This document shows, one piece after another, positions 1 to 64,000 of a DNA stretch of 64,000 nt; the stretch's first letter is position 1, and each line of letters opens with the position of its first letter. Origin of the DNA: Marinobacterium jannaschii DSM 6295 (lineage in GTDB: Bacteria; Pseudomonadota; Gammaproteobacteria; Pseudomonadales; Balneatricaceae); contig NZ_JHVJ01000005.1 in the NCBI RefSeq assembly GCF_000620085.1, positions 124,001-188,000 of the forward strand, read 5' to 3'. The position numbers were made by a program, and so were the translations under genes. Under the pieces are notes generated by a model. It worked only from the letters and a program-made list of their open reading frames with translations. It had not been told where the DNA came from and ran no database searches.

Positions 1-66
1 AAGAGTATTGCGGAGCGGGAGAAGGTCTGGAACTTTTTCGCCCTGCAGTTTGTATATAGTTTTTAG
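1..66 (+). CDS. C-terminal tail of an upstream gene (partial)
   Basis: Frame 1 is open from the first base to a TAG at 64-66 and encodes 21 residues ending in WNFFALQFVYSF. The coding stretch stops 16 bases before the next gene on the same strand, so it may be the last part of a gene co-transcribed with the GGDEF-EAL gene. Too little is present to name a family; it may also be chance. Confidence 0.4.
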   Translation, partial: KSIAEREKVWNFFALQFVYSF

Positions 67-82
67 ATAAGCGTATGACTGA

Positions 83-2950
83 ATGAATCTGATCCCCAAG
101 ATGAGTATCAAATGGAAGGCAGTGATCTTCCTCAGTGCTGTACTTATCTCCATCTCCGGACTGATGGTCGGATTGTATACCTGGTCGATAGAAAATCTCG
201 AACAGCGCCAGCAGGAGGTTTTCCGGGATAGCGCTATCACCGCCCTGGACGGGTTGCTCAGTGACTGGCGAAATGAGCAGACACAGCTGGCGGTCCTGAT
301 TCCTGGCCTCAGCAATGTCGACAGTGCATTGCGGACTGAACAGCGGGATGAGATTAAGAGAGCGCTGGAAACTCACTGGCAACGGCTCTCGCTCTATATC
401 GACGTCAACTATCTTCACCTTTTCAGCGAAGATGGCCACAGCATTACCGGTATTCACCGAAATTACGATACAACGGCATTACAGCTTGAGATCATACGCA
501 AAAACGTTCAGGAAGTTCTGGATACAGAAGAACCGGGAAACTTCCTGATCTGTGACAGTCAGTGCAGCCTGTATGTGGTTGAGCCTTTTATTCTCGATAA
601 CGGCGTTCGCGGTGTTATTGCGATCGGGCGCAATATTGCAGATATTGCATCCCGTTACTTTCGCCAGACGGGTGCCGACCTTGCTCTGATTTTGCCGGGT
701 GCCCGAAACCGCAACGATGAACGTTATCTCGAACAGTGGAATCAGGAGGTTTGGGCGCTGAGCCACGTAAACCGCCGCCTGCCACTGTTACGGCAACTTC
801 AGGCAAGCAGCGGTCCCTCGCCAGACGGGGCTGAAGTTACGGCGGCCAGCGGTCGTACCTATCGGATTACCGAACTGGCCCTCCAGTCACACCAGAACTT
901 CCAGGGCGAACTGACCCTACTATCGATCGCGGATGTCACAGAGGTTAAAGCTGCCCAGGCAACCACAATCAGGGCCGGAGTCGTTACCGGACTGATTGGA
1001 CTGTTGCTATCAGAATTGTTGCTGGTGTGGCTGATCTGGCGGCCAACAGAGCGCCTCAGAAGCCTGGCGGCGGCCTTACCATTGCTGGCGGATAACCGGT
1101 TCAGGGATGCTCAAAGCCGGATTGAGACACCTCGCAGCAGACTCCTGCCCGATGAGTTCGATGTGCTGGAAAATTCAGCGCTTAACCTCTGTAGTCAGCT
1201 GGAGCAGCTGAATATCCAGGTGGAGGAGCGTACCGGATCCCTTAAATCGAATATGGAAGAGCAGAAACGGGCCCGCGAATTCATGCACCGGGTTCTGGAT
1301 ACAGCGCCAATGGTGATCCTGACGCAGGACCTTCACGGCACCATCTATATGATGAACAGAATCGGGCGAACGCTGACCGGCTGGGATGGCGAGAACGATC
1401 ACAACCCGGATTTCTATAGCCTGCACCTGACGGAATCCCTGCCAACGGACGTGCAGTCGCGGATGATGTCTATCATCGATCAGACGGCAATGGGGTTTCA
1501 GCATGAAGGTCATCTGCGTGATGCCGGACGCCTGCACTACATGACATGGTTCCACTCGACAGTGACCGGTGAAGCCGGGCAGAGCCTGATCCTGTCCGTT
1601 GGCGTCGACCTGACTGAGCGAATTGAAGCGGAACAGAAACTGTCATGGCTGGCTTCCCACGACCCGCTTACCAGCCTGGTGAACCGTCACAGCTTCCAGG
1701 AACGCCTCAGACAGGCGGTTGCCGAGGGACGCCGGGGAGCCTTGTTGTTTATAGACGCCGACCACTTTAAGTATATTAATGATACTGCGGGTCACGCGGT
1801 TGGCGATCGGGTACTTAAAACCATCTCGACAACATTGCTGGAGAATACGCGTGACACAGATGTAGTATCGCGCCTCGGTGGTGATGAATTTATTATCCTG
1901 CTGCCGCGGGCCAACTATATCGATGCCCGTAAGGTGATGGCGAAGCTAAGTCGGTTGCTGAACGGCTCAATCACCCTCAGTGACGGCTCGCTGCAGCATT
2001 TCAGTTGCAGCATCGGTGGCGCACTCTACCCCGATCACGGTCATACCGACGAAGAGTTGCTGGCCCATGCCGATATGGCAATGTATCAGGCCAAGCAACG
2101 CGGTCAGGGCCAATGGCACCTGTTTGATGAGACCGAATCGATCCTGCAGCGTATCCAGACCGATGTGCACTGGCAAGATCAGATCCGCCGGGCGCTTGAG
2201 CAGAACCGCTTCCAGCTGCACTTCCAGCCGATCATGCAGATCGACCGTTGCGAAGTCAGTCATCACGAAGTGTTGCTGCGTATGGTGATGGATAACGGTG
2301 ATATCGCCATGCCTGGCCAGTTTATCGAGGTGGCTGAACGCACCGGCCTGATCGGCCAGATCGACCAGTGGGTACTGGCGGCGACAATGCGCTACCTGGC
2401 GGAATACCAGGAGACCTTTGGCGACAGGCTGAAGCTTGCGGTCAATGTCTCGGCTCCGACGCTTCAGGCGCCGGGCTTTACCAAGATATTTTTCCGTCTC
2501 TGCCATCGTTATCAGATCAAACCGTCCCAGATAATCATCGAGATTACCGAAACCGCCTTCCTCGATGACCTGAATACCGCGAAGCAAACCTTACAGATGC
2601 TGGTTGATCAGGGTTGTCAGATAGCGCTGGATGATTTCGGTGTGGGCTATTCGTCGTTCAACTACCTGAAAAAGATGCCGCTGACCTACGTCAAACTGGA
2701 TGGCTCTTATATCAAAGGACTTGCAGAGAGCGATGAAGAGCAACTCTTCGTCAGGTGCCTGTCGGAGATGGTGCGCGGTTTCGGCATGATTACAGTGGCC
2801 GAGTTTGTCGAAACGCCGGAAGTCCTGAATATACTGCGGCGTCTGGGTGTGAACTATGCCCAGGGATATCTGATCGGCAAGCCCTCCCCTGAGCTATCGG
2901 ACAACTTCTCGATGGAAGAAGAGATCCAGATTGTCTCCGACGAGATTTAA
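83..2950 (+). CDS. Membrane-bound PAS-GGDEF-EAL cyclic-di-GMP enzyme
   Basis: A 955-residue two-headed c-di-GMP turnover protein. A transmembrane segment (about residues 12-32) and a second (about 295-318) enclose a periplasmic sensor region. After a HAMP-like linker (about 320-375) and a coiled segment comes a PAS-like domain (about 400-520). The diguanylate cyclase domain carries an intact RLGGDEF signature with GGDEF at residues 599-603. The phosphodiesterase domain has EVLLR (729-733) in place of the textbook EALLR, a substitution seen in active enzymes, and keeps the DDFGVGYSS metal-binding loop, so it may be active in both directions. The start has no strong Shine-Dalgarno; an in-frame ATG at 101 is an alternative. 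It is followed by a bidirectional terminator shared with the convergent TonB receptor gene. The signal sensed is unknown. Confidence 0.93.
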   Translation: MNLIPKMSIKWKAVIFLSAVLISISGLMVGLYTWSIENLEQRQQEVFRDSAITALDGLLSDWRNEQTQLAVLIPGLSNVDSALRTEQRDEIKRALETHWQRLSLYIDVNYLHLFSEDGHSITGIHRNYDTTALQLEIIRKNVQEVLDTEEPGNFLICDSQCSLYVVEPFILDNGVRGVIAIGRNIADIASRYFRQTGADLALILPGARNRNDERYLEQWNQEVWALSHVNRRLPLLRQLQASSGPSPDGAEVTAASGRTYRITELALQSHQNFQGELTLLSIADVTEVKAAQATTIRAGVVTGLIGLLLSELLLVWLIWRPTERLRSLAAALPLLADNRFRDAQSRIETPRSRLLPDEFDVLENSALNLCSQLEQLNIQVEERTGSLKSNMEEQKRAREFMHRVLDTAPMVILTQDLHGTIYMMNRIGRTLTGWDGENDHNPDFYSLHLTESLPTDVQSRMMSIIDQTAMGFQHEGHLRDAGRLHYMTWFHSTVTGEAGQSLILSVGVDLTERIEAEQKLSWLASHDPLTSLVNRHSFQERLRQAVAEGRRGALLFIDADHFKYINDTAGHAVGDRVLKTISTTLLENTRDTDVVSRLGGDEFIILLPRANYIDARKVMAKLSRLLNGSITLSDGSLQHFSCSIGGALYPDHGHTDEELLAHADMAMYQAKQRGQGQWHLFDETESILQRIQTDVHWQDQIRRALEQNRFQLHFQPIMQIDRCEVSHHEVLLRMVMDNGDIAMPGQFIEVAERTGLIGQIDQWVLAATMRYLAEYQETFGDRLKLAVNVSAPTLQAPGFTKIFFRLCHRYQIKPSQIIIEITETAFLDDLNTAKQTLQMLVDQGCQIALDDFGVGYSSFNYLKKMPLTYVKLDGSYIKGLAESDEEQLFVRCLSEMVRGFGMITVAEFVETPEVLNILRRLGVNYAQGYLIGKPSPELSDNFSMEEEIQIVSDEI

Positions 2951-2977
2951 CACGGCAGATAACCCGCGTAATCAGAT

Positions 2978-3013
2978 AATCTCAGAGGCCTGTGACAGGT
3001 TCTCTGAGATTTT
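2978..3013. terminator. Bidirectional terminator between convergent genes
   Basis: AATCTCAGAG (2978-2987) pairs perfectly with CTCTGAGATT (3002-3011), with a smaller CCTG/CAGG stem inside the loop and a T run on the plus strand. It lies between the stop codons of the GGDEF-EAL gene and the convergent TonB receptor gene. Confidence 0.75.
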
Positions 3014-3018
3014 CGGTT

Positions 3019-5037
3019 TCAGAAGCGCGCTTTAAGGCGGATGTATCCCCGCCGCTCCAACCGGTTTTTCGCCGTGCTCTCGCGATTGTCCCGATCAAAC
3101 AGGTTTTGCACGATCAGCTCAAGCTGCCAGTCCGCCGCCCGGGATTTGGTTGTATAGGCCAGTCGCAGGTCAGTTCTCTGTATCACGCCAGTCGCCTCGC
3201 CGTCCCAGTTGGATGATCCTGCTACAAAGTAGTGAACGCCGCCCAGCGTCAGGCCCCGGCCTAAGCGATGGCTATAGAGCAATGAAGCACTATGGTCGGG
3301 AAAGTGGCTTGCCAGGTCCTCAATGCCTCCCAGCCCTTTATCCAGCTCGCCCCGTGTCTCGATATAGGCGTAGGTAGCAGCCAGAATATCATCCCGCCGT
3401 GGCCGCATGCGGAACTGCACCTCCAGTCCCTGCTGATGCCAGTTGCCACCGTTCTGCGGCACTCTCACCTGCTGGTCTGCGAGGTCATTGGCTGCGATTA
3501 ACCGGGTATCGATGCCCCTGGATACCTTTTCATGAAACAGACGGATATCCAGCTGGCGCTTGTAGCGCTGCCACTGCTTTAGCACGCCAATATCGAATGC
3601 GTTCAGTCTCTCGGTGCGCAGTGAGCTGTTAGGGCGCCAGACTTCATCGAATGTTGGCCCGGGGAGTGGGCTTTGCAGATTCAGTTCGGCATTGAATGCC
3701 AGCATAGACGGTATCCGGTGCGCCAGAGTATAAGAGCTGCGCAGGCTGAGGTCCTGTTGAGGCTGATAGTTGACGGCCAGCCGGGGTGATAGTTTTAAAG
3801 CGTCGATCTTGTTGCCTTTTTCGGCCATCAGGCCGAAAGTCAGGCGTAATGGCTCTGTTGGCTGGAGTTCCAGGTTGCCGAACAGGCGCCAGCGCTCGGC
3901 TTTCAGGTCTGACTCAGAGTTCAGTACTGTCGGGCTGCGTCCGAGTGACTGACGGTAACCGATGCCGCTGACGATATGTGATTTCGCCCCTAACCGTCCG
4001 GACAATTGATATTCGAGGTCACGTATCTCTGTCTGACCGTGTTCCAGTACGGCCCTGACTTCGCCGGGATTGGCGGAGATAACACCGGCCGCCAGATCTT
4101 GGGGGATTCCGGCAAACCCGGCCAGCTCGACGGGCCTCATCTCGGGCGTGTCCAGATTCAGCGCATTCCGGTATCCCGTGAGCTGATGTGTAAAACCATC
4201 CAGGTCTTCATGCGTCCAGCGCAGCAACTGATAGTCGTAGTTGTAGTCACGGGGTATGAAGAGATTGTCGACCGCGATCCCCTCCCAGTCAGCCTGTCCC
4301 CAGGTTCCGCCAAGCTGAATATCCACTGTGTCGACGAAGGTTGGCGTGAATTCACCGTAGAAGTTAATACCGCGATTTGTTTCCTGATCGGATAACGCTT
4401 TACTGCCAGCAGAGCGGTCGTAGTTTGCTGATAACAGAAGATTGAAGGTCTCACTGTTCTCAACATGCTGAAACTGATATTGGCGGCTGTGCAGGCTGCC
4501 GAAGCGGGTACTGACGGAAGAACCTTCCGTTTCCAGCGGATGCCTGGTCACGATATTAACGGCCCCGAGGAAGGCATTGGCGCCGTGGGTGGGCGTATTG
4601 GAACCACGGACAACCTCGATATGATCGATATCGTCCAGGTAGACCCCCAGCGAGCCCCAGTCCACGGTAGAGAGCAGTGGCCAGTAGACGGCCCGGCCGT
4701 TAACCATCACCTCAAGCCGGCGCGGGAATATATCGCGAATACCGTGATAGGAAACTGCCCCGCCATTGCTGTTGTTTGCCAGCGAGAGCATGCCGGGAAC
4801 CAGCCGGAACAGGTCCTGCACCCTGACCGCGCCGGATGCCTCGATCAGCGCGCGGTCAATGACGGTGATTGATACCGGAAGGTCTTTTGCGGGCTGCTCA
4901 ACCCGGGTCGCCGAGATGACCGCCGGAATCTGATCGAACAGTGCCGTTTCATCGAATAACTGCTCGGCGCTGAGGCAGGGAGCCGCCGTTGCCAGAAGTA
5001 TCGTCAGGCTGAGTTTTTTCCGCAGGGTGTAGTCCAT
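3019..5037 (-). CDS. TonB-dependent outer membrane receptor
   Basis: A 672-residue outer membrane receptor. It has a signal peptide (LSLTILLATAAPCLSA), then a TonB-box-like stretch (VISATRVEQP, about residue 40) and a plug domain with SITVIDRALIEASGAVRVQDLFRLVPG and GSNTPTHGANAFLGAVNIVT (split here into the family's plug motifs). The rest is beta-barrel, ending in the aromatic C-terminus IRLKARF expected of outer membrane barrels. Length fits small siderophore, vitamin or metal receptors (600-750). No transport or biosynthesis gene sits beside it, so the ligand cannot be assigned; plug similarity is to the CirA/BtuB type. It is monocistronic and divergent from nuoA. Confidence 0.9.
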   Translation of the reverse strand: MDYTLRKKLSLTILLATAAPCLSAEQLFDETALFDQIPAVISATRVEQPAKDLPVSITVIDRALIEASGAVRVQDLFRLVPGMLSLANNSNGGAVSYHGIRDIFPRRLEVMVNGRAVYWPLLSTVDWGSLGVYLDDIDHIEVVRGSNTPTHGANAFLGAVNIVTRHPLETEGSSVSTRFGSLHSRQYQFQHVENSETFNLLLSANYDRSAGSKALSDQETNRGINFYGEFTPTFVDTVDIQLGGTWGQADWEGIAVDNLFIPRDYNYDYQLLRWTHEDLDGFTHQLTGYRNALNLDTPEMRPVELAGFAGIPQDLAAGVISANPGEVRAVLEHGQTEIRDLEYQLSGRLGAKSHIVSGIGYRQSLGRSPTVLNSESDLKAERWRLFGNLELQPTEPLRLTFGLMAEKGNKIDALKLSPRLAVNYQPQQDLSLRSSYTLAHRIPSMLAFNAELNLQSPLPGPTFDEVWRPNSSLRTERLNAFDIGVLKQWQRYKRQLDIRLFHEKVSRGIDTRLIAANDLADQQVRVPQNGGNWHQQGLEVQFRMRPRRDDILAATYAYIETRGELDKGLGGIEDLASHFPDHSASLLYSHRLGRGLTLGGVHYFVAGSSNWDGEATGVIQRTDLRLAYTTKSRAADWQLELIVQNLFDRDNRESTAKNRLERRGYIRLKARF

Positions 5038-5351
5038 TACATTCAGCCCGGTCCGTTACAAATGACAGTTCGATCAAAAAGTGTCGCAGATCAGCAACAA
5101 AATTTGCGACCGGATTATCCCACCATCCAGATCGTGGCGGCAATACGGCCAAAGCGCTGTGGCAACTGAAGTTAAAGTAAAACTCAGAAAAATGGGTGTA
5201 TTTTCAGCAGCAGGTGCGATGGCTTCGGTAAAGATCGCCTAAACTGTTTAAAAAGCGAACATGTGTGTTCGTTCAATAAATCTGCAGAGATTCATTTTCA
5301 TTGCAAGCCGGGACGCTGTGACCAACCTGAATATTAAGGAGGACTCAGCCG
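5038..5351. promoter_or_regulatory. Divergent intergenic region with a 16-bp dyad, upstream of nuoA
   Basis: About 310 bases without a gene, holding the promoters of the TonB receptor (leftward) and the nuo operon (rightward). A dyad CGAACA-TGTG-TGTTCG at 5256-5271 lies 80 bases before nuoA and could be an operator. A good ribosome binding site (aaggagg, 5337-5343) precedes the nuoA ATG. I could not assign -35/-10 boxes with confidence. Confidence 0.5.
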
Positions 5352-5831
5352 ATGACTGTATCCGAGCATATCCGGGAACTTTGGCCACTGTTCCTGTACG
5401 GGCTAATGGCGGTCACGCTGGTGGCCCTGATACTGGCGGTGTCCTCTGTGCTAGGCCAGCGACATCGCGCCCGTGCCGCCGATGAACCCTTCGAGTCCGG
5501 CATCGTTCATGTCGGCGACACCCATATCCGGTTTTCAGCCCCCTACTTTGTTATTGCCGTACTGTTTGTCATCTTCGACCTGGAAGCAGCGTTTATCTAT
5601 GCCTGGGCTATCTCTTTTCCACAGTCAGGCTGGGCAGGTTTAATAGAGATCGGCATTTTTATCGGGATACTCCTGATCGCGCTGTTCTATCTTTGGCTTT
5701 TGGGTGCCCTTGAATGGGGAAATCGAGCCGACAACACTACTCTGCGCCCGCAGCCGATTCAGGGGGACAGTCAGATCCTGAGCGGCAAGCTGCCCGCGCC
5801 TGCCCCGGCCGAGCCTGAGGTGCGGTTATGA
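5352..5831 (+). CDS. nuoA: NADH:quinone oxidoreductase subunit A
   Basis: A 159-residue membrane subunit of respiratory complex I. There are three transmembrane helices (about 12-34, 65-87, 96-118), and the conserved loop between helices one and two carries the ESG and FDLEAAF signatures typical of NuoA, which help form the quinone access region. The C-terminal Pro/Ala-rich tail (about 130-159) is longer than in Escherichia coli. It is the first gene of the nuo operon with a strong Shine-Dalgarno, and its stop overlaps the nuoB start (ATGA). Confidence 0.96.
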
Positions 5832-6466
5832 GCTGGAACCTGACACCGGCGAATGGTTCTTCGGTCATAGCGCGTTCAGAACCAAACCAGGATCATCTGA
5901 AACAAAACCTCTTTATGGCACGGCTTGAAGATATGGTCTCCTGGGGACGAAGCCATTCAGTCTGGCCATTCAATTTTGGCCTTTCCTGCTGCTACGTCGA
6001 GATGGCAACCGCCTTCACTCCCCGCCACGATATCGCCCGCTTCGGGGCTGAAGTGATTCGGGGCACACCGCGTGAAGCCGACCTTATCGTTATTTCAGGC
6101 ACTGTCTTTCGCAAGATGGCTCCGGTGATTCAGCGTCTCTATGAACAGCTGATGGAGCCGCGCTGGGTTATTTCCATGGGGTCCTGTGCCAATTCCGGTG
6201 GCATGTATGACATCTACAGCGTAGTGCAGGGCGTTGACAGCTTCCTACCGGTGGATGTCTATGTACCCGGCTGTCCGCCAAGGCCTGAAGTGCTGCTTCA
6301 GGGCCTGATACTGCTGCAGGAATCCATCGCCAGCGAGCGCCGTCCCCTGAGCTGGGTGCTTGATAGCCAGGGCCACGCCACGCAGCGCATGACTCCCTCT
6401 TTTCGTGATCAGCTCCAGGAGGAGCGTAATAACCAGACGGATCTGAAAAAACCTGATTCGATCTGA
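5828..6466 (+). CDS. nuoB: NADH:quinone oxidoreductase subunit B
   Basis: A 212-residue peripheral arm subunit carrying iron-sulfur cluster N2, the last electron carrier before quinone. The ligands are visible: the adjacent cysteines in [10 protein letters not shown] (about residue 55), [10 protein letters not shown] and [11 protein letters not shown]. This is the standard NuoB arrangement. The start overlaps the nuoA stop by four bases, indicating translational coupling. Confidence 0.97.
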
Positions 6467-6476
6467 GGCTGATGCG

Positions 6477-8234
6477 ATGGGGAACATGCTCTCAATCCAG
6501 CCCGTTACCCAGACACTGCTGGGGCAGTTTGGCCCGGAGACCGTGCAGCAACAACTCACCACAGATCAGATCCCGACGCTGTGGATCAGTCGTTGCAAGT
6601 TGCTGGAGATTGTCAGCTATCTCAAGCTGGAGATCGAAGCGCCCTATCTTACCCTGTATGACCTGACCGCTATTGATGAACGCACCCGCAGCGGGCGCGA
6701 CGAACAACCGCCGTCAGATTACACCCTGGTCTATCACCTGCTCTCCTACGACCGGAATCAGGATCTGAGGCTGAAAGTTGCGCTGGATATTGATGACCTG
6801 AATATGCCTTCGGTCACCGGCATCTGGCCCTGTGCCAACTGGTATGAGTGCGAGGTGTGGGACATGTTCGGCATCCGCTTCAACGGACACCCCCACCTGC
6901 GACGCATACTGATGTCCCCCACATGGCAGGGCCATCCGTTGCGCAAGGATCACCCCGCCCGCGCGACCTCGATGGAGCCATTCTCCCTGCCCGACGAACG
7001 GCAGGATATGGAGCAGGAAGCACTGCGGTTCGACCCGGAATACTGGGGCATGAGCCGCGGCGGTGATGACAGCGACTATATGTTTTTAAACCTTGGCCCC
7101 AATCACCCGTCAGTGCACGGCGTGTTCCGCATCGTATTGCAGCTGGACGGCGAACAGATACTGCACGCCATTCCGGACATCGGCTATCACCACCGTGGTG
7201 CGGAAAAGATGGGGGAACGGCAAAGCTGGCACAGCTATATCCCCTACACCGATCGCATCGACTATCTCGGTGGTGTGATGAATAACCTGCCCTATGTGCT
7301 GGCGGTGGAGAAGCTCGCGGGGATTCAGGTGCCTGAGCGGGTCAAAACCATTCGCGTCATGCTGTGTGAGATGTTCCGTATCGCCAGTCACCTGGTGTTC
7401 TACGGCACTTTTGCTCAGGATATCGGCCAGCTGTCACCGGTATTTTATATGTTTGCCGACCGGGAAAAGTTATTTGGCATTATCGAAGCGATCACCGGGG
7501 CACGCATGCATCCGGCCTGGTTCCGTATCGGCGGCGTGGCACAGGACCTGCCCAAGGGCTGGCAGACACTGGTACGGGACTTCCTCGAATATATGCCGGC
7601 CCGGTTGCAACAATATGAGTCGATGGTGATGCAGAACAGCCTGATCCGCCGTCGCAGCCGGGGTATAGGCTGTTACAACACCGCTGAGGCGATCGAATGG
7701 GGTGTCACAGGTCCCGGACTACGGGCCACCGGGCTGGGCTGGGACTGGCGTAAATTCCGCCCTTACAGTGGTTACCAGAACTTTGATTTTGAGGTTCCGA
7801 CGGGGGGCCGGGGAGATGCCTACGACCGGGCCCGGGTGCGTATCGACGAGATCTGGCAGAGCCTCTCGATTATCCGCCAGTGCCTGGAGCATATGCCCCA
7901 GGGCCCCTACAAAGCGGACCACCCCCTCACCACACCGCCACCGAAAGAGCGCACCCTGAAGGATATAGAGACACTGATAGACCACTTCCTCGGCATGAGC
8001 TGGGGGCCGGTGATTCCACCCGGTGAGGCTTCTGTCGGTGTTGAGGCAACTAAAGGCAACCACAGCTACTACCTGATCAGCGATGGAGGGACCCAATCCT
8101 ATCGTACCCGGATACGGACACCCTCATTTCCCCACCTGCAGATGATCCCCCTGATCAGCCAGGGACTGATGGTGGCTGACCTGATCGCCATTATCGCCAG
8201 CATTGATTTTGTTATGGCCGATGTGGATCGATGA
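6477..8234 (+). CDS. nuoCD: NADH:quinone oxidoreductase fused subunit C/D
   Basis: A 585-residue natural fusion. The N-terminal NuoC part (about 1-175) has the [17 protein letters not shown] and HPLRKDHPA signatures of the 30-kDa subunit. The NuoD part (about 200-585) is the 49-kDa subunit that forms the quinone pocket with NuoB, with [11 protein letters not shown], the [10 protein letters not shown] stretch, and a C-terminal DVDR. Fused nuoCD is typical of many gammaproteobacteria. A GAGG sits eight bases before the chosen ATG; a second in-frame ATG at 6486 is possible. Confidence 0.97.
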
Positions 8235-8246
8235 CGAGGTTTTACC

Positions 8247-8807
8247 ATGCAATTTAAAGACAGACATCGTCAGGATATAGCGTCATCAGAGGAACCGGAT
8301 AACCTGCTTGATATTCACCTGAGTCAGGACGAGCTGCAGGAGATCAACAGCGAGTGCATGCACTATCCTGAGCGCCGGGCCGCTGCCATAGAAGCCCTTA
8401 AGATCGTCCAGCATTACCGCGGCTGGGTGTCTGACCCGGTGTTGTTTGCCGTCGCCCGGGAGCTTGGGATGCCTGCCGGTGAACTGGAGGGCGTCGCCAC
8501 CTTCTATAACCTGATCTACCGCAAGCCGGTCGGAAAACATGTGATTCTGGTCTGTGACAGCGTCTGTTGCTGGCTCAAAGAGGGGCACCTGATCGGTGCA
8601 TTTATCGCAGACCGGCTAAAAATCGAGCCGGGCCAGACCACCGAAGATGGTCTTTTTACACTGTTGCCGACGGTTTGCCTGGGTGATTGCGACCACGCCC
8701 CGACGATGATGATCGATCACCATCACTATCAGGACCTGAGCTGCGAAATGGTGGATAAACTGCTGCAGCTTTACCGGGACGAGGAAATTCCGGAGGGGGA
8801 CATGTAA
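8247..8807 (+). CDS. nuoE: NADH:quinone oxidoreductase subunit E
   Basis: A 186-residue thioredoxin-like [2Fe-2S] subunit (cluster N1a) of the NADH dehydrogenase module. Cluster ligands are visible as CDSVC (about residue 109) and CLGDC (about 145). Helical N-terminal part with YPERRAAAIEALKIVQ and the GVATFYN motif are characteristic. The stop codon shares a base with the nuoF start. Confidence 0.96.
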   Translation: MQFKDRHRQDIASSEEPDNLLDIHLSQDELQEINSECMHYPERRAAAIEALKIVQHYRGWVSDPVLFAVARELGMPAGELEGVATFYNLIYRKPVGKHVILVCDSVCCWLKEGHLIGAFIADRLKIEPGQTTEDGLFTLLPTVCLGDCDHAPTMMIDHHHYQDLSCEMVDKLLQLYRDEEIPEGDM

Positions 8808-10078
8808 TGGAGCAACCGCTGACCGCGATGATTCCATCAGACCGCTCTGCCCTGAGTCTGGCTGAGTACGAGCGGCATGGCGGCTATCGTGGCCTGAGAC
8901 GTACCCTGAGCCAGTACTCGCCGGAGGATGCGCTCGAGATTGTTAAGTCATCACGGCTGCGGGGACGCGGCGGCGCCGGGTTTCCCACTGCACTGAAGTG
9001 GAGTTTTGTACCTAAAGAATACCCCGGGCCAACCTACCTGATCGCCAATGCCGATGAGATGGAGCCCGGTACCTTCAAAGATCGTTTGCTGCTGGAAAGC
9101 ACGGCGCATCAGCTAATCGAAGGGATGATACTGGCGGCCTACTGTATCGGTGCCGATACCGGTTACATCTTCCTGCGCGGCGAGTATACCCGGGCGGCAC
9201 GAAATATATTGCGCGCCCTGGATGAAGCCTGTGAGGCCGGCATTCTTGGCAGCAACATTCTGGACTCCGGCTTCAGCTTCGATCTTTATCTTCATACCGG
9301 TGCCGGGCGTTACATCTGCGGTGAAGAGACCGCGCTGATCAATGCCCTGGAGGGCCGTCGCGCGCATCCCCGCGCCAAGCCGCCCTTCCCCCAGGTGAGC
9401 GGCCTGTTTGGCCACCCAACGGTGGTCAACAACACCGAAACCCTGTGCAACATCCCCCATATTCTGGCAAATGGTGCCGAGTGGTATCAGGACCTGGGGC
9501 GCGGCGATGATAGCGGTACCAAGCTGTTCTCGGCTGCGGGGCGGGTGCGCAACCCGGGAGTGTGGGAACTGCCCATGGGCACCCCAATCCACGAGATTCT
9601 GGAAGATCACGCCGGTGGCATGGCGGAGGGTTTCAGCCTGCGCGCATTTCAGCCCGGCGGCGCGTCTACCGACTTCCTGCTGCCGGAGGATCTTAATCTG
9701 CGGATGGATTATGACGCTATCGGCAAGGCGGGCAGCCGTATGGGCACCGGGGCACTGATTGTACTGGATGACCAGAGTTGCCCGGTCGGCATGGTTAAGA
9801 ACCTCAGCCAGTTCTTTGCCCGTGAATCCTGCGGCTGGTGTACACCCTGCCGGGATGGCCTGCCCTGGATGGTGCAGTTGCTCGACCAGATCGAACAGGG
9901 GCAGGGTCAGATGAGCGATCTCGATACGCTGGCCTGGCAATGCAGGTTTATGGGGCCGGGCAATACCTTCTGTGCCCTGGCGCCCGGCGCGGCAGAACCG
10001 GTACAAAGCGCGCTGCGGCTGTTTCGTGATGAATTTGAACACCATATCAATCAGGGCAGATGCCCTTACGGGGCCTGA
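8807..10078 (+). CDS. nuoF: NADH:quinone oxidoreductase subunit F
   Basis: A 423-residue NADH-binding subunit holding FMN and cluster N3. The glycine-rich FMN/NADH site GRGGAGFPTALKW is at about residues 53-65, with NADEMEPGTFKDR and the CGEETALINALEG segment following. The tetranuclear cluster ligands are in ESCGWCTPCRDG (about 343) and the distal FCALAPGAA (about 388). It accepts hydride from NADH and passes electrons to NuoE/NuoG. Confidence 0.97.
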   Translation: MEQPLTAMIPSDRSALSLAEYERHGGYRGLRRTLSQYSPEDALEIVKSSRLRGRGGAGFPTALKWSFVPKEYPGPTYLIANADEMEPGTFKDRLLLESTAHQLIEGMILAAYCIGADTGYIFLRGEYTRAARNILRALDEACEAGILGSNILDSGFSFDLYLHTGAGRYICGEETALINALEGRRAHPRAKPPFPQVSGLFGHPTVVNNTETLCNIPHILANGAEWYQDLGRGDDSGTKLFSAAGRVRNPGVWELPMGTPIHEILEDHAGGMAEGFSLRAFQPGGASTDFLLPEDLNLRMDYDAIGKAGSRMGTGALIVLDDQSCPVGMVKNLSQFFARESCGWCTPCRDGLPWMVQLLDQIEQGQGQMSDLDTLAWQCRFMGPGNTFCALAPGAAEPVQSALRLFRDEFEHHINQGRCPYGA

Positions 10079-10101
10079 GTTATGTGCATGGCGGAGGTAC
10101 T

Positions 10102-12882
10102 ATGGTAACGATTGATGTCGATGGCAGACGCTATCAGGTCGAGGCAGGCCAGAACCTGCTGCAGGCCTGCCTCAGCCTCGGACTCAACCTGCCCTACTTC
10201 TGCTGGCACCCGGCGCTCGGATCAGTCGGTGCCTGTCGTCAATGCGCGGTTACCCAGTATATGGACGCCGACGACAACCGGGGACGCCTGGCAATGGCCT
10301 GTATGACGCCGGTCTCGGACGGTCTGCGCATCTCGCTACAAAACGATGCCGAAAAGGCCTTTCGCAGCGGCATTATTGAAACCCTGATGAGCCGCCACCC
10401 CCATGACTGCCCGGTATGCGAAGAGGGTGGCGACTGTCACCTGCAGGATATGACAGTGATGAGCGGTCACCACCGCAGGCGTTATCGCGGGGCCAAGCGA
10501 ACCTTTCACAATCAGCAACTCGGGCCGCTGGTACGCCACGAGATGAACCGCTGCATTACCTGCTTCAGGTGTGTCCGCTTCTATCGCGATTACGCGGGCG
10601 GCCATGACCTGCACGCGATGGGATCGCGCGACCGGACCTACTTCGGTCGGGTAGAAGATGGCAATCTGGAAAGCCCCTTTGCCGGCAACCTGGTGGAAGT
10701 CTGTCCGACCGGTGTTTTCACCGATAAACCGCACGGCGAGAGTTACAGCCGCAAATGGGATCTGCAGTCCGCTCCGGCAATCTGTGTCCATTGCAGCCTG
10801 GGCTGTAATATTTCTCCCGGCGCGCGCTATGGACGTCTGAAGCGGGTACAGAATCGCTACCACCCCGATATCAACGGCTATTTTCTCTGTGACCGGGGAC
10901 GCTACGGATTCCGTTTTACCGATCCCGACCGCCGCCTGCTTCAGGCGCTGCAGCGCACTGAGGAGGGCGAAGAAACCCTCTCGACCGGTAACGCCCTCTC
11001 CCGCCTGTGGCACCGGATAAAACAGGCAGACCAGCACCTGATCGGCATCGGCTCGCCGCGGGCCTCACTGGAGGCTAACTTTGCCCTGCGTCAGATCGTC
11101 GGGGCAAAGAACTTTTACGCCGGTGTCAGCGCTGTTGAAGATGAGATGGTGCGGCTGGTTTTACAGTTAATGTACTCAGGCGTCCGCAGTGCCAGCCTGC
11201 GCGAAGTCGAACAGGCCGATGCCATACTGATTCTCGGTGAAGACCTCATCCATACCGCCCCGCGAATGGCGCTCAGCGTTCGTCAGGCGGTGCGCAACAA
11301 TCAGCGCCGGCAGGCTGAGGCGCTGCATATTCCTCTATGGCAGGATCAGGCGGTGCGCAACCTCAGCAGCATAGCGCTCAGTCCCTGCTTTATTACCTCC
11401 AGCTACCGGACCGGCCTTGACGAAGTGGCCTCTGGATTGTGGCGAAACAGTCCCCAGAGCCAGACTCTGGTGGCGGACCTTATTGCAAATAAAATCAATG
11501 AGATACCCTCCCTTTCTAAGACACATTCTGAAGGGATGCAAACCTGGGCGATCATGGTGGCAGATGCCCTTAAGCAGGCCAGAAAGCCACTGATTATTGC
11601 CGGCTGTAGCACCCAATACCCGGCACTGCTCGCCGCCGCCGGGCGGATAATGACTGCATTGAAATCCCATAATCCCGCCGCCAGAAGCGCATTTGTATTG
11701 CCTGAATGCAACAGTCTGGGGCTGGCGCTGCTGACAGATAATGATCATGAAAACCGCCTGGAGGATGCCTTTGACGCGGCGGCCCAGGGTAAGAACCATC
11801 TGATCCTGCTGGAAAACGACCTTTACCAGCGGGCCGCACCGCAACAGGTCGATCAGTTTATCGGCCAACTGGGCGAGCTGACCCTGCTCGACTACCAGCG
11901 TCAGCGCACCTTCAGCAAAGCCGATCTGGTCTTGCCGGTGACGCCGTTCAGTGAATCCGGCGGTACCCTGATCAATAACGAGGGGCGTGCCCAGTACTAT
12001 TTTGCCGCTCAGCCCCCGGCACCCGGCACTATGATGAGCTGGCACTGGCTGTGGGAGTCGCGCCATGAAGCCCGACCGGTTGATGAAAATGCCCTGCATC
12101 TGTTGCAGCAGTGCGCAGCAAGCGATCCGCCACTGGCACGGCTGACGGAGCTGTTAAAACAGCTGGACCTTAGCACCGCAGACGGGCGGCTCGGCTATAT
12201 GCAGCTGCCAAGAAAAAGTCAGCGCTATAGCGGGCGGACCGCGATAGATGCGGCGGATGACGTGCGTGAACCGGCCCTGGCGCAGGATGCTCAGTCGTTG
12301 CTCAGCTTCGATATGGAAGGCGTGCCGCCAACGCAGGTGCGCGACCTGCAGCTCAGCCGTTTATTACCGATGAGCTGGTATCCGGGCTGGAATTCCGGAC
12401 AGTCGGTGCACAAGTTTATGCAGGAATACAGCGACGGCCGACCGGGTAGCGGCGTATTGATGCTTCAGCCGGCGGCAGATCATGAATCAGACCTCACCAC
12501 CCTGCAACCCGATACCGAGGTGCAGCAAACCTCCGATCAGTCTCTGACGCTGGTGCCACGCCACTATCTGTTTGGCTCCGATCCGCTCAGTATGGATTCG
12601 CCGCCGGTTGCCTCGCTGGCACCCTCTTCCTGCCTGATGCTGCATCCGGAGGATGCGCAGCGGCGCGGGCTGAATCCACATGACCTGGTCCGATTGGAAT
12701 CCAGCCGGTTCCATCTGGAATTACCGATAAAGACTGACAACACCCTGGCGCCGGGCGTTGCCGCCATCCCCTGGAACCTGCCGGACCAGCCCTGGCTGCC
12801 ACTGCCGCAGCAGGTCGAGCTGGTCGTCGTGCAACGAAGCAACCTGATTGCGCGTGATGGGGAGGAACCTGCCGATGGCTGA
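10102..12882 (+). CDS. nuoG: NADH:quinone oxidoreductase subunit G
   Basis: A 926-residue large iron-sulfur subunit. The N-terminus is a plant-type [2Fe-2S] ferredoxin domain ([15 protein letters not shown]), followed by His/Cys ligands around [10 protein letters not shown], the [17 protein letters not shown] tetranuclear site, and the extra CVHCSLGC site (with [10 protein letters not shown]) corresponding to the N7 cluster of E. coli-type enzymes. The remainder is a molybdopterin-oxidoreductase-like scaffold without obvious cofactor binding. I chose the ATG at 10102, preceded by ggaggt at 10093-10098, over an in-frame ATG at 10060 that would overlap nuoF by 19 bases and add an unrelated leader. 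Confidence 0.96.
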
Positions 12883-13828
12883 ATTTATGACCGTGCTGTA
12901 TGTGTTGCTGACACTGCTTCTGCTTCTGGTGCTGGCAGCCATGCTGATCTGGTATGAGCGACGCCTGCTGGCACTTTGGCAGGACCGCTACGGTCCCAAT
13001 CGGGTCGGCCCTTTCGGACTGCTGCAGGTTGCTGCAGATATGATCAAGATCTTCTTCAAGGAGGACTGGATTCCCCCCTTCGCCGAGAAGGCCGTCTTTG
13101 TACTGGCCCCGGCCGTGGTGGTGATCACCATGTTGCTGGCCTTTGCCAATGTTCCCTTCGCCGAATCGCTCTGGGTATCGGATCTCAATGTCGGGGTGCT
13201 GTTTTTTCTCGCGATGAGTGCTCTGGCCGCCTACAGCACCATACTTGCGGGCTGGTCCTCCAACAATAAGTACGCCCTGCTGGGTGGTATGCGTGCCGCT
13301 GCTCAGATGATCAGCTATGACGTCTTTATGGGGCTGTCCCTGATGGGCGTCGTGCTGCTGAGTGGTTCATTCAATCTGAGAGAGATAGTCGAAGCACAGC
13401 AACAGGGCTGGCATATTACCTCGCAGTTCGTCGCCTTCGGTATCTTTATGGTGGCCGCCGTGGCCGAGAGCCATCGCCTGCCCTTTGATCTGCCGGAAGC
13501 GGAGCACGAGATCATCGCCGGCTTTCATACCGAGTACTCGGGTATGAAGTTTGGCCTGTTCTTTGTCGGTGAATATCTCAGCGTCTTGCTGATATCGGCC
13601 ATGAGCGTGGTGTTGTTTTTCGGCGGCTGGCTTGGCCCGATATTGCCGCCGTTTATCTGGTTCTGCCTGAAAACTCTGTTGGTAGTCAGTTTTATTATCC
13701 TGTTGAGGGCTGCGATTCCACGCCCGCGCTTCGATCAGCTGATGGCTTTTGGCTGGAAGCTGATGCTACCGCTGGCGCTGATCAATCTTCTGTTAACCGG
13801 AGCGGTGCTGCTCTGGTGGGAGGCATAG
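12875..13828 (+). CDS. nuoH: NADH:quinone oxidoreductase subunit H
   Basis: A 317-residue membrane subunit with about eight transmembrane helices that couples the quinone site to the proton-pumping arm. Signatures: [20 protein letters not shown] near residue 35, AAAQMISYD, and [28 protein letters not shown] (two adjacent conserved stretches with the acidic residues of the E-channel). The start at 12875 follows a ggggagga Shine-Dalgarno; an upstream in-frame TTG at 12848 would only add an unlikely leader. It overlaps nuoG by eight bases. Confidence 0.96.
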
Positions 13829-13831
13829 GCG

Positions 13832-14347
13832 ATGCTGAGCCAGTTGAGATCCCTGTGGAAAGTGTTCCAACACAGCTTCACACCCCCTGACACCGTGCAG
13901 TATCCGGAACAGAAACCCTATCTGGCACCTCGCTACCGCGGCCGTATTGTGCTGACCCGGGACCCGGACGGTGAAGAGCGTTGCGTGGCCTGTAATCTGT
14001 GTGCCGCCGTTTGCCCGGTGGATTGTATTGCGCTGCAGCAGGGACTGGATGAAAACGGCCGCTGGCAGGCGGAATTTTTCCGTATCAACTTCTCCCGCTG
14101 CATCATGTGCGGCCTTTGTGAAGAAGCCTGCCCGACCTATGCCATACAGCTCACCCCCGATGTGGAGATGTGTGAGTACGACCGCCAGAACATGGTCTAT
14201 GAAAAGGAACATCTGCTGATCGCCGGCAGCGGAAAGTATCCCGACTACAACTTCTACCGCGTGGCGGGTAAGGATGTCGGCGTCAAGACTAAAGGCAGTG
14301 GCGACAACGAGCAACCGCCGGAGGACTACAGGAGCCTGCTGCCATGA
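13832..14347 (+). CDS. nuoI: NADH:quinone oxidoreductase subunit I
   Basis: A 171-residue 8Fe ferredoxin-like subunit carrying clusters N6a and N6b between NuoG and NuoB. Both ligand sets are visible: [12 protein letters not shown] (about 51-62) and [12 protein letters not shown] (about 90-101). The amphipathic N-terminus precedes the family RYRGR motif. Its stop overlaps the nuoJ start by four bases. Confidence 0.97.
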
Positions 14348-14907
14348 TTCAGAGCCTGTTCTACCTCACTGCAGCCATCGCGCTATTCTCGGCACTTTCA
14401 GTTATCTGCAGCCGCCATGCCGTACGCGCCCTGCTCTGGCTGGTACTGACCCAGCTGGCTGTTGCGCTGTTGTTTTTTCTGCTCGGAGCCCCTTTTGCGG
14501 CGGCGCTGGAGGTGCTGGTTTACGCCGGTGCCATTCTGGTGTTGTTTATCTTCGTCATCATGATGCTGAACCTTGGTCGTTCGACGCTGGAGCAGGAGCG
14601 TCAGTGGTTTCCGCTGTCATCGCTGTTTATGCCCACGCTACTCTGCGGCGTCCTGCTGGTCGAGCTACTCTACGCGCTGGATTACAGCAGCGGCCAGGAC
14701 AGCCAGTATGTCGCGCCGAAAGCACTGGGGATCAGTCTGTTCGGCCCCTACCTTCTGGTGGTCGAGCTTTGCTCGATGTTGTTGCTCAGCGGGCTGATCG
14801 GAGCCTGGCACCTGACTCGCCCCTATTTGCATCCCAGGCAGGGCGCGAACGGCATGCTTCCGGCGGCCGATCTGCGCGCTAAAGTGCAGAAGGAGCCCTG
14901 GCTATGA
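14344..14907 (+). CDS. nuoJ: NADH:quinone oxidoreductase subunit J
   Basis: A 187-residue hydrophobic subunit with five predicted transmembrane helices. The [21 protein letters not shown] stretch (about 57-77) is the conserved helix 3 that contains the pi-bulge linked to coupling in complex I. It sits between nuoI and nuoK with four-base overlaps on both sides. Confidence 0.95.
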
Positions 14908-15218
14908 CTGCCGACCTGCTGCAACAGACCATCTGGCTGGCCGCCGTACTCTTCGCGATCGGTTTTATTGGCTTGATGGTGCGGCGCAATATGCTGTTTA
15001 TGCTGCTCAGTCTGGAGCTGATGCTCAATGCTGCCGCATTACTGTTTATCTGCGGCGGTGCCGTTTGGGGACAGGCAGATGGACAGGTGATGTTTATCAT
15101 CGTGCTGACTGTCGCCGGGGCGGAGGTTGCCGTGGGGCTGGGGTTACTGATTCAGCTACAGCGTCGCTGTAAATCACTGGATATCGATCGCCTCAGCAAG
15201 ATGGGGGAAACGGAATGA
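14904..15218 (+). CDS. nuoK: NADH:quinone oxidoreductase subunit K
   Basis: A 104-residue, three-helix membrane subunit, an MrpC homologue. It has the family signatures IGLMVRRNMLFMLLSLELMLNA (helices 1-2, with the conserved Glu) and LTVAGAEVAVGLGLL (helix 3, with the second conserved Glu). These acidic residues are part of the proton path. It overlaps nuoJ and nuoL by four bases each. Confidence 0.96.
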   Translation: MTADLLQQTIWLAAVLFAIGFIGLMVRRNMLFMLLSLELMLNAAALLFICGGAVWGQADGQVMFIIVLTVAGAEVAVGLGLLIQLQRRCKSLDIDRLSKMGETE

Positions 15219-17053
15219 GTGGCGTGCTCTGGCTGATCCCTGCATTGCCCTTGTTCAGTGCCATGATACTGATCTCCGGTCAGGGACGATTCAGGCAGCG
15301 CCCGGTGATGGCACTGGGCGTTGGTTCGCTGTTGCTGGCGTTTGTCAGCGCACTGATCGCCACCGTAGAGTTTCTGTTGTCCGACGTTTCCGGTCTTAGC
15401 CAACCCTTATGGCGCTGGCTCAGCCTTGAGGGCCTGAGTGTGCGTTTCGGCCTCTGGTTTGATCCGCTGTCAATGGTCATGGCGCTGGTTGTGACCGGCG
15501 TCGGCCTGCTGATCCATCTGTACGCCGCGGGCTATATGTATAACGATCCCGGCTATTGTCGCTTTTTCGCCTATATGAACCTGTTTGTCGCCTCGATGCT
15601 GATTCTGGTGCTGGCGGGCAACCTGCTACTGCTGTATCTGGGCTGGGAAGGCGTCGGGCTCTGCAGTTACCTGTTAATCGGATTCTGGTATCAGCAGGAG
15701 AAAAATGCGCTGGCAGCGCGGAAGGCGTTTATTATCACCCGTATCGGTGACACCGCCCTGCTGATCGCGCTGTTTCTGATTTACAGTCTGTTTGGCACCC
15801 TCGATATATCACGCATCACCGAGAGCGTGTCTGACGTCATCGCCAAACCGGATACGCTCTCGGCCCTGATCGCGTTATTACTGCTGCTCGGTGCCTGCGG
15901 CAAGTCAGCTCAGCTGCCGCTGCATACCTGGCTGCCGGATGCGATGGCTGGTCCGACGCCGGTCAGCGCCCTGATCCACGCCGCGACCATGGTTACGGCG
16001 GGCGTCTATCTGATCGCGCGGCTGCAGGCGCTGTTCCTGATCCATCCCGAGGTCGAGCTGGTGCTGGCCTGGGTTGGCGGACTGACTCTGTTTATCGCCG
16101 CGTGCAGCGCATTAGTGCAAACCGATCTCAAGCGCATACTGGCCTATTCAACCATCAGTCAGATTGGCTACATGTTTCTCGCTCTGGGCGTCGGCGCCGG
16201 GTCATTCGCAATCTTTCATCTGGTGACCCATGCCTTCTTCAAGGCGCTGCTGTTCCTCTCGGCCGGCTCCGTCATTATGCATATGAAGCACGAGCAGAAT
16301 ATTTACCTCATGGGCGGACTCCGGCGCTTTGTTACGGCGCCGTTCTGGGGCTTTGTCACCGGGGTATTCGCCCTGGCGGCACTGCCCCTCAGTTCGGGAT
16401 ATTTCAGTAAGGAACCGATTCTGCTGTTTGCCGCCCAGCAGCAGATGGCACTCTGGCTGCTGGCGGCGGCCGGAGCCTTTATCACCGCGCTGTATAGCTT
16501 CCGAATGCTGTTTGTAGTGTTTTTCGGTCAGCCGCAGACTCGTCCCCATCGCCTGCCGTTGCCACAGGCCCCGCGCCGTATGATGGCGATCGCCCTGCTC
16601 TCCCTGGTATTGCTGAGTCTGCTGGGGGGCTTGCTGCAACCGGATCTTTCATCAGTGCTGCAGGAGCAGTATCTGCTGGCGGCCCACGGGCAGGAGTGGC
16701 TGAGTCTCGCTCTGCCGCTGCTGGGATTGTTACTGGCCTGGCAGCTCTATTACAAACGCCCGCTCTGGAGTAACCGCATCCGGGCGCTGCCCCTGCCCGC
16801 CAGGTTGCAGAGCGCATTCTTTGAAGGCTGGGGATTCGACCGGCTCTATCAGCGCCTGATCAGCGCTCCGTTTTGTCGCCTGGCAGAGGCAAACCGAGCG
16901 GATCTGGCGGATCTGGTGAGCAGGATTCCCGAGCAACTGAGCCAGACACTAAGCCATCTGTTGCGCTTCAGCCAGAGCGGTCTCACCCGCTGGTATGCAG
17001 CGGCGATGGTTGTTGGCGTGATCGTACTGATTGGAACCGGAGCTGCACTATGA
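15215..17053 (+). CDS. nuoL: NADH:quinone oxidoreductase subunit L
   Basis: A 612-residue antiporter-like proton-pumping subunit with about 14-16 transmembrane helices and the distal lateral-helix region. Conserved elements: LLLYLGWEGVGLCSYLLIGFW (about 136-156; the Glu is the pump residue), GKSAQLPLHTWLPDAMAGPTPVSALIHAATMV (two consecutive motifs with the key Lys and His), and LKRILAYSTISQIGYM. It starts inside the nuoK stop. A 52-base gap follows before nuoM, the largest spacing in the operon's membrane-arm half. Confidence 0.96.
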   Translation: MSGVLWLIPALPLFSAMILISGQGRFRQRPVMALGVGSLLLAFVSALIATVEFLLSDVSGLSQPLWRWLSLEGLSVRFGLWFDPLSMVMALVVTGVGLLIHLYAAGYMYNDPGYCRFFAYMNLFVASMLILVLAGNLLLLYLGWEGVGLCSYLLIGFWYQQEKNALAARKAFIITRIGDTALLIALFLIYSLFGTLDISRITESVSDVIAKPDTLSALIALLLLLGACGKSAQLPLHTWLPDAMAGPTPVSALIHAATMVTAGVYLIARLQALFLIHPEVELVLAWVGGLTLFIAACSALVQTDLKRILAYSTISQIGYMFLALGVGAGSFAIFHLVTHAFFKALLFLSAGSVIMHMKHEQNIYLMGGLRRFVTAPFWGFVTGVFALAALPLSSGYFSKEPILLFAAQQQMALWLLAAAGAFITALYSFRMLFVVFFGQPQTRPHRLPLPQAPRRMMAIALLSLVLLSLLGGLLQPDLSSVLQEQYLLAAHGQEWLSLALPLLGLLLAWQLYYKRPLWSNRIRALPLPARLQSAFFEGWGFDRLYQRLISAPFCRLAEANRADLADLVSRIPEQLSQTLSHLLRFSQSGLTRWYAAAMVVGVIVLIGTGAAL

Positions 17054-17105
17054 TGATTGCGCCTGGACTGAGCAGTGCAAGCACCGGGATGATGAGGTCC
17101 AGTCT

Positions 17106-18617
17106 ATGCTGGCGCTGATTATCCTGATACTGACCCTCGGCGCACTTTCAGCGGCCCTGTGTGAACGGCTAAAGCCTGGCAGCGCACGCTATATTGCGCT
17201 GGCGACGGTGACGTTTGACCTGTTGCTTTTACTCCCGCTGACCCTGACACAACCCGATCAGACCGTTGCCGTTGGCCTCAGTGAAGGCTGGTACCTTTAC
17301 GAGCATTACAACTGGATACCGCAGTTTGGCGTCGCGGTGATACTGGCGGTGGACGGTCTCAGTCTGGCGCTGCTGCTATTGACCCTGTTGCTGGGCATAA
17401 TCGCCATCGCGGCCTCATGGCGTGAGATACGGCAGCGGTGTGGTTTCTTCTATTTCAACCTGCTCAGTTCCCTGGCGGGTATCTGCGGCGTATTTCTCGC
17501 ACTGGACCTGTTCCTGTTCTTTGTCTTCTGGGAGCTGATGCTGATACCCCTCTACTTTCTTATCGGCATCTGGGGCTATGAGCAGCGTCATTACGCAGCC
17601 CTCAAGTTTGTTATCTTTACCCAGGCCAGCGGGCTGCTGATGCTGGTATCCATTATCGCGCTGGCGTTACAGCATCAGGACAGCGCCGGAGACTTCAGCT
17701 TCAACTATTTCGACCTGCTCTCCAGCGGAAGTTACGCCCGCGACAGCTTCTGGCTAATGCTCGGTTTCTTTGTAGCCTTTGTGGTTAAACTCCCGGCCGT
17801 ACCTCTGCACAGCTGGCTGCCGGATGCCCACACCCAGGCCCCTACCGGCGGCAGTATTATTCTTGCCGGGATTTTGCTGAAAACCGGCGCCTACGGCCTG
17901 ATCCGCTTTCTGATACCGTTGTTTCCGGACAGCCTTGGCTATTTTGCGCCCTGGGCCATGGGGCTGGGCGTGGTCGCAGTCGTCTATGCCGCCATGATGG
18001 CATTTGTGCAGCAGGATCTTAAACGGATGATCGCCTATAGCAGTATCAGTCATATGGGGTTTGTGCTGATCGGCCTTTTTGCCTGGCACAGCCTTTCTAC
18101 TCAGGGGGCGGTTTATCAGATGGTCACTCACGGCCTTAGTGCAGCGGCCCTGTTTATGCTGGCCGGGATCATCCAGCATCGCATCCACAGCCGTCAGCTT
18201 AGCGATATGGGGGGACTCTGGCACTGCCTGCCCCGTGCCGGGGCATTTATGCTGTTTTTCGTAATGGCCTCACTGGGCTTGCCGGGCCTTGGCAACTTTG
18301 TCGCAGAGCTGCTGGTGCTGATGGGAAGCTTTCTGGTCAATCCGTGGTTTGCCGTTATCGCAGCCAGCGGTCTGCTACTGTCGGCAGTCTATGGTTTACG
18401 CATGATGCACCGGGCCTTTTTCGGTAAGGCACTTATCAGCCGGGATATAGCGGATCTGCAGCCCAATGAAACGGCCGCGCTGGCGACGCTGGCGTTGGGA
18501 CTGTTGTTACTGGGTCTGGCACCGCAGCTGTTTATCGACCTGACCCAGCCCGCGCTGGATAACCTCACTCTGCTTATTAATCAGACTTATCACCAGATGG
18601 CCGGAGATGCGCAATGA
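17106..18617 (+). CDS. nuoM: NADH:quinone oxidoreductase subunit M
   Basis: A 503-residue antiporter-like proton-pumping subunit with about 14 transmembrane helices. FFVFWELMLIPLYFLIGIWG carries the conserved helix-5 Glu, and KLPAVPLHSWLPDAHTQAPT plus LKRMIAYSSISHMGFV are the central family motifs. The ATG at 17106 is preceded by gatgagg; an open TTG-started leader from 17031 overlaps the nuoL 3' end and is not expected to be translated. Confidence 0.95.
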   Translation: MLALIILILTLGALSAALCERLKPGSARYIALATVTFDLLLLLPLTLTQPDQTVAVGLSEGWYLYEHYNWIPQFGVAVILAVDGLSLALLLLTLLLGIIAIAASWREIRQRCGFFYFNLLSSLAGICGVFLALDLFLFFVFWELMLIPLYFLIGIWGYEQRHYAALKFVIFTQASGLLMLVSIIALALQHQDSAGDFSFNYFDLLSSGSYARDSFWLMLGFFVAFVVKLPAVPLHSWLPDAHTQAPTGGSIILAGILLKTGAYGLIRFLIPLFPDSLGYFAPWAMGLGVVAVVYAAMMAFVQQDLKRMIAYSSISHMGFVLIGLFAWHSLSTQGAVYQMVTHGLSAAALFMLAGIIQHRIHSRQLSDMGGLWHCLPRAGAFMLFFVMASLGLPGLGNFVAELLVLMGSFLVNPWFAVIAASGLLLSAVYGLRMMHRAFFGKALISRDIADLQPNETAALATLALGLLLLGLAPQLFIDLTQPALDNLTLLINQTYHQMAGDAQ

Positions 18618-20065
18618 GTTCCGATAGCCTCCTCTCGTTGTTACCGCTGATCTGCATATCTGTCACCATCATGATTCTGATGCTACAGATCGTCCTGGTG
18701 CCCGGAGACCGGCTCAGCTACTGGCTTACCGTTATCGGCGTCGTCGCAACGCTCTGGGCGACGTTTTTCATCACGCCGTTACTGCCCCAGCAAGCGACGA
18801 TACTGCTAACGGTAGATGCCGAAGCACGCCTGTTTAGTCAGATCCTGGTGATCTGTACACTGCTGTTGCTGCCTTTCTGTCACCGGATACCAACTGCCCG
18901 CGGCTCATCTGCTGAGTACTTGCTGCTACTGCTGCTGACCCTGCTGGGGGCCCTGGTGCTGGCCAGCGCCAGTCATATGGCGGCGCTGGTGATTGGGGTC
19001 GAACTGATATCACTTTCACTGGTCGTGATGATCGCCTATCCCTTTGCACCGCAATACAGCACAGCACTCGAGACCGGCATTAAATACCTGCTGCTATCCG
19101 GGGTTGCATCGGCAGTTCTGCTGTTTGGAGCCGGGCTGACCTATATCGGACTGGGGGCACTTGAGTTCAGCGCCATCAGTCAGGCATTCACCGATATTGA
19201 CCTGATGGAGCAAGGGCTTGTATTGAGCGGACTGATGATGGTGATAGCAGCCATTGGATTTAAGCTTTCACTCGCACCATTTCATTTGTGGACGGCAGAT
19301 CTCTATCAGGGCGCACCGCTGCTCTCTGCCACGGTGCTGGCAACGCTGGCCAAAGCCGCTATGGCACTGGCGTTGTTTCGCTTCTATCTGGCGGCGGATC
19401 TGGCGGTGCTTCAGGTGATTAACCTGGGGATTGCCCTGCTCGCTATTCTGTCGATGCTGACCGGTAACCTGCTGGCGCTGTTTCAGCGTGATCTGCGGCG
19501 AATCATGGCCGGGTCGTCAATCGCTCACTTTGGCTATCTGATGGTCTTGCTGGTCGCCATATCCACCCTGCACAGCGTCGAGGGAGCCGCACAAAGCCGG
19601 GCTCTTTTAGCCTGGGTGATCTATCTTGTCACCTACCTTGCTGCGACTCTGGCCGTATTCTCGGTGATGCTACATATAGCCCCGGCCAGTGAGGCTTTTC
19701 ACCAAACGCAGCTAAAAGGGCTTTGTCAGCGCCATCCGCTGTCGGGCTGGGTGTTATTGCTGGCAATGCTTTCTCTGGCAGGTATCCCGCTCACGGCCGG
19801 CTTCATTGGAAAGTTCTATATCTTCACCGAAGCGGTTAACGGTACTCTGTGGGGCCTGCTGCTGACACTGATCGCCGCCAGTGCGATAGGCTTGTTCTAC
19901 TATCTGAAAGTAGTGCTGATGCTGATCAGTCCGGCTGAGGGGGCAGAAGCCGATCCGGTAACCGGACGTTGGCTCACCCGGCTACCGATTATTCTGATAG
20001 CGCTGTTTATTGTGTTTGTCGGCATCTATCCGCCTTCGCTGATTGATCTGCTCAGCCAGCTATAG
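18614..20065 (+). CDS. nuoN: NADH:quinone oxidoreductase subunit N
   Basis: A 483-residue antiporter-like subunit with about 14 transmembrane helices, last gene of the nuo operon. Motifs: LVIGVELISLSLVVM (helix-5 Glu), GFKLSLAPFHLWTADLYQGAP and FQRDLRRIMAGSSIAHFGY. It overlaps nuoM by four bases. No clear hairpin terminator is visible in the 77 bases before the convergent gene. Confidence 0.96.
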   Translation: MSSDSLLSLLPLICISVTIMILMLQIVLVPGDRLSYWLTVIGVVATLWATFFITPLLPQQATILLTVDAEARLFSQILVICTLLLLPFCHRIPTARGSSAEYLLLLLLTLLGALVLASASHMAALVIGVELISLSLVVMIAYPFAPQYSTALETGIKYLLLSGVASAVLLFGAGLTYIGLGALEFSAISQAFTDIDLMEQGLVLSGLMMVIAAIGFKLSLAPFHLWTADLYQGAPLLSATVLATLAKAAMALALFRFYLAADLAVLQVINLGIALLAILSMLTGNLLALFQRDLRRIMAGSSIAHFGYLMVLLVAISTLHSVEGAAQSRALLAWVIYLVTYLAATLAVFSVMLHIAPASEAFHQTQLKGLCQRHPLSGWVLLLAMLSLAGIPLTAGFIGKFYIFTEAVNGTLWGLLLTLIAASAIGLFYYLKVVLMLISPAEGAEADPVTGRWLTRLPIILIALFIVFVGIYPPSLIDLLSQL

Positions 20066-20142
20066 CTTTGCTTGCCGAAAGGTCGGAAATTCTACAGCCA
20101 GGATTTTCATGCTTAGTGCCTTAACTCCGGCCGCTCTGTCGT

Positions 20143-20514
20143 TTATCGGGGCAGTCGCACTCTTTTGGTCTTGCCGCCGAAGCCGTGGCGGGAGTCATGC
20201 GCCCGGATTGTTACCCATTGTGGCGTGTCCGGCTTCTTAAAATCATAGATAGCGCGGGTAAAGGGCTGTTCCTGAACATGGGGATGGTAAAGCGTACGCA
20301 CAGCAAGCACTTCGCCTGAGTCTGAAACCACCTCCCAGCGATCGACATAATGTTCCCAGCCTTCGTCCTGATGCAGCACCGTCACTTTGATGGTGCAACT
20401 GGAGGCACAGTTAACCTTTACATCGACGACATCGGCCTCCCCCGCCAAAAGCCCGGCAGAGTTAAGCAAAAGTGCGGAATAAATCGCACCGAGACAGACT
20501 TCTTTTCTGATCAT
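20143..20514 (-). CDS. Small secreted protein of unknown function
   Basis: A 123-residue protein with an N-terminal signal peptide (about 1-25, cleavage probably after LLAGEA or nearby) and a short, probably all-beta mature domain. Two cysteines five residues apart (NCASSCTIKV, about 35-44) could form a disulfide in the periplasm; the C-terminus is basic (GGKTKRVRLPR). A Shine-Dalgarno-like aggtaaggg lies upstream of the start. It is convergent with nuoN and divergent from the cache protein. I do not recognise the family. Confidence 0.7.
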   Translation of the reverse strand: MIRKEVCLGAIYSALLLNSAGLLAGEADVVDVKVNCASSCTIKVTVLHQDEGWEHYVDRWEVVSDSGEVLAVRTLYHPHVQEQPFTRAIYDFKKPDTPQWVTIRAHDSRHGFGGKTKRVRLPR

Positions 20515-20663
20515 CCCTTACCTCCATTCAGCCTCATCGAACTTCCCGGCTCGATTCAGAGTGCACACTGTAGCGACCTGTGTGAACTATACTTGCTTTT
20601 CATTGCATGAGATATACCGTGCATTCTGGTTGAGTTGTCCTGAAGCGAGCCGTATACAACAAA

Positions 20664-21635
20664 ATGAATCCTATCCCGGTACTATCGATGGCGGTCCTTG
20701 TCCTGATGGCGGCAATATGGGCTTATGCTCCGGCTGACACTCATGCTTATCAGGGCAGGAGCGCACCGCCAACCAGCAGTCAGAAAGGGTTTGCGGCATC
20801 TGAAAAGATCGTCGACCTGCTCAGTTCTCATTTGCAGCACGCATCCAACATTCAGGCGCTGGTTATGAAAGACGTCCGTGAACAACGGGTGAACCTGCGT
20901 CACTTTGATGGTCTCAGCCTCTACCTGCTTGAACACAAAGCGGCGCTTAATGCCGTAGATTATCTATACTTCGCAACACCCGAAGGCGGTATCACGACCG
21001 CAGGCATCAATCCGGAAGGTATCCTGCAGATAATGAAGACTCCGGCAAATGCACCGGGGGACTTTATTGCCTACAGAGTCGATGCACAGGGAAAGCTCAG
21101 CGATATACTGAAAAACGCCGGCCATTTCGATCCGAGGGAAAGGGGTTGGTATCAATGTGCCAGTAACCGGTACTCCGGCTGCTGGTCGCCTCCCTATGCC
21201 GGTAAGCTGGATAATATCCTTGGCGTTAGTTTTGCTTCCGCAGTCTATGATCCAAAGGGTGAATTTCTCGGAATACTGGGCCTGGACCTTTTACTGGCAG
21301 AAATTTCCCGTGAACTTAAAGATACGCGAGACAGGCTGGGGCAGGTTAGCTGGGTGCTTGATCATCAGGGCGGGCTGATCGCCAGTTCTAACGGCATTGA
21401 TGAGGTGATCTCCCAGTCCGGGGCAAATGAGCGCACACGACTCGCCGAGATCCGCTCGGATTTAGGGCCCCGAGTGGCGCAGTTACTGACCGACAAGCAT
21501 ATCATCCTGGCGGCGATTTCTCGGCCACAACAACACCGTTTCAGCTTCAGAAATAGTACTTACCTACTGACGCTTGAACCTTTTCGTCCCAATATGGATA
21601 TAAACTGGGTGATTGCGACCACGATACCCCTCTGA
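20664..21635 (+). CDS. Orphan dCache-type sensor domain protein without output module
   Basis: A 323-residue protein with one N-terminal membrane anchor or signal peptide (about 5-27) followed by a complete double-Cache sensor domain. Signs of dCache_1 include the DPRERGWYQ motif (about 154-162), YAGKLDNILGVSFASAVYDPKGEFLGILGLDL, and the terminal NWVIATTIPL that in chemoreceptors and sensor kinases leads directly into the second transmembrane helix. Here a TGA follows at once, so no kinase, GGDEF or methyl-accepting domain is attached. It may act as a secreted or anchored ligand-binding partner, or be a truncated receptor; no downstream remnant is seen. The start has only a weak Shine-Dalgarno. 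Confidence 0.8.
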   Translation: MNPIPVLSMAVLVLMAAIWAYAPADTHAYQGRSAPPTSSQKGFAASEKIVDLLSSHLQHASNIQALVMKDVREQRVNLRHFDGLSLYLLEHKAALNAVDYLYFATPEGGITTAGINPEGILQIMKTPANAPGDFIAYRVDAQGKLSDILKNAGHFDPRERGWYQCASNRYSGCWSPPYAGKLDNILGVSFASAVYDPKGEFLGILGLDLLLAEISRELKDTRDRLGQVSWVLDHQGGLIASSNGIDEVISQSGANERTRLAEIRSDLGPRVAQLLTDKHIILAAISRPQQHRFSFRNSTYLLTLEPFRPNMDINWVIATTIPL

Positions 21636-21654
21636 CTAAAGCCGGACAGCCGGA

Positions 21655-22020
21655 TTATTTCACTTCCGAATCAAGGATGAAGCTTTCCAGCTTCTTATCA
21701 ATCCCGAGCACATGGCGTTTCAGCCACTCAGACAGAAAGAGCGACAGCGAGTGACGCAGCTCCTCGTCGTATTCATGATGCTCTTCCAGCATGGTCGCCA
21801 GCTCTTTACGGAACTTGTTATGGGCCGCAACATGCGCCTCACGGCCCGGGTACTCCATCTGTTCCATATAGGCCTCCTCCAACGCAAAGTGAAACTCGGC
21901 ATAGTTATGCAACTTCCGAAACACGCCGATATCAACATTGTCCTCACGTATCTGATCAATCAGCCGGAATAGTTCCTGATGCTGCGTATCCTGCCAGATA
22001 AGGTCGCTGGTTTTTTGCAT
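21655..22020 (-). CDS. Bacteriohemerythrin
   Basis: A 121-residue four-helix oxygen-binding protein. The di-iron ligands of the family are visible: His in TQHQEL (about residue 14), the H-x5-H-x3-E set in LHNYAEFHFALEEAYM (about 38-52), HVAAH (about 63-67), and the final H-x4-D in HVLGID (about 103-108). It probably buffers or senses O2 near the cytoplasm. The ATG at 22020 has aggatga eight bases upstream; an ATG three codons earlier (22029) is too close to that site. It is convergent with the dCache gene and divergent from the hybrid kinase. Confidence 0.9.
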   Translation of the reverse strand: MQKTSDLIWQDTQHQELFRLIDQIREDNVDIGVFRKLHNYAEFHFALEEAYMEQMEYPGREAHVAAHNKFRKELATMLEEHHEYDEELRHSLSLFLSEWLKRHVLGIDKKLESFILDSEVK

Positions 22021-22326
22021 GAAAGTCATCCTGGATTCTTAAATACCCTACTTTCAGACTAAGCAAATCCGGCGATCTCTGCCATAGTCAGGCTCTCCTA
22101 ACTGGCTGAATAAAGATGCAGGTCAAGTAAATCGCTCTGCAGGCATTGAACGGTTTCGCGGGTATTTTTCTGGATTCAGACCCTGAAAAAGGATTAACTG
22201 ACGGGGTATTTGCCCTTTGAACTTCTGCTAAGATTAGGGACTATCGTTACCCTGAGAGACTGACTCAGGAGCTGACGGACAGACCGTATCCGGATCTGAA
22301 TTGTTTTGGGCCAAAATGGATTTTGA
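22021..22326. other. Intergenic region upstream of the hybrid kinase
   Basis: About 300 bases between the divergent hemerythrin and hybrid kinase genes. It should hold both promoters. I see no repeat, RNA or open frame that stands out. Confidence 0.4.
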
Positions 22327-25300
22327 ATGGAACTTAAAAGCAACAGCGAATCGGCCGTCGCCCGGTTAAAGTGGCAAACCACCTCTTTGGTTTGCCTCCT
22401 GTTTCTAACCCTTATTGCAACCTTTGGCTACCACTACAGTATTACCAGTAATGAGCGGGAAAAGCTGAGCCACTATTCGCAAAGAAACCAGATGGTTTCG
22501 CAACTCATATCGGTAATCGGACTGCGGGCAAAAGTCAGAGGACTCGGTGTTGCCATTCTCACCGAAGGCGAAAGCTCCCCCCTCCTTCATGGTGAAATTA
22601 TGCGAAGGATCGGCAGCCTTAACCAGGCTGTTGCAGAATTTTCCGCCAGTGAAGCGCTTGCCAGCGAAGCGCTGAGTCCATCAATGAAAAGCCGTCTCGG
22701 TGGCTGGCATCAGAACGTCCGTTCCTTCAACGAGTCAGCTGGGCAGATAATCAAAAACCAGATTTCAGCTGATAACTGGCTTGAGCTATCCAACTCTCTG
22801 ATTGAATACGAACTGGAACTTAACCGCCAACTGCTGATGCCCGTTTCGGGAATTGAATGGGTCCGCCTGTTCGCTGAACTGGAACAGGATGCGACATCGC
22901 TGGTGCATTACGCAGGTCAGCAGAGAGCATTGGTTAAGGCGCTGCTGATTGAAGACAAGCCAGTATCGCCTCAGTTACAGGCTGATCTGACAAGGTTAAA
23001 CGGAAATATCGAGGGATACATTTCAAAACTGAATGCAGCACGTTTGCTGGATTCATTACCGCTGGATATGAAGAACTCCCTGGTACTGTTCGAGAGTATC
23101 TACCGCAATGAATTACAAGCCAGCTTCAATCTGATCCTTCAGCAAAGTCGTCAATCCAGCCCCTACAGCTTGTCACCTTCACAATGGTGGCGTCAGGCAT
23201 CCAATTCGATTGATGCGGCAGAAAGTATTGCCAGTAATGCCAGCACCCTGATGCAGCGCTATCTGGATGAACTCTACACAGAACAGCAGCATATAAGTTA
23301 TCAGGTAATCGCCGAAGCGATTGTTCTGTTTACGATTACCTCAGCCATTCTCGGCTGGTTGTTAATGATACTGTTCAGGACGATCAAAGAGCTCAACAGT
23401 CAGCAGGCACAAAACCATAACTATTACCGGGCGATTCTGAACTGCCCGGTTGGCATTCTCATCTGCGACCCGACCGGACGGGTGCAGTTTGCCAACGAAA
23501 ACTATCTGCGTGATATTGCCTCAACAAACGATGAGGTGGTTCAGCGCACACTGTCCGATGTACTGAGCGTCACTGACCGGTCCTTCTCCGCCCAGTTGTC
23601 CGAAAGGATAAAGAAAGGTCTCGGCCTTACCGCCGAAGGCGTCTGCAAGACCTCTGATATCAGTTACGAAGCACGCATTCACGTCACCCCGATCAGAGAT
23701 GAACAGGGCGAAAATGTGGTGAGTTACCTCGCAATCGTTAACAACATCTCCGAACAGAAAGTACTGGAAAAGCAGCTTCTTAAGTATCAGTCGGAGCTTG
23801 AGTCTGAAGTAAGCTCTCGTACCGCTGAGTTGGCACAAAGCGAAGCCCGGTCCCGGGCAATCTTTGATATGGCCGCCAGCGCCATTATTACCATCGATAA
23901 ACAGGGTCTGATCCGTGATATCAACCCGGCCGCCAGCAAGATGTTTGGTTATCAGAAGGATCAGGTCATCGGGCAGAATATTTCGCTGCTGATGCCCCAG
24001 CCCTACCGGGCTGAACACGATGGCTACCTGAAGAGTTACCAGCGTACGGGTGACGCCAAGGTCATTGGGCAGAATCGTGAGGCTTCAGCTCAGCACCGGG
24101 ATGGTCATGTTTTCCCCATTCAGCTATCTGTCAGTGAAGTACAGAGTGAAAATGACCACTTCTATGTCGGAATGATCACGGATATCAGTGACCGGAAGGC
24201 ATTTGAGGCAAGCCTCCAGCAGGCAAAAGAACAGGCAGAACAGGCCAGCGATATAAAGAGCAGCTTTCTGGCAAATATCAGCCATGAAATACGCACACCG
24301 ATGAACGCCATTATCGGTATGACTGAAGTGGTGCTGGAAGGCAGCATTGAAGACCAGCAGCGCAAACACCTGAGTATTGTCCTGCAGTCGGCAAAGTCCC
24401 TGCTGGAGATCCTTAACCAGGTGCTGGACCTTGCCAAGCTGGAGGATGGCAGCGTCGGACTGAGCCTGACTGACTTCAACTTCCGTGGCCTGATCAATGA
24501 AGTCCTGTCGCCGTTTGCCTTTACGGCAAAAACCCGCAAACTCGATTTTGTTATCGATATTGATGATGCGTTACCACCCTACTTCACCGGGGACACCCTG
24601 AGAATCAGGCAGGTGCTGTCGAATCTGGTTGGAAATGCCATTAAGTTTACCGAATCAGGCTTTGTGCAGATAAGGATAATGCGCGGCGAAGCAGACAGTG
24701 TGCGGTTTGAAGTGATAGACAGTGGCATCGGCATTCCCGATGACACACTGGCTTCGATCTTTGACAGCTTTACCCAGGCAGATAACAGTATTAGCCGGCG
24801 CTTTGGCGGTACCGGCCTGGGAACAACGATCAGTCAACAGCTGGTAGAGCTGATGGGCGGTAGTATCAGCGTCACCAGTGAACTCGGCATCGGCAGTACC
24901 TTCCGCTTTGAAATTCCGCTACGGCCGGTCGATAAACCCGCAATCCCATCAAACACTATCAAACCGCAACATAATCAGATAAACCGTGCGCTCCATATAC
25001 TGGTGGCGGAAGATCAGCCCGCTAACCAGGAACTGGTGAAACTCCGCCTGACCCGGGCCGGCCATCAGGTGACGCTGGCATCCGATGGCCGGGAAGCCAT
25101 ACGGGCATTTCGCGAACAGCACTTCGACCTGATTCTGATGGACGTACATATGCCGAAGGCGGATGGCTTTGAGGCGACCCGTTCAATCAGGCGTATCGAG
25201 TTCGAGCGCAACCTGCCAGCCACACCGATCGTAGCGCTTAGCGCTTCAGTACTGAAGAAAGAGCAGGACGAGTGCCGGGCCAGTGGGATGGATGGCTTTA

Positions 25301-26046
25301 TCGCCAAGCCGATCGATTTTGCCCTGCTGCAGGACACGATCCATAGCTTCTTCAGTGGAACGGCCGTCAAGGTTGAAAGAAATTCAGTCCATTTTGCTGT
25401 CGATACCCCCGAGTCAGAACATAAGAAACCTGCTGAGCAGGGCCTGCTTCCCATCTGTGACTTTAATGCCGGACTTGAACTCTGGGGCGACGAAGCGTTT
25501 TATCGCAAAGCGCTGATCACCTTTGCCAGTACATTGCCTGATGAGGCACAGGCGTTAGCCAATTCTGTTCCTGATGATCTGAAACAGGCACGGTTGCAGA
25601 TTCATACCATTAAAGGCGCAGCCGCCAACCTTAAACTTCTTCGGTTAGCCGAAATAAGTGAACGGATGGAGGGTTTGTTGAGTGAATCCTGCCCGGATAT
25701 CGCCAATATCCGTTTATTGGTTAAAGAGGTGCGCTCTGTCGCCGAAGTTACTTATACGGCGATCACCGAGCGGAATGAAGATCGCCCGGCCAGCCCTCCG
25801 GGCATCGTCTGTGATGAGGGAGAAGTGGCCATATCCCTACTGAAAACACTGCGGCTTAGCGTTCTTTCGGGTCAGATTGACAGCCAGGCGACAGAACAGC
25901 TTCAGCGCATTATGCGGGGGGATATGCTCGACAGACTGATGGGCTTCATCGACGCCTTTGATTTCGGTGAAGCAGCAAACCTGATTGATGAAATATTACT
26001 GAAGCTGGAATCGGTAGATAAGACAGAGGCACTGGATGAGCTATAA
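22327..26046 (+). CDS. Hybrid sensor histidine kinase (TM-PAS-PAS-HisKA-HATPase-REC-Hpt)
   Basis: A 1239-residue membrane phosphorelay kinase. Transmembrane helices at about 17-36 and 325-348 bound a large helical periplasmic sensor. Two PAS domains follow (about 365-480 and 510-630), the second with an oxygen-sensor-like MFGYQKDQVIG segment and a C-terminal coiled linker. HisKA has FLANISHEIRTPMN with the phosphoacceptor His 653; the ATPase has LVGNAIKFTESG (N box), DSGIGIPDD and FGGTGLG. The receiver domain carries VAEDQPANQ and the acceptor Asp 939 (LILMDVHMP). A C-terminal Hpt domain has His 1093 in QIHTIKGAAANL. All relay residues are intact. Its end overlaps the start of the HD-GYP response regulator, its likely output. 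Confidence 0.94.
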   Translation: MELKSNSESAVARLKWQTTSLVCLLFLTLIATFGYHYSITSNEREKLSHYSQRNQMVSQLISVIGLRAKVRGLGVAILTEGESSPLLHGEIMRRIGSLNQAVAEFSASEALASEALSPSMKSRLGGWHQNVRSFNESAGQIIKNQISADNWLELSNSLIEYELELNRQLLMPVSGIEWVRLFAELEQDATSLVHYAGQQRALVKALLIEDKPVSPQLQADLTRLNGNIEGYISKLNAARLLDSLPLDMKNSLVLFESIYRNELQASFNLILQQSRQSSPYSLSPSQWWRQASNSIDAAESIASNASTLMQRYLDELYTEQQHISYQVIAEAIVLFTITSAILGWLLMILFRTIKELNSQQAQNHNYYRAILNCPVGILICDPTGRVQFANENYLRDIASTNDEVVQRTLSDVLSVTDRSFSAQLSERIKKGLGLTAEGVCKTSDISYEARIHVTPIRDEQGENVVSYLAIVNNISEQKVLEKQLLKYQSELESEVSSRTAELAQSEARSRAIFDMAASAIITIDKQGLIRDINPAASKMFGYQKDQVIGQNISLLMPQPYRAEHDGYLKSYQRTGDAKVIGQNREASAQHRDGHVFPIQLSVSEVQSENDHFYVGMITDISDRKAFEASLQQAKEQAEQASDIKSSFLANISHEIRTPMNAIIGMTEVVLEGSIEDQQRKHLSIVLQSAKSLLEILNQVLDLAKLEDGSVGLSLTDFNFRGLINEVLSPFAFTAKTRKLDFVIDIDDALPPYFTGDTLRIRQVLSNLVGNAIKFTESGFVQIRIMRGEADSVRFEVIDSGIGIPDDTLASIFDSFTQADNSISRRFGGTGLGTTISQQLVELMGGSISVTSELGIGSTFRFEIPLRPVDKPAIPSNTIKPQHNQINRALHILVAEDQPANQELVKLRLTRAGHQVTLASDGREAIRAFREQHFDLILMDVHMPKADGFEATRSIRRIEFERNLPATPIVALSASVLKKEQDECRASGMDGFIAKPIDFALLQDTIHSFFSGTAVKVERNSVHFAVDTPESEHKKPAEQGLLPICDFNAGLELWGDEAFYRKALITFASTLPDEAQALANSVPDDLKQARLQIHTIKGAAANLKLLRLAEISERMEGLLSESCPDIANIRLLVKEVRSVAEVTYTAITERNEDRPASPPGIVCDEGEVAISLLKTLRLSVLSGQIDSQATEQLQRIMRGDMLDRLMGFIDAFDFGEAANLIDEILLKLESVDKTEALDEL

Positions 26047-27124
26047 AATTCTGTTGGTTGATGACGAGCCGGTTAATCTTTCTCTGTTGAAGAGCGTCCT
26101 TCAGGACCAATACAGCCTGTTTTTTGCCAGAAGTGCTGAAGAAGCGATACTGCGGCTACATCAAAACAAGCCGGACCTGATCCTGCTTGATATTATGATG
26201 CCGGGAAAAGACGGATTTGCCCTCTGCCGCGAGATAAAAGAGACCCCGCTGATCGGTGAAGTCCCGGTAATCCTGGTTACCGCGCTCAGCGATCAGGGCA
26301 ACGAAGAACGGGGTTTCGCCTCCGGGGCTGTCGATTATATTTCCAAACCGATTGTCCCTGCCCTGGTGCGCGCCAGGGTCAAAACACACCTGGCCCTCTA
26401 CCACCGGCAACAGGAACTGGAAAAGGCCGTTTACGAGCGTACGCTCGAACTGGAGCACTCACAATTGGCAGCAATCCGGATGCTCGGACGCGCTGCTGAG
26501 TATAAGGACAATGAGACCGGCACTCATGTTATTCGCATGAGCTACTACTCTAAAATCCTCGCCGCAGCGCTGGGCTGGCCCGCCCGCGAGCAGCATCTGA
26601 TCTTCCAGGCCTCACCGATGCATGATATCGGGAAGATCGGTGTGCCCGATGCAATCCTGCGCAAACCCGGCAAGCTGGACGCCGATGAATGGGACGTCAT
26701 GCTGGAACACCCGATTATCGGTGCCCGAATCATCGATTCTCAGTTCCATGACCTTAAATCCAGCCCGTTGCTGGAAATGGCCCGCCGTATCGCCCTGTCG
26801 CACCACGAGAAATGGGATGGCTCGGGATATCCCAAAGGACTGAAAGGTGAGGAGATCCCTGTCGAAGGCCGTATTGTTGCTATTGCCGACGTATTTGATG
26901 CCCTCACGTCCAAGCGCCCTTACAAGGATGCCTGGAGCGTCGAGGATGCGATGGCGCTGCTGGAAGAGCAGGCCGGCAAACACTTCGATCCCGGCCTGAT
27001 TGAACTGTTCAGGAACAGCCTGCCGGAGATACTGGCCATCAAAGAGCGCTGGAAAGACGGTGGCGATGCATCCTGCGATATTCTTTATGATAATGCGCTG
27101 ACGATGGATAGCGTATCGGAGTAG
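26036..27124 (+). CDS. Response regulator with HD-GYP phosphodiesterase output
   Basis: A 362-residue two-domain protein. The receiver (about 1-120) has the acidic pair VDDEP and acceptor Asp 52 (LLDIMMPG). After a coiled linker the HD-GYP domain (about 150-340) shows MHDIGKIGVPD with His 196/Asp 197, LEHPIIG, SHHEKWDGSGYPKGL (GYP near 263) and AIADVFDALTSKRPYK, the set expected for active c-di-GMP hydrolysis. The start lies 11 bases inside the hybrid kinase gene, so the two are co-translated and the kinase very likely controls this enzyme. Confidence 0.94.
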   Translation: MSYKILLVDDEPVNLSLLKSVLQDQYSLFFARSAEEAILRLHQNKPDLILLDIMMPGKDGFALCREIKETPLIGEVPVILVTALSDQGNEERGFASGAVDYISKPIVPALVRARVKTHLALYHRQQELEKAVYERTLELEHSQLAAIRMLGRAAEYKDNETGTHVIRMSYYSKILAAALGWPAREQHLIFQASPMHDIGKIGVPDAILRKPGKLDADEWDVMLEHPIIGARIIDSQFHDLKSSPLLEMARRIALSHHEKWDGSGYPKGLKGEEIPVEGRIVAIADVFDALTSKRPYKDAWSVEDAMALLEEQAGKHFDPGLIELFRNSLPEILAIKERWKDGGDASCDILYDNALTMDSVSE

Positions 27125-27269
27125 CCTGCACGCGGCGAACAGTAACAGGGGCGTTACCAGATCTTCACGCCGGCCTCGGTTCAGCCTGTCTTCGTCGGTT
27201 TGCTTCGGGCGCTATAAATGTGATCGCGACGCCCCGCCATGGCCCTCAGCCTCGTAATTGCCCCGGCAC

Positions 27270-28202
27270 TCAACTTTTAGTCGCACTGGCGATTTCACGC
27301 TCCCAGTAAGGCAGATCCCGGTCGAAATACCGCGCCAGAAACTCAATAAAGGTTCTTACCCGTAAAGGCAGGTAATTCGTCTTCGGATAGACGATATAGG
27401 CCGTAAACTCGCGCCACTTATAGTCTTCCAGTAGCAACATGAGTTCGCCGGAACAGATTGCCTGATAAGAGATAAATGTTGGCTGATTAATAATTCCACT
27501 TCCGGCGATCGCCATATCGCGCAGGAAAGCGCCGTTATTTGCGCTGATAAACGTAGCGGGATCGATAGCGCCCTTCTTTCCCGATGGATCAGTGTACAAC
27601 CACTTCGAATCACGCGCCCCGCTGTAGCGTAAACAGTCTAACTCCAGCAGTTCTTTCGGGGTGCTGGGCAACGCCCTGTTTCTGAAATATTCAGGACTTG
27701 CCGCTACCGCATGCCGGATCTGTGTTAGAGGCCTGGCGGCCAGGCGACTGTCGGCCAGATCGGCTATACGCAGCGCCAGGTCGTAGCCACCATGGACCAG
27801 ATCAATCTGACTGTCAGAAAAGTCGATATCAACCCTGACTAACGGGTGCAGTTTTATAAACTCGCGTATCGCCGGATTCAGGTGCATCAGGCCAAACGTC
27901 AGAGGCGACGCTATTCTCAGCCTGCCTTGTACCTGGCCACGTGAACCGCTTGCCACGGACTCTGCAACATCCACCGCCGACAAGATACTTTTGCACTGCT
28001 CCAGAAATGCCCTGCCTGAGTCAGTCAGGTTCAGGCGCCGGGTTGTCCGGGCCAGTAGCTGAACCTCAAGACGCGCTTCCAGATCAGACAGGCGTTTACT
28101 GACCACAGACTTTGCTACGGCCAGCTGTTCCGCAGCCGCAGATATAGAACCCGCTTCCACAACCCGTACAAAGGTCTCCATCTCCACCAACTTATCTGCC
28201 AT
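27270..28202 (-). CDS. LysR-family transcriptional regulator
   Basis: A 310-residue regulator with an N-terminal winged helix-turn-helix (METFVRVVEAGSISAAAEQL...SVVSKRLSDLEARLEVQLLART) and a type-2 periplasmic-binding-like effector domain. It is of the small CrgA/AaeR-like subgroup that often represses neighbouring genes. I chose the ATG at 28202, preceded by agagggg; a longer frame from 28244 would place the first codons inside a perfect palindrome that is more likely the operator. It is divergent from the secreted protein gene at 28346, the likely target. Confidence 0.92.
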   Translation of the reverse strand: MADKLVEMETFVRVVEAGSISAAAEQLAVAKSVVSKRLSDLEARLEVQLLARTTRRLNLTDSGRAFLEQCKSILSAVDVAESVASGSRGQVQGRLRIASPLTFGLMHLNPAIREFIKLHPLVRVDIDFSDSQIDLVHGGYDLALRIADLADSRLAARPLTQIRHAVAASPEYFRNRALPSTPKELLELDCLRYSGARDSKWLYTDPSGKKGAIDPATFISANNGAFLRDMAIAGSGIINQPTFISYQAICSGELMLLLEDYKWREFTAYIVYPKTNYLPLRVRTFIEFLARYFDRDLPYWEREIASATKS

Positions 28203-28223
28203 ACGCCCCTCTATACGACTCCT

Positions 28224-28244
28224 TTGTTCTTTAATAAAGAACAA
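28224..28244. promoter_or_regulatory. Perfect 21-bp palindrome in the LysR divergent promoter
   Basis: TTGTTCTTTA, one central A, then TAAAGAACAA: ten-base arms without mismatch. It lies 22 bases upstream of the LysR start and about 100 bases upstream of the divergent secreted-protein gene, the usual place for a LysR recognition site. The T-N11-A spacing of LysR boxes is present within it. Confidence 0.65.
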
Positions 28245-28345
28245 TATATTCGACCAGCCTCTGTTTTTCGACTCAAATAAGAAAAGTACTCTGGGCTTAC
28301 ATCAACGCAGCTCTATTGCCGCGGATACCAGAGGAGAATCCTGTT

Positions 28346-29140
28346 ATGAATAAATTGCTGAGTATGGCGCTGTTAGGCGCTTCTTTGCTGCTGCCACTGC
28401 ATAGCTTTGCAGATCAAACCGGCACAGAAGGCACACTAAAACTGGCTTATAGCGACGGCAGGCCGGTCACCAGCGGGGTCGATAACGTCAATGCTGTATT
28501 ACGCTCAGTAGGAGTCCGGGTCAGTACCCTGCCTCTGCCTGACGCCGCACTTCCCATATTGGAGAGTTCACAGGCCCGGGCGATCACATCGGAAGAAGCC
28601 GATCAACTCATCTCGCACTTCTCCCTCAATCGCGGTGAATTGCTGGACGAAATTCGCAAAGCCGGTCGCAAACCTGAAGCACATCGGGGTGGTTACCTGT
28701 CCACCTCCGAAGGCGGCAACGCCCCCTATCCAAAAGTGTATGACATGAAGGCACTGACCCCGGAGATCAAAGCCTATCTGCAGGAAAAGTTTGGCAAGCT
28801 ACACGTTAACAGTGCGGATAACGGCATGGGGATCGATGAAGTGATGACCATCGTATCCGGTGGCCCATGGACATGGTTTTTCTCTTTGCCGGACAACGTT
28901 GTCGGCAAACTCACCCTGGGCCATGTAGGTCTGAAGGGACAGGCCTGGCGAATTAGCTACCCCGGCCTTGGACCGCATGGCGGCTTTCTTGATTCCGACT
29001 ACGGACTTGTCGTCGCCTATGCCCACGGTCCCGACAACTTCGTGATTCGCTACCAGGAACCAGGTATTGAAGGAGCCGAACTCCTCAATACCAACCCCTG
29101 GATCGATTTTTCTGCTGAAACACCCAAACTGCTCGACTAA
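28346..29140 (+). CDS. Secreted protein of unknown function under likely LysR control
   Basis: A 264-residue protein with a clear signal peptide (MNKLLSMALLGASLLLPLHSFA, about 22 residues; two parts) and a hydrophilic mature chain. The second half is rich in Gly and aromatic residues (GGPWTWFFSLPDNVVG, GLGPHGGFLDSDYGLVVAYAHGP). No cysteine pair, membrane segment or catalytic motif that I recognise. A gaggag Shine-Dalgarno sits before the ATG at 28346; an upstream TTG frame is not needed. It is divergent from a LysR regulator and ends in a strong hairpin, so it is a single-gene unit. Function unknown. Confidence 0.8.
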   Translation: MNKLLSMALLGASLLLPLHSFADQTGTEGTLKLAYSDGRPVTSGVDNVNAVLRSVGVRVSTLPLPDAALPILESSQARAITSEEADQLISHFSLNRGELLDEIRKAGRKPEAHRGGYLSTSEGGNAPYPKVYDMKALTPEIKAYLQEKFGKLHVNSADNGMGIDEVMTIVSGGPWTWFFSLPDNVVGKLTLGHVGLKGQAWRISYPGLGPHGGFLDSDYGLVVAYAHGPDNFVIRYQEPGIEGAELLNTNPWIDFSAETPKLLD

Positions 29141-29157
29141 CAGAACTAGCTAAAACC

Positions 29158-29201
29158 AGGCCTGACAACGACCTTTCTGAAGAAAGCTGATTGTCAGGCC
29201 T
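29158..29201 (+). terminator. Hairpin terminator after the secreted-protein gene
   Basis: AGGCCTGACAA (29158-29168) pairs perfectly with TTGTCAGGCCT (29191-29201), and a second stem CTTTCT/AGAAAG lies in the loop. It starts 17 bases after the stop codon. The T run is short (TTT). Confidence 0.7.
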
Positions 29202-29204
29202 TTG

Positions 29205-29567
29205 CTAATGAATGCCGCAACCACATTTAAGCTAGCTCTGCATACTAACTGTCTGCAATACACGCCCGCACTGAATGTCCGGATACACGATGGATCGACC
29301 TATATAAAACGCAGACAAAGCTCCTCTACAGGCCGCATGAACTGGTAGGCAATTTACCGCGTTCATGGAAATTAAAACGAAGACTATTCCAACCACCTGA
29401 TTACAAAAGGCTTTTTACTAGCGAAGTAGCCGTACCAAATTGAAAGACCGCTTCTGGCATTTAGCAGTGATTCTAGGCCCGCAAACCTCACGACCGCTTT
29501 GGGACGGTAAGCGAGCACCTCATGATCCTAAGCTTTAAGTCTCCAACAGCAACAAAGGAGGCTTACC
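29205..29567. other. Non-coding stretch before the recombinase pseudogene
   Basis: About 360 bases with no credible gene. It contains scattered stop codons in all frames and a segment (gaccgctttgggacggtaagcg, 29488-29509) that looks like the leader commonly found ahead of this recombinase type. No clear attachment site or terminal repeat is visible. Confidence 0.35.
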
Positions 29568-30189
29568 ATCGCAGCTCCTCTATACCGCTCCAAACGTACA
29601 CCGTGGAACAAAGGGAATCTGGTCGGCCAGAAGAAACCGCTCAAGCTCAGGGAAATCTGGGCTATCCGCATCAGGCTTCAGATAGTCCAATCTCATCGTG
29701 ACTGGCCTTGTTCAACTTAGCTATTGATAGCAAGTTGAGAGCATGTGATTTGGTGAGGCTTCGAGTGAAAGATGTAGCACATGGCTCAGAGGTTCAGTCA
29801 CGTGCCTTGATCCTACAGCAAAAGATACAGATACCAGTCCGATTCGAATTTATGGAACAGACAAAGCAATCTGTTCTGCACTGGATAAAACTGTCAGGTG
29901 GCCATGCAACAACTACCTGTTCCCAAATCGGAACGACAGGTCACGTCACATGAGTACGAGGCAAGATGCCCGTATCATGAAACGCTGGGTGACAACCATC
30001 GGTTTCGATGTTTCCGCCTACGGCATTCACTCGATGAGGCGAGCTAAACCGCCACTGATCTATAAACGAACTAAAAACCTCAGGGCAGTGCAATTGCTCC
30101 TTGGACATACCAAGCTGGAGAGTACCGTTCGTTATCTGGGTATTGATGTAGATGATGCTCTGGAAATGGCAGAACAGATTGAAGTCTGA
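29568..30189 (+). pseudogene. Tyrosine recombinase (integrase) pseudogene with three lesions
   Basis: Remnant of a compact (about 205 residue) phage-integrase-type recombinase. A strong aaaggagg precedes an ATC where the ATG should be (29568), followed by APLYRSKRTPWNKGNLVGQKK in frame. Near 29695-29705 one base is missing (cgtgac-tggcc), shifting into the frame that reads LFNLAIDSKLRACDLVRLR (Box I Arg). A second shift near 29905-29915 moves to the frame reading YLFPNRNDRSRHMSTRQDARI, then GIHSMRRA (H-x-x-R) and LLGHTKLESTVRYLG with the last His and the nucleophilic Tyr. All catalytic residues survive, so decay is recent, but the gene cannot be translated as one chain. Confidence 0.85.
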
Positions 30190-30256
30190 TGCAAAGGCCG
30201 CAGCGACCAGGACGGTCGCTTAACGGCACGAAACGGACGTTGTAGAACAATAAAAA

Positions 30257-30593
30257 TCAGTCTCGAATTTTAGGGTCGCCAAACAGGAAAACGCAGGCCC
30301 TTTGCTTGCTCATCAGGTAGGACAAAGCCGATGCTGTAACGGCTCGGGTAATCGCTACATACATCTTGTTCTGAGCGTCTTCAGAACCTTCAGGAAAAGG
30401 TACAGCGTCACCTAACACGAATCGTGTCTGTCGAGGAGCTGGCAGAATCAAAACACGATCATAGCTTAACCCTTTACTAGCTGTGGGTACTGAGGAAGTT
30501 GTTCAGATGTTTGAGAAACAAACAGGCAATGGCATCTTCAACATTGCCCAAAATCGAAGACAATTCACTCTTAACGGCCTCGTGAAATCCTGT
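30257..30593 (-). pseudogene. C-terminal remnant of a UvrD/Rep-type helicase
   Basis: On the minus strand two short frames join into a helicase 2A-domain tail. The first reads EAVKSELSSILGNVEDAIAC and on to FLKHLNNFLSTH, then a one-base shift near 30483 leads to TASKGLSYDRVLILPAP (motif V-like) and SEDAQNKMYVAITRA (motif VI-like, the classic YVAITRA). No N-terminal ATPase part is present. It ends 67 bases after the recombinase remnant and looks like the truncated cargo of the same dead element. Confidence 0.65.
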
Positions 30594-30666
30594 TTACACC
30601 GTAAACATGCTGTTAATTGTCTTCGTTCTAATTCCAACAGTCTTCGTTTTAATTACTTCGATCCAA

Positions 30667-31845
30667 TTAGACCACCTGCCCCGCAGCCACACCTGAGGCC
30701 CAGGCCCATTGGAAGTTATGACCGCCCAGATGGCCAGTTACATCGAGGCATTCACCGATAAAATAGAGGCCCGGCGCCTTTTTCGCTTCCATGGTTTTGG
30801 AGGAGATCTCATCAGTAATGATGCCGCCGATGGTGACTTCGGCGGTACGGTAGCCTTCAGTGCCGCTGGGTTTGATAATCCAGTTGTGAAACTGATCAGC
30901 GATCGCTTGCAGCGCTTTGTTGCCCTGATCCGCCATAGTGCCCTTGATCCCCCAGTGATCACAGAAGGTATGGGCGATACTCTTGGTCATCTGCTGGCTG
31001 ATCACATTGCTAACCTCAGCCTTGGGGCGTTCATCACGCTGCTGCTTCAGCCACTCATAAAGATCCAATTCGGGAAACAGGTCGATGCTGACGTTATCGC
31101 CCGGCGTCCAGTAGGAGCTGATCTGCAGAATCGCCGGGCCACTCAGGCCGCGATGGGTAAATAGCAGCGCTTCCTTAAACTGGGTCGGGCCGATAGAAGC
31201 AACAACGTTGTGAGAAGCCCCAGACAACGGCTTAAATACTTCCAGATCGGCAGGCTGCAGAGTGAAAGGCACCAAGGCAGCACGGGTATCGGTCATTTCC
31301 AGGCCAAACTGGCGGGCTACGTCAAAGGCAAAGCCTGTCGCACCACCATTGGGGATCGACAAACCACCGGTAGCAATTACCAATGACTGACACTGCACGT
31401 CACCCTGCGGTGTCACCAGATGATAGCCGCCATCACGGGCTGCTATTTCGGTAACGGCACTCTCGGTCCGCATCTCTACCCCAGCCCACTCACACTCGGT
31501 CAGCAGCATCTGCAGAATCTCCTTACTGGATTCATTGCAAAACAGCTGCCCCAGGGTCTTTTCGTGGAAATCGATCCCGTGGCGTTCGACCAGCTCAATA
31601 AAGGCCGCAGCGGGATAGCGACTCAGTGCTGATTTACAGAAATGAGGATTATCTGACAGGAAATTAGAAGGACCGTTATGAATATTGGTGAAGTTGCAGC
31701 GCCCGCCACCAGACATCAGGATCTTACGGCCAATCTTTCGGGTATGTTCCAGCAGCAATACTGAACGCCCACGATAGCCCGCCGCCGCCGCGCACATTAA
31801 GCCAGAAGCACCGCCACCAATAATGACCACATCGTATTGCTGCAC
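30667..31845 (-). CDS. YhiN/HI0933-family NAD(P)/FAD-dependent oxidoreductase
   Basis: A 392-residue flavoprotein. The N-terminal FAD dinucleotide-binding fold is VVIIGGGASGLMCAAAAGYRG (conserved glycines at about 10-15) followed by the family's GRKILMSGGGRCNFTN (about 41-56). The C-terminal AGLYFIGE-like segment here reads GLYFIGECLDVTGHLGGHNFQWAWASG, typical of HI0933/BaiN-like proteins. The physiological substrate in bacteria of this type is not settled. Initiation appears to be GTG at 31845, with aaggg ten bases upstream; no ATG is suitably placed. It is monocistronic, convergent with the remnants of the mobile element. Confidence 0.9.
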   Translation of the reverse strand: MQQYDVVIIGGGASGLMCAAAAGYRGRSVLLLEHTRKIGRKILMSGGGRCNFTNIHNGPSNFLSDNPHFCKSALSRYPAAAFIELVERHGIDFHEKTLGQLFCNESSKEILQMLLTECEWAGVEMRTESAVTEIAARDGGYHLVTPQGDVQCQSLVIATGGLSIPNGGATGFAFDVARQFGLEMTDTRAALVPFTLQPADLEVFKPLSGASHNVVASIGPTQFKEALLFTHRGLSGPAILQISSYWTPGDNVSIDLFPELDLYEWLKQQRDERPKAEVSNVISQQMTKSIAHTFCDHWGIKGTMADQGNKALQAIADQFHNWIIKPSGTEGYRTAEVTIGGIITDEISSKTMEAKKAPGLYFIGECLDVTGHLGGHNFQWAWASGVAAGQVV

Positions 31846-32124
31846 GTATGAATACCCTTACCAAAAATCAAAGCGGCACATAGTAGCACAAGGAGGGTTT
31901 GTTACGTGCGCTTCTGCGCTTGGGGAAGTCGATTGGATATGGGTTAGGCAATCAGCACTTGTTCTTCCAAGCGTTAGCTGTCCGCTATGGTAGTGACTTT
32001 AAAAAGCCAGTGGCCACGGGACAGGGCCACTGGAATAGCACTAATCGACATCGGAGAAATGACGCGTTAACGTAAGCGAACGAGCCCGAAGGGGTTGGGA
32101 AACTGGCTCATCCGCACTCTTTCC
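31846..32124. other. Intergenic region between flavoprotein and porin genes
   Basis: About 280 bases. Apart from the porin terminator hairpin at 32001-32033 and the promoter of the flavoprotein, I see nothing that looks coding. Confidence 0.4.
32001..32033 (-). terminator. Rho-independent terminator of the porin gene
   Basis: On the minus strand CCAGTGGCC (32033-32025) pairs with GGCCACTGG (32015-32007) and is followed by cTTTTT. It lies about 90 bases after the porin stop codon. Confidence 0.75.
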
Positions 32125-33186
32125 TTAGAATTTCACCCGCAGACCAGTGGTTAGCACAGAGATATCGTCAAAGTTGGCACCGCTACGGTCCAGGCCGTGG
32201 ATACCATAACCTGCGTAGAGATCGATGTTTTTAGTTGGGCTGTGCACATAACCCAAGACGATGGAATCGGCTGTATCGCCTTCGCTGACCAGATCGTTGG
32301 CGACCGCATAACGCACAGAAACAGCGTTTTTCTTATTCAGGATGTAGCCTGCCTTGACGGTATAGAAGTCCGCATCCGGGTTTGCCGGGTTATCGTCGGA
32401 AACAGTGGAGTAGGCTGCTGTCAGGTTAAAACCGCTTTTTGCCCGCCAGCTAGCAGATCCGCCGACAGTAACCTCGTCACCTGCTGTCCCGCCCTTGCTT
32501 TCAACAGAGTAACCCGCTCCGGCAAACAAGTGGCCGCCGCTACCAAGATCAAATAACCGACGCGCCCCGATCTCGGTAACATTATTGTTGGCTTTAACGC
32601 CGTGACTTACTGCAACCTGGAAGCCACCCAGTTTTGGCAGGTCATATCGCAGGCGGTCGTAACGACTCTCAAAGTCCAGATCGCTCATCGCTTTCTTGAG
32701 TGCGACCGTGGTCGAACTGTTGGCATCGATAAAGTTGATGTTGCCGCCCAGCAGAGATGGGTTGGTGAAAGAGATCACGCTGGTGCGAGACAGATCTCGT
32801 TCTACATTGCCGTTTGCCGCACCGTCACCCTGTCCGATAGAGATCTTACCAAATGCACCTTTGACGAATACATTGACATGGCGCTCTTCAAATTCAGGAC
32901 TGATTGATTTGGTGGTGGAGGTTACCTTATTGGATGGATTTGATTGAAACTGCGCTTCAAAGTGAGCACCAAAGGTCAGATCATCTACTTCATGTGCCGC
33001 TACCAGGCCGACGCGAGTCGAGCTGCTGGTGTTATCAACGATAAAGGTCTCGCTGTCAGTTCCGTTATCGGTTGCCATCATCGCTTGGTTAATCTGGCCA
33101 TAAAAATCAAGCTCTACGGCTTGTACTACACCCGATGATACTGCCAGCGCTGTACCAATAACGAGGTTCTTTGAGCAAGGCTTCAT
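32125..33186 (-). CDS. Gram-negative general porin
   Basis: A 353-residue outer membrane porin. The signal peptide (MKPCSKNLVIGTALAVSSGVVQA; two parts, cleavage before VELDFYGQ) is followed by a 16-strand-type barrel starting with the classic LDFYGQINQAMM and ending in the aromatic C-terminus TTGLRVKF. The internal loop with FGKISIGQGDG is typical of porins of the Gram_porin class. I chose the ATG at 33186 (agggga eight bases upstream) over a TTG two codons earlier. Being next to a catabolic island it could provide substrate entry, but this is inference. Confidence 0.92.
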   Translation of the reverse strand: MKPCSKNLVIGTALAVSSGVVQAVELDFYGQINQAMMATDNGTDSETFIVDNTSSSTRVGLVAAHEVDDLTFGAHFEAQFQSNPSNKVTSTTKSISPEFEERHVNVFVKGAFGKISIGQGDGAANGNVERDLSRTSVISFTNPSLLGGNINFIDANSSTTVALKKAMSDLDFESRYDRLRYDLPKLGGFQVAVSHGVKANNNVTEIGARRLFDLGSGGHLFAGAGYSVESKGGTAGDEVTVGGSASWRAKSGFNLTAAYSTVSDDNPANPDADFYTVKAGYILNKKNAVSVRYAVANDLVSEGDTADSIVLGYVHSPTKNIDLYAGYGIHGLDRSGANFDDISVLTTGLRVKF

Positions 33187-33722
33187 ATACAAATTCCCCT
33201 ACATATTGACCTCTTACTCGCCATGCCATAGTCGCTATACCGATATAAGAAGCCAAAGAGTTCTACTTATTATTCTCTCTGAAAAATCAAACCCTGCCTG
33301 CAACTGGCGTAGACGCTGCTCTACTCTTTAATGGTTACAGGCAAAGCTGTTTTCAGATTGAAGTACCGATGGGGATGCTATCAGCTCGCTCAACAACAAA
33401 ATAATATTACAATTCTATTTTGGCTATATGATTTATATATATCAGAATCTCGCTAAATTAGCTTTATCAAAGAGTTGACTAAAGCGAAGCTTAAACCGGA
33501 TAATCCCGAGAAACTCAAGCCGCATAATATCTATTAGAATCAATAAGTTACAGAAATCTCTTAATTCGGAAACCTGTAAGATTAAGATCCCAAAAATACC
33601 AGCGCTACCTAGCGCTAGAGAGGTATCATAGCTACGAGCGCTAAGCTAGGCACTAGAAATGTTTTGAGGAGTTTTATAATCTATAGGCGAGAGCATCAAA
33701 AATACAATGATATGTAGGGACA
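33187..33722. promoter_or_regulatory. Long AT-rich porin upstream region with AGCGCTA repeats
   Basis: About 530 bases, clearly richer in A+T than the genes around it. It should hold the porin promoter. Three copies of AGCGCTA occur at 33601-33607, 33611-33617 (one helical turn apart) and 33637-33643. No open frame is convincing. The LuxR-type gene ends at its right border. Confidence 0.4.
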
Positions 33723-34361
33723 CTAATAATTTGCGTAAAACGAAGATGTAAAAACACAGGCAGCCTGAGTCCTGTTTAGCACACCAAATTTTCGATATAT
33801 TTTTTGAATAAATGACTTAACAGTATTTTTCTCTATACGCATCTCTTCTGCAATTCGATCATTATCCAGCCCTTCCCTTATATAATGCATTACTTCCCGC
33901 TCTCGGCGCGTAAGGCTAAGAGGGTCTGGGTAGAAGAGTTGTTTAATATGTTGATCGTATTGCAACTGCTTATTTACATGTTCGGCGCCATATTCAAGCA
34001 ATAAGCGGATATAGTTCTCAGCATCCTGCAAAGATATGGCCAATGGGAGAACGATAGTTTCCTGTGCCGGAATCTTGCTCAAAGACTGCCCGAGCCTGGC
34101 ATAAGGCGAAAACAACAGCATTTTTGGCAAACGAGTTCCAGCGCCGCACGCTTCGACAAAGCGCTGCGCATCCCGATACGAGAAGAAACATACCAGATCG
34201 ACTGACGGGTTTTCTGGAACGGTCTCGGCCCAGGAACCAAGCTCGCGGATGTTGAGTTCAACCTGCAGATTGTCAAAGAGAGCTATCAGGCCAAGTCGAT
34301 ATAGAGGATAGCCACCGACGATAACAATGTTTAGTGAAGTCGACACTTGTTTTGAACTCAT
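33723..34361 (-). CDS. LuxR-family regulator with degenerate receiver domain
   Basis: A 212-residue regulator. The C-terminal LuxR helix-turn-helix is clear: LTRREREVMHYIREGLDNDRIAEEM and KNTVKSFIQKIYRKFGVLNRTQA (about 145-200). The N-terminal half (IVIVGGYPLYRLGLIALF) has the fold pattern of a receiver domain but lacks the acidic pocket and a clear phosphoacceptor Asp (LVCFFSYRD), resembling CsgD/VpsT-type regulators that respond to c-di-GMP or other signals rather than phosphorylation. Codon usage and A+T content near its 3' end are unlike neighbours. Target unknown; porin and catabolic genes flank it. Confidence 0.88.
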   Translation of the reverse strand: MSSKQVSTSLNIVIVGGYPLYRLGLIALFDNLQVELNIRELGSWAETVPENPSVDLVCFFSYRDAQRFVEACGAGTRLPKMLLFSPYARLGQSLSKIPAQETIVLPLAISLQDAENYIRLLLEYGAEHVNKQLQYDQHIKQLFYPDPLSLTRREREVMHYIREGLDNDRIAEEMRIEKNTVKSFIQKIYRKFGVLNRTQAACVFTSSFYANY

Positions 34362-34832
34362 GCTGGATACCGCTCCCAGGCCCCTGTCCTGACCAATATG
34401 ACACTGATCTCTTCATTACCTTTTTTGGCACTACTTTGCAGGGTTTCCCCGAGTAAGCCGAAAAAGCGCGGCTCAATGAGCCGCATAAGAAGCACCACTT
34501 TGAGGGCAGATGTAACTAAAACCACTTCCAACATCCAGGCGCTTGTGGCGTCAGTAGCCACTTCGCCTATGTCAGATCTTGTACTGCCTGGTTACAACAA
34601 TCACCTCTTCCGGGCAGTTTCACTCCATGCTACCAGGCCTCGACAAGCTAAATAAAAGATGAATTACGTATGCATTGATATAGTTTTTTTGTATATCTAA
34701 GCACTCTCAATTACGCCTTGATTGCGATATATTTCAAGACGGTTAGCTATATAAAAAAAATATTGTGTTCCGGTATATGTAAGATTCTTGTATATGCTGG
34801 TGCAATGGCGCTCGAAGCCTGGGAGGCAGACG
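34362..34832. promoter_or_regulatory. Intergenic region between LuxR- and LysR-type genes
   Basis: About 470 bases between divergent regulator genes. Besides the minus-strand hairpin at 34461-34484 it includes TTGCGATA (34722-34729), a half-site resembling the dyads found before the ligase and transporter operons, about 100 bases before the LysR start, and an A/T-rich run at 34750-34760. No gene is supported. Confidence 0.4.
34461..34484 (-). terminator. Hairpin with T run upstream of the LuxR-type gene
   Basis: On the minus strand GCGGCTCA-T-TGAGCCGC is followed by gcTTTTT. It lies about 100 bases before the LuxR-type start on the same strand, with no gene ending just ahead of it. It could be a leader attenuator or the end of a small RNA, or be left from a lost gene. 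Confidence 0.55.
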
Positions 34833-35804
34833 TTGAACCTACGACAGCTAAAGTACTTCATCTCTATCGTTGAACAGGGCAGCTTTCTCAAGGCAGCAAA
34901 AGTGCTATGTATCGCCCAGCCAGCGTTAAGTCAGCATATCGCCAATCTGGAAGATGAGCTTGGCACTCAGCTACTGATCCGTACACCAAGAGGCGTCACT
35001 GCGACACCCGCGGGAGAGGTACTCTACCAACACGCTCAGAAGATTTCGTCACAGTTAAAACAGGCACAGGATGATGTCCGTCTTGAGGCAAATTCGCCGA
35101 AAGGCGATGTAGCGGTTGTGTTGCCTCCAATGCTTTCGATCCATATAGCGCCGCGACTGGTTAAGCTGGTCGATGAGCAGTACCCCGACATCCAGCTTCG
35201 CGCCATGGAGGCCAGGAGTCTTAAGAGCCTGGCGATGGTTGAAAGCAGCCGAGCCGACCTCGGGGTCATCGCTGGAAGCACCCCAAGCAAAACGGTAAAT
35301 ACGCAATTACTTTACGAAGAGCCGCTTTACTTTGTTGAGCAGTACCCTAGCGAAGGCCAGCCCAAGGATATCGATGATGCGATATCGTTTCGCGAAGTTT
35401 CGAAGAAACCCTTGGCCGTCAGTCAGAAAAGCCATGCCGTCCGGGCGATGCTCGAAGATCTATCTGCGAAGAAGGATCTGCCGCTGAATATCAAGCTCGA
35501 AACGGAATCAACCCGGTTAATCATGAGTTTTGCCGCCAGTGGCGTGGCGAACGCCGTAATGCCCTGGCCGTCGATCTACAATATCTGGGAGCAGAAAAAG
35601 ATAACGGCACGAAAGATTACCAGACCCGATATGGTGCGACAGGTCTGTATCGCCTGGCCAAAAAACTATCCACTTAATACGGCATCGATAATCGTCAAGG
35701 ATATGATTTTTAAGATAATTAGGGATCTTTATGAGGAAGGCGTGATCGCAGGCCAGTGGCTGAGTGAGGATCAGCCCGAGGACTGCGATGCCATCGATCA
35801 GTAA
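34833..35804 (+). CDS. LysR-family transcriptional regulator of the catabolic island
   Basis: A 323-residue regulator. The N-terminal helix-turn-helix is LRQLKYFISIVEQGSFLKAA followed by IAQPALSQHIANLEDELGTQLLIRTPRG, and the remainder is the substrate-binding-like effector domain. It resembles the Nac/CynR-like subgroup. Translation most likely begins at TTG 34833, six bases after gggagg (34821-34826); a longer frame from TTG 34788 lacks a binding site. It is convergent with the fused beta-oxidation gene and is the intact regulator nearest the CoA pathway, so it is the best candidate for binding the shared dyads at 38012 and 49545. Confidence 0.92.
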   Translation: MNLRQLKYFISIVEQGSFLKAAKVLCIAQPALSQHIANLEDELGTQLLIRTPRGVTATPAGEVLYQHAQKISSQLKQAQDDVRLEANSPKGDVAVVLPPMLSIHIAPRLVKLVDEQYPDIQLRAMEARSLKSLAMVESSRADLGVIAGSTPSKTVNTQLLYEEPLYFVEQYPSEGQPKDIDDAISFREVSKKPLAVSQKSHAVRAMLEDLSAKKDLPLNIKLETESTRLIMSFAASGVANAVMPWPSIYNIWEQKKITARKITRPDMVRQVCIAWPKNYPLNTASIIVKDMIFKIIRDLYEEGVIAGQWLSEDQPEDCDAIDQ

Positions 35805-35831
35805 TGTGCGTTAGCCTAATCGTTGCGTGGG

Positions 35832-37901
35832 TTAAGCCCAAGCGCCCCGCTTTGCCGCTTGCTCAAAGGCCTGTGCCAACGTCCACCAGCGGGAACCCTG
35901 AGACCCGGCAAGGCAATGAATCTTCTCTGCCACCAGGTCCAGGCCTTTGGATTCTGCATAGTACATTGGGCCGCCCAGATGGCGTGGGAATCCGTAACCG
36001 TTTACAAATACCACATCAATATCCGCCGCACTGGTTGCGATCCCTTCTTCGAGAATATGGGCGCCCTCATTTACCAATCCAAGCATGCAGCGCTCAACGA
36101 TCTCATCGTTCGAGATACTTCGCCGCTCAATCCCCAGTTCCTGGGCGACCTGCTCAATCAACTCCAGCACTTGTGTGTCATCCTGACCAGCTCCGGCACC
36201 ATCCTCATAACGGTAGAATCCGGCGCCGGTTTTCTGGCCTTTGCGGCCAGATTCAACTAACCGATCATGCACTCTAAATGCCCGCTCATCGTACTGTGCA
36301 GCAGTCAGGGTACGACGCATCAGATACCCGATATCGATACCGGACATATCCGCTACCGCAAAGGGCCCCATGGCCATACCAAATTGGTAAAGTGCCTGAT
36401 CAACCTGTGCCGGTGATGCGCCTTCGAGCAGCAGCAACCCCGCCTCACGCTGATAACATTGGTACATCCGATTGCCGATAAAACCGTGGCATACGCCACT
36501 TACAACACCGGTCTTGCCAAGTGTTTTGAGCAGTTTCATCACGGTGAGGATCACATCCGGGCTAACATAATCCGTCTTCACAACTTCAACCAGTTTCATC
36601 ACATTGGCCGGGCTGAAAAAGTGCATACCAATCACGTTTTCTGGGCGAGCAACGGTCTCTGCCAGCCTGTTCATATCAAGGTAGGAAGTATTGCTGGCGA
36701 TGATTGTATCCTGCTTACAAACGGCTTGTAGCTGCTGGAACACCTTGGCTTTAACCTCAATATCTTCGAACACCGCCTCCACCACCATATCCATATTGCC
36801 TAATGCGTTGTAATCGTTGGTCGTACAGATCCTGCCCTGCATCGCCTCGGACTGGTATTCACTCATGCGGCCTCGCTGAACTGATTTAGCATTCAGGCTG
36901 CGAATCCGGTCGATACCACTGGCCAGAGCTTCGGCGGATAGCTCAAGCAGAGTAACCTCGAAGCCACTGTGCGCGAATGCCATCGCAATACCGGTGCCCA
37001 TAGTACCTGCACCAATCACAGCCACGCTTTTAACCGGCCTGGCTTCAGCCTCTTCCAGGCCGATGACCCTGCTGGCCTGACGTTCGGCAAAGAAGATATG
37101 CTGTAAGGCACGTGCTTGTTTGGATTGACGCAGGGCCAGGAACATCTCCCTTTCCAGCCTGCGCCCGGCTTCAAACGGCATGGTGCAGGCTGCTTCCACG
37201 GCGTCGATGCAGGCCTGCACGGATTGCACGCCACGCTGGCCTTTTGCTTTCGACTTTCGCCAGGAGTCAAAAAGCGCCGGTGGCAGGTTATCAGTCAGTC
37301 GTCTCGATACTCTTCTATCCTCCGGGACTACGGACGGAATACAGTTCGCGTAGTTGATAGCGGTATCGAGTAGATCACCATCAGTGACCTGATCGATCAG
37401 CCCAAGTTTCAATGCATCGTCGGTATCAACCGGTGCGCCAGAGGTGATCATATCCAGTGCCTTTTCGGCACCCACCAGCCGAGGCAGTCGTTGCGTTCCC
37501 CCTGCCCCGGGCACTAAACCCAGTTTTACCTCAGGGAGACCAAGCCGGCTGCCATTCACAGCGATGCGATAGTGACAGCCTAAGGCAATCTCAAGGCCGC
37601 CTCCTAATGCCTGGCCGTGAATCGCAGCTACAACTGGTTTATCACTGGCTTCTATCACTGCAACCACATCGGGCAGATCCGGCTCTAAGGAAGGTCTGCC
37701 AAATTCACTAACATCAGCACCGGCCATGAAGGTGCGTCCTGCACAGCAGATCAAAATGCGTCGCGCACGTTCATCGGCATTCGCAGCACTAACGGCATCC
37801 ATGATGCCCTGGCGGACCGCCTGAGAAATCGCATTGACCGGGGGATGATCGACGGTGATTACCGCTACGCCATCTGATATCTGCATGCTGACTGCTGCCA
37901 T
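35832..37901 (-). CDS. Fused enoyl-CoA hydratase / 3-hydroxyacyl-CoA dehydrogenase
   Basis: A 689-residue bifunctional beta-oxidation enzyme like FadB/FadJ alpha subunits or the peroxisomal multifunctional enzyme. The crotonase domain (about 1-190) has the oxyanion-hole segment AGADVSEF, GQALGGGLEIALGCHYRIA and PEVKLGLVPGAGGTQRLPR with the catalytic acidic residues. The NAD-binding dehydrogenase (about 290-480) starts with VAVIGAGTMGTGIAMAFAHSG and has the EAVFEDIEVK and IGMHFFSPANVMKLVEVV segments; C-terminal dehydrogenase domains follow. It would hydrate an enoyl-CoA and oxidise the 3-hydroxyacyl-CoA. A gagg lies six bases before the ATG. It is divergent from the ligase operon. Confidence 0.94.
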   Translation of the reverse strand: MAAVSMQISDGVAVITVDHPPVNAISQAVRQGIMDAVSAANADERARRILICCAGRTFMAGADVSEFGRPSLEPDLPDVVAVIEASDKPVVAAIHGQALGGGLEIALGCHYRIAVNGSRLGLPEVKLGLVPGAGGTQRLPRLVGAEKALDMITSGAPVDTDDALKLGLIDQVTDGDLLDTAINYANCIPSVVPEDRRVSRRLTDNLPPALFDSWRKSKAKGQRGVQSVQACIDAVEAACTMPFEAGRRLEREMFLALRQSKQARALQHIFFAERQASRVIGLEEAEARPVKSVAVIGAGTMGTGIAMAFAHSGFEVTLLELSAEALASGIDRIRSLNAKSVQRGRMSEYQSEAMQGRICTTNDYNALGNMDMVVEAVFEDIEVKAKVFQQLQAVCKQDTIIASNTSYLDMNRLAETVARPENVIGMHFFSPANVMKLVEVVKTDYVSPDVILTVMKLLKTLGKTGVVSGVCHGFIGNRMYQCYQREAGLLLLEGASPAQVDQALYQFGMAMGPFAVADMSGIDIGYLMRRTLTAAQYDERAFRVHDRLVESGRKGQKTGAGFYRYEDGAGAGQDDTQVLELIEQVAQELGIERRSISNDEIVERCMLGLVNEGAHILEEGIATSAADIDVVFVNGYGFPRHLGGPMYYAESKGLDLVAEKIHCLAGSQGSRWWTLAQAFEQAAKRGAWA

Positions 37902-38265
37902 AACATCCTCGCTTAGAATTTTGCTATATGGGTATGTTCCAGCCGGTTCACACCACTCGGTTGACCGCAGGGTAGCAAAGCGAAATCAGCGCAAAAAATA
38001 CAATTTACATGTAGCGACTATCGCAATTCCCTATAGCTAAGGCACCGCAATCACAATCCTTTATTGCTATAACACCCCTGTCTCCTTAGCTATCATTTTT
38101 ATATATATCAAGCAGACTTATTTAATATTTTTCTGATAGCAAATGTTCTTTTATCTTCGGTTTAACCTTCACGGGCTGTGACCTGACGACTGGATTGCCT
38201 GGTCTCGAATGTCGAATAACGCCCGCTGATATGACCCGCTTTAAGTAAACCGGAGAAACAGGTTA
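37902..38265. promoter_or_regulatory. Divergent promoter region of the beta-oxidation genes
   Basis: About 360 bases between the fused hydratase/dehydrogenase (leftward) and ligase operon (rightward). It contains TAGC-GA-CTATCGCA at 38012-38025, nearly identical to a dyad ahead of the tct operon, and TTAGCTATCATTTTTATATATATC at 38087-38110, whose second half again resembles the sequence following the tct dyad. Both are candidate regulator/promoter sites. Confidence 0.55.
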
Positions 38266-39816
38266 ATGAACTTAGGTAGTCTCGTTGTCCGTGCCGCCCG
38301 CTTCTGGGGTGATCGCATAGCCCTCAAAGATGAACAAAAAACTGTCCGCTATTCTGAGCTGGACGAACGCTCCAACCGCCTGGTTAACGCCCTGCATACA
38401 CTGGGCATCCATCAAGGCGACCGGGTCGCGGTACTGGCGTGGAACCGCACCGAGCTCGTTGAAGCAGAGGTCGCACTGTACAAAGGTGGCTTTGTGCGCG
38501 TACCGGTCAACGCCCGGCTGTCGGCGCAGGAAGCGGTGCATGTTTGTAACGATTCCCAGGCTAACCTGCTGATTGTCGATTCGCAGCATCTGGAAGCCGC
38601 AAAGCTGGCTCTGAACGAATGTCCAACCGTTTCCGGTATTCTGGTAATGGGTGACGGCATCACCGAAGACAGCTACGAAGCCGCGCTGAAAGACGCGTCT
38701 GCGAAATTAGAACTGCCTGATCTGGCTGGCGACGACCTGGCGGTACTGCACTACACCTCCGGTTCATCCGGAGTGCTGAAAGCTGCGATGCAGACCGTGG
38801 GTAACCGCATGGCCATTGTGCGTAAGGTCAACTACCGGGCCGGTCTGCACGTAGATCGTCCGGAGACCATGGTGCACGTGGGCCCGATCACCCACGCCTC
38901 CGGCATGTCGATCCTGCCGTTGCTGGCCCAGGGCTGTAAGCACGTGGTCCTGAGTCGCTTTGACGTGGATACCTACCTGAGCGTGATCGAAGCGGAAAAG
39001 GCGCAGCAGACTTATCTGGTGCCAACCATGATCAACCGTATCCTCTCTTCGCCGAATCGCGATAAGTATGACATCAGCAGTCTGCGCCAGATCCGTTACG
39101 GTGCAGCGCCAATCTCTGCTGCCCGCCTAAAAGAAGCAATCGAGTTCTTCGGCCCGATCCTGAACCAGGGTTACGGTGCCGGTGAAACTAACCACTCCGT
39201 TTGCATGCTGACTGAAGAGGACCACGCCAGCGCGCTTAACGGCTACCCGGAGCGCCTGACTTCCTGTGGTCGCCCGCTGTTTGAGAGCGAAGTAAAAATC
39301 GTCGATGACGCAGGCAACGAGATGCCAGTGGGTGAGCGCGGCGAGATGATCATCCGCGGCAACGACGTGATGGCGGGTTACTGGAACGCGCCGGATCTGA
39401 CCGATGCGGCGCTGAAAAACGGCTACTACCACACCGGCGATATCGCTTACGCCGACGAGCACGGCTACCTGTTCATCGTCGATCGTAAGAAAGACATGAT
39501 CGTCTCTGGCGGATTCAACGTCTATCCGAACGAAGTGGAGAACGCCCTCTATCACCACCCTTCCGTATTCGAGGCTTGCGTGGTTGGCGCGCCTGATCCG
39601 GATATGGGCGAAGTGGTACAAGCTGTGGTGGTGCTGAAAGAAGGTCACGAAGGCAATGCCGATGAGCTAATCGAACACTGCGCCAACGAGCTGGGTAAGT
39701 TCAAGAAACCCCACGCGGTGGATTTCGTGTCTGAACTGCCAAAGAACAACACCGGCAAAATCCAGCGCCGCGACGTACGTGCTGAGTACTGGAAAGGTCA
39801 GGACCGTAAGGTCTGA
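38266..39816 (+). CDS. AMP-forming acyl-CoA synthetase
   Basis: A 516-residue adenylate-forming ligase that would activate a carboxylic acid with ATP and CoA. The phosphate-binding motif reads YTSGSSGVLKAAMQT (about 164-178), off the usual TSGTTGxPKG at two places but with the Lys kept. Later motifs are standard: NQGYGAGE, YYHTGDIAYADEHGYLFIVDRKKDMIVSGGFNVYP (two consecutive core motifs) and the C-terminal PKNNTGKIQRRDVR with the catalytic Lys. Overall it is like medium-chain or aromatic-acid ligases; the substrate is open. First gene of a four-gene operon (ligase, dehydrogenase, CoA-transferase, thiolase). Confidence 0.93.
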   Translation: MNLGSLVVRAARFWGDRIALKDEQKTVRYSELDERSNRLVNALHTLGIHQGDRVAVLAWNRTELVEAEVALYKGGFVRVPVNARLSAQEAVHVCNDSQANLLIVDSQHLEAAKLALNECPTVSGILVMGDGITEDSYEAALKDASAKLELPDLAGDDLAVLHYTSGSSGVLKAAMQTVGNRMAIVRKVNYRAGLHVDRPETMVHVGPITHASGMSILPLLAQGCKHVVLSRFDVDTYLSVIEAEKAQQTYLVPTMINRILSSPNRDKYDISSLRQIRYGAAPISAARLKEAIEFFGPILNQGYGAGETNHSVCMLTEEDHASALNGYPERLTSCGRPLFESEVKIVDDAGNEMPVGERGEMIIRGNDVMAGYWNAPDLTDAALKNGYYHTGDIAYADEHGYLFIVDRKKDMIVSGGFNVYPNEVENALYHHPSVFEACVVGAPDPDMGEVVQAVVVLKEGHEGNADELIEHCANELGKFKKPHAVDFVSELPKNNTGKIQRRDVRAEYWKGQDRKV

Positions 39817-39844
39817 TCCGCAAACGGCCAAGAGGAAACAATCC

Positions 39845-41062
39845 ATGCAACATATGAAAAACGCCGGGATGCCGGAAGCGGACTTCAACGCCCTGCGCGA
39901 AAAGATGAACGCCTTCATTTACGATGAGCTGATACCACTGGAGAAAGAACAAGGCCTGACACCGGAAACCTGCTTCTCCCGTGATCAGCTGCAGGAGATC
40001 TGGCAGCGTTCCTACGAGCTGGGCATCTATGGCTGCAACCTGCCGAAAGAATTTGGCGGCCTGGGCCTGTCGATCAGCCAGCTGTGTATTTTGAAAGCCG
40101 ACGCCACCCGTTCTAACGCCGCCTTATATGGCTGTGTACTGGGTGAGAACGGCGGCCCGATGCGTATCGGCTACATCCTCAATCAGGCGACCGAAGGCCA
40201 GCTAGAGGAGTTCTTTATCCCCACCGCACAGGGTAAGCGTGCCGGTTGTTTCGCCCTTACCGAGCCCCAGGCTGGCTCCGATGCAACCCGCATCGAGACC
40301 CGCGCATTACAGGACGGCGACGACTACATCCTCAACGGTCACAAGCGCTTTATCACGGCTTCGCGTACTTCCGATTATGCCATCGTGATGGCGGTTACCG
40401 ATCCTGACGCAGGTACCGACGGCGTGACCGCCTTCCTGGTCGATGCAGATTCCGACGGCTACGAGATCGCTGGTGAATACCTACCGATGTCCGGCCAGCA
40501 CATCGACAATGATATCTACCTGAAAGATGTGCGCGTTCCGGCGCGCAATATACTCGGCGGCCTGGGAAACGGCTTTAAACTAGGAATGAACCGCATAAAT
40601 ATCAATCGCTTACTGCAATGCCCTACCATGCTAGGTCATGCAGAATTCGTCTACGCGCAGGCAGTCGATTACGCCAACCGCCGTGTGCAATTTGGGCGTC
40701 CGATCGCCAACTTCCAGGCGATCCAGCACATGCTGGCCGATATGAAAACCGCCCTCTTCGCCTGTCGCAGCATGATCGAATCCGCAGCGGCCAAAGCGGA
40801 CCGTGGCGAAGATATCCGCAGCGAAGCCTCCATGTGTAAGGTCTTCGTTGGCGAAAACGCTTTCCAGATCGCCGACAAGGCAATCCAGATCCACGGTTCT
40901 GTGGGCATGACTCAGGGTGAGCCTGTGGAATGGGTATTCCGTCGCCTGCGAATGTTCCGTGTCCTGACCGGTTCCAGCGAAGTTCAGCGCAATACCATCG
41001 CCAAAGGCATCAACAAAGACTGGCAGAAAGCCCAGCAGGCTGCAGAGGAAGCACAATCATGA
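39845..41062 (+). CDS. Acyl-CoA dehydrogenase
   Basis: A 405-residue FAD-dependent dehydrogenase that introduces the 2,3-double bond into an acyl-CoA. Family signatures are present: GCFALTEPQAGSDATRIETRA (about 132-152, split), the LNGHKRFIT strand, GRPIANFQAIQHMLADM, and QIHGSVGMTQGEPVEWVFRR. The start at 39845 follows gaggaaacaatcc; an upstream frame from 39779 overlaps the ligase and is not used. Its stop overlaps the CoA-transferase start by four bases. Confidence 0.95.
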   Translation: MQHMKNAGMPEADFNALREKMNAFIYDELIPLEKEQGLTPETCFSRDQLQEIWQRSYELGIYGCNLPKEFGGLGLSISQLCILKADATRSNAALYGCVLGENGGPMRIGYILNQATEGQLEEFFIPTAQGKRAGCFALTEPQAGSDATRIETRALQDGDDYILNGHKRFITASRTSDYAIVMAVTDPDAGTDGVTAFLVDADSDGYEIAGEYLPMSGQHIDNDIYLKDVRVPARNILGGLGNGFKLGMNRININRLLQCPTMLGHAEFVYAQAVDYANRRVQFGRPIANFQAIQHMLADMKTALFACRSMIESAAAKADRGEDIRSEASMCKVFVGENAFQIADKAIQIHGSVGMTQGEPVEWVFRRLRMFRVLTGSSEVQRNTIAKGINKDWQKAQQAAEEAQS

Positions 41063-42240
41063 CTACCAACAACTGGTCCTTTCTGAAGGACATCCGCATT
41101 ATCGATATGTCCCGCCTGCTGCCCGGCCCGATGACCACTCAGCTGCTGGCAGATCTCGGCGCGGAAGTGATCAAAATCGAAGAACCGAAAGAAGGCGACA
41201 CCGGCCGTGTGTTGGGTAAAGACATGTTTGCGCGTCTTAACCGCAACAAGAAGTCACTGTCGATCAACCTGAAAAGCGACGAAGGCCGCGAGATCTTCCG
41301 CAAGCTGATCGCCGATGCCGACTGCCTGGTGGAGAGCTTCCGTCCGGGTGCGATGGAGCGTCTGGGATTCTCCTACGAGGAAGTCAAAGCGATCAACCCA
41401 TCGCTGGTCTACCTGTCCCTGAGTGGTTACGGCCAGACCGGCCCCTACGCCAGCCGTGCCGGTCACGATATCGACTTCCTCGCTCTGTCCGGCTACTTCG
41501 GTGTGCCCTCCCAGGTCCAGGACAAGATTGCGCGTCCTAAGGTTCGCCTGAGTGACTACGCCGGCGCGATGTACGCGGCGCTGTCCCTCAGCGTAGCCCT
41601 GGCCAGCGCTAAGCAGTCCGGTGTCGGCCAGTACCTGGACGTAGCGATTCTGGATGCGATGACCGCATGGTCTGCGCCATTGCTGCGTGTTGCACACGAT
41701 GTATGCGACAGTGATCCGGACAAAATGCCGTTCGTGATGCCGGATAACGATATCTTCGCCACCAAAGATGGTGAAAATCTGGCAATCGGCCTGTTCGAGA
41801 ACAAATTCTGGAAACAACTGGTCGAGATGCTGTCCGGCGAATTCCCGGCGCTGGCCGATGAGCGCTTTGCCAACACCCGCCGGCGCAACCAGGCGAAGAA
41901 AGAGGTGCATGGCCTGTTGTCTGAAGTGTTCGCGTCCAAAACGCTTGCCGAGTGGACCGAGCTGTTCGAGCCTACCGACCTGCCCTGGGCACCGGTGCTA
42001 CGTGATATGCGTTTCTTCGACGATCCACACATTCAGGCACGTGGCCTGATGCAGACCATGACCGACAAGAACGGCGAAAACGAGACCTTTCAGGTACGTT
42101 ACCCGGTGAAATTCTCCGCCGGTCTCGATGACCTGCGCCTGCCGCCACCGGAGAAAGGCGAGCACACCAGCGAAGTGTTGGCTTCGCTGGGCCTGTCGCA
42201 AGACGAAATAAACGCACTGCGCGAAAGCGGCACCGTATAA
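41059..42240 (+). CDS. CaiB/BaiF (class III) CoA-transferase
   Basis: A 393-residue family III CoA-transferase. MSRLLPGPMTTQLLADLGAEVIKIEEP near the N-terminus and NLKSDEGREIFRKLIADADCLVESFRPGAMERLG are hallmark regions, and GHDIDFLALSG (about 137-147) holds the expected catalytic Asp. Such enzymes move CoA between carboxylates, for example from succinyl-CoA, so it could activate the substrate without ATP as an alternative to the upstream ligase, or act on a different intermediate. Overlaps the dehydrogenase by four bases; thiolase begins ten bases after it. Confidence 0.93.
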   Translation: MTTNNWSFLKDIRIIDMSRLLPGPMTTQLLADLGAEVIKIEEPKEGDTGRVLGKDMFARLNRNKKSLSINLKSDEGREIFRKLIADADCLVESFRPGAMERLGFSYEEVKAINPSLVYLSLSGYGQTGPYASRAGHDIDFLALSGYFGVPSQVQDKIARPKVRLSDYAGAMYAALSLSVALASAKQSGVGQYLDVAILDAMTAWSAPLLRVAHDVCDSDPDKMPFVMPDNDIFATKDGENLAIGLFENKFWKQLVEMLSGEFPALADERFANTRRRNQAKKEVHGLLSEVFASKTLAEWTELFEPTDLPWAPVLRDMRFFDDPHIQARGLMQTMTDKNGENETFQVRYPVKFSAGLDDLRLPPPEKGEHTSEVLASLGLSQDEINALRESGTV

Positions 42241-42250
42241 GGAGCACTCC

Positions 42251-43456
42251 ATGTCTGACGCTTATATTTGTGACGCCATCCGTACACCTTTCGGCCGCTA
42301 CGGCGGCGGACTCTCCTCTGTGCGGGCCGACGACCTCGGTGCCGTGCCGCTGAAGGCACTAATGGAGCGCAACCCGAAGGTGGACTGGGAATCGGTCGAC
42401 GATGTGATCTACGGCAACGCTAACCAGGCCGGTGAAGACAACCGCAACGTGGCGCGTATGTCAGCACTGCTGGCAGGTTTGCCCACGGCAGTAACGGGCA
42501 CTACCATCAACCGGCTCTGCGGTTCCGGTATGGACGCCATCGGCACCGCAGCCCGCGCCATCAAGTCCGGTGAAGCGGATCTGATGATCGCCGGTGGTTG
42601 CGAGTCCATGTCCCGCGCACCGTTCGTGATGGGCAAGGCCGACACGGCTTTCTCCCGTAACGCCCAGATCGAAGACACCACTATCGGCTGGCGTTTCATC
42701 AACAAAAAGATGCAAGCGCAGTATGGTGTCGATTCCATGCCGGAAACAGCCGAGAACGTGGCGGAAGAATTCAACATCTCCCGTGAAGATCAGGACCTGT
42801 TCGCCCTGCGCAGCCAGCAGAAAACCGCAGCGGCGATGGAAGCTGCTCTGTTCAAGCAAGAGATCTGTCCCATCACCATTCCGCAGCGCAAAGGTAACGA
42901 TCTGATTGTGGACACCGACGAACACCCACGTGCCTCCACCACGCTGGACGGGTTGGCGAAACTGAAAGCGCCATTCCGTGAAGGTGGCTCCGTCACCGCC
43001 GGAAATGCGTCCGGCGTCAACGACGGTGCCTGCGCCTTGTTGATCGCTTCCAAAGACGCAGCGATAAAATATGGCCTGACTCCAAAAGCGCGTGTTGTCG
43101 CGATGGCCACAGCGGGAATCGAGCCACGCATTATGGGCTTCGGCCCTGCCCCCGCAGTGCGCAAGGTGCTGGCGAAGTCTGGTTTGTCGTTGGCACAGAT
43201 GGATGTGATCGAACTAAACGAAGCCTTTGCCTCCCAGAGCTTAGCAGTACTGCGTGATCTTGGCCTGCCGGACGATGCACCGCAAGTGAATCCCAACGGC
43301 GGTGCCATCGCTTTGGGCCATCCACTGGGCGCCAGTGGTGCACGGCTGGTGACTACCGCGATGTACCAACTGCACCGCACCGGTGGCCGTTATGCTCTGT
43401 GCACTATGTGCATCGGTGTAGGTCAGGGGATTGCTTTAACTATTGAGCGGGTTTGA
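42251..43456 (+). CDS. Thiolase, 3-oxoadipyl-CoA thiolase (PcaF) type
   Basis: A 401-residue thiolase. The nucleophile is Cys 90 in TTINRLCGSGMDA; the other active-site elements are GGAIALGHPLGASGAR (His) and CTMCIGVGQG (second Cys). The sequence ADDLGAVPLKALM, GNANQAGEDNRNVARMSALLAGLP and GWRFINKKMQAQYGVDSMPETAENVAEEFNI-type stretches closely resemble PcaF/PaaJ proteins rather than FadA, so cleavage of a 3-oxo-dicarboxyl-CoA (3-oxoadipyl-CoA to acetyl-CoA and succinyl-CoA) is the likely activity. Last gene of the operon, before a strong terminator. The symbol is withheld because no other pca or paa genes are nearby. Confidence 0.94.
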   Translation: MSDAYICDAIRTPFGRYGGGLSSVRADDLGAVPLKALMERNPKVDWESVDDVIYGNANQAGEDNRNVARMSALLAGLPTAVTGTTINRLCGSGMDAIGTAARAIKSGEADLMIAGGCESMSRAPFVMGKADTAFSRNAQIEDTTIGWRFINKKMQAQYGVDSMPETAENVAEEFNISREDQDLFALRSQQKTAAAMEAALFKQEICPITIPQRKGNDLIVDTDEHPRASTTLDGLAKLKAPFREGGSVTAGNASGVNDGACALLIASKDAAIKYGLTPKARVVAMATAGIEPRIMGFGPAPAVRKVLAKSGLSLAQMDVIELNEAFASQSLAVLRDLGLPDDAPQVNPNGGAIALGHPLGASGARLVTTAMYQLHRTGGRYALCTMCIGVGQGIALTIERV

Positions 43457-43462
43457 ACCTTC

Positions 43463-43490
43463 AGGGGGCAGAATTCATTCTGCCCCCTTT
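43463..43490 (+). terminator. Rho-independent terminator of the CoA operon
   Basis: GGGGGCAGAAT (43464-43474) pairs perfectly with ATTCTGCCCCC (43477-43487), followed by TTTCT. It starts seven bases after the thiolase stop. Confidence 0.85.
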
Positions 43491-43655
43491 CTATCCTGTT
43501 ACTTTAGTGATTACCCCGGCCATCGCATCTATCGCCCACTTTTCCATCGCTTCCAGAATCGATCAGAAAGCTGGGCCTTTTGGCATTAACCGATGTTCAA
43601 CATGGGGCGGCTCCATATCTTTGGCATAGCGCGCGACTGCACCGCAACTATCAAT

Positions 43656-44591
43656 CTAGAGGCTTTCAACGTAGCGAATCATATGCCGACGTTCGACCTG
43701 AGTGGGCAATCGGCCATAAAGCGCCCCCATGTTCTCCTCCATGTGCGCAATCTGAGAGGTAGCGGGAATCGCACAAGTAACTGCCGGGTGCGAAACGACA
43801 AACTTCAGGAAGAACTGTGCCCAGTTTGCGCAATCTATCTCAGGCGCCCAGGGTGGAAGCGGCTGATTTTGGAAGAGATGAAAGAGTGCTTTGCGCCGGA
43901 ACGGACGATTAGCGATCACCGCGATGCCGCGCTCGGCGGCCATGGGCAGTAAACGCGCCTCCGCCTCGCGATCGAGAATGTTATAGGTCAACTGCACGAA
44001 GTCGAGTGGCTCCTGGCGCATAATCTGCTCAAACTTCGTATGACGCCGGCCATGGGAGGTGGTTATGCCAATATAGCGGATACGCCCTGCCTCCTTCCCC
44101 TTGCGGAGGGTTTTCAGATGATCCTCCCAGCTAAGGATATTGTGCACCTGTATCAGGTCGAAGGTGTTAACGTCCCATAGATCCTGTGATGTCGCTATCT
44201 GCGCAGGGCCTTGGGAGCTGAACCAGGTCCAGACTTTAGTTGCAGTGAAGGGGTCTGCTGTATTGCTAAGCTGCTTCAGGCAGTAACCGATCACCGCCTC
44301 CGACGAACCGTACATTGGCGAGGAATCGATCATCCGCCCGCCTCGGTCAAAAAACGTCTGCAGAATTTTCATGCGATGACCGAGCAACCGACTATCACGC
44401 CCGACATCGAAGGTCTTCCAGGTCCCCATACCGATGACTGGTAAGGTTTCGCCTGTGGCAGGAATCGCTTTAACCAACGGCTGACTGGATATCGCCCGGG
44501 CAGGCAGGGCTCCGAGTGATGCGAGTGCGCTCCCGTAGGCCAGCAACCATAGAACGTCGCGACGGTTCAGCCCCCTAGAGAATGTCCCCAT
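43656..44591 (-). CDS. Aldo/keto reductase with Tat-type signal peptide
   Basis: A 311-residue aldo/keto reductase family protein. It begins with RGLNRRDVLWLLAYGSALAS, a twin-arginine-like signal followed by a hydrophobic stretch and PARA cleavage, so export to the periplasm is likely. The mature domain has IGMGTWKTFDVG, the active-site region FDRGGRMIDSSPMYGSSEAVIG (catalytic Asp and Tyr), the Lys in TATKVW, and QVHN. It lies inside the catabolic island but transcribed opposite to its neighbours. An oxidoreductase needing NADPH outside the cytoplasm is unusual; either the cofactor comes bound or the role differs. Confidence 0.85.
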   Translation of the reverse strand: MGTFSRGLNRRDVLWLLAYGSALASLGALPARAISSQPLVKAIPATGETLPVIGMGTWKTFDVGRDSRLLGHRMKILQTFFDRGGRMIDSSPMYGSSEAVIGYCLKQLSNTADPFTATKVWTWFSSQGPAQIATSQDLWDVNTFDLIQVHNILSWEDHLKTLRKGKEAGRIRYIGITTSHGRRHTKFEQIMRQEPLDFVQLTYNILDREAEARLLPMAAERGIAVIANRPFRRKALFHLFQNQPLPPWAPEIDCANWAQFFLKFVVSHPAVTCAIPATSQIAHMEENMGALYGRLPTQVERRHMIRYVESL

Positions 44592-44907
44592 AACTGCCAG
44601 CCCTCCATCGAATATGCCGGCGGCATTGGTTGATATCCGAACGGCTCTCTACCATAAGCTTAACTTTAGAGCCGTAATACCGTTAGCTACGGCCCCTTCA
44701 GTTCAAAGGTTGCAGCTGCGCCGAGTGCTGAGCTGGACGAACACCAGACCGATAAAACACAGCGGTTTGCTATTATAAATTCTTATACACCCCTATATAT
44801 CTATAGTATTTTTCAGATACCCAAGCCGTTGTTATCGTAGTTTCAGTTATCGCCGATTGCAGTAGATCGCAATCCAGGCGTTTTTCGCTGAATACGAGAC
44901 AAGCCAG
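44592..44907. promoter_or_regulatory. Divergent promoter region with a 20-bp dyad
   Basis: About 310 bases between the aldo/keto reductase (leftward) and lactonase (rightward) genes. Dyad GATTGC-N8-GCAATC at 44855-44874 lies 33 bases before the lactonase start. Two GTTATCG repeats (44831-44837, 44846-44852) lie just ahead of it, 15 bases apart. The A/T-rich stretch at 44773-44815 may hold the promoter. Confidence 0.45.
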
Positions 44908-45792
44908 ATGCTGACAACTCCTCAAGACTCAGCACCGCTGTGTGCGGCTGCCGATCCAGACGTTCGCCCGGCAAGGTTTACGCCTCCTGCCAATGCCTGT
45001 GACTGCCACGCCCATGTGTTTGGGCCCGTCGATCGATACCCCTATGTCGCAGATCGAACTTACACCCCACCTGATGCTTCTTTCGAACAGTATCAGCAGA
45101 TACTTCAGAAGCTCGGTCTTGAACGCGGTGTAATTGTGCAGCCCAGCGTGCTGGGCACCGATAACCGCGCCACCCTGGATGCCGTCGCTGCTGGTGGCGA
45201 ACAGTTCCGTGCCGTCGTGGTGGTAAACGAAGATATCTCCGCGCAAGAGCTGCAAGCAATGTATGACGCTGGTGCACGGGGCGTGCGGATAAACCTGCTG
45301 TTTCGCAGCAACTTTCGGGTGGACGATCTTCGCAGGCTAGCGACGAAGCTGGCCGATGCCAATATGCATCTGCAGCTTCTGGTCGATGTATCCCAGTTTA
45401 GCGAACTCAAAGCCACCCTGGGCGACCTGCCGGTGGAGTTGGTATTCGACCATATGGGCCATATGCCGACGACTCAGAGTCAGGCGCATGCTGGTTTTCA
45501 GGACCTGTTGGCACTGGTGGGCGACGGCAAAGCCTGGGTGAAGCTCTCCGGCAGCTACCGTTTTACCGCTGAAACTAGCGCCCCTTATCAGGACGTCACT
45601 GCGGTAGCACAAGCCCTGATCAGCACTAACCCGGAACGCATGGTCTGGGCCTCCGACTGGCCACATCCGCATATCCCGCTGACGATGCCCAATGATGGCG
45701 ATCTGCTCGATATGCTGGCGCTCTGGGCCCCGGATGACTCCGTTCGCAACCGCATTCTGGTTGATAACCCGTCACAGCTTTACGGCTTTTAA
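44908..45792 (+). CDS. Amidohydrolase-family lactonase (LigI/COG3618-like)
   Basis: A 294-residue TIM-barrel hydrolase of the amidohydrolase superfamily. Metal and catalytic residues seen: CDCHAHVFGP with H-x-H at 34-36, ELVFDHMGHMP, and the final Asp 250 in VWASDWPHPH. The pattern (CDCHAHVFGP, NPERMVWASDWPHP) is that of 2-pyrone-4,6-dicarboxylate lactonase and 4-sulfomuconolactone hydrolase relatives. It probably opens a lactone of a carboxylic acid in the cytoplasm. It is followed 62 bases later by the aconitase X genes and probably co-transcribed with them. Confidence 0.88.
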   Translation: MLTTPQDSAPLCAAADPDVRPARFTPPANACDCHAHVFGPVDRYPYVADRTYTPPDASFEQYQQILQKLGLERGVIVQPSVLGTDNRATLDAVAAGGEQFRAVVVVNEDISAQELQAMYDAGARGVRINLLFRSNFRVDDLRRLATKLADANMHLQLLVDVSQFSELKATLGDLPVELVFDHMGHMPTTQSQAHAGFQDLLALVGDGKAWVKLSGSYRFTAETSAPYQDVTAVAQALISTNPERMVWASDWPHPHIPLTMPNDGDLLDMLALWAPDDSVRNRILVDNPSQLYGF

Positions 45793-45823
45793 GCGCATTT
45801 ATCTACGCGTAACAACAATAAGC

Positions 45824-45839
45824 CCGGGACCGATCCCGG
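45824..45839 (+). other. Hairpin between lactonase and aconitase X genes
   Basis: CCGGGA-ccga-TCCCGG, a perfect six-pair stem just before the Shine-Dalgarno (gagga) of the aconitase X large subunit. No T run follows, so it may be an mRNA-stabilising or processing element rather than a terminator. Confidence 0.4.
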
Positions 45840-45854
45840 CGAGGACAAACACAC

Positions 45855-47102
45855 ATGCAATTAACTGCGCATCAACAAAAGATGCTTGATGGCAACTTCG
45901 GCCCCGCCTATGCCTGGGCAATGAAGTTTCTGGCAGATACCGGTAGCGTGCTGGGTGCCGACCGGCTGATACCTATCCGTTACGCCTTTTTTATGGCCGA
46001 TACCGACGCTATGGGCGAAGCAGGTATCAACTTTATGGAAGAGTTGGCACTGGCTGCGCCGGAGCAACGCATCCCTGCCGCCAATCTCTATCTGGAGAGT
46101 CGCCAGACCGCCGCTGAACTTGCCGATTACGGCCTACCACAGTGGTTTATGGACCTGGACCAGCGCCGCCTGAATGCCATCGCCAAGCTGGGTTGCATTA
46201 TGGAGTACGGTCATATCAACAACCACTCCATCCCCGCGCCCTGCTTTGGTGAATCTATTGCGATGGGCTCGACGCCTACGGCGATCTATGCCAACTCCGC
46301 CCTGGGTGCACGCACTAACTTTGAAGCGGGTCCCGCTGCTTTAGCGTCTGCGCTGGCCGGATACGTACCACGCTGGGGCCTGCATCTGGATGAAAACCGC
46401 GTCCCTAAGCGCGTATTCGAAGTAGAGCGCACACCACAAAGCCTCGCGGAATGGGGTGCCTTAGGCGCGGCTATCGGCCTGCGTCTAAACAACGCCAGCG
46501 AAATTCCGCTGATCAAAGGGCTACGGGAACATCCGGGTGCACTGGCTCTGAATCATATAGGTGCATCCCTGGCCAGTTACGCCGCCGTAGGCCTGTTCCA
46601 CATTGAAGGAGTAACGCCGGAAGCGCACCAGTTCAACGATATCGATCTGCCGGTGGAGAGGCTGACCGCTACCGAACTGGACGCCGTAATAAGCACCGAA
46701 AAGCTCGACGGTCAGGTGCTGGATTTGGTGGTGCTGGGCGCACCGCAGATGGGCTGGAACGAAGTGGTTGAGCTGGCACAACTGCTAGACGGCAATCAGG
46801 TAGCAGACTGCACCACCCTGCTGGCCTTTGTCGACAAGGGCAGCATCGAAACCGCCCGTACACTGGGGCTAGCTGACAAACTGGAAGCCGCCGGCTGCCG
46901 TTTACTGGATGGTATCGATTATTTCCAGTCCGGCTCCGAGCCAATCCGTCAGGCCAATGGTTGGACCACCACCCTAACGGCTTCGCCGAAGCTGGGCAAC
47001 ATCCTCAACGGTGCCGGCTATAAAGCCGCTGCGACAACACTGGAAACTTGTGTGGCCTCCGCTATTGCCGGGCACGTAATTCAAGGGGAGGCAAAGGCAT
47101 GA
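45855..47102 (+). CDS. Aconitase X, catalytic (large) subunit
   Basis: A 415-residue protein of the AcnX (DUF521) catalytic family. Typical features are the N-terminal LTAHQQKMLDG, the segment GCIMEYGHINNHSIPAPCFGES (two possible cluster Cys), GSTPTAIYANSALGARTNFE and the terminal Cys region (ADCTTLLAF, LETCVASA). Known bacterial members dehydrate cis-3-hydroxy-L-proline and an archaeal form dehydrates mevalonate 5-phosphate; members are Fe-S dehydratases. No proline-pathway reductase or mevalonate gene is nearby, and the context is dicarboxylate beta-oxidation, so its substrate may be a hydroxycarboxylic acid of this pathway. Overlaps the small subunit by four bases. Confidence 0.9.
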   Translation: MQLTAHQQKMLDGNFGPAYAWAMKFLADTGSVLGADRLIPIRYAFFMADTDAMGEAGINFMEELALAAPEQRIPAANLYLESRQTAAELADYGLPQWFMDLDQRRLNAIAKLGCIMEYGHINNHSIPAPCFGESIAMGSTPTAIYANSALGARTNFEAGPAALASALAGYVPRWGLHLDENRVPKRVFEVERTPQSLAEWGALGAAIGLRLNNASEIPLIKGLREHPGALALNHIGASLASYAAVGLFHIEGVTPEAHQFNDIDLPVERLTATELDAVISTEKLDGQVLDLVVLGAPQMGWNEVVELAQLLDGNQVADCTTLLAFVDKGSIETARTLGLADKLEAAGCRLLDGIDYFQSGSEPIRQANGWTTTLTASPKLGNILNGAGYKAAATTLETCVASAIAGHVIQGEAKA

Positions 47103-47503
47103 ACAAGCTGAAGAGTTCTAAACCAGGACTGGGGGCAGCAGTTGAAGGTAAAGCGCTGGTGCTGAAATGCGCCTTTTCCGCCCGTTATGACCTGGACGTC
47201 AAGACCGGCAAATTCCTTCGCCCCGGCCTCGCTACGGAAGATGCCTGCGTCGCAGGAAAAATCCTGATCGCTGACCGCGCCAAGGGCGGTGTAGCCAGCT
47301 CATGGCTGCTTCGTGAGATGGTTCGCCTTGGTACTGCGCCAGCCGCGCTGGTATTTAACAACGCGGGGCCGGTAATGGTGCAGGCTGCTGCCTTTGCGGG
47401 CATCTCGCTGCTGGATGGATTTGAAGAAGATGTGACCGAAGTACTGACTCAAGACCAACAGCTTTGGCTAGATCCGGCCAATCGGGAAATTGTTGCCGAA
47501 TAA
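47099..47503 (+). CDS. Aconitase X, swivel (small) subunit
   Basis: A 134-residue AcnX small subunit (DUF126). The core GKALVLKCAFSARYDLDVKTG, RPGLATEDACVAGKILIADRAKGGVASSWLLREMVRLGTAPAALVFNNAGPVMVQAA-type sequence (shown here as motif stretches KGGVASSW and FNNAGPVM) is the mobile swivel domain that closes over the large subunit. The ATG at 47099 overlaps the large-subunit stop (ATGA). It ends just ahead of a hairpin terminator, so lactonase-AcnX large-AcnX small make one unit. Confidence 0.9.
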   Translation: MNKLKSSKPGLGAAVEGKALVLKCAFSARYDLDVKTGKFLRPGLATEDACVAGKILIADRAKGGVASSWLLREMVRLGTAPAALVFNNAGPVMVQAAAFAGISLLDGFEEDVTEVLTQDQQLWLDPANREIVAE

Positions 47504-47525
47504 ACTTGTCAGCTCTCGAATACAG

Positions 47526-47546
47526 AACCCGGCTACAAGCCGGGTT
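47526..47546. terminator. Hairpin terminator after aconitase X
   Basis: AACCCGGCT-ACA-AGCCGGGTT: a perfect nine-pair stem starting 22 bases after the AcnX small-subunit stop, followed by TATC. It also lies 18 bases past the stop of a possible minus-strand small gene and may serve both. Confidence 0.75.
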
Positions 47547-47564
47547 TATCTATGCTAAGCCCAT

Positions 47565-47699
47565 CTATTTCCGTCGGATAGCGATCTTCCGTCCGATGCT
47601 TTCAGGCCTCGGGATTCCGGCATGTTTTGCCTCCAGACGTTCAACATTAGCCCGAATGGCCTCGGGAAATTCACAGCCCTTGCGTGCTTTCCCAGCCAT
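47565..47699 (-). CDS. Possible small basic protein, 44 residues
   Basis: A 44-residue frame beginning MAGKARKGCEFPEA and ending GRKIAIRRK, rich in Arg/Lys and predicted helical (AIRANVERLEAKHAG). A gagg sits six bases before the ATG, and a hairpin follows the stop closely. These signs, and amino acid composition unlike random sequence, argue for a real gene or the end of one. No family is recognised. It overlaps the edge of the LysR remnant, so it may belong to a decayed region. Confidence 0.35.
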   Translation of the reverse strand: MAGKARKGCEFPEAIRANVERLEAKHAGIPRPESIGRKIAIRRK

Positions 47700-47722
47700 C
47701 CATCACCTCAGCGATACAGGGT

Positions 47723-48032
47723 TGGAGCAAACCTTAGATACCACGTTGTTTGTCCGTCATCCCAGGGGGGCAATACCCACCCGTGATGCGGATACCTTGT
47801 ATATGATGTCTAAAGAGCTCACTGAGCGTGAAAAGTCGATCAAAGCAAGGTCACACTACGACCGCTGATTCCGGAAAAGTGGATGTCATTTGGCTTGCTG
47901 TTGCCACAGCAACGGGAGCAGTCCGAAAGCGTAAACCGGCTTATCAAGCTGTTTCGAGCACGCGCTCGAGTCCTTGCGGATGGGGATCAAAATATTGCCG
48001 TGGTAAATAGGGATGACCAGCAGTCACCCTGA
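47723..48032 (+). pseudogene. Degraded LysR-type regulator remnant
   Basis: The frame from 47723 reads LEQTLDTTLFVRHPRGAIPTRDADTLY, the wing and turn that follow the recognition helix of LysR proteins (LE..L...LF.R..RG...T), and IHHL just before it fits the helix. It closes after 145 bases. In another frame, 47850-48032 reads VTLRPLIPEKWMSFGLLLPQQ and SESVNRLIKLFRARARVLA, matching the end of a LysR effector domain. About 150 residues between them are missing. It appears to be a regulator lost by internal deletion. Confidence 0.55.
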
Positions 48033-48061
48033 GTCGTTCTATGCATCCTTAACTGCGGCTT

Positions 48062-48553
48062 TTATCTCAGCAGCGTCTCAGATAGCGTGGTAATTTTGTC
48101 ACCTAGCACGCCGACATTCCTAGCCAGTTCACGGGTGAGATTAAGCAGCAGGATACCGAACGCCTGTGGTAACTCCTCATGCATCTGATAAAACTGGCTG
48201 GATGAGATTTCCAGCAAGATACTCTGCTGCTTGGCGATGGCTGTACCATAACGGTCATGGAGGGCAATCATGCCGGTAAAGCCTACATGTTCTCCCGGCT
48301 GACATAACCGGGTTAACACCAGCTGGTCCTTAAGCGGTCGGCAAGTCGACAGGCTACCTATGAGGACTATATAGAATTCGTTGACACGGTCCCCCGTTTT
48401 GAACAGCATCTCGTCCGCTTCCAACTCAACGATTTTTCCGTTCTCTATTAGCCAGCGCACCGCATCTTCAGGTAAAGCGCCGAATGTCGCTAACTCCCTC
48501 AAGTGCTCTAACGGTAGTTCACTTAGCAATACTTCAGGATCAACGGGTTGCAT
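48062..48553 (-). CDS. Cyclic nucleotide-binding domain protein without DNA-binding domain
   Basis: A 163-residue Crp-like sensory domain. The beta-roll shows IVELEADEMLFKTGDRVNEFYIVLIGSLST and PGEHVGFTGMIALHDRYGTAIAKQQSILLEISSSQF (shown as its two halves), followed by the C-helix. No helix-turn-helix follows, so it is probably a regulatory partner, not a transcription factor. The ATG at 48553 has ggagg six bases upstream; a TTG five codons earlier is less likely. It is about 70 bases downstream of the TauE/SafE gene on the same strand and probably in its operon. Confidence 0.82.
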   Translation of the reverse strand: MQPVDPEVLLSELPLEHLRELATFGALPEDAVRWLIENGKIVELEADEMLFKTGDRVNEFYIVLIGSLSTCRPLKDQLVLTRLCQPGEHVGFTGMIALHDRYGTAIAKQQSILLEISSSQFYQMHEELPQAFGILLLNLTRELARNVGVLGDKITTLSETLLR

Positions 48554-48623
48554 GGTCAACCTCCGCAAGCTCAGGCATTGGATATAGCAAATATAGCAGT
48601 GCTAGTTACCCTGCCCTTCCGTG

Positions 48624-49376
48624 TTAAATCCATAGAGATCCATAAGACTTGTAGAAGAGATTCATTGCGGCCAATGCCATGGCGACACGTACAGCGATGA
48701 ACAGCTTTCCGTCGTCGACTTTACCCATCAGCTTACTCCCCAACAAAGTGCCCACCACTCCCGCAAGCATCATCAGCAAACACACCGTTAACCACTGCTG
48801 CACAGGGAATCCGATGCTGTAAAAGGCGGACAACTTCATCAAGTTCAGCCCCAACATACAGACGGTAATTGAGCCGACAAACTGCAGTTTTTTCAGACTG
48901 AAACGTCCCAGAATGCCAGCCAGAGCAGGCCCTGGTGCGCCAACAAAAAACGAGGTGAATGCCGTAATGGAACCGGCAAAGGACAAACCGATAGCAGAAC
49001 GTCCGACCGGCACACCGTCTGGCTTCCAGGCGGAATAGAGCAAAAAGCAGCCGAGAACCAGGGAGAGCGTGGCGGCGTTGATCTGGTCGAAAACCAGAGC
49101 GGCCACTGCGGTACCTGGAATTGCTCCAAGTAGATACTTCCAACAAAGCGGGTAGTCGGCATGGGGACGATAGATGTACATCCTGGACAATAGCGATCCC
49201 ATCTGAACCATGCCGATGACAGCAATCAGTTCTTTTATCGGCACAAACGCGGATAGCAGGATCACCATAAGTATCCCACCGCCAAAGCCAACCAATGCCG
49301 AAATTATGCCCGCACACAGACTGATAAGTGGGAAGAGAAAGTACTCAGCTCCCAGCCCCCAAAAACTAAAGCTCAT
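48624..49376 (-). CDS. TauE/SafE-family membrane permease
   Basis: A 250-residue permease with about eight transmembrane helices in two repeats, each with the family's GxGGG-like loop (ISALVGFGGGILMV at about 25-38; TSFFVGAPGPALAGI at about 142-156). Members export sulfite, sulfoacetate or other small organic anions. It is divergent from the tct operon and followed by a cyclic-nucleotide-binding-domain gene. With a sulfatase and a sulfolactone-hydrolase-like protein nearby, export of an oxyanion such as sulfite is one idea; the substrate is not shown. Confidence 0.88.
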   Translation of the reverse strand: MSFSFWGLGAEYFLFPLISLCAGIISALVGFGGGILMVILLSAFVPIKELIAVIGMVQMGSLLSRMYIYRPHADYPLCWKYLLGAIPGTAVAALVFDQINAATLSLVLGCFLLYSAWKPDGVPVGRSAIGLSFAGSITAFTSFFVGAPGPALAGILGRFSLKKLQFVGSITVCMLGLNLMKLSAFYSIGFPVQQWLTVCLLMMLAGVVGTLLGSKLMGKVDDGKLFIAVRVAMALAAMNLFYKSYGSLWI

Positions 49377-49538
49377 TTAATGTCATCCGAAATGGGAAAT
49401 TAGGTAGATCGACTCGTCGACAGCGTTCCGCAGACGGCACTCGCCACGGCTAGCTTTTGTCACAGCAACCGCACCGGTAGGTTTGGGGCAGATACCCTAT
49501 CAGGCTATCGAATAGAACTAAGCTTAAAAAATAGGATT

Positions 49539-49558
49539 TAGCGATAGCCGCTATCGCA
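49539..49558. promoter_or_regulatory. Candidate regulator dyad upstream of the tct operon
   Basis: GCGATAG-CCG-CTATCGC with flanking TA and A. The 14-base stretch TAGC-CG-CTATCGCA (49545-49558) matches TAGC-GA-CTATCGCA at 38012-38025 except for the two middle bases. A LysR-type regulator is a likely binder. Confidence 0.55.
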
Positions 49559-49609
49559 TTTTTATATACGCGCAGTGGCCAAAGCATGATGCAAAATATA
49601 TCTATGGAC

Positions 49610-49676
49610 ACAGCCTTCTTATGTCGGGCAGGTAAATAGACGTAGTTGATCTAACGTCTGCAGAAGGCTGTTTTTT
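49610..49676 (+). terminator. Terminator-like hairpin in the tctC leader
   Basis: ACAGCCTTCT (49610-49619) pairs with AGAAGGCTGT (49662-49671) and is followed by TTTTT. An inner stem AGACGT/ACGTCT (49638-49643 / 49654-49659) is nested in it. No plus-strand gene ends nearby, so it may end a short leader or small RNA, or act as an attenuator of the tct operon. Confidence 0.65.
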
Positions 49677-49916
49677 CAGAATTTATAGAACCTGACTTGA
49701 AACAGAAAGAGCGTCGTAGGCGAGACATTTCGGGATATTCAGCAGAAAGTTCAGGTATACGAAAATCCTATACGCCGGATATCAACATAGTATTTCCTGC
49801 GCATTCAACACATTTGCTAGTTTAGAGCCAGTAGCTGGAGAGGCTCCACCGTAGCACGCTCCAGATCTAACCCTTAACCTCTCGGATTAAATAATAATAC
49901 TAAAGGGGATTACTCC

Positions 49917-50864
49917 ATGAAGCTGCGCAAAGCCTTTACGAAAACCGTGTCCTGTCTGGCCCTTGCCCTCGCCGGATCGGCACTCGCCGCAGATTACCCA
50001 GAACGTCCAGTCAACCTGATTGTCGGCTACAAAGCCGGTGGTGGTGTCGATACCTATGCACGCGCGTTGGCCAAAGTTGCTCCAGATCATCTCGATGGCC
50101 AGCCGATTGTCGTGGTAAACAAACCAGGCGGTGGCGGTCTGATCGGCGGGCGCTTTGTTGCCGACCAGCCACCAACAGGCTATTCACTCTATCTGGCGTC
50201 TGCAGGCTCAATGGTGCTACGCAACCTTGCCAAACCACAGGTGGTCTCCACCAATGACTTTAAAATGGTAGCAACTATCGGTGAGCTGACCGCAGGGGTA
50301 TTTGTACCGGCCTCTTCACCGATCAAAACCCTGCCGGAATTGATCGAGAAGATAAAAAGCTCTGGCAATAAAATGCGCTGGGGTCACACCGGTCGCGGCA
50401 ATGTCTGGCATGTGGCGGGCGTTGGCATGATGAAGAAAAATGAGATCAAAGCTAAGGACATTCCATTCAAAGGTGGTTCTGCCGTGCGCTCTGCTCTAAT
50501 TAGCAACCAGATTGACTTCGGCGTAATTGGCGCTCATCTGGGACGCGGCTTTGAGGACGATATTCGCTTGCTTGCAGTGCTGTCGGATCGCCGTCACCCG
50601 GCAGTCCCCGATATCAGTACAGCGGACGAGTTGGGTGTCCCTTTTACCAAGGTATCCTCTCCAATCATCGTCATGGCACCGAAGCGGGTAAAACACGATA
50701 CCATCCAGCAGCTGTCTGATGCCGTATTTGAAATGGTCAGCGACAAAGACTACACCGCAGTGATGGACAAGGCAGGATTACCTGTTGCCAACCTTAATTG
50801 GGCAGACACAGAAGACCTGGTTAGAAACGTTAAGGTCGGCTGGAAGTCTCTGGTAGGTAAATAA
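49917..50864 (+). CDS. tctC: Tripartite tricarboxylate transporter, periplasmic binding protein
   Basis: A 315-residue Bug/TctC-family solute receptor. A signal peptide (about 1-25, TVSCLALALAGSALAA) precedes YPERPVNLIVGYKAGGGVDT, the usual ligand loop; other family segments are VVVNKPGGGGLIGGR and the later FKGGSAVRSALISNQIDFGV. It delivers a carboxylate, often a di- or tricarboxylate, to TctAB. A good Shine-Dalgarno (agggga) precedes the ATG. First gene of tctCBA. Confidence 0.93.
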   Translation: MKLRKAFTKTVSCLALALAGSALAADYPERPVNLIVGYKAGGGVDTYARALAKVAPDHLDGQPIVVVNKPGGGGLIGGRFVADQPPTGYSLYLASAGSMVLRNLAKPQVVSTNDFKMVATIGELTAGVFVPASSPIKTLPELIEKIKSSGNKMRWGHTGRGNVWHVAGVGMMKKNEIKAKDIPFKGGSAVRSALISNQIDFGVIGAHLGRGFEDDIRLLAVLSDRRHPAVPDISTADELGVPFTKVSSPIIVMAPKRVKHDTIQQLSDAVFEMVSDKDYTAVMDKAGLPVANLNWADTEDLVRNVKVGWKSLVGK

Positions 50865-50867
50865 GCA

Positions 50868-51395
50868 ATGAGTACACGCGACCTGAACTACTCAGATCGC
50901 CGGGCGCGCATGACTGCGCGCCACGATCTGGCCACAGGCCTGGTAATCGTGGCTCTGGCGATCTTTCTGTTTGTCGAGTCTTTATCGATTCCTGTGGATC
51001 CGGAAGAACCCGGCTTAAGCTCACGATTCTTCCCCCAGAGCATCTGTGGCCTTATGGCATTACTCGGCACAATTCTGGCGTTTAATGGCGCTCGAGGCCG
51101 AGCAGCTCCAGACGATAAGACAACCTTTGCTGGCAGTGTTTTTGTCCGCAAGGTATTGCCACTATCTGCGCTGAGCTTTGCCTATGTATGGTTGTTTCAA
51201 CTGTTCGGCTATACCACAGCAACATTGATTACGCTCTATATCGCCAGCTACCTGTTTGGCGTGCGCGGCAAGGCATTGGCCCTGCTGTCTCCGATCATGT
51301 CTTTGCTGTTCTATTACCTGTTTTTCGGCCTGATGGGCGTGTTTGAACCGCCGGCAGAGATCTTTGATGTGATGGTTTACCTGAAGGGTTTGTAA
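50868..51395 (+). CDS. tctB: Tripartite tricarboxylate transporter, small membrane subunit
   Basis: A 175-residue TctB-type protein with four predicted transmembrane helices (about 24-42, 60-78, 100-118, 125-165). Sequence similarity in this family is low, but size, topology and position between tctC and tctA identify it. Three bases separate it from tctC. Confidence 0.9.
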   Translation: MSTRDLNYSDRRARMTARHDLATGLVIVALAIFLFVESLSIPVDPEEPGLSSRFFPQSICGLMALLGTILAFNGARGRAAPDDKTTFAGSVFVRKVLPLSALSFAYVWLFQLFGYTTATLITLYIASYLFGVRGKALALLSPIMSLLFYYLFFGLMGVFEPPAEIFDVMVYLKGL

Positions 51396-51406
51396 CGGTA
51401 CCGACT

Positions 51407-52924
51407 ATGGATTTAATTAACGGTTTTATTACGATTTTTTCTCAGCCGATGACCATGTTGTTTATCGTCATGGGCTCGGTACTGGGAGTTGTGGTTGGCG
51501 CTGTACCCGGCCTGACGGCCTCGGCAGCAATCGCGATGTTGGTGCCGATCACCTATTATATCGATCCGCTGTCAGCACTGGCGTTCCTGTACGTGATCGG
51601 TAAGGCAGGTCGCTTCGGAGGCTCTATCTCCGCCATTCTATTCAATACGCCCGGCACCACTGCAGCCGCTGCGACCATCCTGGACGGTCACCCGCTGACC
51701 CAGAAAGGCCAGGCAGGTAAAGCGCTGAAGACGGCCTCCCTGGCGTCGGCGATTGGCGATTTCACCGGTGAGATCCTGCTGATCTGTGGCGCGCTCACCA
51801 TTGCTACCTTTACCAAACAGCTGGGACCGCCAGAGTACTTTGCCATCTATGTCTGTGCCTTCCTGATTATCGGCAGCGTCATATCCAGCTCAGTACTGAA
51901 AGGCATCATCTCGACACTGTTTGGTGCCTCGCTGGCGATGATCGGCCTCGATCCGATTACCTCAGAGCCACGATTCGATTTCGGCATGATTGAGCTGTAC
52001 AACGGCCTCTCGCTGGTGCCTTTATTGATCGGTCTGTTCGTGATTTCCGAGGTATTCACCCAGGCAACCCATAATCACGCCAATGATGGTCATCACGACA
52101 CTGTTAAGGCCAACAACCCGGAGGATAGCCAGCTGTCCTGGAGTGAGGCGAAACGCTGTCTGCCATTTATTGGGAAAGGATCTGCCATCGGCTCCATCGT
52201 CGGCCTGCTACCCGGTGTCGGTTCCGCCGTTGCCTGTTTCGTCGCCTATGGTGAAGGTCGCCGCAAAGCGAAAAACGGCGACAAATGGGGTACAGGTGTT
52301 ATCGAAGGTGTAGCCGCGCCAGAAGCTGCGAACAATGCCGTGTCTGGGCCAAGCATGATCCCACTTCTCGCACTAGGTGTGCCGGGCAGCACCATCGCTG
52401 CGATGCTGCTCGGCGTGTTTATGATCCACGGTATTCAGGTCGGTCCGCAGATCTTCGAAACTTCCGGTGATATCGTATACGGCCTGTTCGCCGCTGGCCT
52501 GATCGGAATCTTGCTTTACTTCCTGATCGGTTGGTTTGGGAGTGCCTTTATCGGTCGCCAGATTGATAAGATCCCTGCCATCATGATCTACCCTTCTATC
52601 CTGGCTGTAGCTTGTGTGTCGGCCTATACAGCGCGCTCAAGCCTGTTTGATGTGGGACTGGCCTGTATATTCGGTGTGATTGGCTATCTGATGCGGGTCA
52701 CGAACCTGAGTACCGCTGCGGCAGTCATCGCATTTGTACTGGCACCCGGCGCTGAGCAGGCTCTGCGTCAGTCCCTGCTGTTAAGCGATGAAGGCTTTGC
52801 AATCTTCTTGGATCGCCCAGTGGCATTGGCTTTCTTCGCCATCCCCGTCTTCGCTATTTCACTGCGCCTTTATTCACGCTTGCGCAGTCAGAAAACTCCA
52901 GCGGAAATGCTCGACTCTGCATAA
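51407..52924 (+). CDS. tctA: Tripartite tricarboxylate transporter, large membrane subunit
   Basis: A 505-residue TctA permease with about 12 transmembrane helices. Both repeat signatures are seen: GAVPGLTASAAIAMLVPITY near the N-terminus and IVGLLPGVGSAVACFVAYGEGRR, plus AAPEAANNAVSGPSMIPLLALGVPGS, highly conserved in the family (shown in parts). It forms the channel for the solute captured by TctC. Followed by a hairpin terminator. Confidence 0.95.
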   Translation: MDLINGFITIFSQPMTMLFIVMGSVLGVVVGAVPGLTASAAIAMLVPITYYIDPLSALAFLYVIGKAGRFGGSISAILFNTPGTTAAAATILDGHPLTQKGQAGKALKTASLASAIGDFTGEILLICGALTIATFTKQLGPPEYFAIYVCAFLIIGSVISSSVLKGIISTLFGASLAMIGLDPITSEPRFDFGMIELYNGLSLVPLLIGLFVISEVFTQATHNHANDGHHDTVKANNPEDSQLSWSEAKRCLPFIGKGSAIGSIVGLLPGVGSAVACFVAYGEGRRKAKNGDKWGTGVIEGVAAPEAANNAVSGPSMIPLLALGVPGSTIAAMLLGVFMIHGIQVGPQIFETSGDIVYGLFAAGLIGILLYFLIGWFGSAFIGRQIDKIPAIMIYPSILAVACVSAYTARSSLFDVGLACIFGVIGYLMRVTNLSTAAAVIAFVLAPGAEQALRQSLLLSDEGFAIFLDRPVALAFFAIPVFAISLRLYSRLRSQKTPAEMLDSA

Positions 52925-52942
52925 GACCCTGTGGCTAAACCT

Positions 52943-52978
52943 GCAGGCTTCTTCCTGATAATGTCGGTAGAAGCCTGC
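52943..52978 (+). terminator. Hairpin terminator after tctA
   Basis: GCAGGCTTCT (52943-52952) pairs perfectly with AGAAGCCTGC (52969-52978) 18 bases after the tctA stop. The downstream run is caatttcctttct, so it is a terminator-like stem of moderate strength, possibly leaving read-through into the sulfatase gene. Confidence 0.65.
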
Positions 52979-53088
52979 CAATTTCCTTTCTAAATTATTA
53001 ACTTCTGGCCCTGCTGAGATCCCTCACTCCGACGCTTTCCCGTATAGAGTGGCTCACCCTGCCAGACAAAAAGCCCAAGGTACGTTCA

Positions 53089-54528
53089 ATGAAAACCAAG
53101 AACATGATCGTCATCATGTCTGACGAACACGCCAACAAGATTATTGGTAGCCACGGCCACCTTTTCATTAAAACTCCCAATATGGACCGCCTGGCCGCAG
53201 AGGGATGTCGCTTTACCTCAGCTTACACCAACTCCCCGATCTGCCTACCCGGACGTGCAGCCTTTGCTACCGGCCGCTATGTCAACGAGACCGGGTACTG
53301 GGATAATGCCCATCCTTATGAGGGTGCTATTGATAGCTGGGGCCACCTAATTCAACGCAAAGGGGTGAAGTCGGTTTCAATCGGCAAGCTGCACTACCGT
53401 AACGAAACCGATGATGTGGGCTTCGACGAGCAGATTCTGCCGATGCATGTAGTCGGCCAGCAAGGCGATATTCTGGGGTCGGTGCGCGATGACCTACCAC
53501 GCCGAATGAAGTGTAAATCCATGTCCGATCAAATTGGCCCAGGTGAGAGCTCTTACACCCAGTACGATCGCAATATTACCGACCTGTCTTGCAAATGGCT
53601 GGATGAAAATGCCAATGAAGGCCCCTTTGTCCTATACATTGGCTTGGTCGCGCCTCACTTCCCGCTGATAGCACCCGAAGCTTTCTATAACTTGTACAAA
53701 GATCTGGATATCCCAATGCCGAAGGCCTACGACATTGCGAAGCGTCCCGACCATGGCTGGCTGAATCAGTGGCGCAAATGCTGGATACACGATGAGTTCT
53801 TCGATGACGAAAAAGTCATCGTGGCACTGAAAAGCTACTATGGCCTCGTCTCCTTCCTCGACGACAATATCGGCAAGATACTGAATGCGCTGCAAGCGAG
53901 CGGCGTCGCGGATGAGACCCAGGTAGTCTATACCTCAGATCACGGTGACAATATGGGCGCTCGCGGACTCTGGGGTAAATCCACCTTCTTCGAGGAAGCT
54001 GCCGGCATTCCAATGATCGCCAAAGGCCCCGACATTAAGCCTGGGACAGTGTGTAAGACGCCAGTATCGCTGGTCGACGTAGCCACTACGATCAGTACAG
54101 AGATGGGCGGAGATACGCCTGACAGCTGGCCGGGCACTTCATTGAATAAACTGGCTTCGGAGCCATACGATCCGGAGCGAGTTGTATTTGCTGAATACCA
54201 TGCGGCTGGCGCTATCAGCGGGGCATTTATGCTGCGCAAAGGACGCTATAAATATATCTACTATGTAGGCTTTGAACCGCAGCTATTTGATGTGATCGCC
54301 GATCCAGAAGAACTGACAGATATAGCAGGGCTTACAGAAAACGAGGCGCTTCTGCAGCAGTTTGAGCAGGAACTTCGCACTATTTGTGATCCCGAGGAAG
54401 TGGATGCCCGCGCCAAGCGTGATCAGAAAAAGCTGGTGGACGAGAATGGTGGTCGAGATGCTATCGTCGCTAAGGGCGGCTTTGGCGCTACTCCAGCACC
54501 GGGACAGGACGCAGAATACCGATCCTAA
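53089..54528 (+). CDS. Type I (formylglycine) sulfatase, cytoplasmic
   Basis: A 479-residue alkaline-phosphatase-fold sulfatase. The residue converted to formylglycine is Cys 52 in ICLPGRAAFATGRY, a C-x-P-x-R motif with Leu and Gly at the variable places. Metal ligands are visible in VIMSDEHANK (Asp/Glu at about 11-12) and the C-terminal YTSDHGDNMGARGLWGK. It resembles choline-sulfatase-type and COG3119 enzymes. There is no signal peptide, so it acts in the cytoplasm. Following the tct genes it may cleave a sulfate ester imported by them. Phosphonate monoesterase activity cannot be ruled out. A formylglycine-generating enzyme must be elsewhere. Confidence 0.9.
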   Translation: MKTKNMIVIMSDEHANKIIGSHGHLFIKTPNMDRLAAEGCRFTSAYTNSPICLPGRAAFATGRYVNETGYWDNAHPYEGAIDSWGHLIQRKGVKSVSIGKLHYRNETDDVGFDEQILPMHVVGQQGDILGSVRDDLPRRMKCKSMSDQIGPGESSYTQYDRNITDLSCKWLDENANEGPFVLYIGLVAPHFPLIAPEAFYNLYKDLDIPMPKAYDIAKRPDHGWLNQWRKCWIHDEFFDDEKVIVALKSYYGLVSFLDDNIGKILNALQASGVADETQVVYTSDHGDNMGARGLWGKSTFFEEAAGIPMIAKGPDIKPGTVCKTPVSLVDVATTISTEMGGDTPDSWPGTSLNKLASEPYDPERVVFAEYHAAGAISGAFMLRKGRYKYIYYVGFEPQLFDVIADPEELTDIAGLTENEALLQQFEQELRTICDPEEVDARAKRDQKKLVDENGGRDAIVAKGGFGATPAPGQDAEYRS

Positions 54529-54713
54529 CACTCGCTAGCTTTCCTCTTTCGGAGCGCCGTTACCTGCGAGGGTTTCGGCCTTCCGGAGCACTCCATCAAA
54601 AGCACTTATATGTATCGGTGCCTGGCCCTTCGCGGACTGGTAGCCTTAGCCAATACTCCCGGCTCATCGTCTTTCACCTGAACTTCACAGCACCGTGAAA
54701 TTACCGCAGCGGT

Positions 54714-54992
54714 TTACTCCGCGTCAGCAAGCTTCTTATCGATGGCGCAGATCTCTTTGTGGGTGCCATCACATAAAGGCGGGGTACCACTATGCTTGCA
54801 CATGCACAGCCAGACATCGCCCTCCTTCTCTGCTTCGAAGACAAGCGGATCAATCCCTGTACCCTGGTGGGAACCATCACAGAACGGTTGAGTTGAAGAC
54901 CGGCCACAGGCGCACCAAACATAAGTCTCGCCTTTATTCAGGTGAACCTTCATTGGGGCGTCCGCCGCGCGATGGACTGGTGATTTGGACAT
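54714..54992 (-). CDS. CDGSH iron-sulfur domain protein with two zinc-finger-like cluster sites
   Basis: A 92-residue small protein with two complete CDGSH motifs, CACGRSSTQPFCDGSH (27-42) and CMCKHSGTPPLCDGTH (about 62-77). Each binds a [2Fe-2S] cluster by three Cys and one His. Role in iron-sulfur or redox balance; cytoplasmic. The start has cggagg at a good distance. Single-gene unit, convergent with the sulfatase. Confidence 0.93.
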   Translation of the reverse strand: MSKSPVHRAADAPMKVHLNKGETYVWCACGRSSTQPFCDGSHQGTGIDPLVFEAEKEGDVWLCMCKHSGTPPLCDGTHKEICAIDKKLADAE

Positions 54993-55173
54993 GATCAGCC
55001 TCCGTCGAGATTAACCGATCACCTGCACAATGGTTAGGTACGAAGCGCCGGGATTAAGCGCCCGGGCGGAGCAATGCTGCGGGTGACTAGTACCCTAAAA
55101 CTAGAAGAGGGTTTAGAGGAGATCAAATCGGCAGGAGATAAACCGGTCGAACGATTGAAACGGAGAGGAGTAA

Positions 55174-55205
55174 GCAGGGCCGGCATTCAGCGATCCGGCC
55201 CCTGC
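55174..55205 (-). terminator. Hairpin after the GTPase operon
   Basis: GCAGGGCCGG (55174-55183) pairs with CCGGCCCCTGC (55195-55205), one bulged C. It lies 12 bases past the stop of the Lys-rich protein gene on the minus strand. Confidence 0.55.
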
Positions 55206-55216
55206 TGAGAGAGCGA

Positions 55217-55492
55217 TTAACCGTCCGCGTTTTCTGACTTGGCCTTAGCGGCATTCAGCTTACGGATCTTGTCAGCCAGCGGGCCACGATTAGCCTGAGC
55301 GCCCTTGTTTTCAGCCTTTTTGTTTTCTTCCAGCGTCTTGGCATAGACAGATTTGTTTTTCTTTTTCTTCTCAAGCGCGCGCTTTTTGCGGCTCTCGTAA
55401 CTGTCAGGATCAGCCAGTTTTTCGCTGCGACGTGGTGCGTTTTCAAAGATGATGACGTTAGCGTCACTACGCTTTTTCTTGGTGCGGCTCAT
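55217..55492 (-). CDS. Lys-rich small protein coupled to the ribosome-biogenesis GTPase
   Basis: A 91-residue, very basic and low-complexity protein (SRKKRALEKKKKNKS, then coiled-coil-like stretches and NRGPLADKIRKLNAAKAK). Its start overlaps the upstream GTPase stop by four bases (ATGA), implying translational coupling and probably a shared role near the ribosome or RNA. No known family is assigned with confidence; a DUF2986-like basic protein is a possible comparison. Confidence 0.75.
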   Translation of the reverse strand: MSRTKKKRSDANVIIFENAPRRSEKLADPDSYESRKKRALEKKKKNKSVYAKTLEENKKAENKGAQANRGPLADKIRKLNAAKAKSENADG

Positions 55493-56424
55493 TTTCGTTC
55501 CTGCTTGTTCTGTTCAGCAGCGGCCTGTTCGGCGGCGGCTTCAGCTTCCAGCCTGGCCTGCTCTTCAGCGGCCAGACGACGTTTTTCTTCCCACTCTGCG
55601 ACCGATTCAAAGCTGATTCGCCCCAGCTTTCCGGAGCGCATCTCATGCAACAGCACTTCAGACGCTTTATGCATATCCACTATGCCACCGGGCTTCAGAC
55701 CACCACGCTTTCTGCCGATGGCATCCAGCAGAGCATCCGGTGAGTCGGGCAGTTGTTTCAGTTTATAGCGTTCACACACCCGCTGAGGGTAGTCGCGGGC
55801 GATGAATTCGGCAGCAAACAGCGCTACATCTTCATATTCAATGGCGGTATCACGAATTGCACCGCTGGCCGCCAGGCGATAGCCTGAATCGGGATCTTCG
55901 ATTTTCGGCCAGAGAATTCCCGGCGTATCCGACAATGCCATGCCGTTCTTCAGGGTGAAACGCTGCTGCGATTTGGTCACTGCGGGCTCATTGCCGACCT
56001 TGGCGATGCGTTTACCCAGCAAGGCGTTGATCATGGTGGACTTGCCCACATTGGGAATACCCATAATCATCGCCCGCACCGGACGGTCTGAATTGACGCG
56101 TGTCGGTGCCATCTTCTTACAGAGGTCAGGAATACGATTGATCAGCTTTTTCTGCTCAATGTCGATCGAAATCGCGGTAATTCCTTCCTGGCTGTTGAAG
56201 TAATCCAGCCACTCCTGTGTACGCTGAGGATCAGCCAGATCACTCTTGTTCAGGAGCTTGATCACCGGCTTCCCTTTACGCAGCTGCTCGACCAGCGGAT
56301 TTTCGCTGGATTGTGGCAGGCGCGCGTCCAGTACTTCGATGATGACGTCGATTTCGTCCATCACCTTGGCGATCTCTTTCCGGGCTTTATGCATATGCCC
56401 CGGAAACCAGTTTATGCTGCTCAT
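55489..56424 (-). CDS. ylqF: YlqF/RbgA-type circularly permuted GTPase
   Basis: A 311-residue ribosome-biogenesis GTPase. The order of GTP-binding motifs is permuted: G4 LLNKSDLAD (about 61-69) comes before G1 MGIPNVGKSTMINALLG (about 120-136) and G3 DTPGI (about 167). The N-terminal INWFPGHMHKARKEIAKV is the family hallmark. A C-terminal domain with a Glu/Ala/Gln-rich tail (about 280-311) follows. ATG 56424 fits the family start; an upstream ATG at 56529 would add an unrelated 35-residue leader. Confidence 0.92.
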   Translation of the reverse strand: MSSINWFPGHMHKARKEIAKVMDEIDVIIEVLDARLPQSSENPLVEQLRKGKPVIKLLNKSDLADPQRTQEWLDYFNSQEGITAISIDIEQKKLINRIPDLCKKMAPTRVNSDRPVRAMIMGIPNVGKSTMINALLGKRIAKVGNEPAVTKSQQRFTLKNGMALSDTPGILWPKIEDPDSGYRLAASGAIRDTAIEYEDVALFAAEFIARDYPQRVCERYKLKQLPDSPDALLDAIGRKRGGLKPGGIVDMHKASEVLLHEMRSGKLGRISFESVAEWEEKRRLAAEEQARLEAEAAAEQAAAEQNKQERK

Positions 56425-56580
56425 GTATTGCCTGAGAGTCCAAATTCTTAGAGACCGCACAGTATACCTTAAATATGCGCCCAGTATCAGGCAGCCGTTT
56501 GCGATCGGCCGATTCTTTATATTTTGCATCAGCTATATTTCTGATAGCTCGGTTTTGGGTATACACTTAGTTCTAAGTCG

Positions 56581-57822
56581 ATGGAGTTAAGTGGTAAAAA
56601 ACGCATGGAATCAATATCTTCCAGCCAGGTCCTGCTGGCCCGTCAGCCAATATTTGATGCCCGCCAACAGGTTATCGCTTATGAGCTGCTGTATCGCAGC
56701 GAAGAGTCCAGGGATCAGGCGATATTTCGCGATTCCGCGGCGACCGTTCAGGTCATCCTCAATACCTACACCAGTATCAGTGATGGCGGCGCAGTAAAGC
56801 GCCTGCCGGCATTTATCAACCTGACGACCGAACTCCTGCTTGAACGGAGCTTTCCTGAGCTACCAAAGAAGCAAGTCGTGCTGGAACTGCCTGCAGACCT
56901 CGAACCCACTCTGGAAACTGCGAAGGCCGTACAGGCGCTGGTACAGGAAGGCTACCGGGTTGCGCTGGATAACTACGGCCATGATGCGCGCTGGGCTCCG
57001 CTGCTGAAACTGGCCCATATGGTTAAGATCAATGTAACCGAGCAGAATATGGAACGGCTGGCTGCGGATATCAGACAGCTGGCTGAATTCAAGGTTGTCG
57101 CGATTGCCACCCATATCGAAACCCACGAGATGCTAGACCAGTGCCACCGGATTGGCTTCAAGCTGTTCCAGGGGCATTTTCTCAGTAAGCCTAAGATTGT
57201 CACTGGACGCCAGGTCAGCGGTAATAGCGTGACATTGCTGCAGCTGATGCAGGCGTTGCAGAATCCGTCGACTAAGCCTGAAGAACTGGAACAACTGATC
57301 GTGCGTGATCCGGTGCTCACTTATAAGCTGCTGCGTATTATCAACTCTGCGGCCTATTCGCTGGTGCGAAAAGTTGAGTCAGTGTCTGAAGCGGTCGTGT
57401 TGTTAGGGATGGAACAGATCCGCCGCTGGGCCAGCCTGATTACCATGACACAGAATAAAGACAAGCCAGAGGAACTGAGCCGCTCACTGCTGATTCGTGG
57501 TCGTATGTGTGAAGAGATCGCGACGGCACAGAAGCGCCCTAACCCCGGCGGCTATTTTATGGCCGGAATGATGTCGGGTTTGCATGCCATACTGGATATC
57601 GAGCAAACAGCCATGTTGCAGGAAGTACCGATAGCTGATGATATCCGTCAGGCCATCTTAGGTTTTGAAGGCGACATCGGCCAGGTTTTGCAGAACACCA
57701 TAAACTACGAGAACGGCGACTGGGATAAGCTTCCGGCCAGTTTTGATGCAACGCTGTACGAGAACAGCTACCGTGCCGGCCTCGCCTGGGCGCAGGAAGC
57801 GATGATGGCGATTGCCGACTGA
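56581..57822 (+). CDS. EAL-HDOD signalling protein
   Basis: A 413-residue protein of the YuxH type. The N-terminal EAL-like domain (about 18-210) starts with LLARQPIFDARQQVIAYELLYR and has LEL..., NYGHDARW, IATHIETHEMLDQCHRIGFKLFQGHFLS; several catalytic acidic residues of true EAL enzymes are missing (no DDFG), so c-di-GMP hydrolysis is doubtful. The HDOD domain (about 215-405) includes PVLTYKLLRIINSAAYSL and VLLGMEQIRRWASLI. It probably works as an adaptor in c-di-GMP signalling. An in-frame ATG at 56605 is an alternative start. Confidence 0.9.
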   Translation: MELSGKKRMESISSSQVLLARQPIFDARQQVIAYELLYRSEESRDQAIFRDSAATVQVILNTYTSISDGGAVKRLPAFINLTTELLLERSFPELPKKQVVLELPADLEPTLETAKAVQALVQEGYRVALDNYGHDARWAPLLKLAHMVKINVTEQNMERLAADIRQLAEFKVVAIATHIETHEMLDQCHRIGFKLFQGHFLSKPKIVTGRQVSGNSVTLLQLMQALQNPSTKPEELEQLIVRDPVLTYKLLRIINSAAYSLVRKVESVSEAVVLLGMEQIRRWASLITMTQNKDKPEELSRSLLIRGRMCEEIATAQKRPNPGGYFMAGMMSGLHAILDIEQTAMLQEVPIADDIRQAILGFEGDIGQVLQNTINYENGDWDKLPASFDATLYENSYRAGLAWAQEAMMAIAD

Positions 57823-57835
57823 TCTTAATTACACG

Positions 57836-57853
57836 CCAGCCTTTTCAGGCTGG
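57836..57853. terminator. Weak hairpin between convergent genes
   Basis: CCAGCC-ttttca-GGCTGG, a six-pair stem without a clear T run, lying 14 bases after the EAL-HDOD stop and before the end of the convergent binding protein gene. Confidence 0.4.
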
Positions 57854-57901
57854 ACGCTTCAGTGCCTCGATCACTCTCCGGGCCTGTTACTCAGGCCCGC
57901 G

Positions 57902-59086
57902 TTAATGCAACCATGCAGTCGAAGGCCTTTCCAGCGCGCTGAAGCGGCCGTTGCGGATTTCTATCATTGGAAACATCGACAACCCTATTCCCAGGTGATC
58001 AAGTGAAGACATATTGACCGGCCCGGAGGTAGAAATGAATCCCCGGGTACTTTCCAGTGCCTGACGCACCGCTTCCGACTCGGTGGTTCCTGCGCGCCTA
58101 ATCGCGTTCAGGGCCAGCATCAGGCCGTCATAGGCGTGACCACCAAATACGGAAACAGGCTTGTCATAAGCCGCCTCGAAATGCTTCGTGTAGTCATCTA
58201 TCACCCTCTGCTGGGCAACGGGAAAACGCATCTTGCCGGAGAGTAGCAGTGCCGGGGCTGGAAACCTGATCCCTTCAGCGGCATCGCCCGCCAGTTTAAG
58301 GAAGATGTCGGAGGCAACCCCCTGAGACTCGTAAAGGGGAAGCTCTATCCCAGCCTGGCGGACTTCGCGCGTCACCATCGCGGCACCGGCTCCCGAGGAA
58401 AAGACCAGCAGCGCCTGCAGGTCCGGTGTCCGCGCGATCTTCCCGACCTGTTCGGAAACACTCAGGACCCGTGGCGCGTAATGTTCATCAACGGCGATCT
58501 CAATACCGAATCCTGCCGCCATTGTTATGGCTTGCTTACGGCCCGAACGGCCAAAGTCAGCACTGCTGGAGATCAGCCCGATACGCCTGATACCGCGCTG
58601 TTTCATATCACTGAATATCTTATCCACCACCATCTGATCGGTGTGAGGCGTCTTGAACACCCAGCGCTTTACCGGGTCGACAATAGCACTGGAACCAGCC
58701 AGTGCTATATAGGGTATGCGGGCTTTTTCAGCCAGGGGAATGACACTGACGGCTGCCCCTGAGTTACTGCCCCCCAACAGGATATCGACGTTATGATCAT
58801 TGATCAGGCGCCGTACGCTCTCGCGCGCCAGTCGAACACTGCTGCGGGTATTAAAGTGAATCAACTCAATGGGACGGCCATGAATCCCGCCCTGCTGATT
58901 GATGCGCTGGACATAGAGGCGAATTGATTCAATCGCCGGTAAACCGTGCCAGGCGTAGGCGCCACTCTCTGACAGGAATGTGCCGATCTTAATTGGCCGA
59001 GGCTTTTCGGGCGCGGCAAAAACATTAGCTGCAAACAGCAGACACAGCGCCCAGCCAGTATTTCGAAACAACGATAATTTAAACAT
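57902..59086 (-). CDS. ABC transporter substrate-binding protein (LivJ/branched-chain type), orphan
   Basis: A 394-residue periplasmic binding protein of the Peripla_BP_6 class. A signal peptide (MFKLSLFRNTGWALCLLFAA then NVFAA) is followed by PIKIGTFLSESGAYAWHGLPAIESIRLYVQRINQQGGIHGRPIEL-type sequence (shown here by its first motif IKIGTFLSESG) and DHNVDILLGGSNSGAA, the standard ligand pocket region. It would bind an amino acid or aromatic acid. No permease or ATPase genes are near, so it may feed a transporter elsewhere or act in signalling. The ATG at 59086 gives a normal signal; a longer frame from 59137 is rejected. Confidence 0.88.
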   Translation of the reverse strand: MFKLSLFRNTGWALCLLFAANVFAAPEKPRPIKIGTFLSESGAYAWHGLPAIESIRLYVQRINQQGGIHGRPIELIHFNTRSSVRLARESVRRLINDHNVDILLGGSNSGAAVSVIPLAEKARIPYIALAGSSAIVDPVKRWVFKTPHTDQMVVDKIFSDMKQRGIRRIGLISSSADFGRSGRKQAITMAAGFGIEIAVDEHYAPRVLSVSEQVGKIARTPDLQALLVFSSGAGAAMVTREVRQAGIELPLYESQGVASDIFLKLAGDAAEGIRFPAPALLLSGKMRFPVAQQRVIDDYTKHFEAAYDKPVSVFGGHAYDGLMLALNAIRRAGTTESEAVRQALESTRGFISTSGPVNMSSLDHLGIGLSMFPMIEIRNGRFSALERPSTAWLH

Positions 59087-59420
59087 AACCGAACCTGTCG
59101 CGGTCGTATCCTGACTGCAGAACACTAATGACAGCAAGGCACCCCAGATACTGTTAGTGATTGAAATTTAAACAAAATTTCACTACGCGATCGGCGTAGT
59201 GTACTACGTATCCGGATGGAGTTTAGTCCCAATTACCGATTAATGGGGGGCTGTTCGACTAAAAGATAAAGGCCGTTCTTAAACGGCTCCGGGGCTATTT
59301 TGATGACCGCTTTCATACCGATTAAGCGGCCCGGGACGAAAGAATAGCTTCCGCCCCTTGAAGATCGCTCAGCCTGGCCTTAAAGTGCCGCCTGAATCCT
59401 CCACAGACAGAGCTCAGCCC
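59087..59420. other. Intergenic region between binding protein and DUF2889 genes
   Basis: About 330 bases between divergent genes. It has a small hairpin GCCGTT-ctta-AACGGC (59272-59287). The A/T-rich stretch 59155-59215 may hold the binding protein promoter. Nothing else stands out. Confidence 0.4.
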
Positions 59421-59975
59421 ATGCCATTACCTACTCCGGTTGCCCGCACCCGCCAGCATAGCCGGCACGTTACCTGTCAGGGATTCCAGCGTGAAGACGG
59501 GCTATGGGATATCGAAGCCCATCTGGTGGATATTAAGGATACCCCGCTGGCGCTCAGGGAGCACAAGGCAGGCCTGCTTCCCGCGGACGAGCCGCTGCAC
59601 GATCTGTCGATACGGATTACGGTCGATCTGGAGCTGAATATTCTGAATGCAGACGTCAGTATGGATGCGACGCCCTACCGTATCTGCCCGGAGATCAGTA
59701 GCGCATACAAACACCTGATCGGTGTGCAGATTGCACCGGGATTTACCGCAAAAGTGCGGGCCATGTTCTCAGGCACAAAAGGCTGTACTCATCTGCTGGA
59801 ACTGCTTGGCCCGCTGGCGACGACGGCCTATCAGGCAACGCATCAGGAGCGGGACCGGCTACACGGCTGGTCGGAAGGAGACCAGCCACCGCCTATGATC
59901 AACGGGTGTCATACTTATGATGAGCGCGGACCGGTCATTCAGCAATACTGGCCTGACGCCTACAATGGTGACTGA
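59421..59975 (+). CDS. DUF2889 family protein
   Basis: A 184-residue protein matching the DUF2889 pattern: RQHSRHVTCQGFQREDGLWDIEAHLVDIKD at the N-terminus, ADEPLHDLSIRITVDLELNI, and GCTHLLELLGPLATTAYQA near the C-terminus (given in parts). Members lie next to aromatic or carboxylate degradation genes in other bacteria, but no activity is established. The ATG at 59421 fits the family N-terminus; a TTG-started leader from 59358 would add 21 unrelated residues. Convergent with the hexapeptide protein gene. Confidence 0.85.
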   Translation: MPLPTPVARTRQHSRHVTCQGFQREDGLWDIEAHLVDIKDTPLALREHKAGLLPADEPLHDLSIRITVDLELNILNADVSMDATPYRICPEISSAYKHLIGVQIAPGFTAKVRAMFSGTKGCTHLLELLGPLATTAYQATHQERDRLHGWSEGDQPPPMINGCHTYDERGPVIQQYWPDAYNGD

Positions 59976-59993
59976 GCCAGACGGAACGCCCCT

Positions 59994-60617
59994 TTAGTCT
60001 GCTGGCGCCTGCGACTTTTTCATCTGATACAGCGGCACCAGGTCGGCTTCTTCCAGCATAATGCGGGGACGATCCGGCTCCTCTTCGGTCAGTGCTTCCA
60101 CCAACTCCATCGTTGCCTGACTGCGCTGCGCCAGTGCCTGGTAAGTCCGGGTACCGGCAGATTTCCAGCCGACCTCTTTTTCTGTGACTTCACGGATAAC
60201 CTTCGCCGGTGAGCCTGCCACCAGAGAACGCGGCGGAATCTCCATGCCCGCTTTAACAAAGGACATAGCCCCGACAATTGAGGACTCACCGATGCTTGCG
60301 CCATCCATAATGACTGCATTCATACCAACCAGCGCATTCTTGCCCACGTTACAACCGTGCAGCACTGCGCCGTGACCAATATGACCATCCTCTTCGATCA
60401 CCGTCTCCGAATTAGGGAAACCATGCATGACGCAGGTATCCTGCACATTGGCACCGCGCTTAATAACCAGACGCCCGAAATCGCCACGCAAGCAGGCGGC
60501 AGGCCCGATATAGCAATCAGGCCCGACCACCACATCACCAATCAGTACCGCTGTGGGATGCACATAAGCCGTCGGATCAACCACCGGCACCACACCATCA
60601 ATGGCGTACACTTTCAT
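59994..60617 (-). CDS. paaY: PaaY-like hexapeptide-repeat (gamma-carbonic anhydrase fold) protein
   Basis: A 207-residue left-handed beta-helix protein made of hexapeptide repeats ([20 protein letters not shown] and others). Candidate metal His residues lie in CVMHGFPNS and [15 protein letters not shown]. The sequence is close to PaaY of phenylacetate degradation, which acts as a thioesterase rescuing CoA, and to CaiE. No paa genes are in the window, so it may serve as a general thioesterase. Start has ggagg six bases upstream. Confidence 0.85.
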
Positions 60618-60722
60618 TCCATAACCTCCCGAAAATAAACCTCAACACACGACTAATACATAGCTTGTTCTCGCATAGTATCAGGGTTTATCCTTAGTTC
60701 ACTATTCAAACGGAGTGAAATG

Positions 60723-61268
60723 ATGCTGATCCATCCAAACAAATCCTGCCTGCTGGTCATTGATATTCAGGACAAACTGGTTCCGGCTATCCACGACCCG
60801 GACACCATGATTAAAAACACCCGCTGGCTGGCGGAGATTGCCAAGATTATGGAAGTACCGGTTCTCACATCCGAGCAGTATCCTCAGGGCCTGGGGCATA
60901 CCATTCCTGAACTTCAGGATGTACTCCCTGCTGAGAATGTGATGGAAAAGACCTTTTTCTCCTGTATGTCTGAAGCCAGCTGCAACGAGAAGATCAATGC
61001 CCTGCGCCCCAATCAGGTAATTATTACCGGGATGGAAGCCCACGTCTGTGTAATGCAGACAGCCATGCAGCTGAAACAGCAGGCACGCGAGGTCTATGTT
61101 GTCGCTGATGCCGTCTCTTCACGTAACCCGGAAGATAAGGCGATGGCGCTGGAACGCATGCGTCAGTGCGGTATCTATATTGTGACCCGTGAAATGGTCG
61201 CCTTCGAGTGGATGCAGCGCTCCGGCACCGAACAGTTCAGACATATCAGCAAGAACTTCCTGCGCTGA
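60723..61268 (+). CDS. Isochorismatase/nicotinamidase-family hydrolase
   Basis: A 181-residue cysteine hydrolase. The catalytic triad is visible as Asp in VIDIQDKL (about 14), Lys in VMEKTFFS and Cys in GMEAHVCVMQT (about 108). It resembles YcaC-type hydrolases; substrate unknown. Two consecutive ATG codons exist (60720, 60723); the second lies seven bases after ggag and is preferred. It ends before a strong bidirectional terminator. Confidence 0.88.
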   Translation: MLIHPNKSCLLVIDIQDKLVPAIHDPDTMIKNTRWLAEIAKIMEVPVLTSEQYPQGLGHTIPELQDVLPAENVMEKTFFSCMSEASCNEKINALRPNQVIITGMEAHVCVMQTAMQLKQQAREVYVVADAVSSRNPEDKAMALERMRQCGIYIVTREMVAFEWMQRSGTEQFRHISKNFLR

Positions 61269-61368
61269 TCCGGCTTACCGCGTCTTCACATCACTCAACA
61301 GCGCGCTACATAGCGATATCAGCTAGCACGGGGTGAGAATCAAAGCCTGGTCACCGCACCAGACGCAT

Positions 61369-61400
61369 AAAAAACCGCGTCCCTAAGGACGCGGTTTTTT
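61369..61400. terminator. Strong bidirectional terminator
   Basis: AAAAAACCGCGTCC-CTAA-GGACGCGGTTTTTT, a perfect 14-pair stem with T/A tracts on both strands, between the isochorismatase-family gene and the convergent small acidic protein gene. Confidence 0.92.
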
Positions 61401-61451
61401 GTGGAAGCATATCGGTGTCCCGAGCCACCGTGGTGCTACTGTGTTGCTCAG

Positions 61452-61637
61452 TTAGTGAAGCGCGTCGTATTTACGACGAATTTCGATCAGCTGCGGCTGA
61501 ATTTCCAACGGAGCGTAATTCATCGCCTGCTCAAACAGATCCTTGTTCTCTTCTGAGAGCCGTTCCTCTTCTGACATAGCAGACAGTTTTTCCATGGCTT
61601 CAATAAACTTAGGGTGAGCTTTATTAGCTTGCGACAT
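61452..61637 (-). CDS. Small acidic protein of unknown function
   Basis: A 61-residue acidic, helical protein (KFIEAMEKLSAMSEEERLSEE then NKDLFEQAMNYAPLEIQPQLIEI). The ATG at 61637 follows ggaggg closely; an upstream frame from 61670 is less likely. It is a single-gene unit sharing a terminator with its neighbour. Family not recognised. Confidence 0.75.
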   Translation of the reverse strand: MSQANKAHPKFIEAMEKLSAMSEEERLSEENKDLFEQAMNYAPLEIQPQLIEIRRKYDALH

Positions 61638-61802
61638 CGGATTGCCCTCCGGTGAAGTGGGACACAACATGACCTGGTGTCCAGTCAGGCTCAGCTGTAT
61701 TGTAGCTAAAAGCGCTGCTTAAACCTATCCGGAGCGAAATATCGGAGCCTGGAAAATGGCTCTGACCGGCTGCGACAGGTTTGCCGCAGCCCGCCTTGTA
61801 CA

Positions 61803-62564
61803 TCAGATGCGCAGGCCGCCGTCCATCTCGATGATACGGCCGGTGAAGAAGTCATTTTCGATAATATAACGCAGGGTATGCGCCATCTCTTCAACCTGGC
61901 CGAGACGTTTCAGGGGTACCGCTGCAACCATACGGTCGATCGCTTCCGGTTTCATCTGCGCGGTCATCTCAGTGGCGATCACACCCGGTGCGATACCGCC
62001 GGTACGGATACCGTGGCGCGCCAGCTCTTTACCCCAGCTGACGACCATAGTGGCAACGGCTGCTTTTGTGGCGGAGTAGTTGGTCTGACCCATATTACCC
62101 GCACGGGAAACAGAGGATACATTCACAATCACACCCCCCTCTCCCTGTTGCGCCATAATAGCCGCAGCTTCACGGCCACAGAGGAAAGTACCGGTCATAT
62201 TGACATTGACCACAGAGTTGAACTGATCCAGCGACATTTTCGCCAGCAGCTCGCCCTCTTTGACCTTGATCAGCATACCATCGCGCATCAGGCCGGCATT
62301 GTTCACCAGTCCATTGATTTTGCCAAAATCCTGCTTGATCTGCGCAAATGTCGCCTCGACAGCCGCTTCCTCAGTGATATTGCAGATATAACCACGGGCT
62401 TCGCCGCCCTGTTCGGCGCAGGCGCCAGCTGCCACATCCAGGTCATCCTGATTCAGGTCTATCAGCGCCAGTTTCGCGCCTTGTGCGGCCAGACTTTCTG
62501 CCATTGCCCGTCCCAGACCACGGCCACCACCGGTGATAACGAAGACATTGTCTTTAATCTGCAT
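61803..62564 (-). CDS. Short-chain dehydrogenase/reductase, FabG-like
   Basis: A 253-residue SDR. NAD(P)-binding TGGGRGLGRA (about 11-20), LVNNAGLMRDGM (about 86-97), catalytic Ser in NVSSVSRAG, YSATKAA (about 163-169) and GG at the C-terminus (EMDGGLRI). It could reduce a 3-oxoacyl-ACP, acetoacetyl-CoA or similar substrate. A single gene; no fatty-acid synthesis neighbours. Confidence 0.9.
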   Translation of the reverse strand: MQIKDNVFVITGGGRGLGRAMAESLAAQGAKLALIDLNQDDLDVAAGACAEQGGEARGYICNITEEAAVEATFAQIKQDFGKINGLVNNAGLMRDGMLIKVKEGELLAKMSLDQFNSVVNVNMTGTFLCGREAAAIMAQQGEGGVIVNVSSVSRAGNMGQTNYSATKAAVATMVVSWGKELARHGIRTGGIAPGVIATEMTAQMKPEAIDRMVAAVPLKRLGQVEEMAHTLRYIIENDFFTGRIIEMDGGLRI

Positions 62565-62711
62565 CTCTTATCCCCTTGCATAAGTTGTCGAGTTATAGCT
62601 TTACGTTAACGTCAACTTATACCTTTTTACGTAACTAAAGGCGAGCACTTTATACAGGATTACCCCTACCCATGGATCTGAAATGTTCCTCCAGCCTGGG
62701 CTCCAGACACA

Positions 62712-62747
62712 AAAAAGCCGGCATATCCTGAGATATGCCGGCTTTTT
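62712..62747. terminator. Perfect 16-pair terminator after gbcB
   Basis: AAAAAGCCGGCATATC-CTGA-GATATGCCGGCTTTTT. It lies 13 bases after the stop of the minus-strand GbcB-like gene and works in either direction. Confidence 0.92.
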
Positions 62748-62759
62748 CACAGAATTCGA

Positions 62760-63887
62760 TTAGAAATCGATGGTTACATCGCTCTGAGGCACACTGCAGC
62801 AGGTCAGGATGAAGCCTTCTGCTACATCTTCATCGGTAATACCACCGTTGTGGGTCATCTCCACATCACCGGAGGTTTTCGGCAGCTTACAGGTACCGCA
62901 GATGCCCATACCGCAGGCTTTCGGAATATGCAGGCCAAGTTTGGCCGCGGCCGCGTGAACGGTTTCTCCCGGTGCGATCTTAGTGGCCTTACCGGTCTGA
63001 GTGAACTCGACGGTGATCAGGTCAGAGTTATCCAGTGCTTCCAGGTCTTCCTGCGCCTGTTCAGCAGATTCTACTGCGTTTTCAACATCTTCTGCCGGAG
63101 TCTCACCAAAGGACTCTTCGTGGTAGCGGGTCATATCGAAGCCGGCTTCCTCCAGCAGGCGTTTGACCGCGCGCATATAGGGAGTCGGGCCACAGCAGAA
63201 GACTTCGCGGTCCATAAAGTCAGGCGCAATCATCTCCAGCATGGTGTGATTGAGGTAGCCACGGTAGCCGGACCAGCTCTCACCAATGTCGTATTTCTCA
63301 CAGATCAGGGCCAGCTCGAAGTTAGAAATACGGGAACACATATGTTCCAGCTCTCCACGGAAGATAATATCCTTCGGAGTACGGGCACTGTGGGCGAAGA
63401 CCATATCCACTTCGGCGTTGGTGTCGAAGAACCAGCGCGCCATAGACATGACCGGCGTGATACCTACGCCACCGGAGAGCAGCAGGACCTTATCCGACGG
63501 GAAATCCATGCAGTTGAACACGCCGACCGGGCCGTGTACCGGGATCATCATCCCCTCTTCGATATTGTCATGCATCCAGTTGGATACCTGACCGCCCGGT
63601 ACACGCTTGATCGTTACAGAGAAGCTGTATGGAACGGATGGAGAACTGGAGATGGTGTAGGAACGCATAACCTGTACGCCTTCGATCTCAAGTTCCAGTG
63701 TCACAAACTGACCTGGCTTGAAGAAGAACATAACAGGCTGTTCAGCCATAAAGCAGAACGTACGAACGTCCCAGGTTTCCTGAATTACTTTTACACAACG
63801 AACCATATGTCGGCCATTAGTCCAGGTTTGTGTAGTAACTGGATTCAGGCCGTCATTGTTTACCGGGTTAACAGTGGCTGTTGTCAT
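62760..63887 (-). CDS. gbcB: Ferredoxin reductase, GbcB-type (glycine betaine monooxygenase electron transfer)
   Basis: A 375-residue three-part flavoprotein: an FAD domain with RSYTISSSPS (about 75-84), an NAD domain with LLSGGVGITPVMSMARWF (about 136-153) and FCCGPTPYM, and a C-terminal [2Fe-2S] domain with CGMGICGTC...C (about 325-333 and 361). The N-terminal NPVTTQTWTNGRHMVRCVKVIQETWDVRTFCFM-like segment is highly characteristic of GbcB. It should pass electrons from NADH to the Rieske oxygenase GbcA that demethylates glycine betaine. GbcA is probably beyond the right edge, divergent. An acidic linker (about 265-290) is longer than in some relatives. Confidence 0.88.
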   Translation of the reverse strand: MTTATVNPVNNDGLNPVTTQTWTNGRHMVRCVKVIQETWDVRTFCFMAEQPVMFFFKPGQFVTLELEIEGVQVMRSYTISSSPSVPYSFSVTIKRVPGGQVSNWMHDNIEEGMMIPVHGPVGVFNCMDFPSDKVLLLSGGVGITPVMSMARWFFDTNAEVDMVFAHSARTPKDIIFRGELEHMCSRISNFELALICEKYDIGESWSGYRGYLNHTMLEMIAPDFMDREVFCCGPTPYMRAVKRLLEEAGFDMTRYHEESFGETPAEDVENAVESAEQAQEDLEALDNSDLITVEFTQTGKATKIAPGETVHAAAAKLGLHIPKACGMGICGTCKLPKTSGDVEMTHNGGITDEDVAEGFILTCCSVPQSDVTIDF

Positions 63888-64000
63888 TGTTGTTATCTCA
63901 TTAATATATGCACATAGAACGTCTCATGGCGAAACGTCACCGCCTTGTATGGGGCCATTCTGTTCCTCGTCGCCTCTGAACGTTTCTCCAAAAACGACAA
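63888..64000 (-). promoter_or_regulatory. Leader of gbcB at the window edge
   Basis: The last 113 bases hold the upstream region of the GbcB-like gene. ggagaaacg-like sequence and A/T-rich stretches are present but the promoter cannot be fixed within the window. Confidence 0.35.

Follow-up and report, generated by a model that had tools for sequence, protein, structure and literature searches.

A stretch of catabolic genes at 34833-54528 of the window (the whole 64,000-nucleotide stretch of DNA analysed here), called hereafter the island, shares a core of 14 genes with islands in three other bacteria. The island probably imports and degrades a sulfated or lactone-forming acid, and this 14-gene catabolic unit probably moves horizontally. 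Two of its proteins, an aconitase X (AcnX)-like enzyme and an acyl-CoA dehydrogenase-fold enzyme (ACAD), are devoid of catalytic residues of their known relatives, so that the chemistry of the island may be new.

Gene content and recurrence of the island

Families were assigned from Pfam and NCBIfam profiles and from the ORFs of the window at 34833-54528. All the gene families named in a first-pass annotation of this DNA were found:

34833..35804, + strand: LysR regulator, core (PF00126/PF03466; homologues in the other three islands, 88/67/58%)
35832..37901, - strand: FadB/FadJ-like enoyl-CoA hydratase and 3-hydroxyacyl-CoA dehydrogenase, core (PF00378, PF02737, PF00725)
38266..39816, + strand: AMP-forming acyl-CoA ligase, core (PF00501/PF13193; other islands 93/71/71%)
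39842..41062, + strand: ACAD, LTG for YEG, core (PF00441/02770/02771)
41059..42240, + strand: class III (CaiB/Frc) CoA-transferase, core (PF02515)
42251..43456, + strand: 3-oxoadipyl-CoA thiolase PcaF, core (TIGR02430)
43656..44591, - strand: aldo/keto reductase with Tat-like N-terminus, non-core (PF00248)
44908..45792, + strand: LigI-like amidohydrolase (Amh2), predicted lactonase, core (PF04909)
45855..47102, + strand: AcnX large subunit (AcnX-L), altered-site type, core (PF04412, 274 bits)
47099..47503, + strand: AcnX small (swivel) subunit (AcnX-S), core (PF01989, 64 bits)
47681..47948, + strand: fragments of two further LysR genes (tblastn with the second LysR of P. sinense and Motiliproteus)
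48062..48568, - strand: cNMP-binding-domain protein, window and P. sinense only (PF00027)
48624..49376, - strand: TauE/SafE permease, core (PF01925; other islands 75/51/49%)
49917..50864, + strand: TctC binding protein, core (PF03401)
50868..51395, + strand: TctB, core (PF07331)
51407..52924, + strand: TctA, core (PF01970, 445 bits)
53089..54528, + strand: Cys-type sulfatase, core (PF00884)

The 14 core genes recur together in the window, P. sinense, Photobacterium sanctipauli and Motiliproteus coralliicola, that is in four bacteria from three genera and two families. All 14 lie inside 17 kb in Photobacterium sanctipauli (L003:1174-18060), inside about 22 kb in Motiliproteus (G662:C5) and inside 33 kb in P. 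sinense. The first-pass annotation had linked AcnX, lactonase, tct and sulfatase genes to the CoA genes, and the conserved cluster in four genomes bears this out. CaiB and sulfatase (E<=1e-60) were both present in the same four of seven genomes searched, and both absent from the other three. Amh2, AcnX-L and AcnX-S are contiguous and in identical order in all four islands; overall, gene order and orientation vary among the islands, and that of P. sinense has several kb of additional genes inserted. AcnX was present in two of five Pontibacterium genomes (window genome counted in) and in one of 52 Photobacterium genomes, a patchy distribution which makes horizontal movement probable.

Two genes were excluded from the core on the same comparison. 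The aldo/keto reductase, with an NRRD motif ahead of a hydrophobic stretch at its N-terminus (Tat export is a prediction), was not matched in the other three islands (L002, L003, L004, L067-L069), and was dropped from the pathway in which it had been placed at first. The cNMP-domain gene (48062-48568) was matched only in P. sinense among these three islands.

Between the window and P. sinense, dN/dS was 0.027-0.094 for 10 of the 14 genes, ratios that are rough because dS was above 1 in most of them (3.5 in AcnX-S). For LysR, FadB, TauE and the sulfatase, dS was saturated and gave no value. The Photobacterium copy is partly decayed: its ligase contains two in-frame stops, its TctA has one internal stop close to the start, and its TctC has no start codon upstream of about residue 34. 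A transposase-like ORF adjoins this island.

The CoA genes and the lactonase

PcaF scored 738 bits against TIGR02430, above the curated cut-off of 597, and among the island enzymes (families shown) it alone passes a substrate-specific curated model. The FadB-like protein has the GGGLE, LGLPE, SNTS and MHFFSP motifs, which we take to be catalytic. Both support the adipyl-CoA end point proposed in the first-pass annotation. One of four thiolase patterns is unmatched in PcaF, where the sequence reads CTMCIG, and a second PcaF, 73% identical, is encoded elsewhere in the window genome. For the CaiB-type transferase, the best solved relatives were succinate-hydroxymethylglutarate CoA-transferases; it scored 217 bits against the succinate-glutarate CoA-transferase model NF052585, under the cut-off of 750.

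The ACAD has the three domains of its family (PF02771, PF02770, PF00441), and that assignment stands. However, LTGSSE at residues 375-380 replaces the catalytic YEG, with the same LTG in 4/4 orthologues, and the aligned second position, presumably the isovaleryl-type Glu site, is N in all four. With the catalytic Glu missing, ordinary alpha,beta-dehydrogenation, the beta-oxidation step first read from this gene, is not assured. Among 274 genomes of the class, no ACAD relative was found at E 1e-110 but the window's own. The xTG motif is shared by the island ACAD and four plasmid-borne relatives located near a ligase; modules with a ligase can carry the xTG type even where no thiolase is listed in the stretch examined. 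Glu-less ACAD relatives perform non-standard chemistry, and one known ACAD-fold desulfinase lacks the Glu (PMC8360864).

The best solved match of Amh2 was the 2-pyrone-4,6-dicarboxylate hydrolase 4d8l (159.6 bits). Amh2 keeps CDCHAH 31-36 (HxH), DHMG 181-184 and SDWPH 249-253, whose HxH, His and Asp set we take to be LigI-like catalytic residues, and three Arg aligned with LigI, presumably binding carboxylate. Two LigI residues to which we assume roles are exchanged in Amh2, Arg183 for His and Tyr156 for Leu. Its sole NCBIfam match was 4-sulfomuconolactone hydrolase (NF042924), at 229.8 bits for a cut-off of 500. A Tistrella lactonase (58.5%) was considered for its context and set aside; FAD-linked-oxidase-like and TRAP-like ORFs adjoin it (by eye), and AcnX was matched in 10 plasmid records, none of which is the Tistrella one.

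These two enzymes might instead point to a C7 tricarboxylate, which we consider unlikely. Its lactone would be carboxymuconolactone-like or homocitrate-lactone-like, and the LTG enzyme would oxidatively decarboxylate the alpha-carboxyl, yielding 2,3-dehydroadipyl-CoA for FadB and PcaF. A reaction of this kind has been proposed for IaaF, a benzylmalonyl-CoA dehydrogenase that likewise lacks the Glu. Such a substrate would fit the change from YEG to LTG in 4/4 orthologues, the non-standard chemistry of Glu-less relatives, the TTT transporter, the three Arg of Amh2 and the PcaB-superfamily lyases (below cut-off) that are found, with a second TctC, inside the Motiliproteus and P. sinense islands. 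However, the island motif is xTG and not GGG, its type recurs in the ligase-linked modules in which no thiolase is listed, and homocitrate-type partner enzymes are absent.

Sulfatase, TTT uptake and TauE

The sulfatase contains CLPGR at 52-56 (C-x-P-x-R), which we take to be the maturation motif, as well as SDE 11-13 and DHGD 284-287, presumably metal ligands. Its N-terminus is not signal-like, and its score against the choline-sulfatase model TIGR03417 (274 bits) is under the cut-off of 433.45. In Motiliproteus, the sulfatase has as its neighbour an anaerobic sulfatase maturase that passes its cut-off. None was detected in the window genome at E 1e-30; that genome encodes two FGE-domain proteins, one showing a TAG. 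TctC, TctB and TctA (PF03401, PF07331, PF01970) form a complete TTT transporter set. Naming a substrate via TctC was given up, no solved relative being sufficiently close.

Sulfatases 44-49% identical to that of the island have TctC and a TctA permease nearby in 7 of the 11 annotated plasmid contexts examined (20 matching records), which independently supports the sulfate ester and TTT uptake that the first-pass annotation had brought together. Judged by gene context, this recurring module suggests that sulfate esters of hydroxycarboxylates enter bacteria intact; no description of such whole import via a TTT-sulfatase pair was found in the CC-licensed PMC literature. TauE may export sulfite rather than handle sulfate.

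A sulfonate substrate has a lower probability still. In that case the ACAD-fold or the AcnX-like enzyme would free sulfite from a C-S compound for export by TauE, and the sulfatase-like protein would act on another ester. TauE is indeed present in 4/4 islands, a Glu-less ACAD-fold desulfinase is on record (PMC8360864), and the only NCBIfam match of Amh2, far under cut-off, is to a sulfomuconolactone hydrolase. At locus L071, an AcnX of the KGG lineage (see below) is about 5.5 kb from SauS (757.8 bits, cut-off 600), with TauE-like and TctC-like ORFs beyond it (by eye; no NCBIfam match), and sulfopyruvate-decarboxylase-like subunits, below cut-off, are near two KGG AcnX. L070 and L071 are from the same genus. 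However, SauS and the decarboxylase neighbours belong to the KGG lineage and not to the island branch; since they sit in KGG-lineage loci, they were kept for the sulfonate hypothesis only. Moreover, 4/4 islands have a Cys-type sulfatase whose motif is intact and whose relatives recur with TTT genes elsewhere, whereas 0/14 core genes encode Xsc, SuyAB or another enzyme known to desulfonate.

The AcnX-like enzyme

AcnX-L scored 155.9 bits against the NCBIfam AcnX model, for a cut-off of 700. Its AlphaFold2 model (pLDDT 90.3, under 50 at residues 121-123) had 7cnr as best Foldseek match (TM 0.83/0.89; AcnX-L 0.83), and no viral structural match to AcnX was found at E<=0.001. Residues were counted over 62 rows, leaving out L067 (same genome as L002) and placing the At and Tk AcnX rows among the 48 "other" rows. 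The tree was made of 48 rows, after removal of L067, 7 near-identical archaeal, 5 Burkholderia/Paraburkholderia and 2 partial rows. All rows were collected by similarity to the window AcnX and form a non-random sample. The tree places the island AcnX on a divergent branch of the "KGG" lineage of AcnX. This lineage is uncharacterised and rare; its members come from alpha-, beta- and gammaproteobacteria and often have catabolic genes as neighbours.

The key residues of the island AcnX-L are E81, H120, S139, A296, D355, K379 and I383. At the positions of the cluster cysteines C273 and C508 of AtAcnX, 4/4 island proteins have H120 and D355, whereas Cys is present at the first in 10/10 KGG and 48/48 other rows, and at the second in 10/10 KGG rows and 45/45 other rows with letters (3 gaps). 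The positions of the catalytic Glu (E292) and Tyr (Y534) are Ser and Ile in all four island proteins. In AcnX-S, the general-base Ser is replaced by Gly (AKGG in the window). Gly is found in all 4 island proteins and in the 9 KGG proteins examined, and Ser in the other 33 rows examined. The substrate Lys (K530) is retained throughout (Lys379 in 4/4 island proteins, 10/10 KGG, 45/45 others with letters).

The first-pass annotation had let AcnX dehydrate a hydroxyacid. As the residues of characterised AcnX are replaced, this reaction cannot simply be transferred to the island, and to judge by the alignment its mechanism cannot be the published Fe-S/Ser one. Activity as a hydroxyproline or mevalonate-phosphate dehydratase was discarded on the cut-off and the residues. 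Cys114, Cys130 and Cys348 are invariant across island AcnX-L, so that a cluster may have moved onto other ligands, with these three as candidates. A mononuclear site would have E81, H120/H124 and D352/D355 as candidate protein-derived metal ligands. The functions of bacterial AcnX types IIc-IIf and the cluster type of the other AcnX subfamilies are reported as unknown (PMC10040528, PMC8184944).

That the island AcnX has ceased to be a hydro-lyase, and has kept its fold as a non-catalytic, binding or regulatory protein, is less probable again than a sulfonate substrate. It would account for the replaced Cys, Glu, Ser and Tyr positions, and Cys mutants of a characterised archaeal AcnX have less than 4% activity (PMC10040528). 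However, Lys379 is retained, 4/4 islands have both subunits and keep H120, E81 and D355, and a sister KGG lineage, though rare, persists in three proteobacterial classes, often beside catabolic genes. The dN/dS of the two subunits, 0.048 and 0.047 (window versus P. sinense), also argues against it and indicates that the AcnX gene is under purifying selection.

Proposed route and known systems

In the route we propose, TctCBA would import a hydroxy-polycarboxylate carrying a sulfate ester and/or able to close a lactone. A cytoplasmic sulfatase would strip the sulfate, TauE disposing of the anion, and the lactone would be opened by the LigI-like hydrolase. Directly downstream of the hydrolase gene lie those of the two-subunit AcnX-like enzyme, which would then act on the freed hydroxyacid, although lactonase and AcnX may not share a compound. 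Ligase and CaiB-type transferase would load CoA, and the LTG-type ACAD-fold enzyme with the hydratase/dehydrogenase would yield 3-oxoadipyl-CoA, to be split by PcaF into succinyl-CoA and acetyl-CoA; the succinyl-CoA could prime the transferase. The step order is guesswork. We give this overall scheme, for which we infer substrate, step order and AcnX reaction, about an even chance. The PcaB-superfamily lyases (below cut-off) inside the Motiliproteus and P. sinense islands speak for it as well. It retains the gene linkage, the adipyl-CoA end and the sulfate ester with TTT uptake of the first-pass pathway, leaves out the aldo/keto reductase, and does not presume the ordinary AcnX and ACAD reactions. 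A bolder version carries clearly less confidence: AcnX, an aconitase-superfamily enzyme, would have left the Fe-S chemistry of its family (mononuclear metal site or moved cluster, no Ser base) and, with a Glu-less ACAD, would help to take sulfated or lactonised hydroxy-polycarboxylates to 3-oxoadipyl-CoA by an undescribed route.

Independent operons, joined by chance or at an insertion hot spot, are the least probable reading. In their favour, order and orientation vary, P. sinense has its insertion, and some submodules are also seen on their own in other places (the sulfatase with TTT genes; ligase and ACAD with either CaiB or TctC). Against them, all 14 genes keep together across 3 genera and 2 families, and CaiB and sulfatase are co-present or co-absent in 7/7 genomes.

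No description of the 14-gene set was found in the CC-licensed PMC literature. Because the island links a cysteine-swapped AcnX to defined partners, it yields a short substrate list for screens, made up of hydroxy di- and tricarboxylates and of the lactones and sulfate esters of these acids. Its AcnX could reveal how the fold of an Fe-S enzyme adjusts when the cofactor is altered or missing.

With known AcnX, the island enzyme shares the AcnX and swivel Pfam domains, adjacent subunits as in type II, the 7cnr fold and the substrate Lys; it differs by the loss of the Fe-S ligand Cys, Glu, Tyr and general-base Ser, and by a score far under the NCBIfam cut-off. Amh2 has fold, HxH, DHMG, SDWPH and three Arg positions in common with LigI and 4-sulfomuconolactone hydrolase (COG3618), but has a below-cut-off score, changes at Arg183 and Tyr156, and other neighbours. 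The TTT-linked sulfatase modules of Sulfitobacter, Paracoccus, Chelativorans and others have the same sulfatase type near TctC and a TctA permease, with a MarR-type or winged-helix regulator in 5/7 and a FAD-linked oxidase in 2/7; unlike in the island, AcnX and CoA genes are not listed in the stretches examined. The catalytic YEG is lost in IaaF and 3-sulfinopropionyl-CoA desulfinase as in the island ACAD, but is GGG or AGG in the former and LTG/xTG in the latter. Finally, a CoA-transferase, an ACAD fold, a hydratase/dehydrogenase and a PcaF thiolase are presumably also found in adipate-type (dca) dicarboxylate beta-oxidation. Compared with that pathway and the lower beta-ketoadipate pathway, the island has a class III transferase with an extra ligase and a Glu-less ACAD, and adds AcnX, a lactonase, a sulfatase and TTT uptake.

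Linkage and distribution of the island, with partial decay of one copy

Every gene family named in the first-pass annotation was present as stated in the window, a stretch of contig C4 of the 5.18 Mb genome. Searching the genome collection with AcnX-L, the large subunit of the aconitase X-like protein, gave 31 relatives, among which those from P. sinense (90% identity), Photobacterium sanctipauli (68%) and Motiliproteus coralliicola (64%) are the three above 60%. The same 14 core genes (LysR, FadB-like, ligase, acyl-CoA dehydrogenase [ACAD], CaiB, PcaF, the LigI-like amidohydrolase Amh2, AcnX-L, AcnX-S, TauE, TctC, TctB, TctA and sulfatase) are clustered in these three genomes, in varying order and orientation; Amh2, AcnX-L and AcnX-S share one common order in all four islands. 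The neighbourhood search proposed at the outset thus recovered the cluster in three further genomes, and by linkage the island is one unit. The earlier claim of a linked island stood for 14 genes in four genomes and failed for the aldo/keto reductase, which is unmatched in the P. sinense, Photobacterium and Motiliproteus islands. The cNMP gene has a counterpart in P. sinense only, of the three. Less probably, the island consists of separate operons.

The distribution is sparse. AcnX-L was found in two of five genomes of the window's genus, its own genome counted, and in 1 of 52 Photobacterium genomes, and the next-best match in the order had 31% identity (293 genomes). CaiB and the sulfatase were detected in the same four of seven genomes. 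Between the window and P. sinense, dN/dS was 0.027-0.094 across the ten computable core genes, the two AcnX subunits giving 0.048 and 0.047. These ratios are rough, because dS was saturated in LysR, FadB, TauE and sulfatase and exceeded 1 for most other genes.

The Photobacterium copy is partly decayed: its ligase has two in-frame stops, its TctA one internal stop close to the start, and its TctC no start codon ahead of about residue 34. This TctC, without a normal start, adjoins the transposase-like ORF listed below.

Features in and around the islands
L003 (Photobacterium sanctipauli) 18079-18861: transposase-like ORF at the island edge, read by eye
Window 47681-47948, between AcnX-S and TauE: remnants of two different LysR genes; P. 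sinense and Motiliproteus have intact relatives on the downstream side of AcnX
Window 6477-20062: complex I (nuo) gene set, 30- and 49-kDa subunits fused
Window 57902-60617: DUF2889 protein adjoining a PaaY-like hexapeptide protein (318.4 bits, marginally below the 319.6 cut-off) and a periplasmic binding protein
L101 (contig C4 just past the window) 7703-12868: NiFe-hydrogenase gene set, large subunit confirmed by PF00374, others read by eye

Enzymes and the proposed route

Among the island enzyme families shown, the thiolase alone passed a substrate-specific curated cut-off (TIGR02430, 738 versus 597 bits). Scores were well under the cut-off of the nearest named model for the sulfatase (274 versus 433 bits), AcnX (156 versus 700), the lactonase (230 versus 500) and the CoA-transferase (217 versus 750). 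Of the adipyl-CoA-type route put forward earlier, only the thiolysis step has a passed specific model behind it.

Apart from AcnX and ACAD, the island enzymes appear conventional, and expected motifs are intact in the hydratase/dehydrogenase, the thiolase, the transferase, the lactonase and the sulfatase. The top solved match of the lactonase is 2-pyrone-4,6-dicarboxylate hydrolase, with three Arg positions in common that we take to be carboxylate-binding. Nothing signal-like was seen at the sulfatase N-terminus. An anaerobic sulfatase maturase above cut-off adjoins the sulfatase in Motiliproteus; none was found in the window genome at 1e-30, which has two FGE-domain proteins, one showing TAG.

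All four ACAD orthologues have LTG at the place of the catalytic YEG, and Asn at the aligned position that we take to be the alternative isovaleryl-type Glu. An xTG type also occurs in four ACAD relatives near an AMP-ligase on Burkholderiales plasmids (L090, L091, L092 and L093), accompanied by CaiB in Cupriavidus oxalaticus and Burkholderia ambifaria, whose CaiB and ligase are 45-49% identical to those of the island, and by TctC in C. oxalaticus and Comamonas endophytica; the association is looser in Variovorax. Given LTG in four of four orthologues and xTG in plasmid relatives near a ligase, this looks like a conserved, uncharacterised type rather than a broken gene. LysR is also among the neighbours at these plasmid loci, and no thiolase is listed near the xTG ACAD within the four stretches. 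Relatives without this Glu are described in PMC8360864 (see also PMC11659651), among them a desulfinase and a decarboxylating dehydrogenase. Less probably, the substrate is a tricarboxylate that undergoes decarboxylation.

The most likely route would begin with import of the substrate by TctCBA and removal of its sulfate in the cytoplasm by the sulfatase. The lactone would then be opened, the freed hydroxyacid would undergo an AcnX-like step, and CoA would be loaded by the ligase and/or the transferase. The LTG enzyme and FadB would carry out the conversion ahead of thiolysis, by which PcaF would yield succinyl-CoA and acetyl-CoA. We infer both the substrates at every step and the step order.

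Substrate hints from other contexts

Sulfatase matches at E<=1e-80 were found in 20 plasmid records, of which 11 annotated ones were read. TctC and the TctA permease lie near the sulfatase in seven (Chelativorans, Sulfitobacter mediterraneus, Rhodobacteraceae M382, Alisedimentitalea, Paracoccus seriniphilus and two plasmids of Sulfitobacter SK012), which are not seven independent cases, because the M382 and Alisedimentitalea neighbourhoods are almost identical. No such pair of TctC and TctA occurs within 5-8 kb per side in Neorhizobium, Nocardia, Mameliella and Paraburkholderia. A FAD-linked or FAD-binding oxidase, found in 5 of the 11 contexts but in two of the seven TTT-positive ones, would fit a desulfated hydroxyacid. 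The TctC-TctA-sulfatase module recurs in Alphaproteobacteria plasmids (L096, L098, L112-L114, L116 and L117), and five of the seven modules have a MarR-type or winged-helix regulator. Both the Motiliproteus and the P. sinense island contain PcaB-superfamily lyases, below cut-off, alongside a second TctC, consistent with chemistry on a lactone or a muconate-like compound.

The contexts of AcnX in the KGG lineage, relatives of the island branch with small-subunit Ser replaced by Gly, are varied, which counts against a single clear story on substrate. In Sulfitobacter S190 it lies among fumarase- and succinate-dehydrogenase-like genes, in NT-26 among glycolate-oxidase genes. Three further loci carry the following genes; less probably, the substrate is a sulfonate.

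Genes at loci with KGG-type AcnX
L071:2237-5205: SauS (acylating sulfoacetaldehyde dehydrogenase, above cut-off) and an AMP-ligase, about 4-5.5 kb from AcnX; ORFs resembling TctC and TauE (read by eye) lie next to the pair
L078:2608-3828 and L080:807-1985: genes for a thiamine-dependent decarboxylase of two subunits, sulfopyruvate-decarboxylase-like, below cut-off (L080:807-1406 read by eye)

The altered AcnX

The altered AcnX is the most surprising part of the island. In published structures (PMC8184944), the cluster ligands are Cys110, Cys283 and Cys342 in the large subunit from T. kodakarensis and Cys273, Cys508 and Cys510 in the A. tumefaciens enzyme, joined by Glu129/292, Lys, Tyr and a swivel-domain Ser as general base. 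In one archaeal AcnX, Cys mutants had less than 4% activity left and a Glu mutant 76% (PMC10040528).

Residues in an alignment of 62 large subunits (4 island, 10 KGG-lineage, 48 other)
Cys273: His in the four island proteins; Cys in 10/10 KGG and 48/48 other
Cys508: Asp in island; Cys in 10/10 KGG and in 45/45 other with letters (3 gaps)
Glu292: Ser in island; Asp in KGG; Glu in 48/48 other
Tyr534: Ile in island and KGG; Tyr in 45/45 other with letters
T. kodakarensis Cys283 (third): Ala in island and KGG; Cys in 29/48 other
Lys530: present in all rows with letters

The small-subunit Ser site is Gly in the island and the nine KGG proteins read, and Ser in the remaining 33 rows read. In a 48-row tree, island and KGG proteins form a single clade of 14 rows (support 100/100), inside which the island AcnX is a long-stemmed branch (100/100) and the ten KGG proteins cluster together (94/93). 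The AlphaFold2 model (pLDDT 90.3) had AcnX 7cnr as top match (TM 0.83), with other aconitase-superfamily proteins weaker.

All four island proteins share Cys114, Cys130 and Cys348; of these, Cys130 and Cys348 each occur in fewer than 10% of other rows. Given these three residues, a re-ligated cluster would be as possible as a mononuclear site (E81, H120, D355); the model has low confidence for loop 121-123. Less probably, the island AcnX is non-catalytic.

In CC-licensed PMC text, no article was found with AcnX and TTT together, on sulfatase, TTT and a sulfate ester, or uniting at least two of the three organism names, 3-oxoadipyl-CoA and aconitase X. The titles and abstract openings of the sulfatase and TTT articles there describe no such module, and those on AcnX, dehydratase and gene cluster concern hydroxyproline and structures. 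Judged from its aligned residues, the island AcnX departs from the textbook enzyme: in contrast to characterised AcnX, the island proteins have His, Asp, Ser, Ile and small-subunit Gly at known key sites, and retain Lys530.
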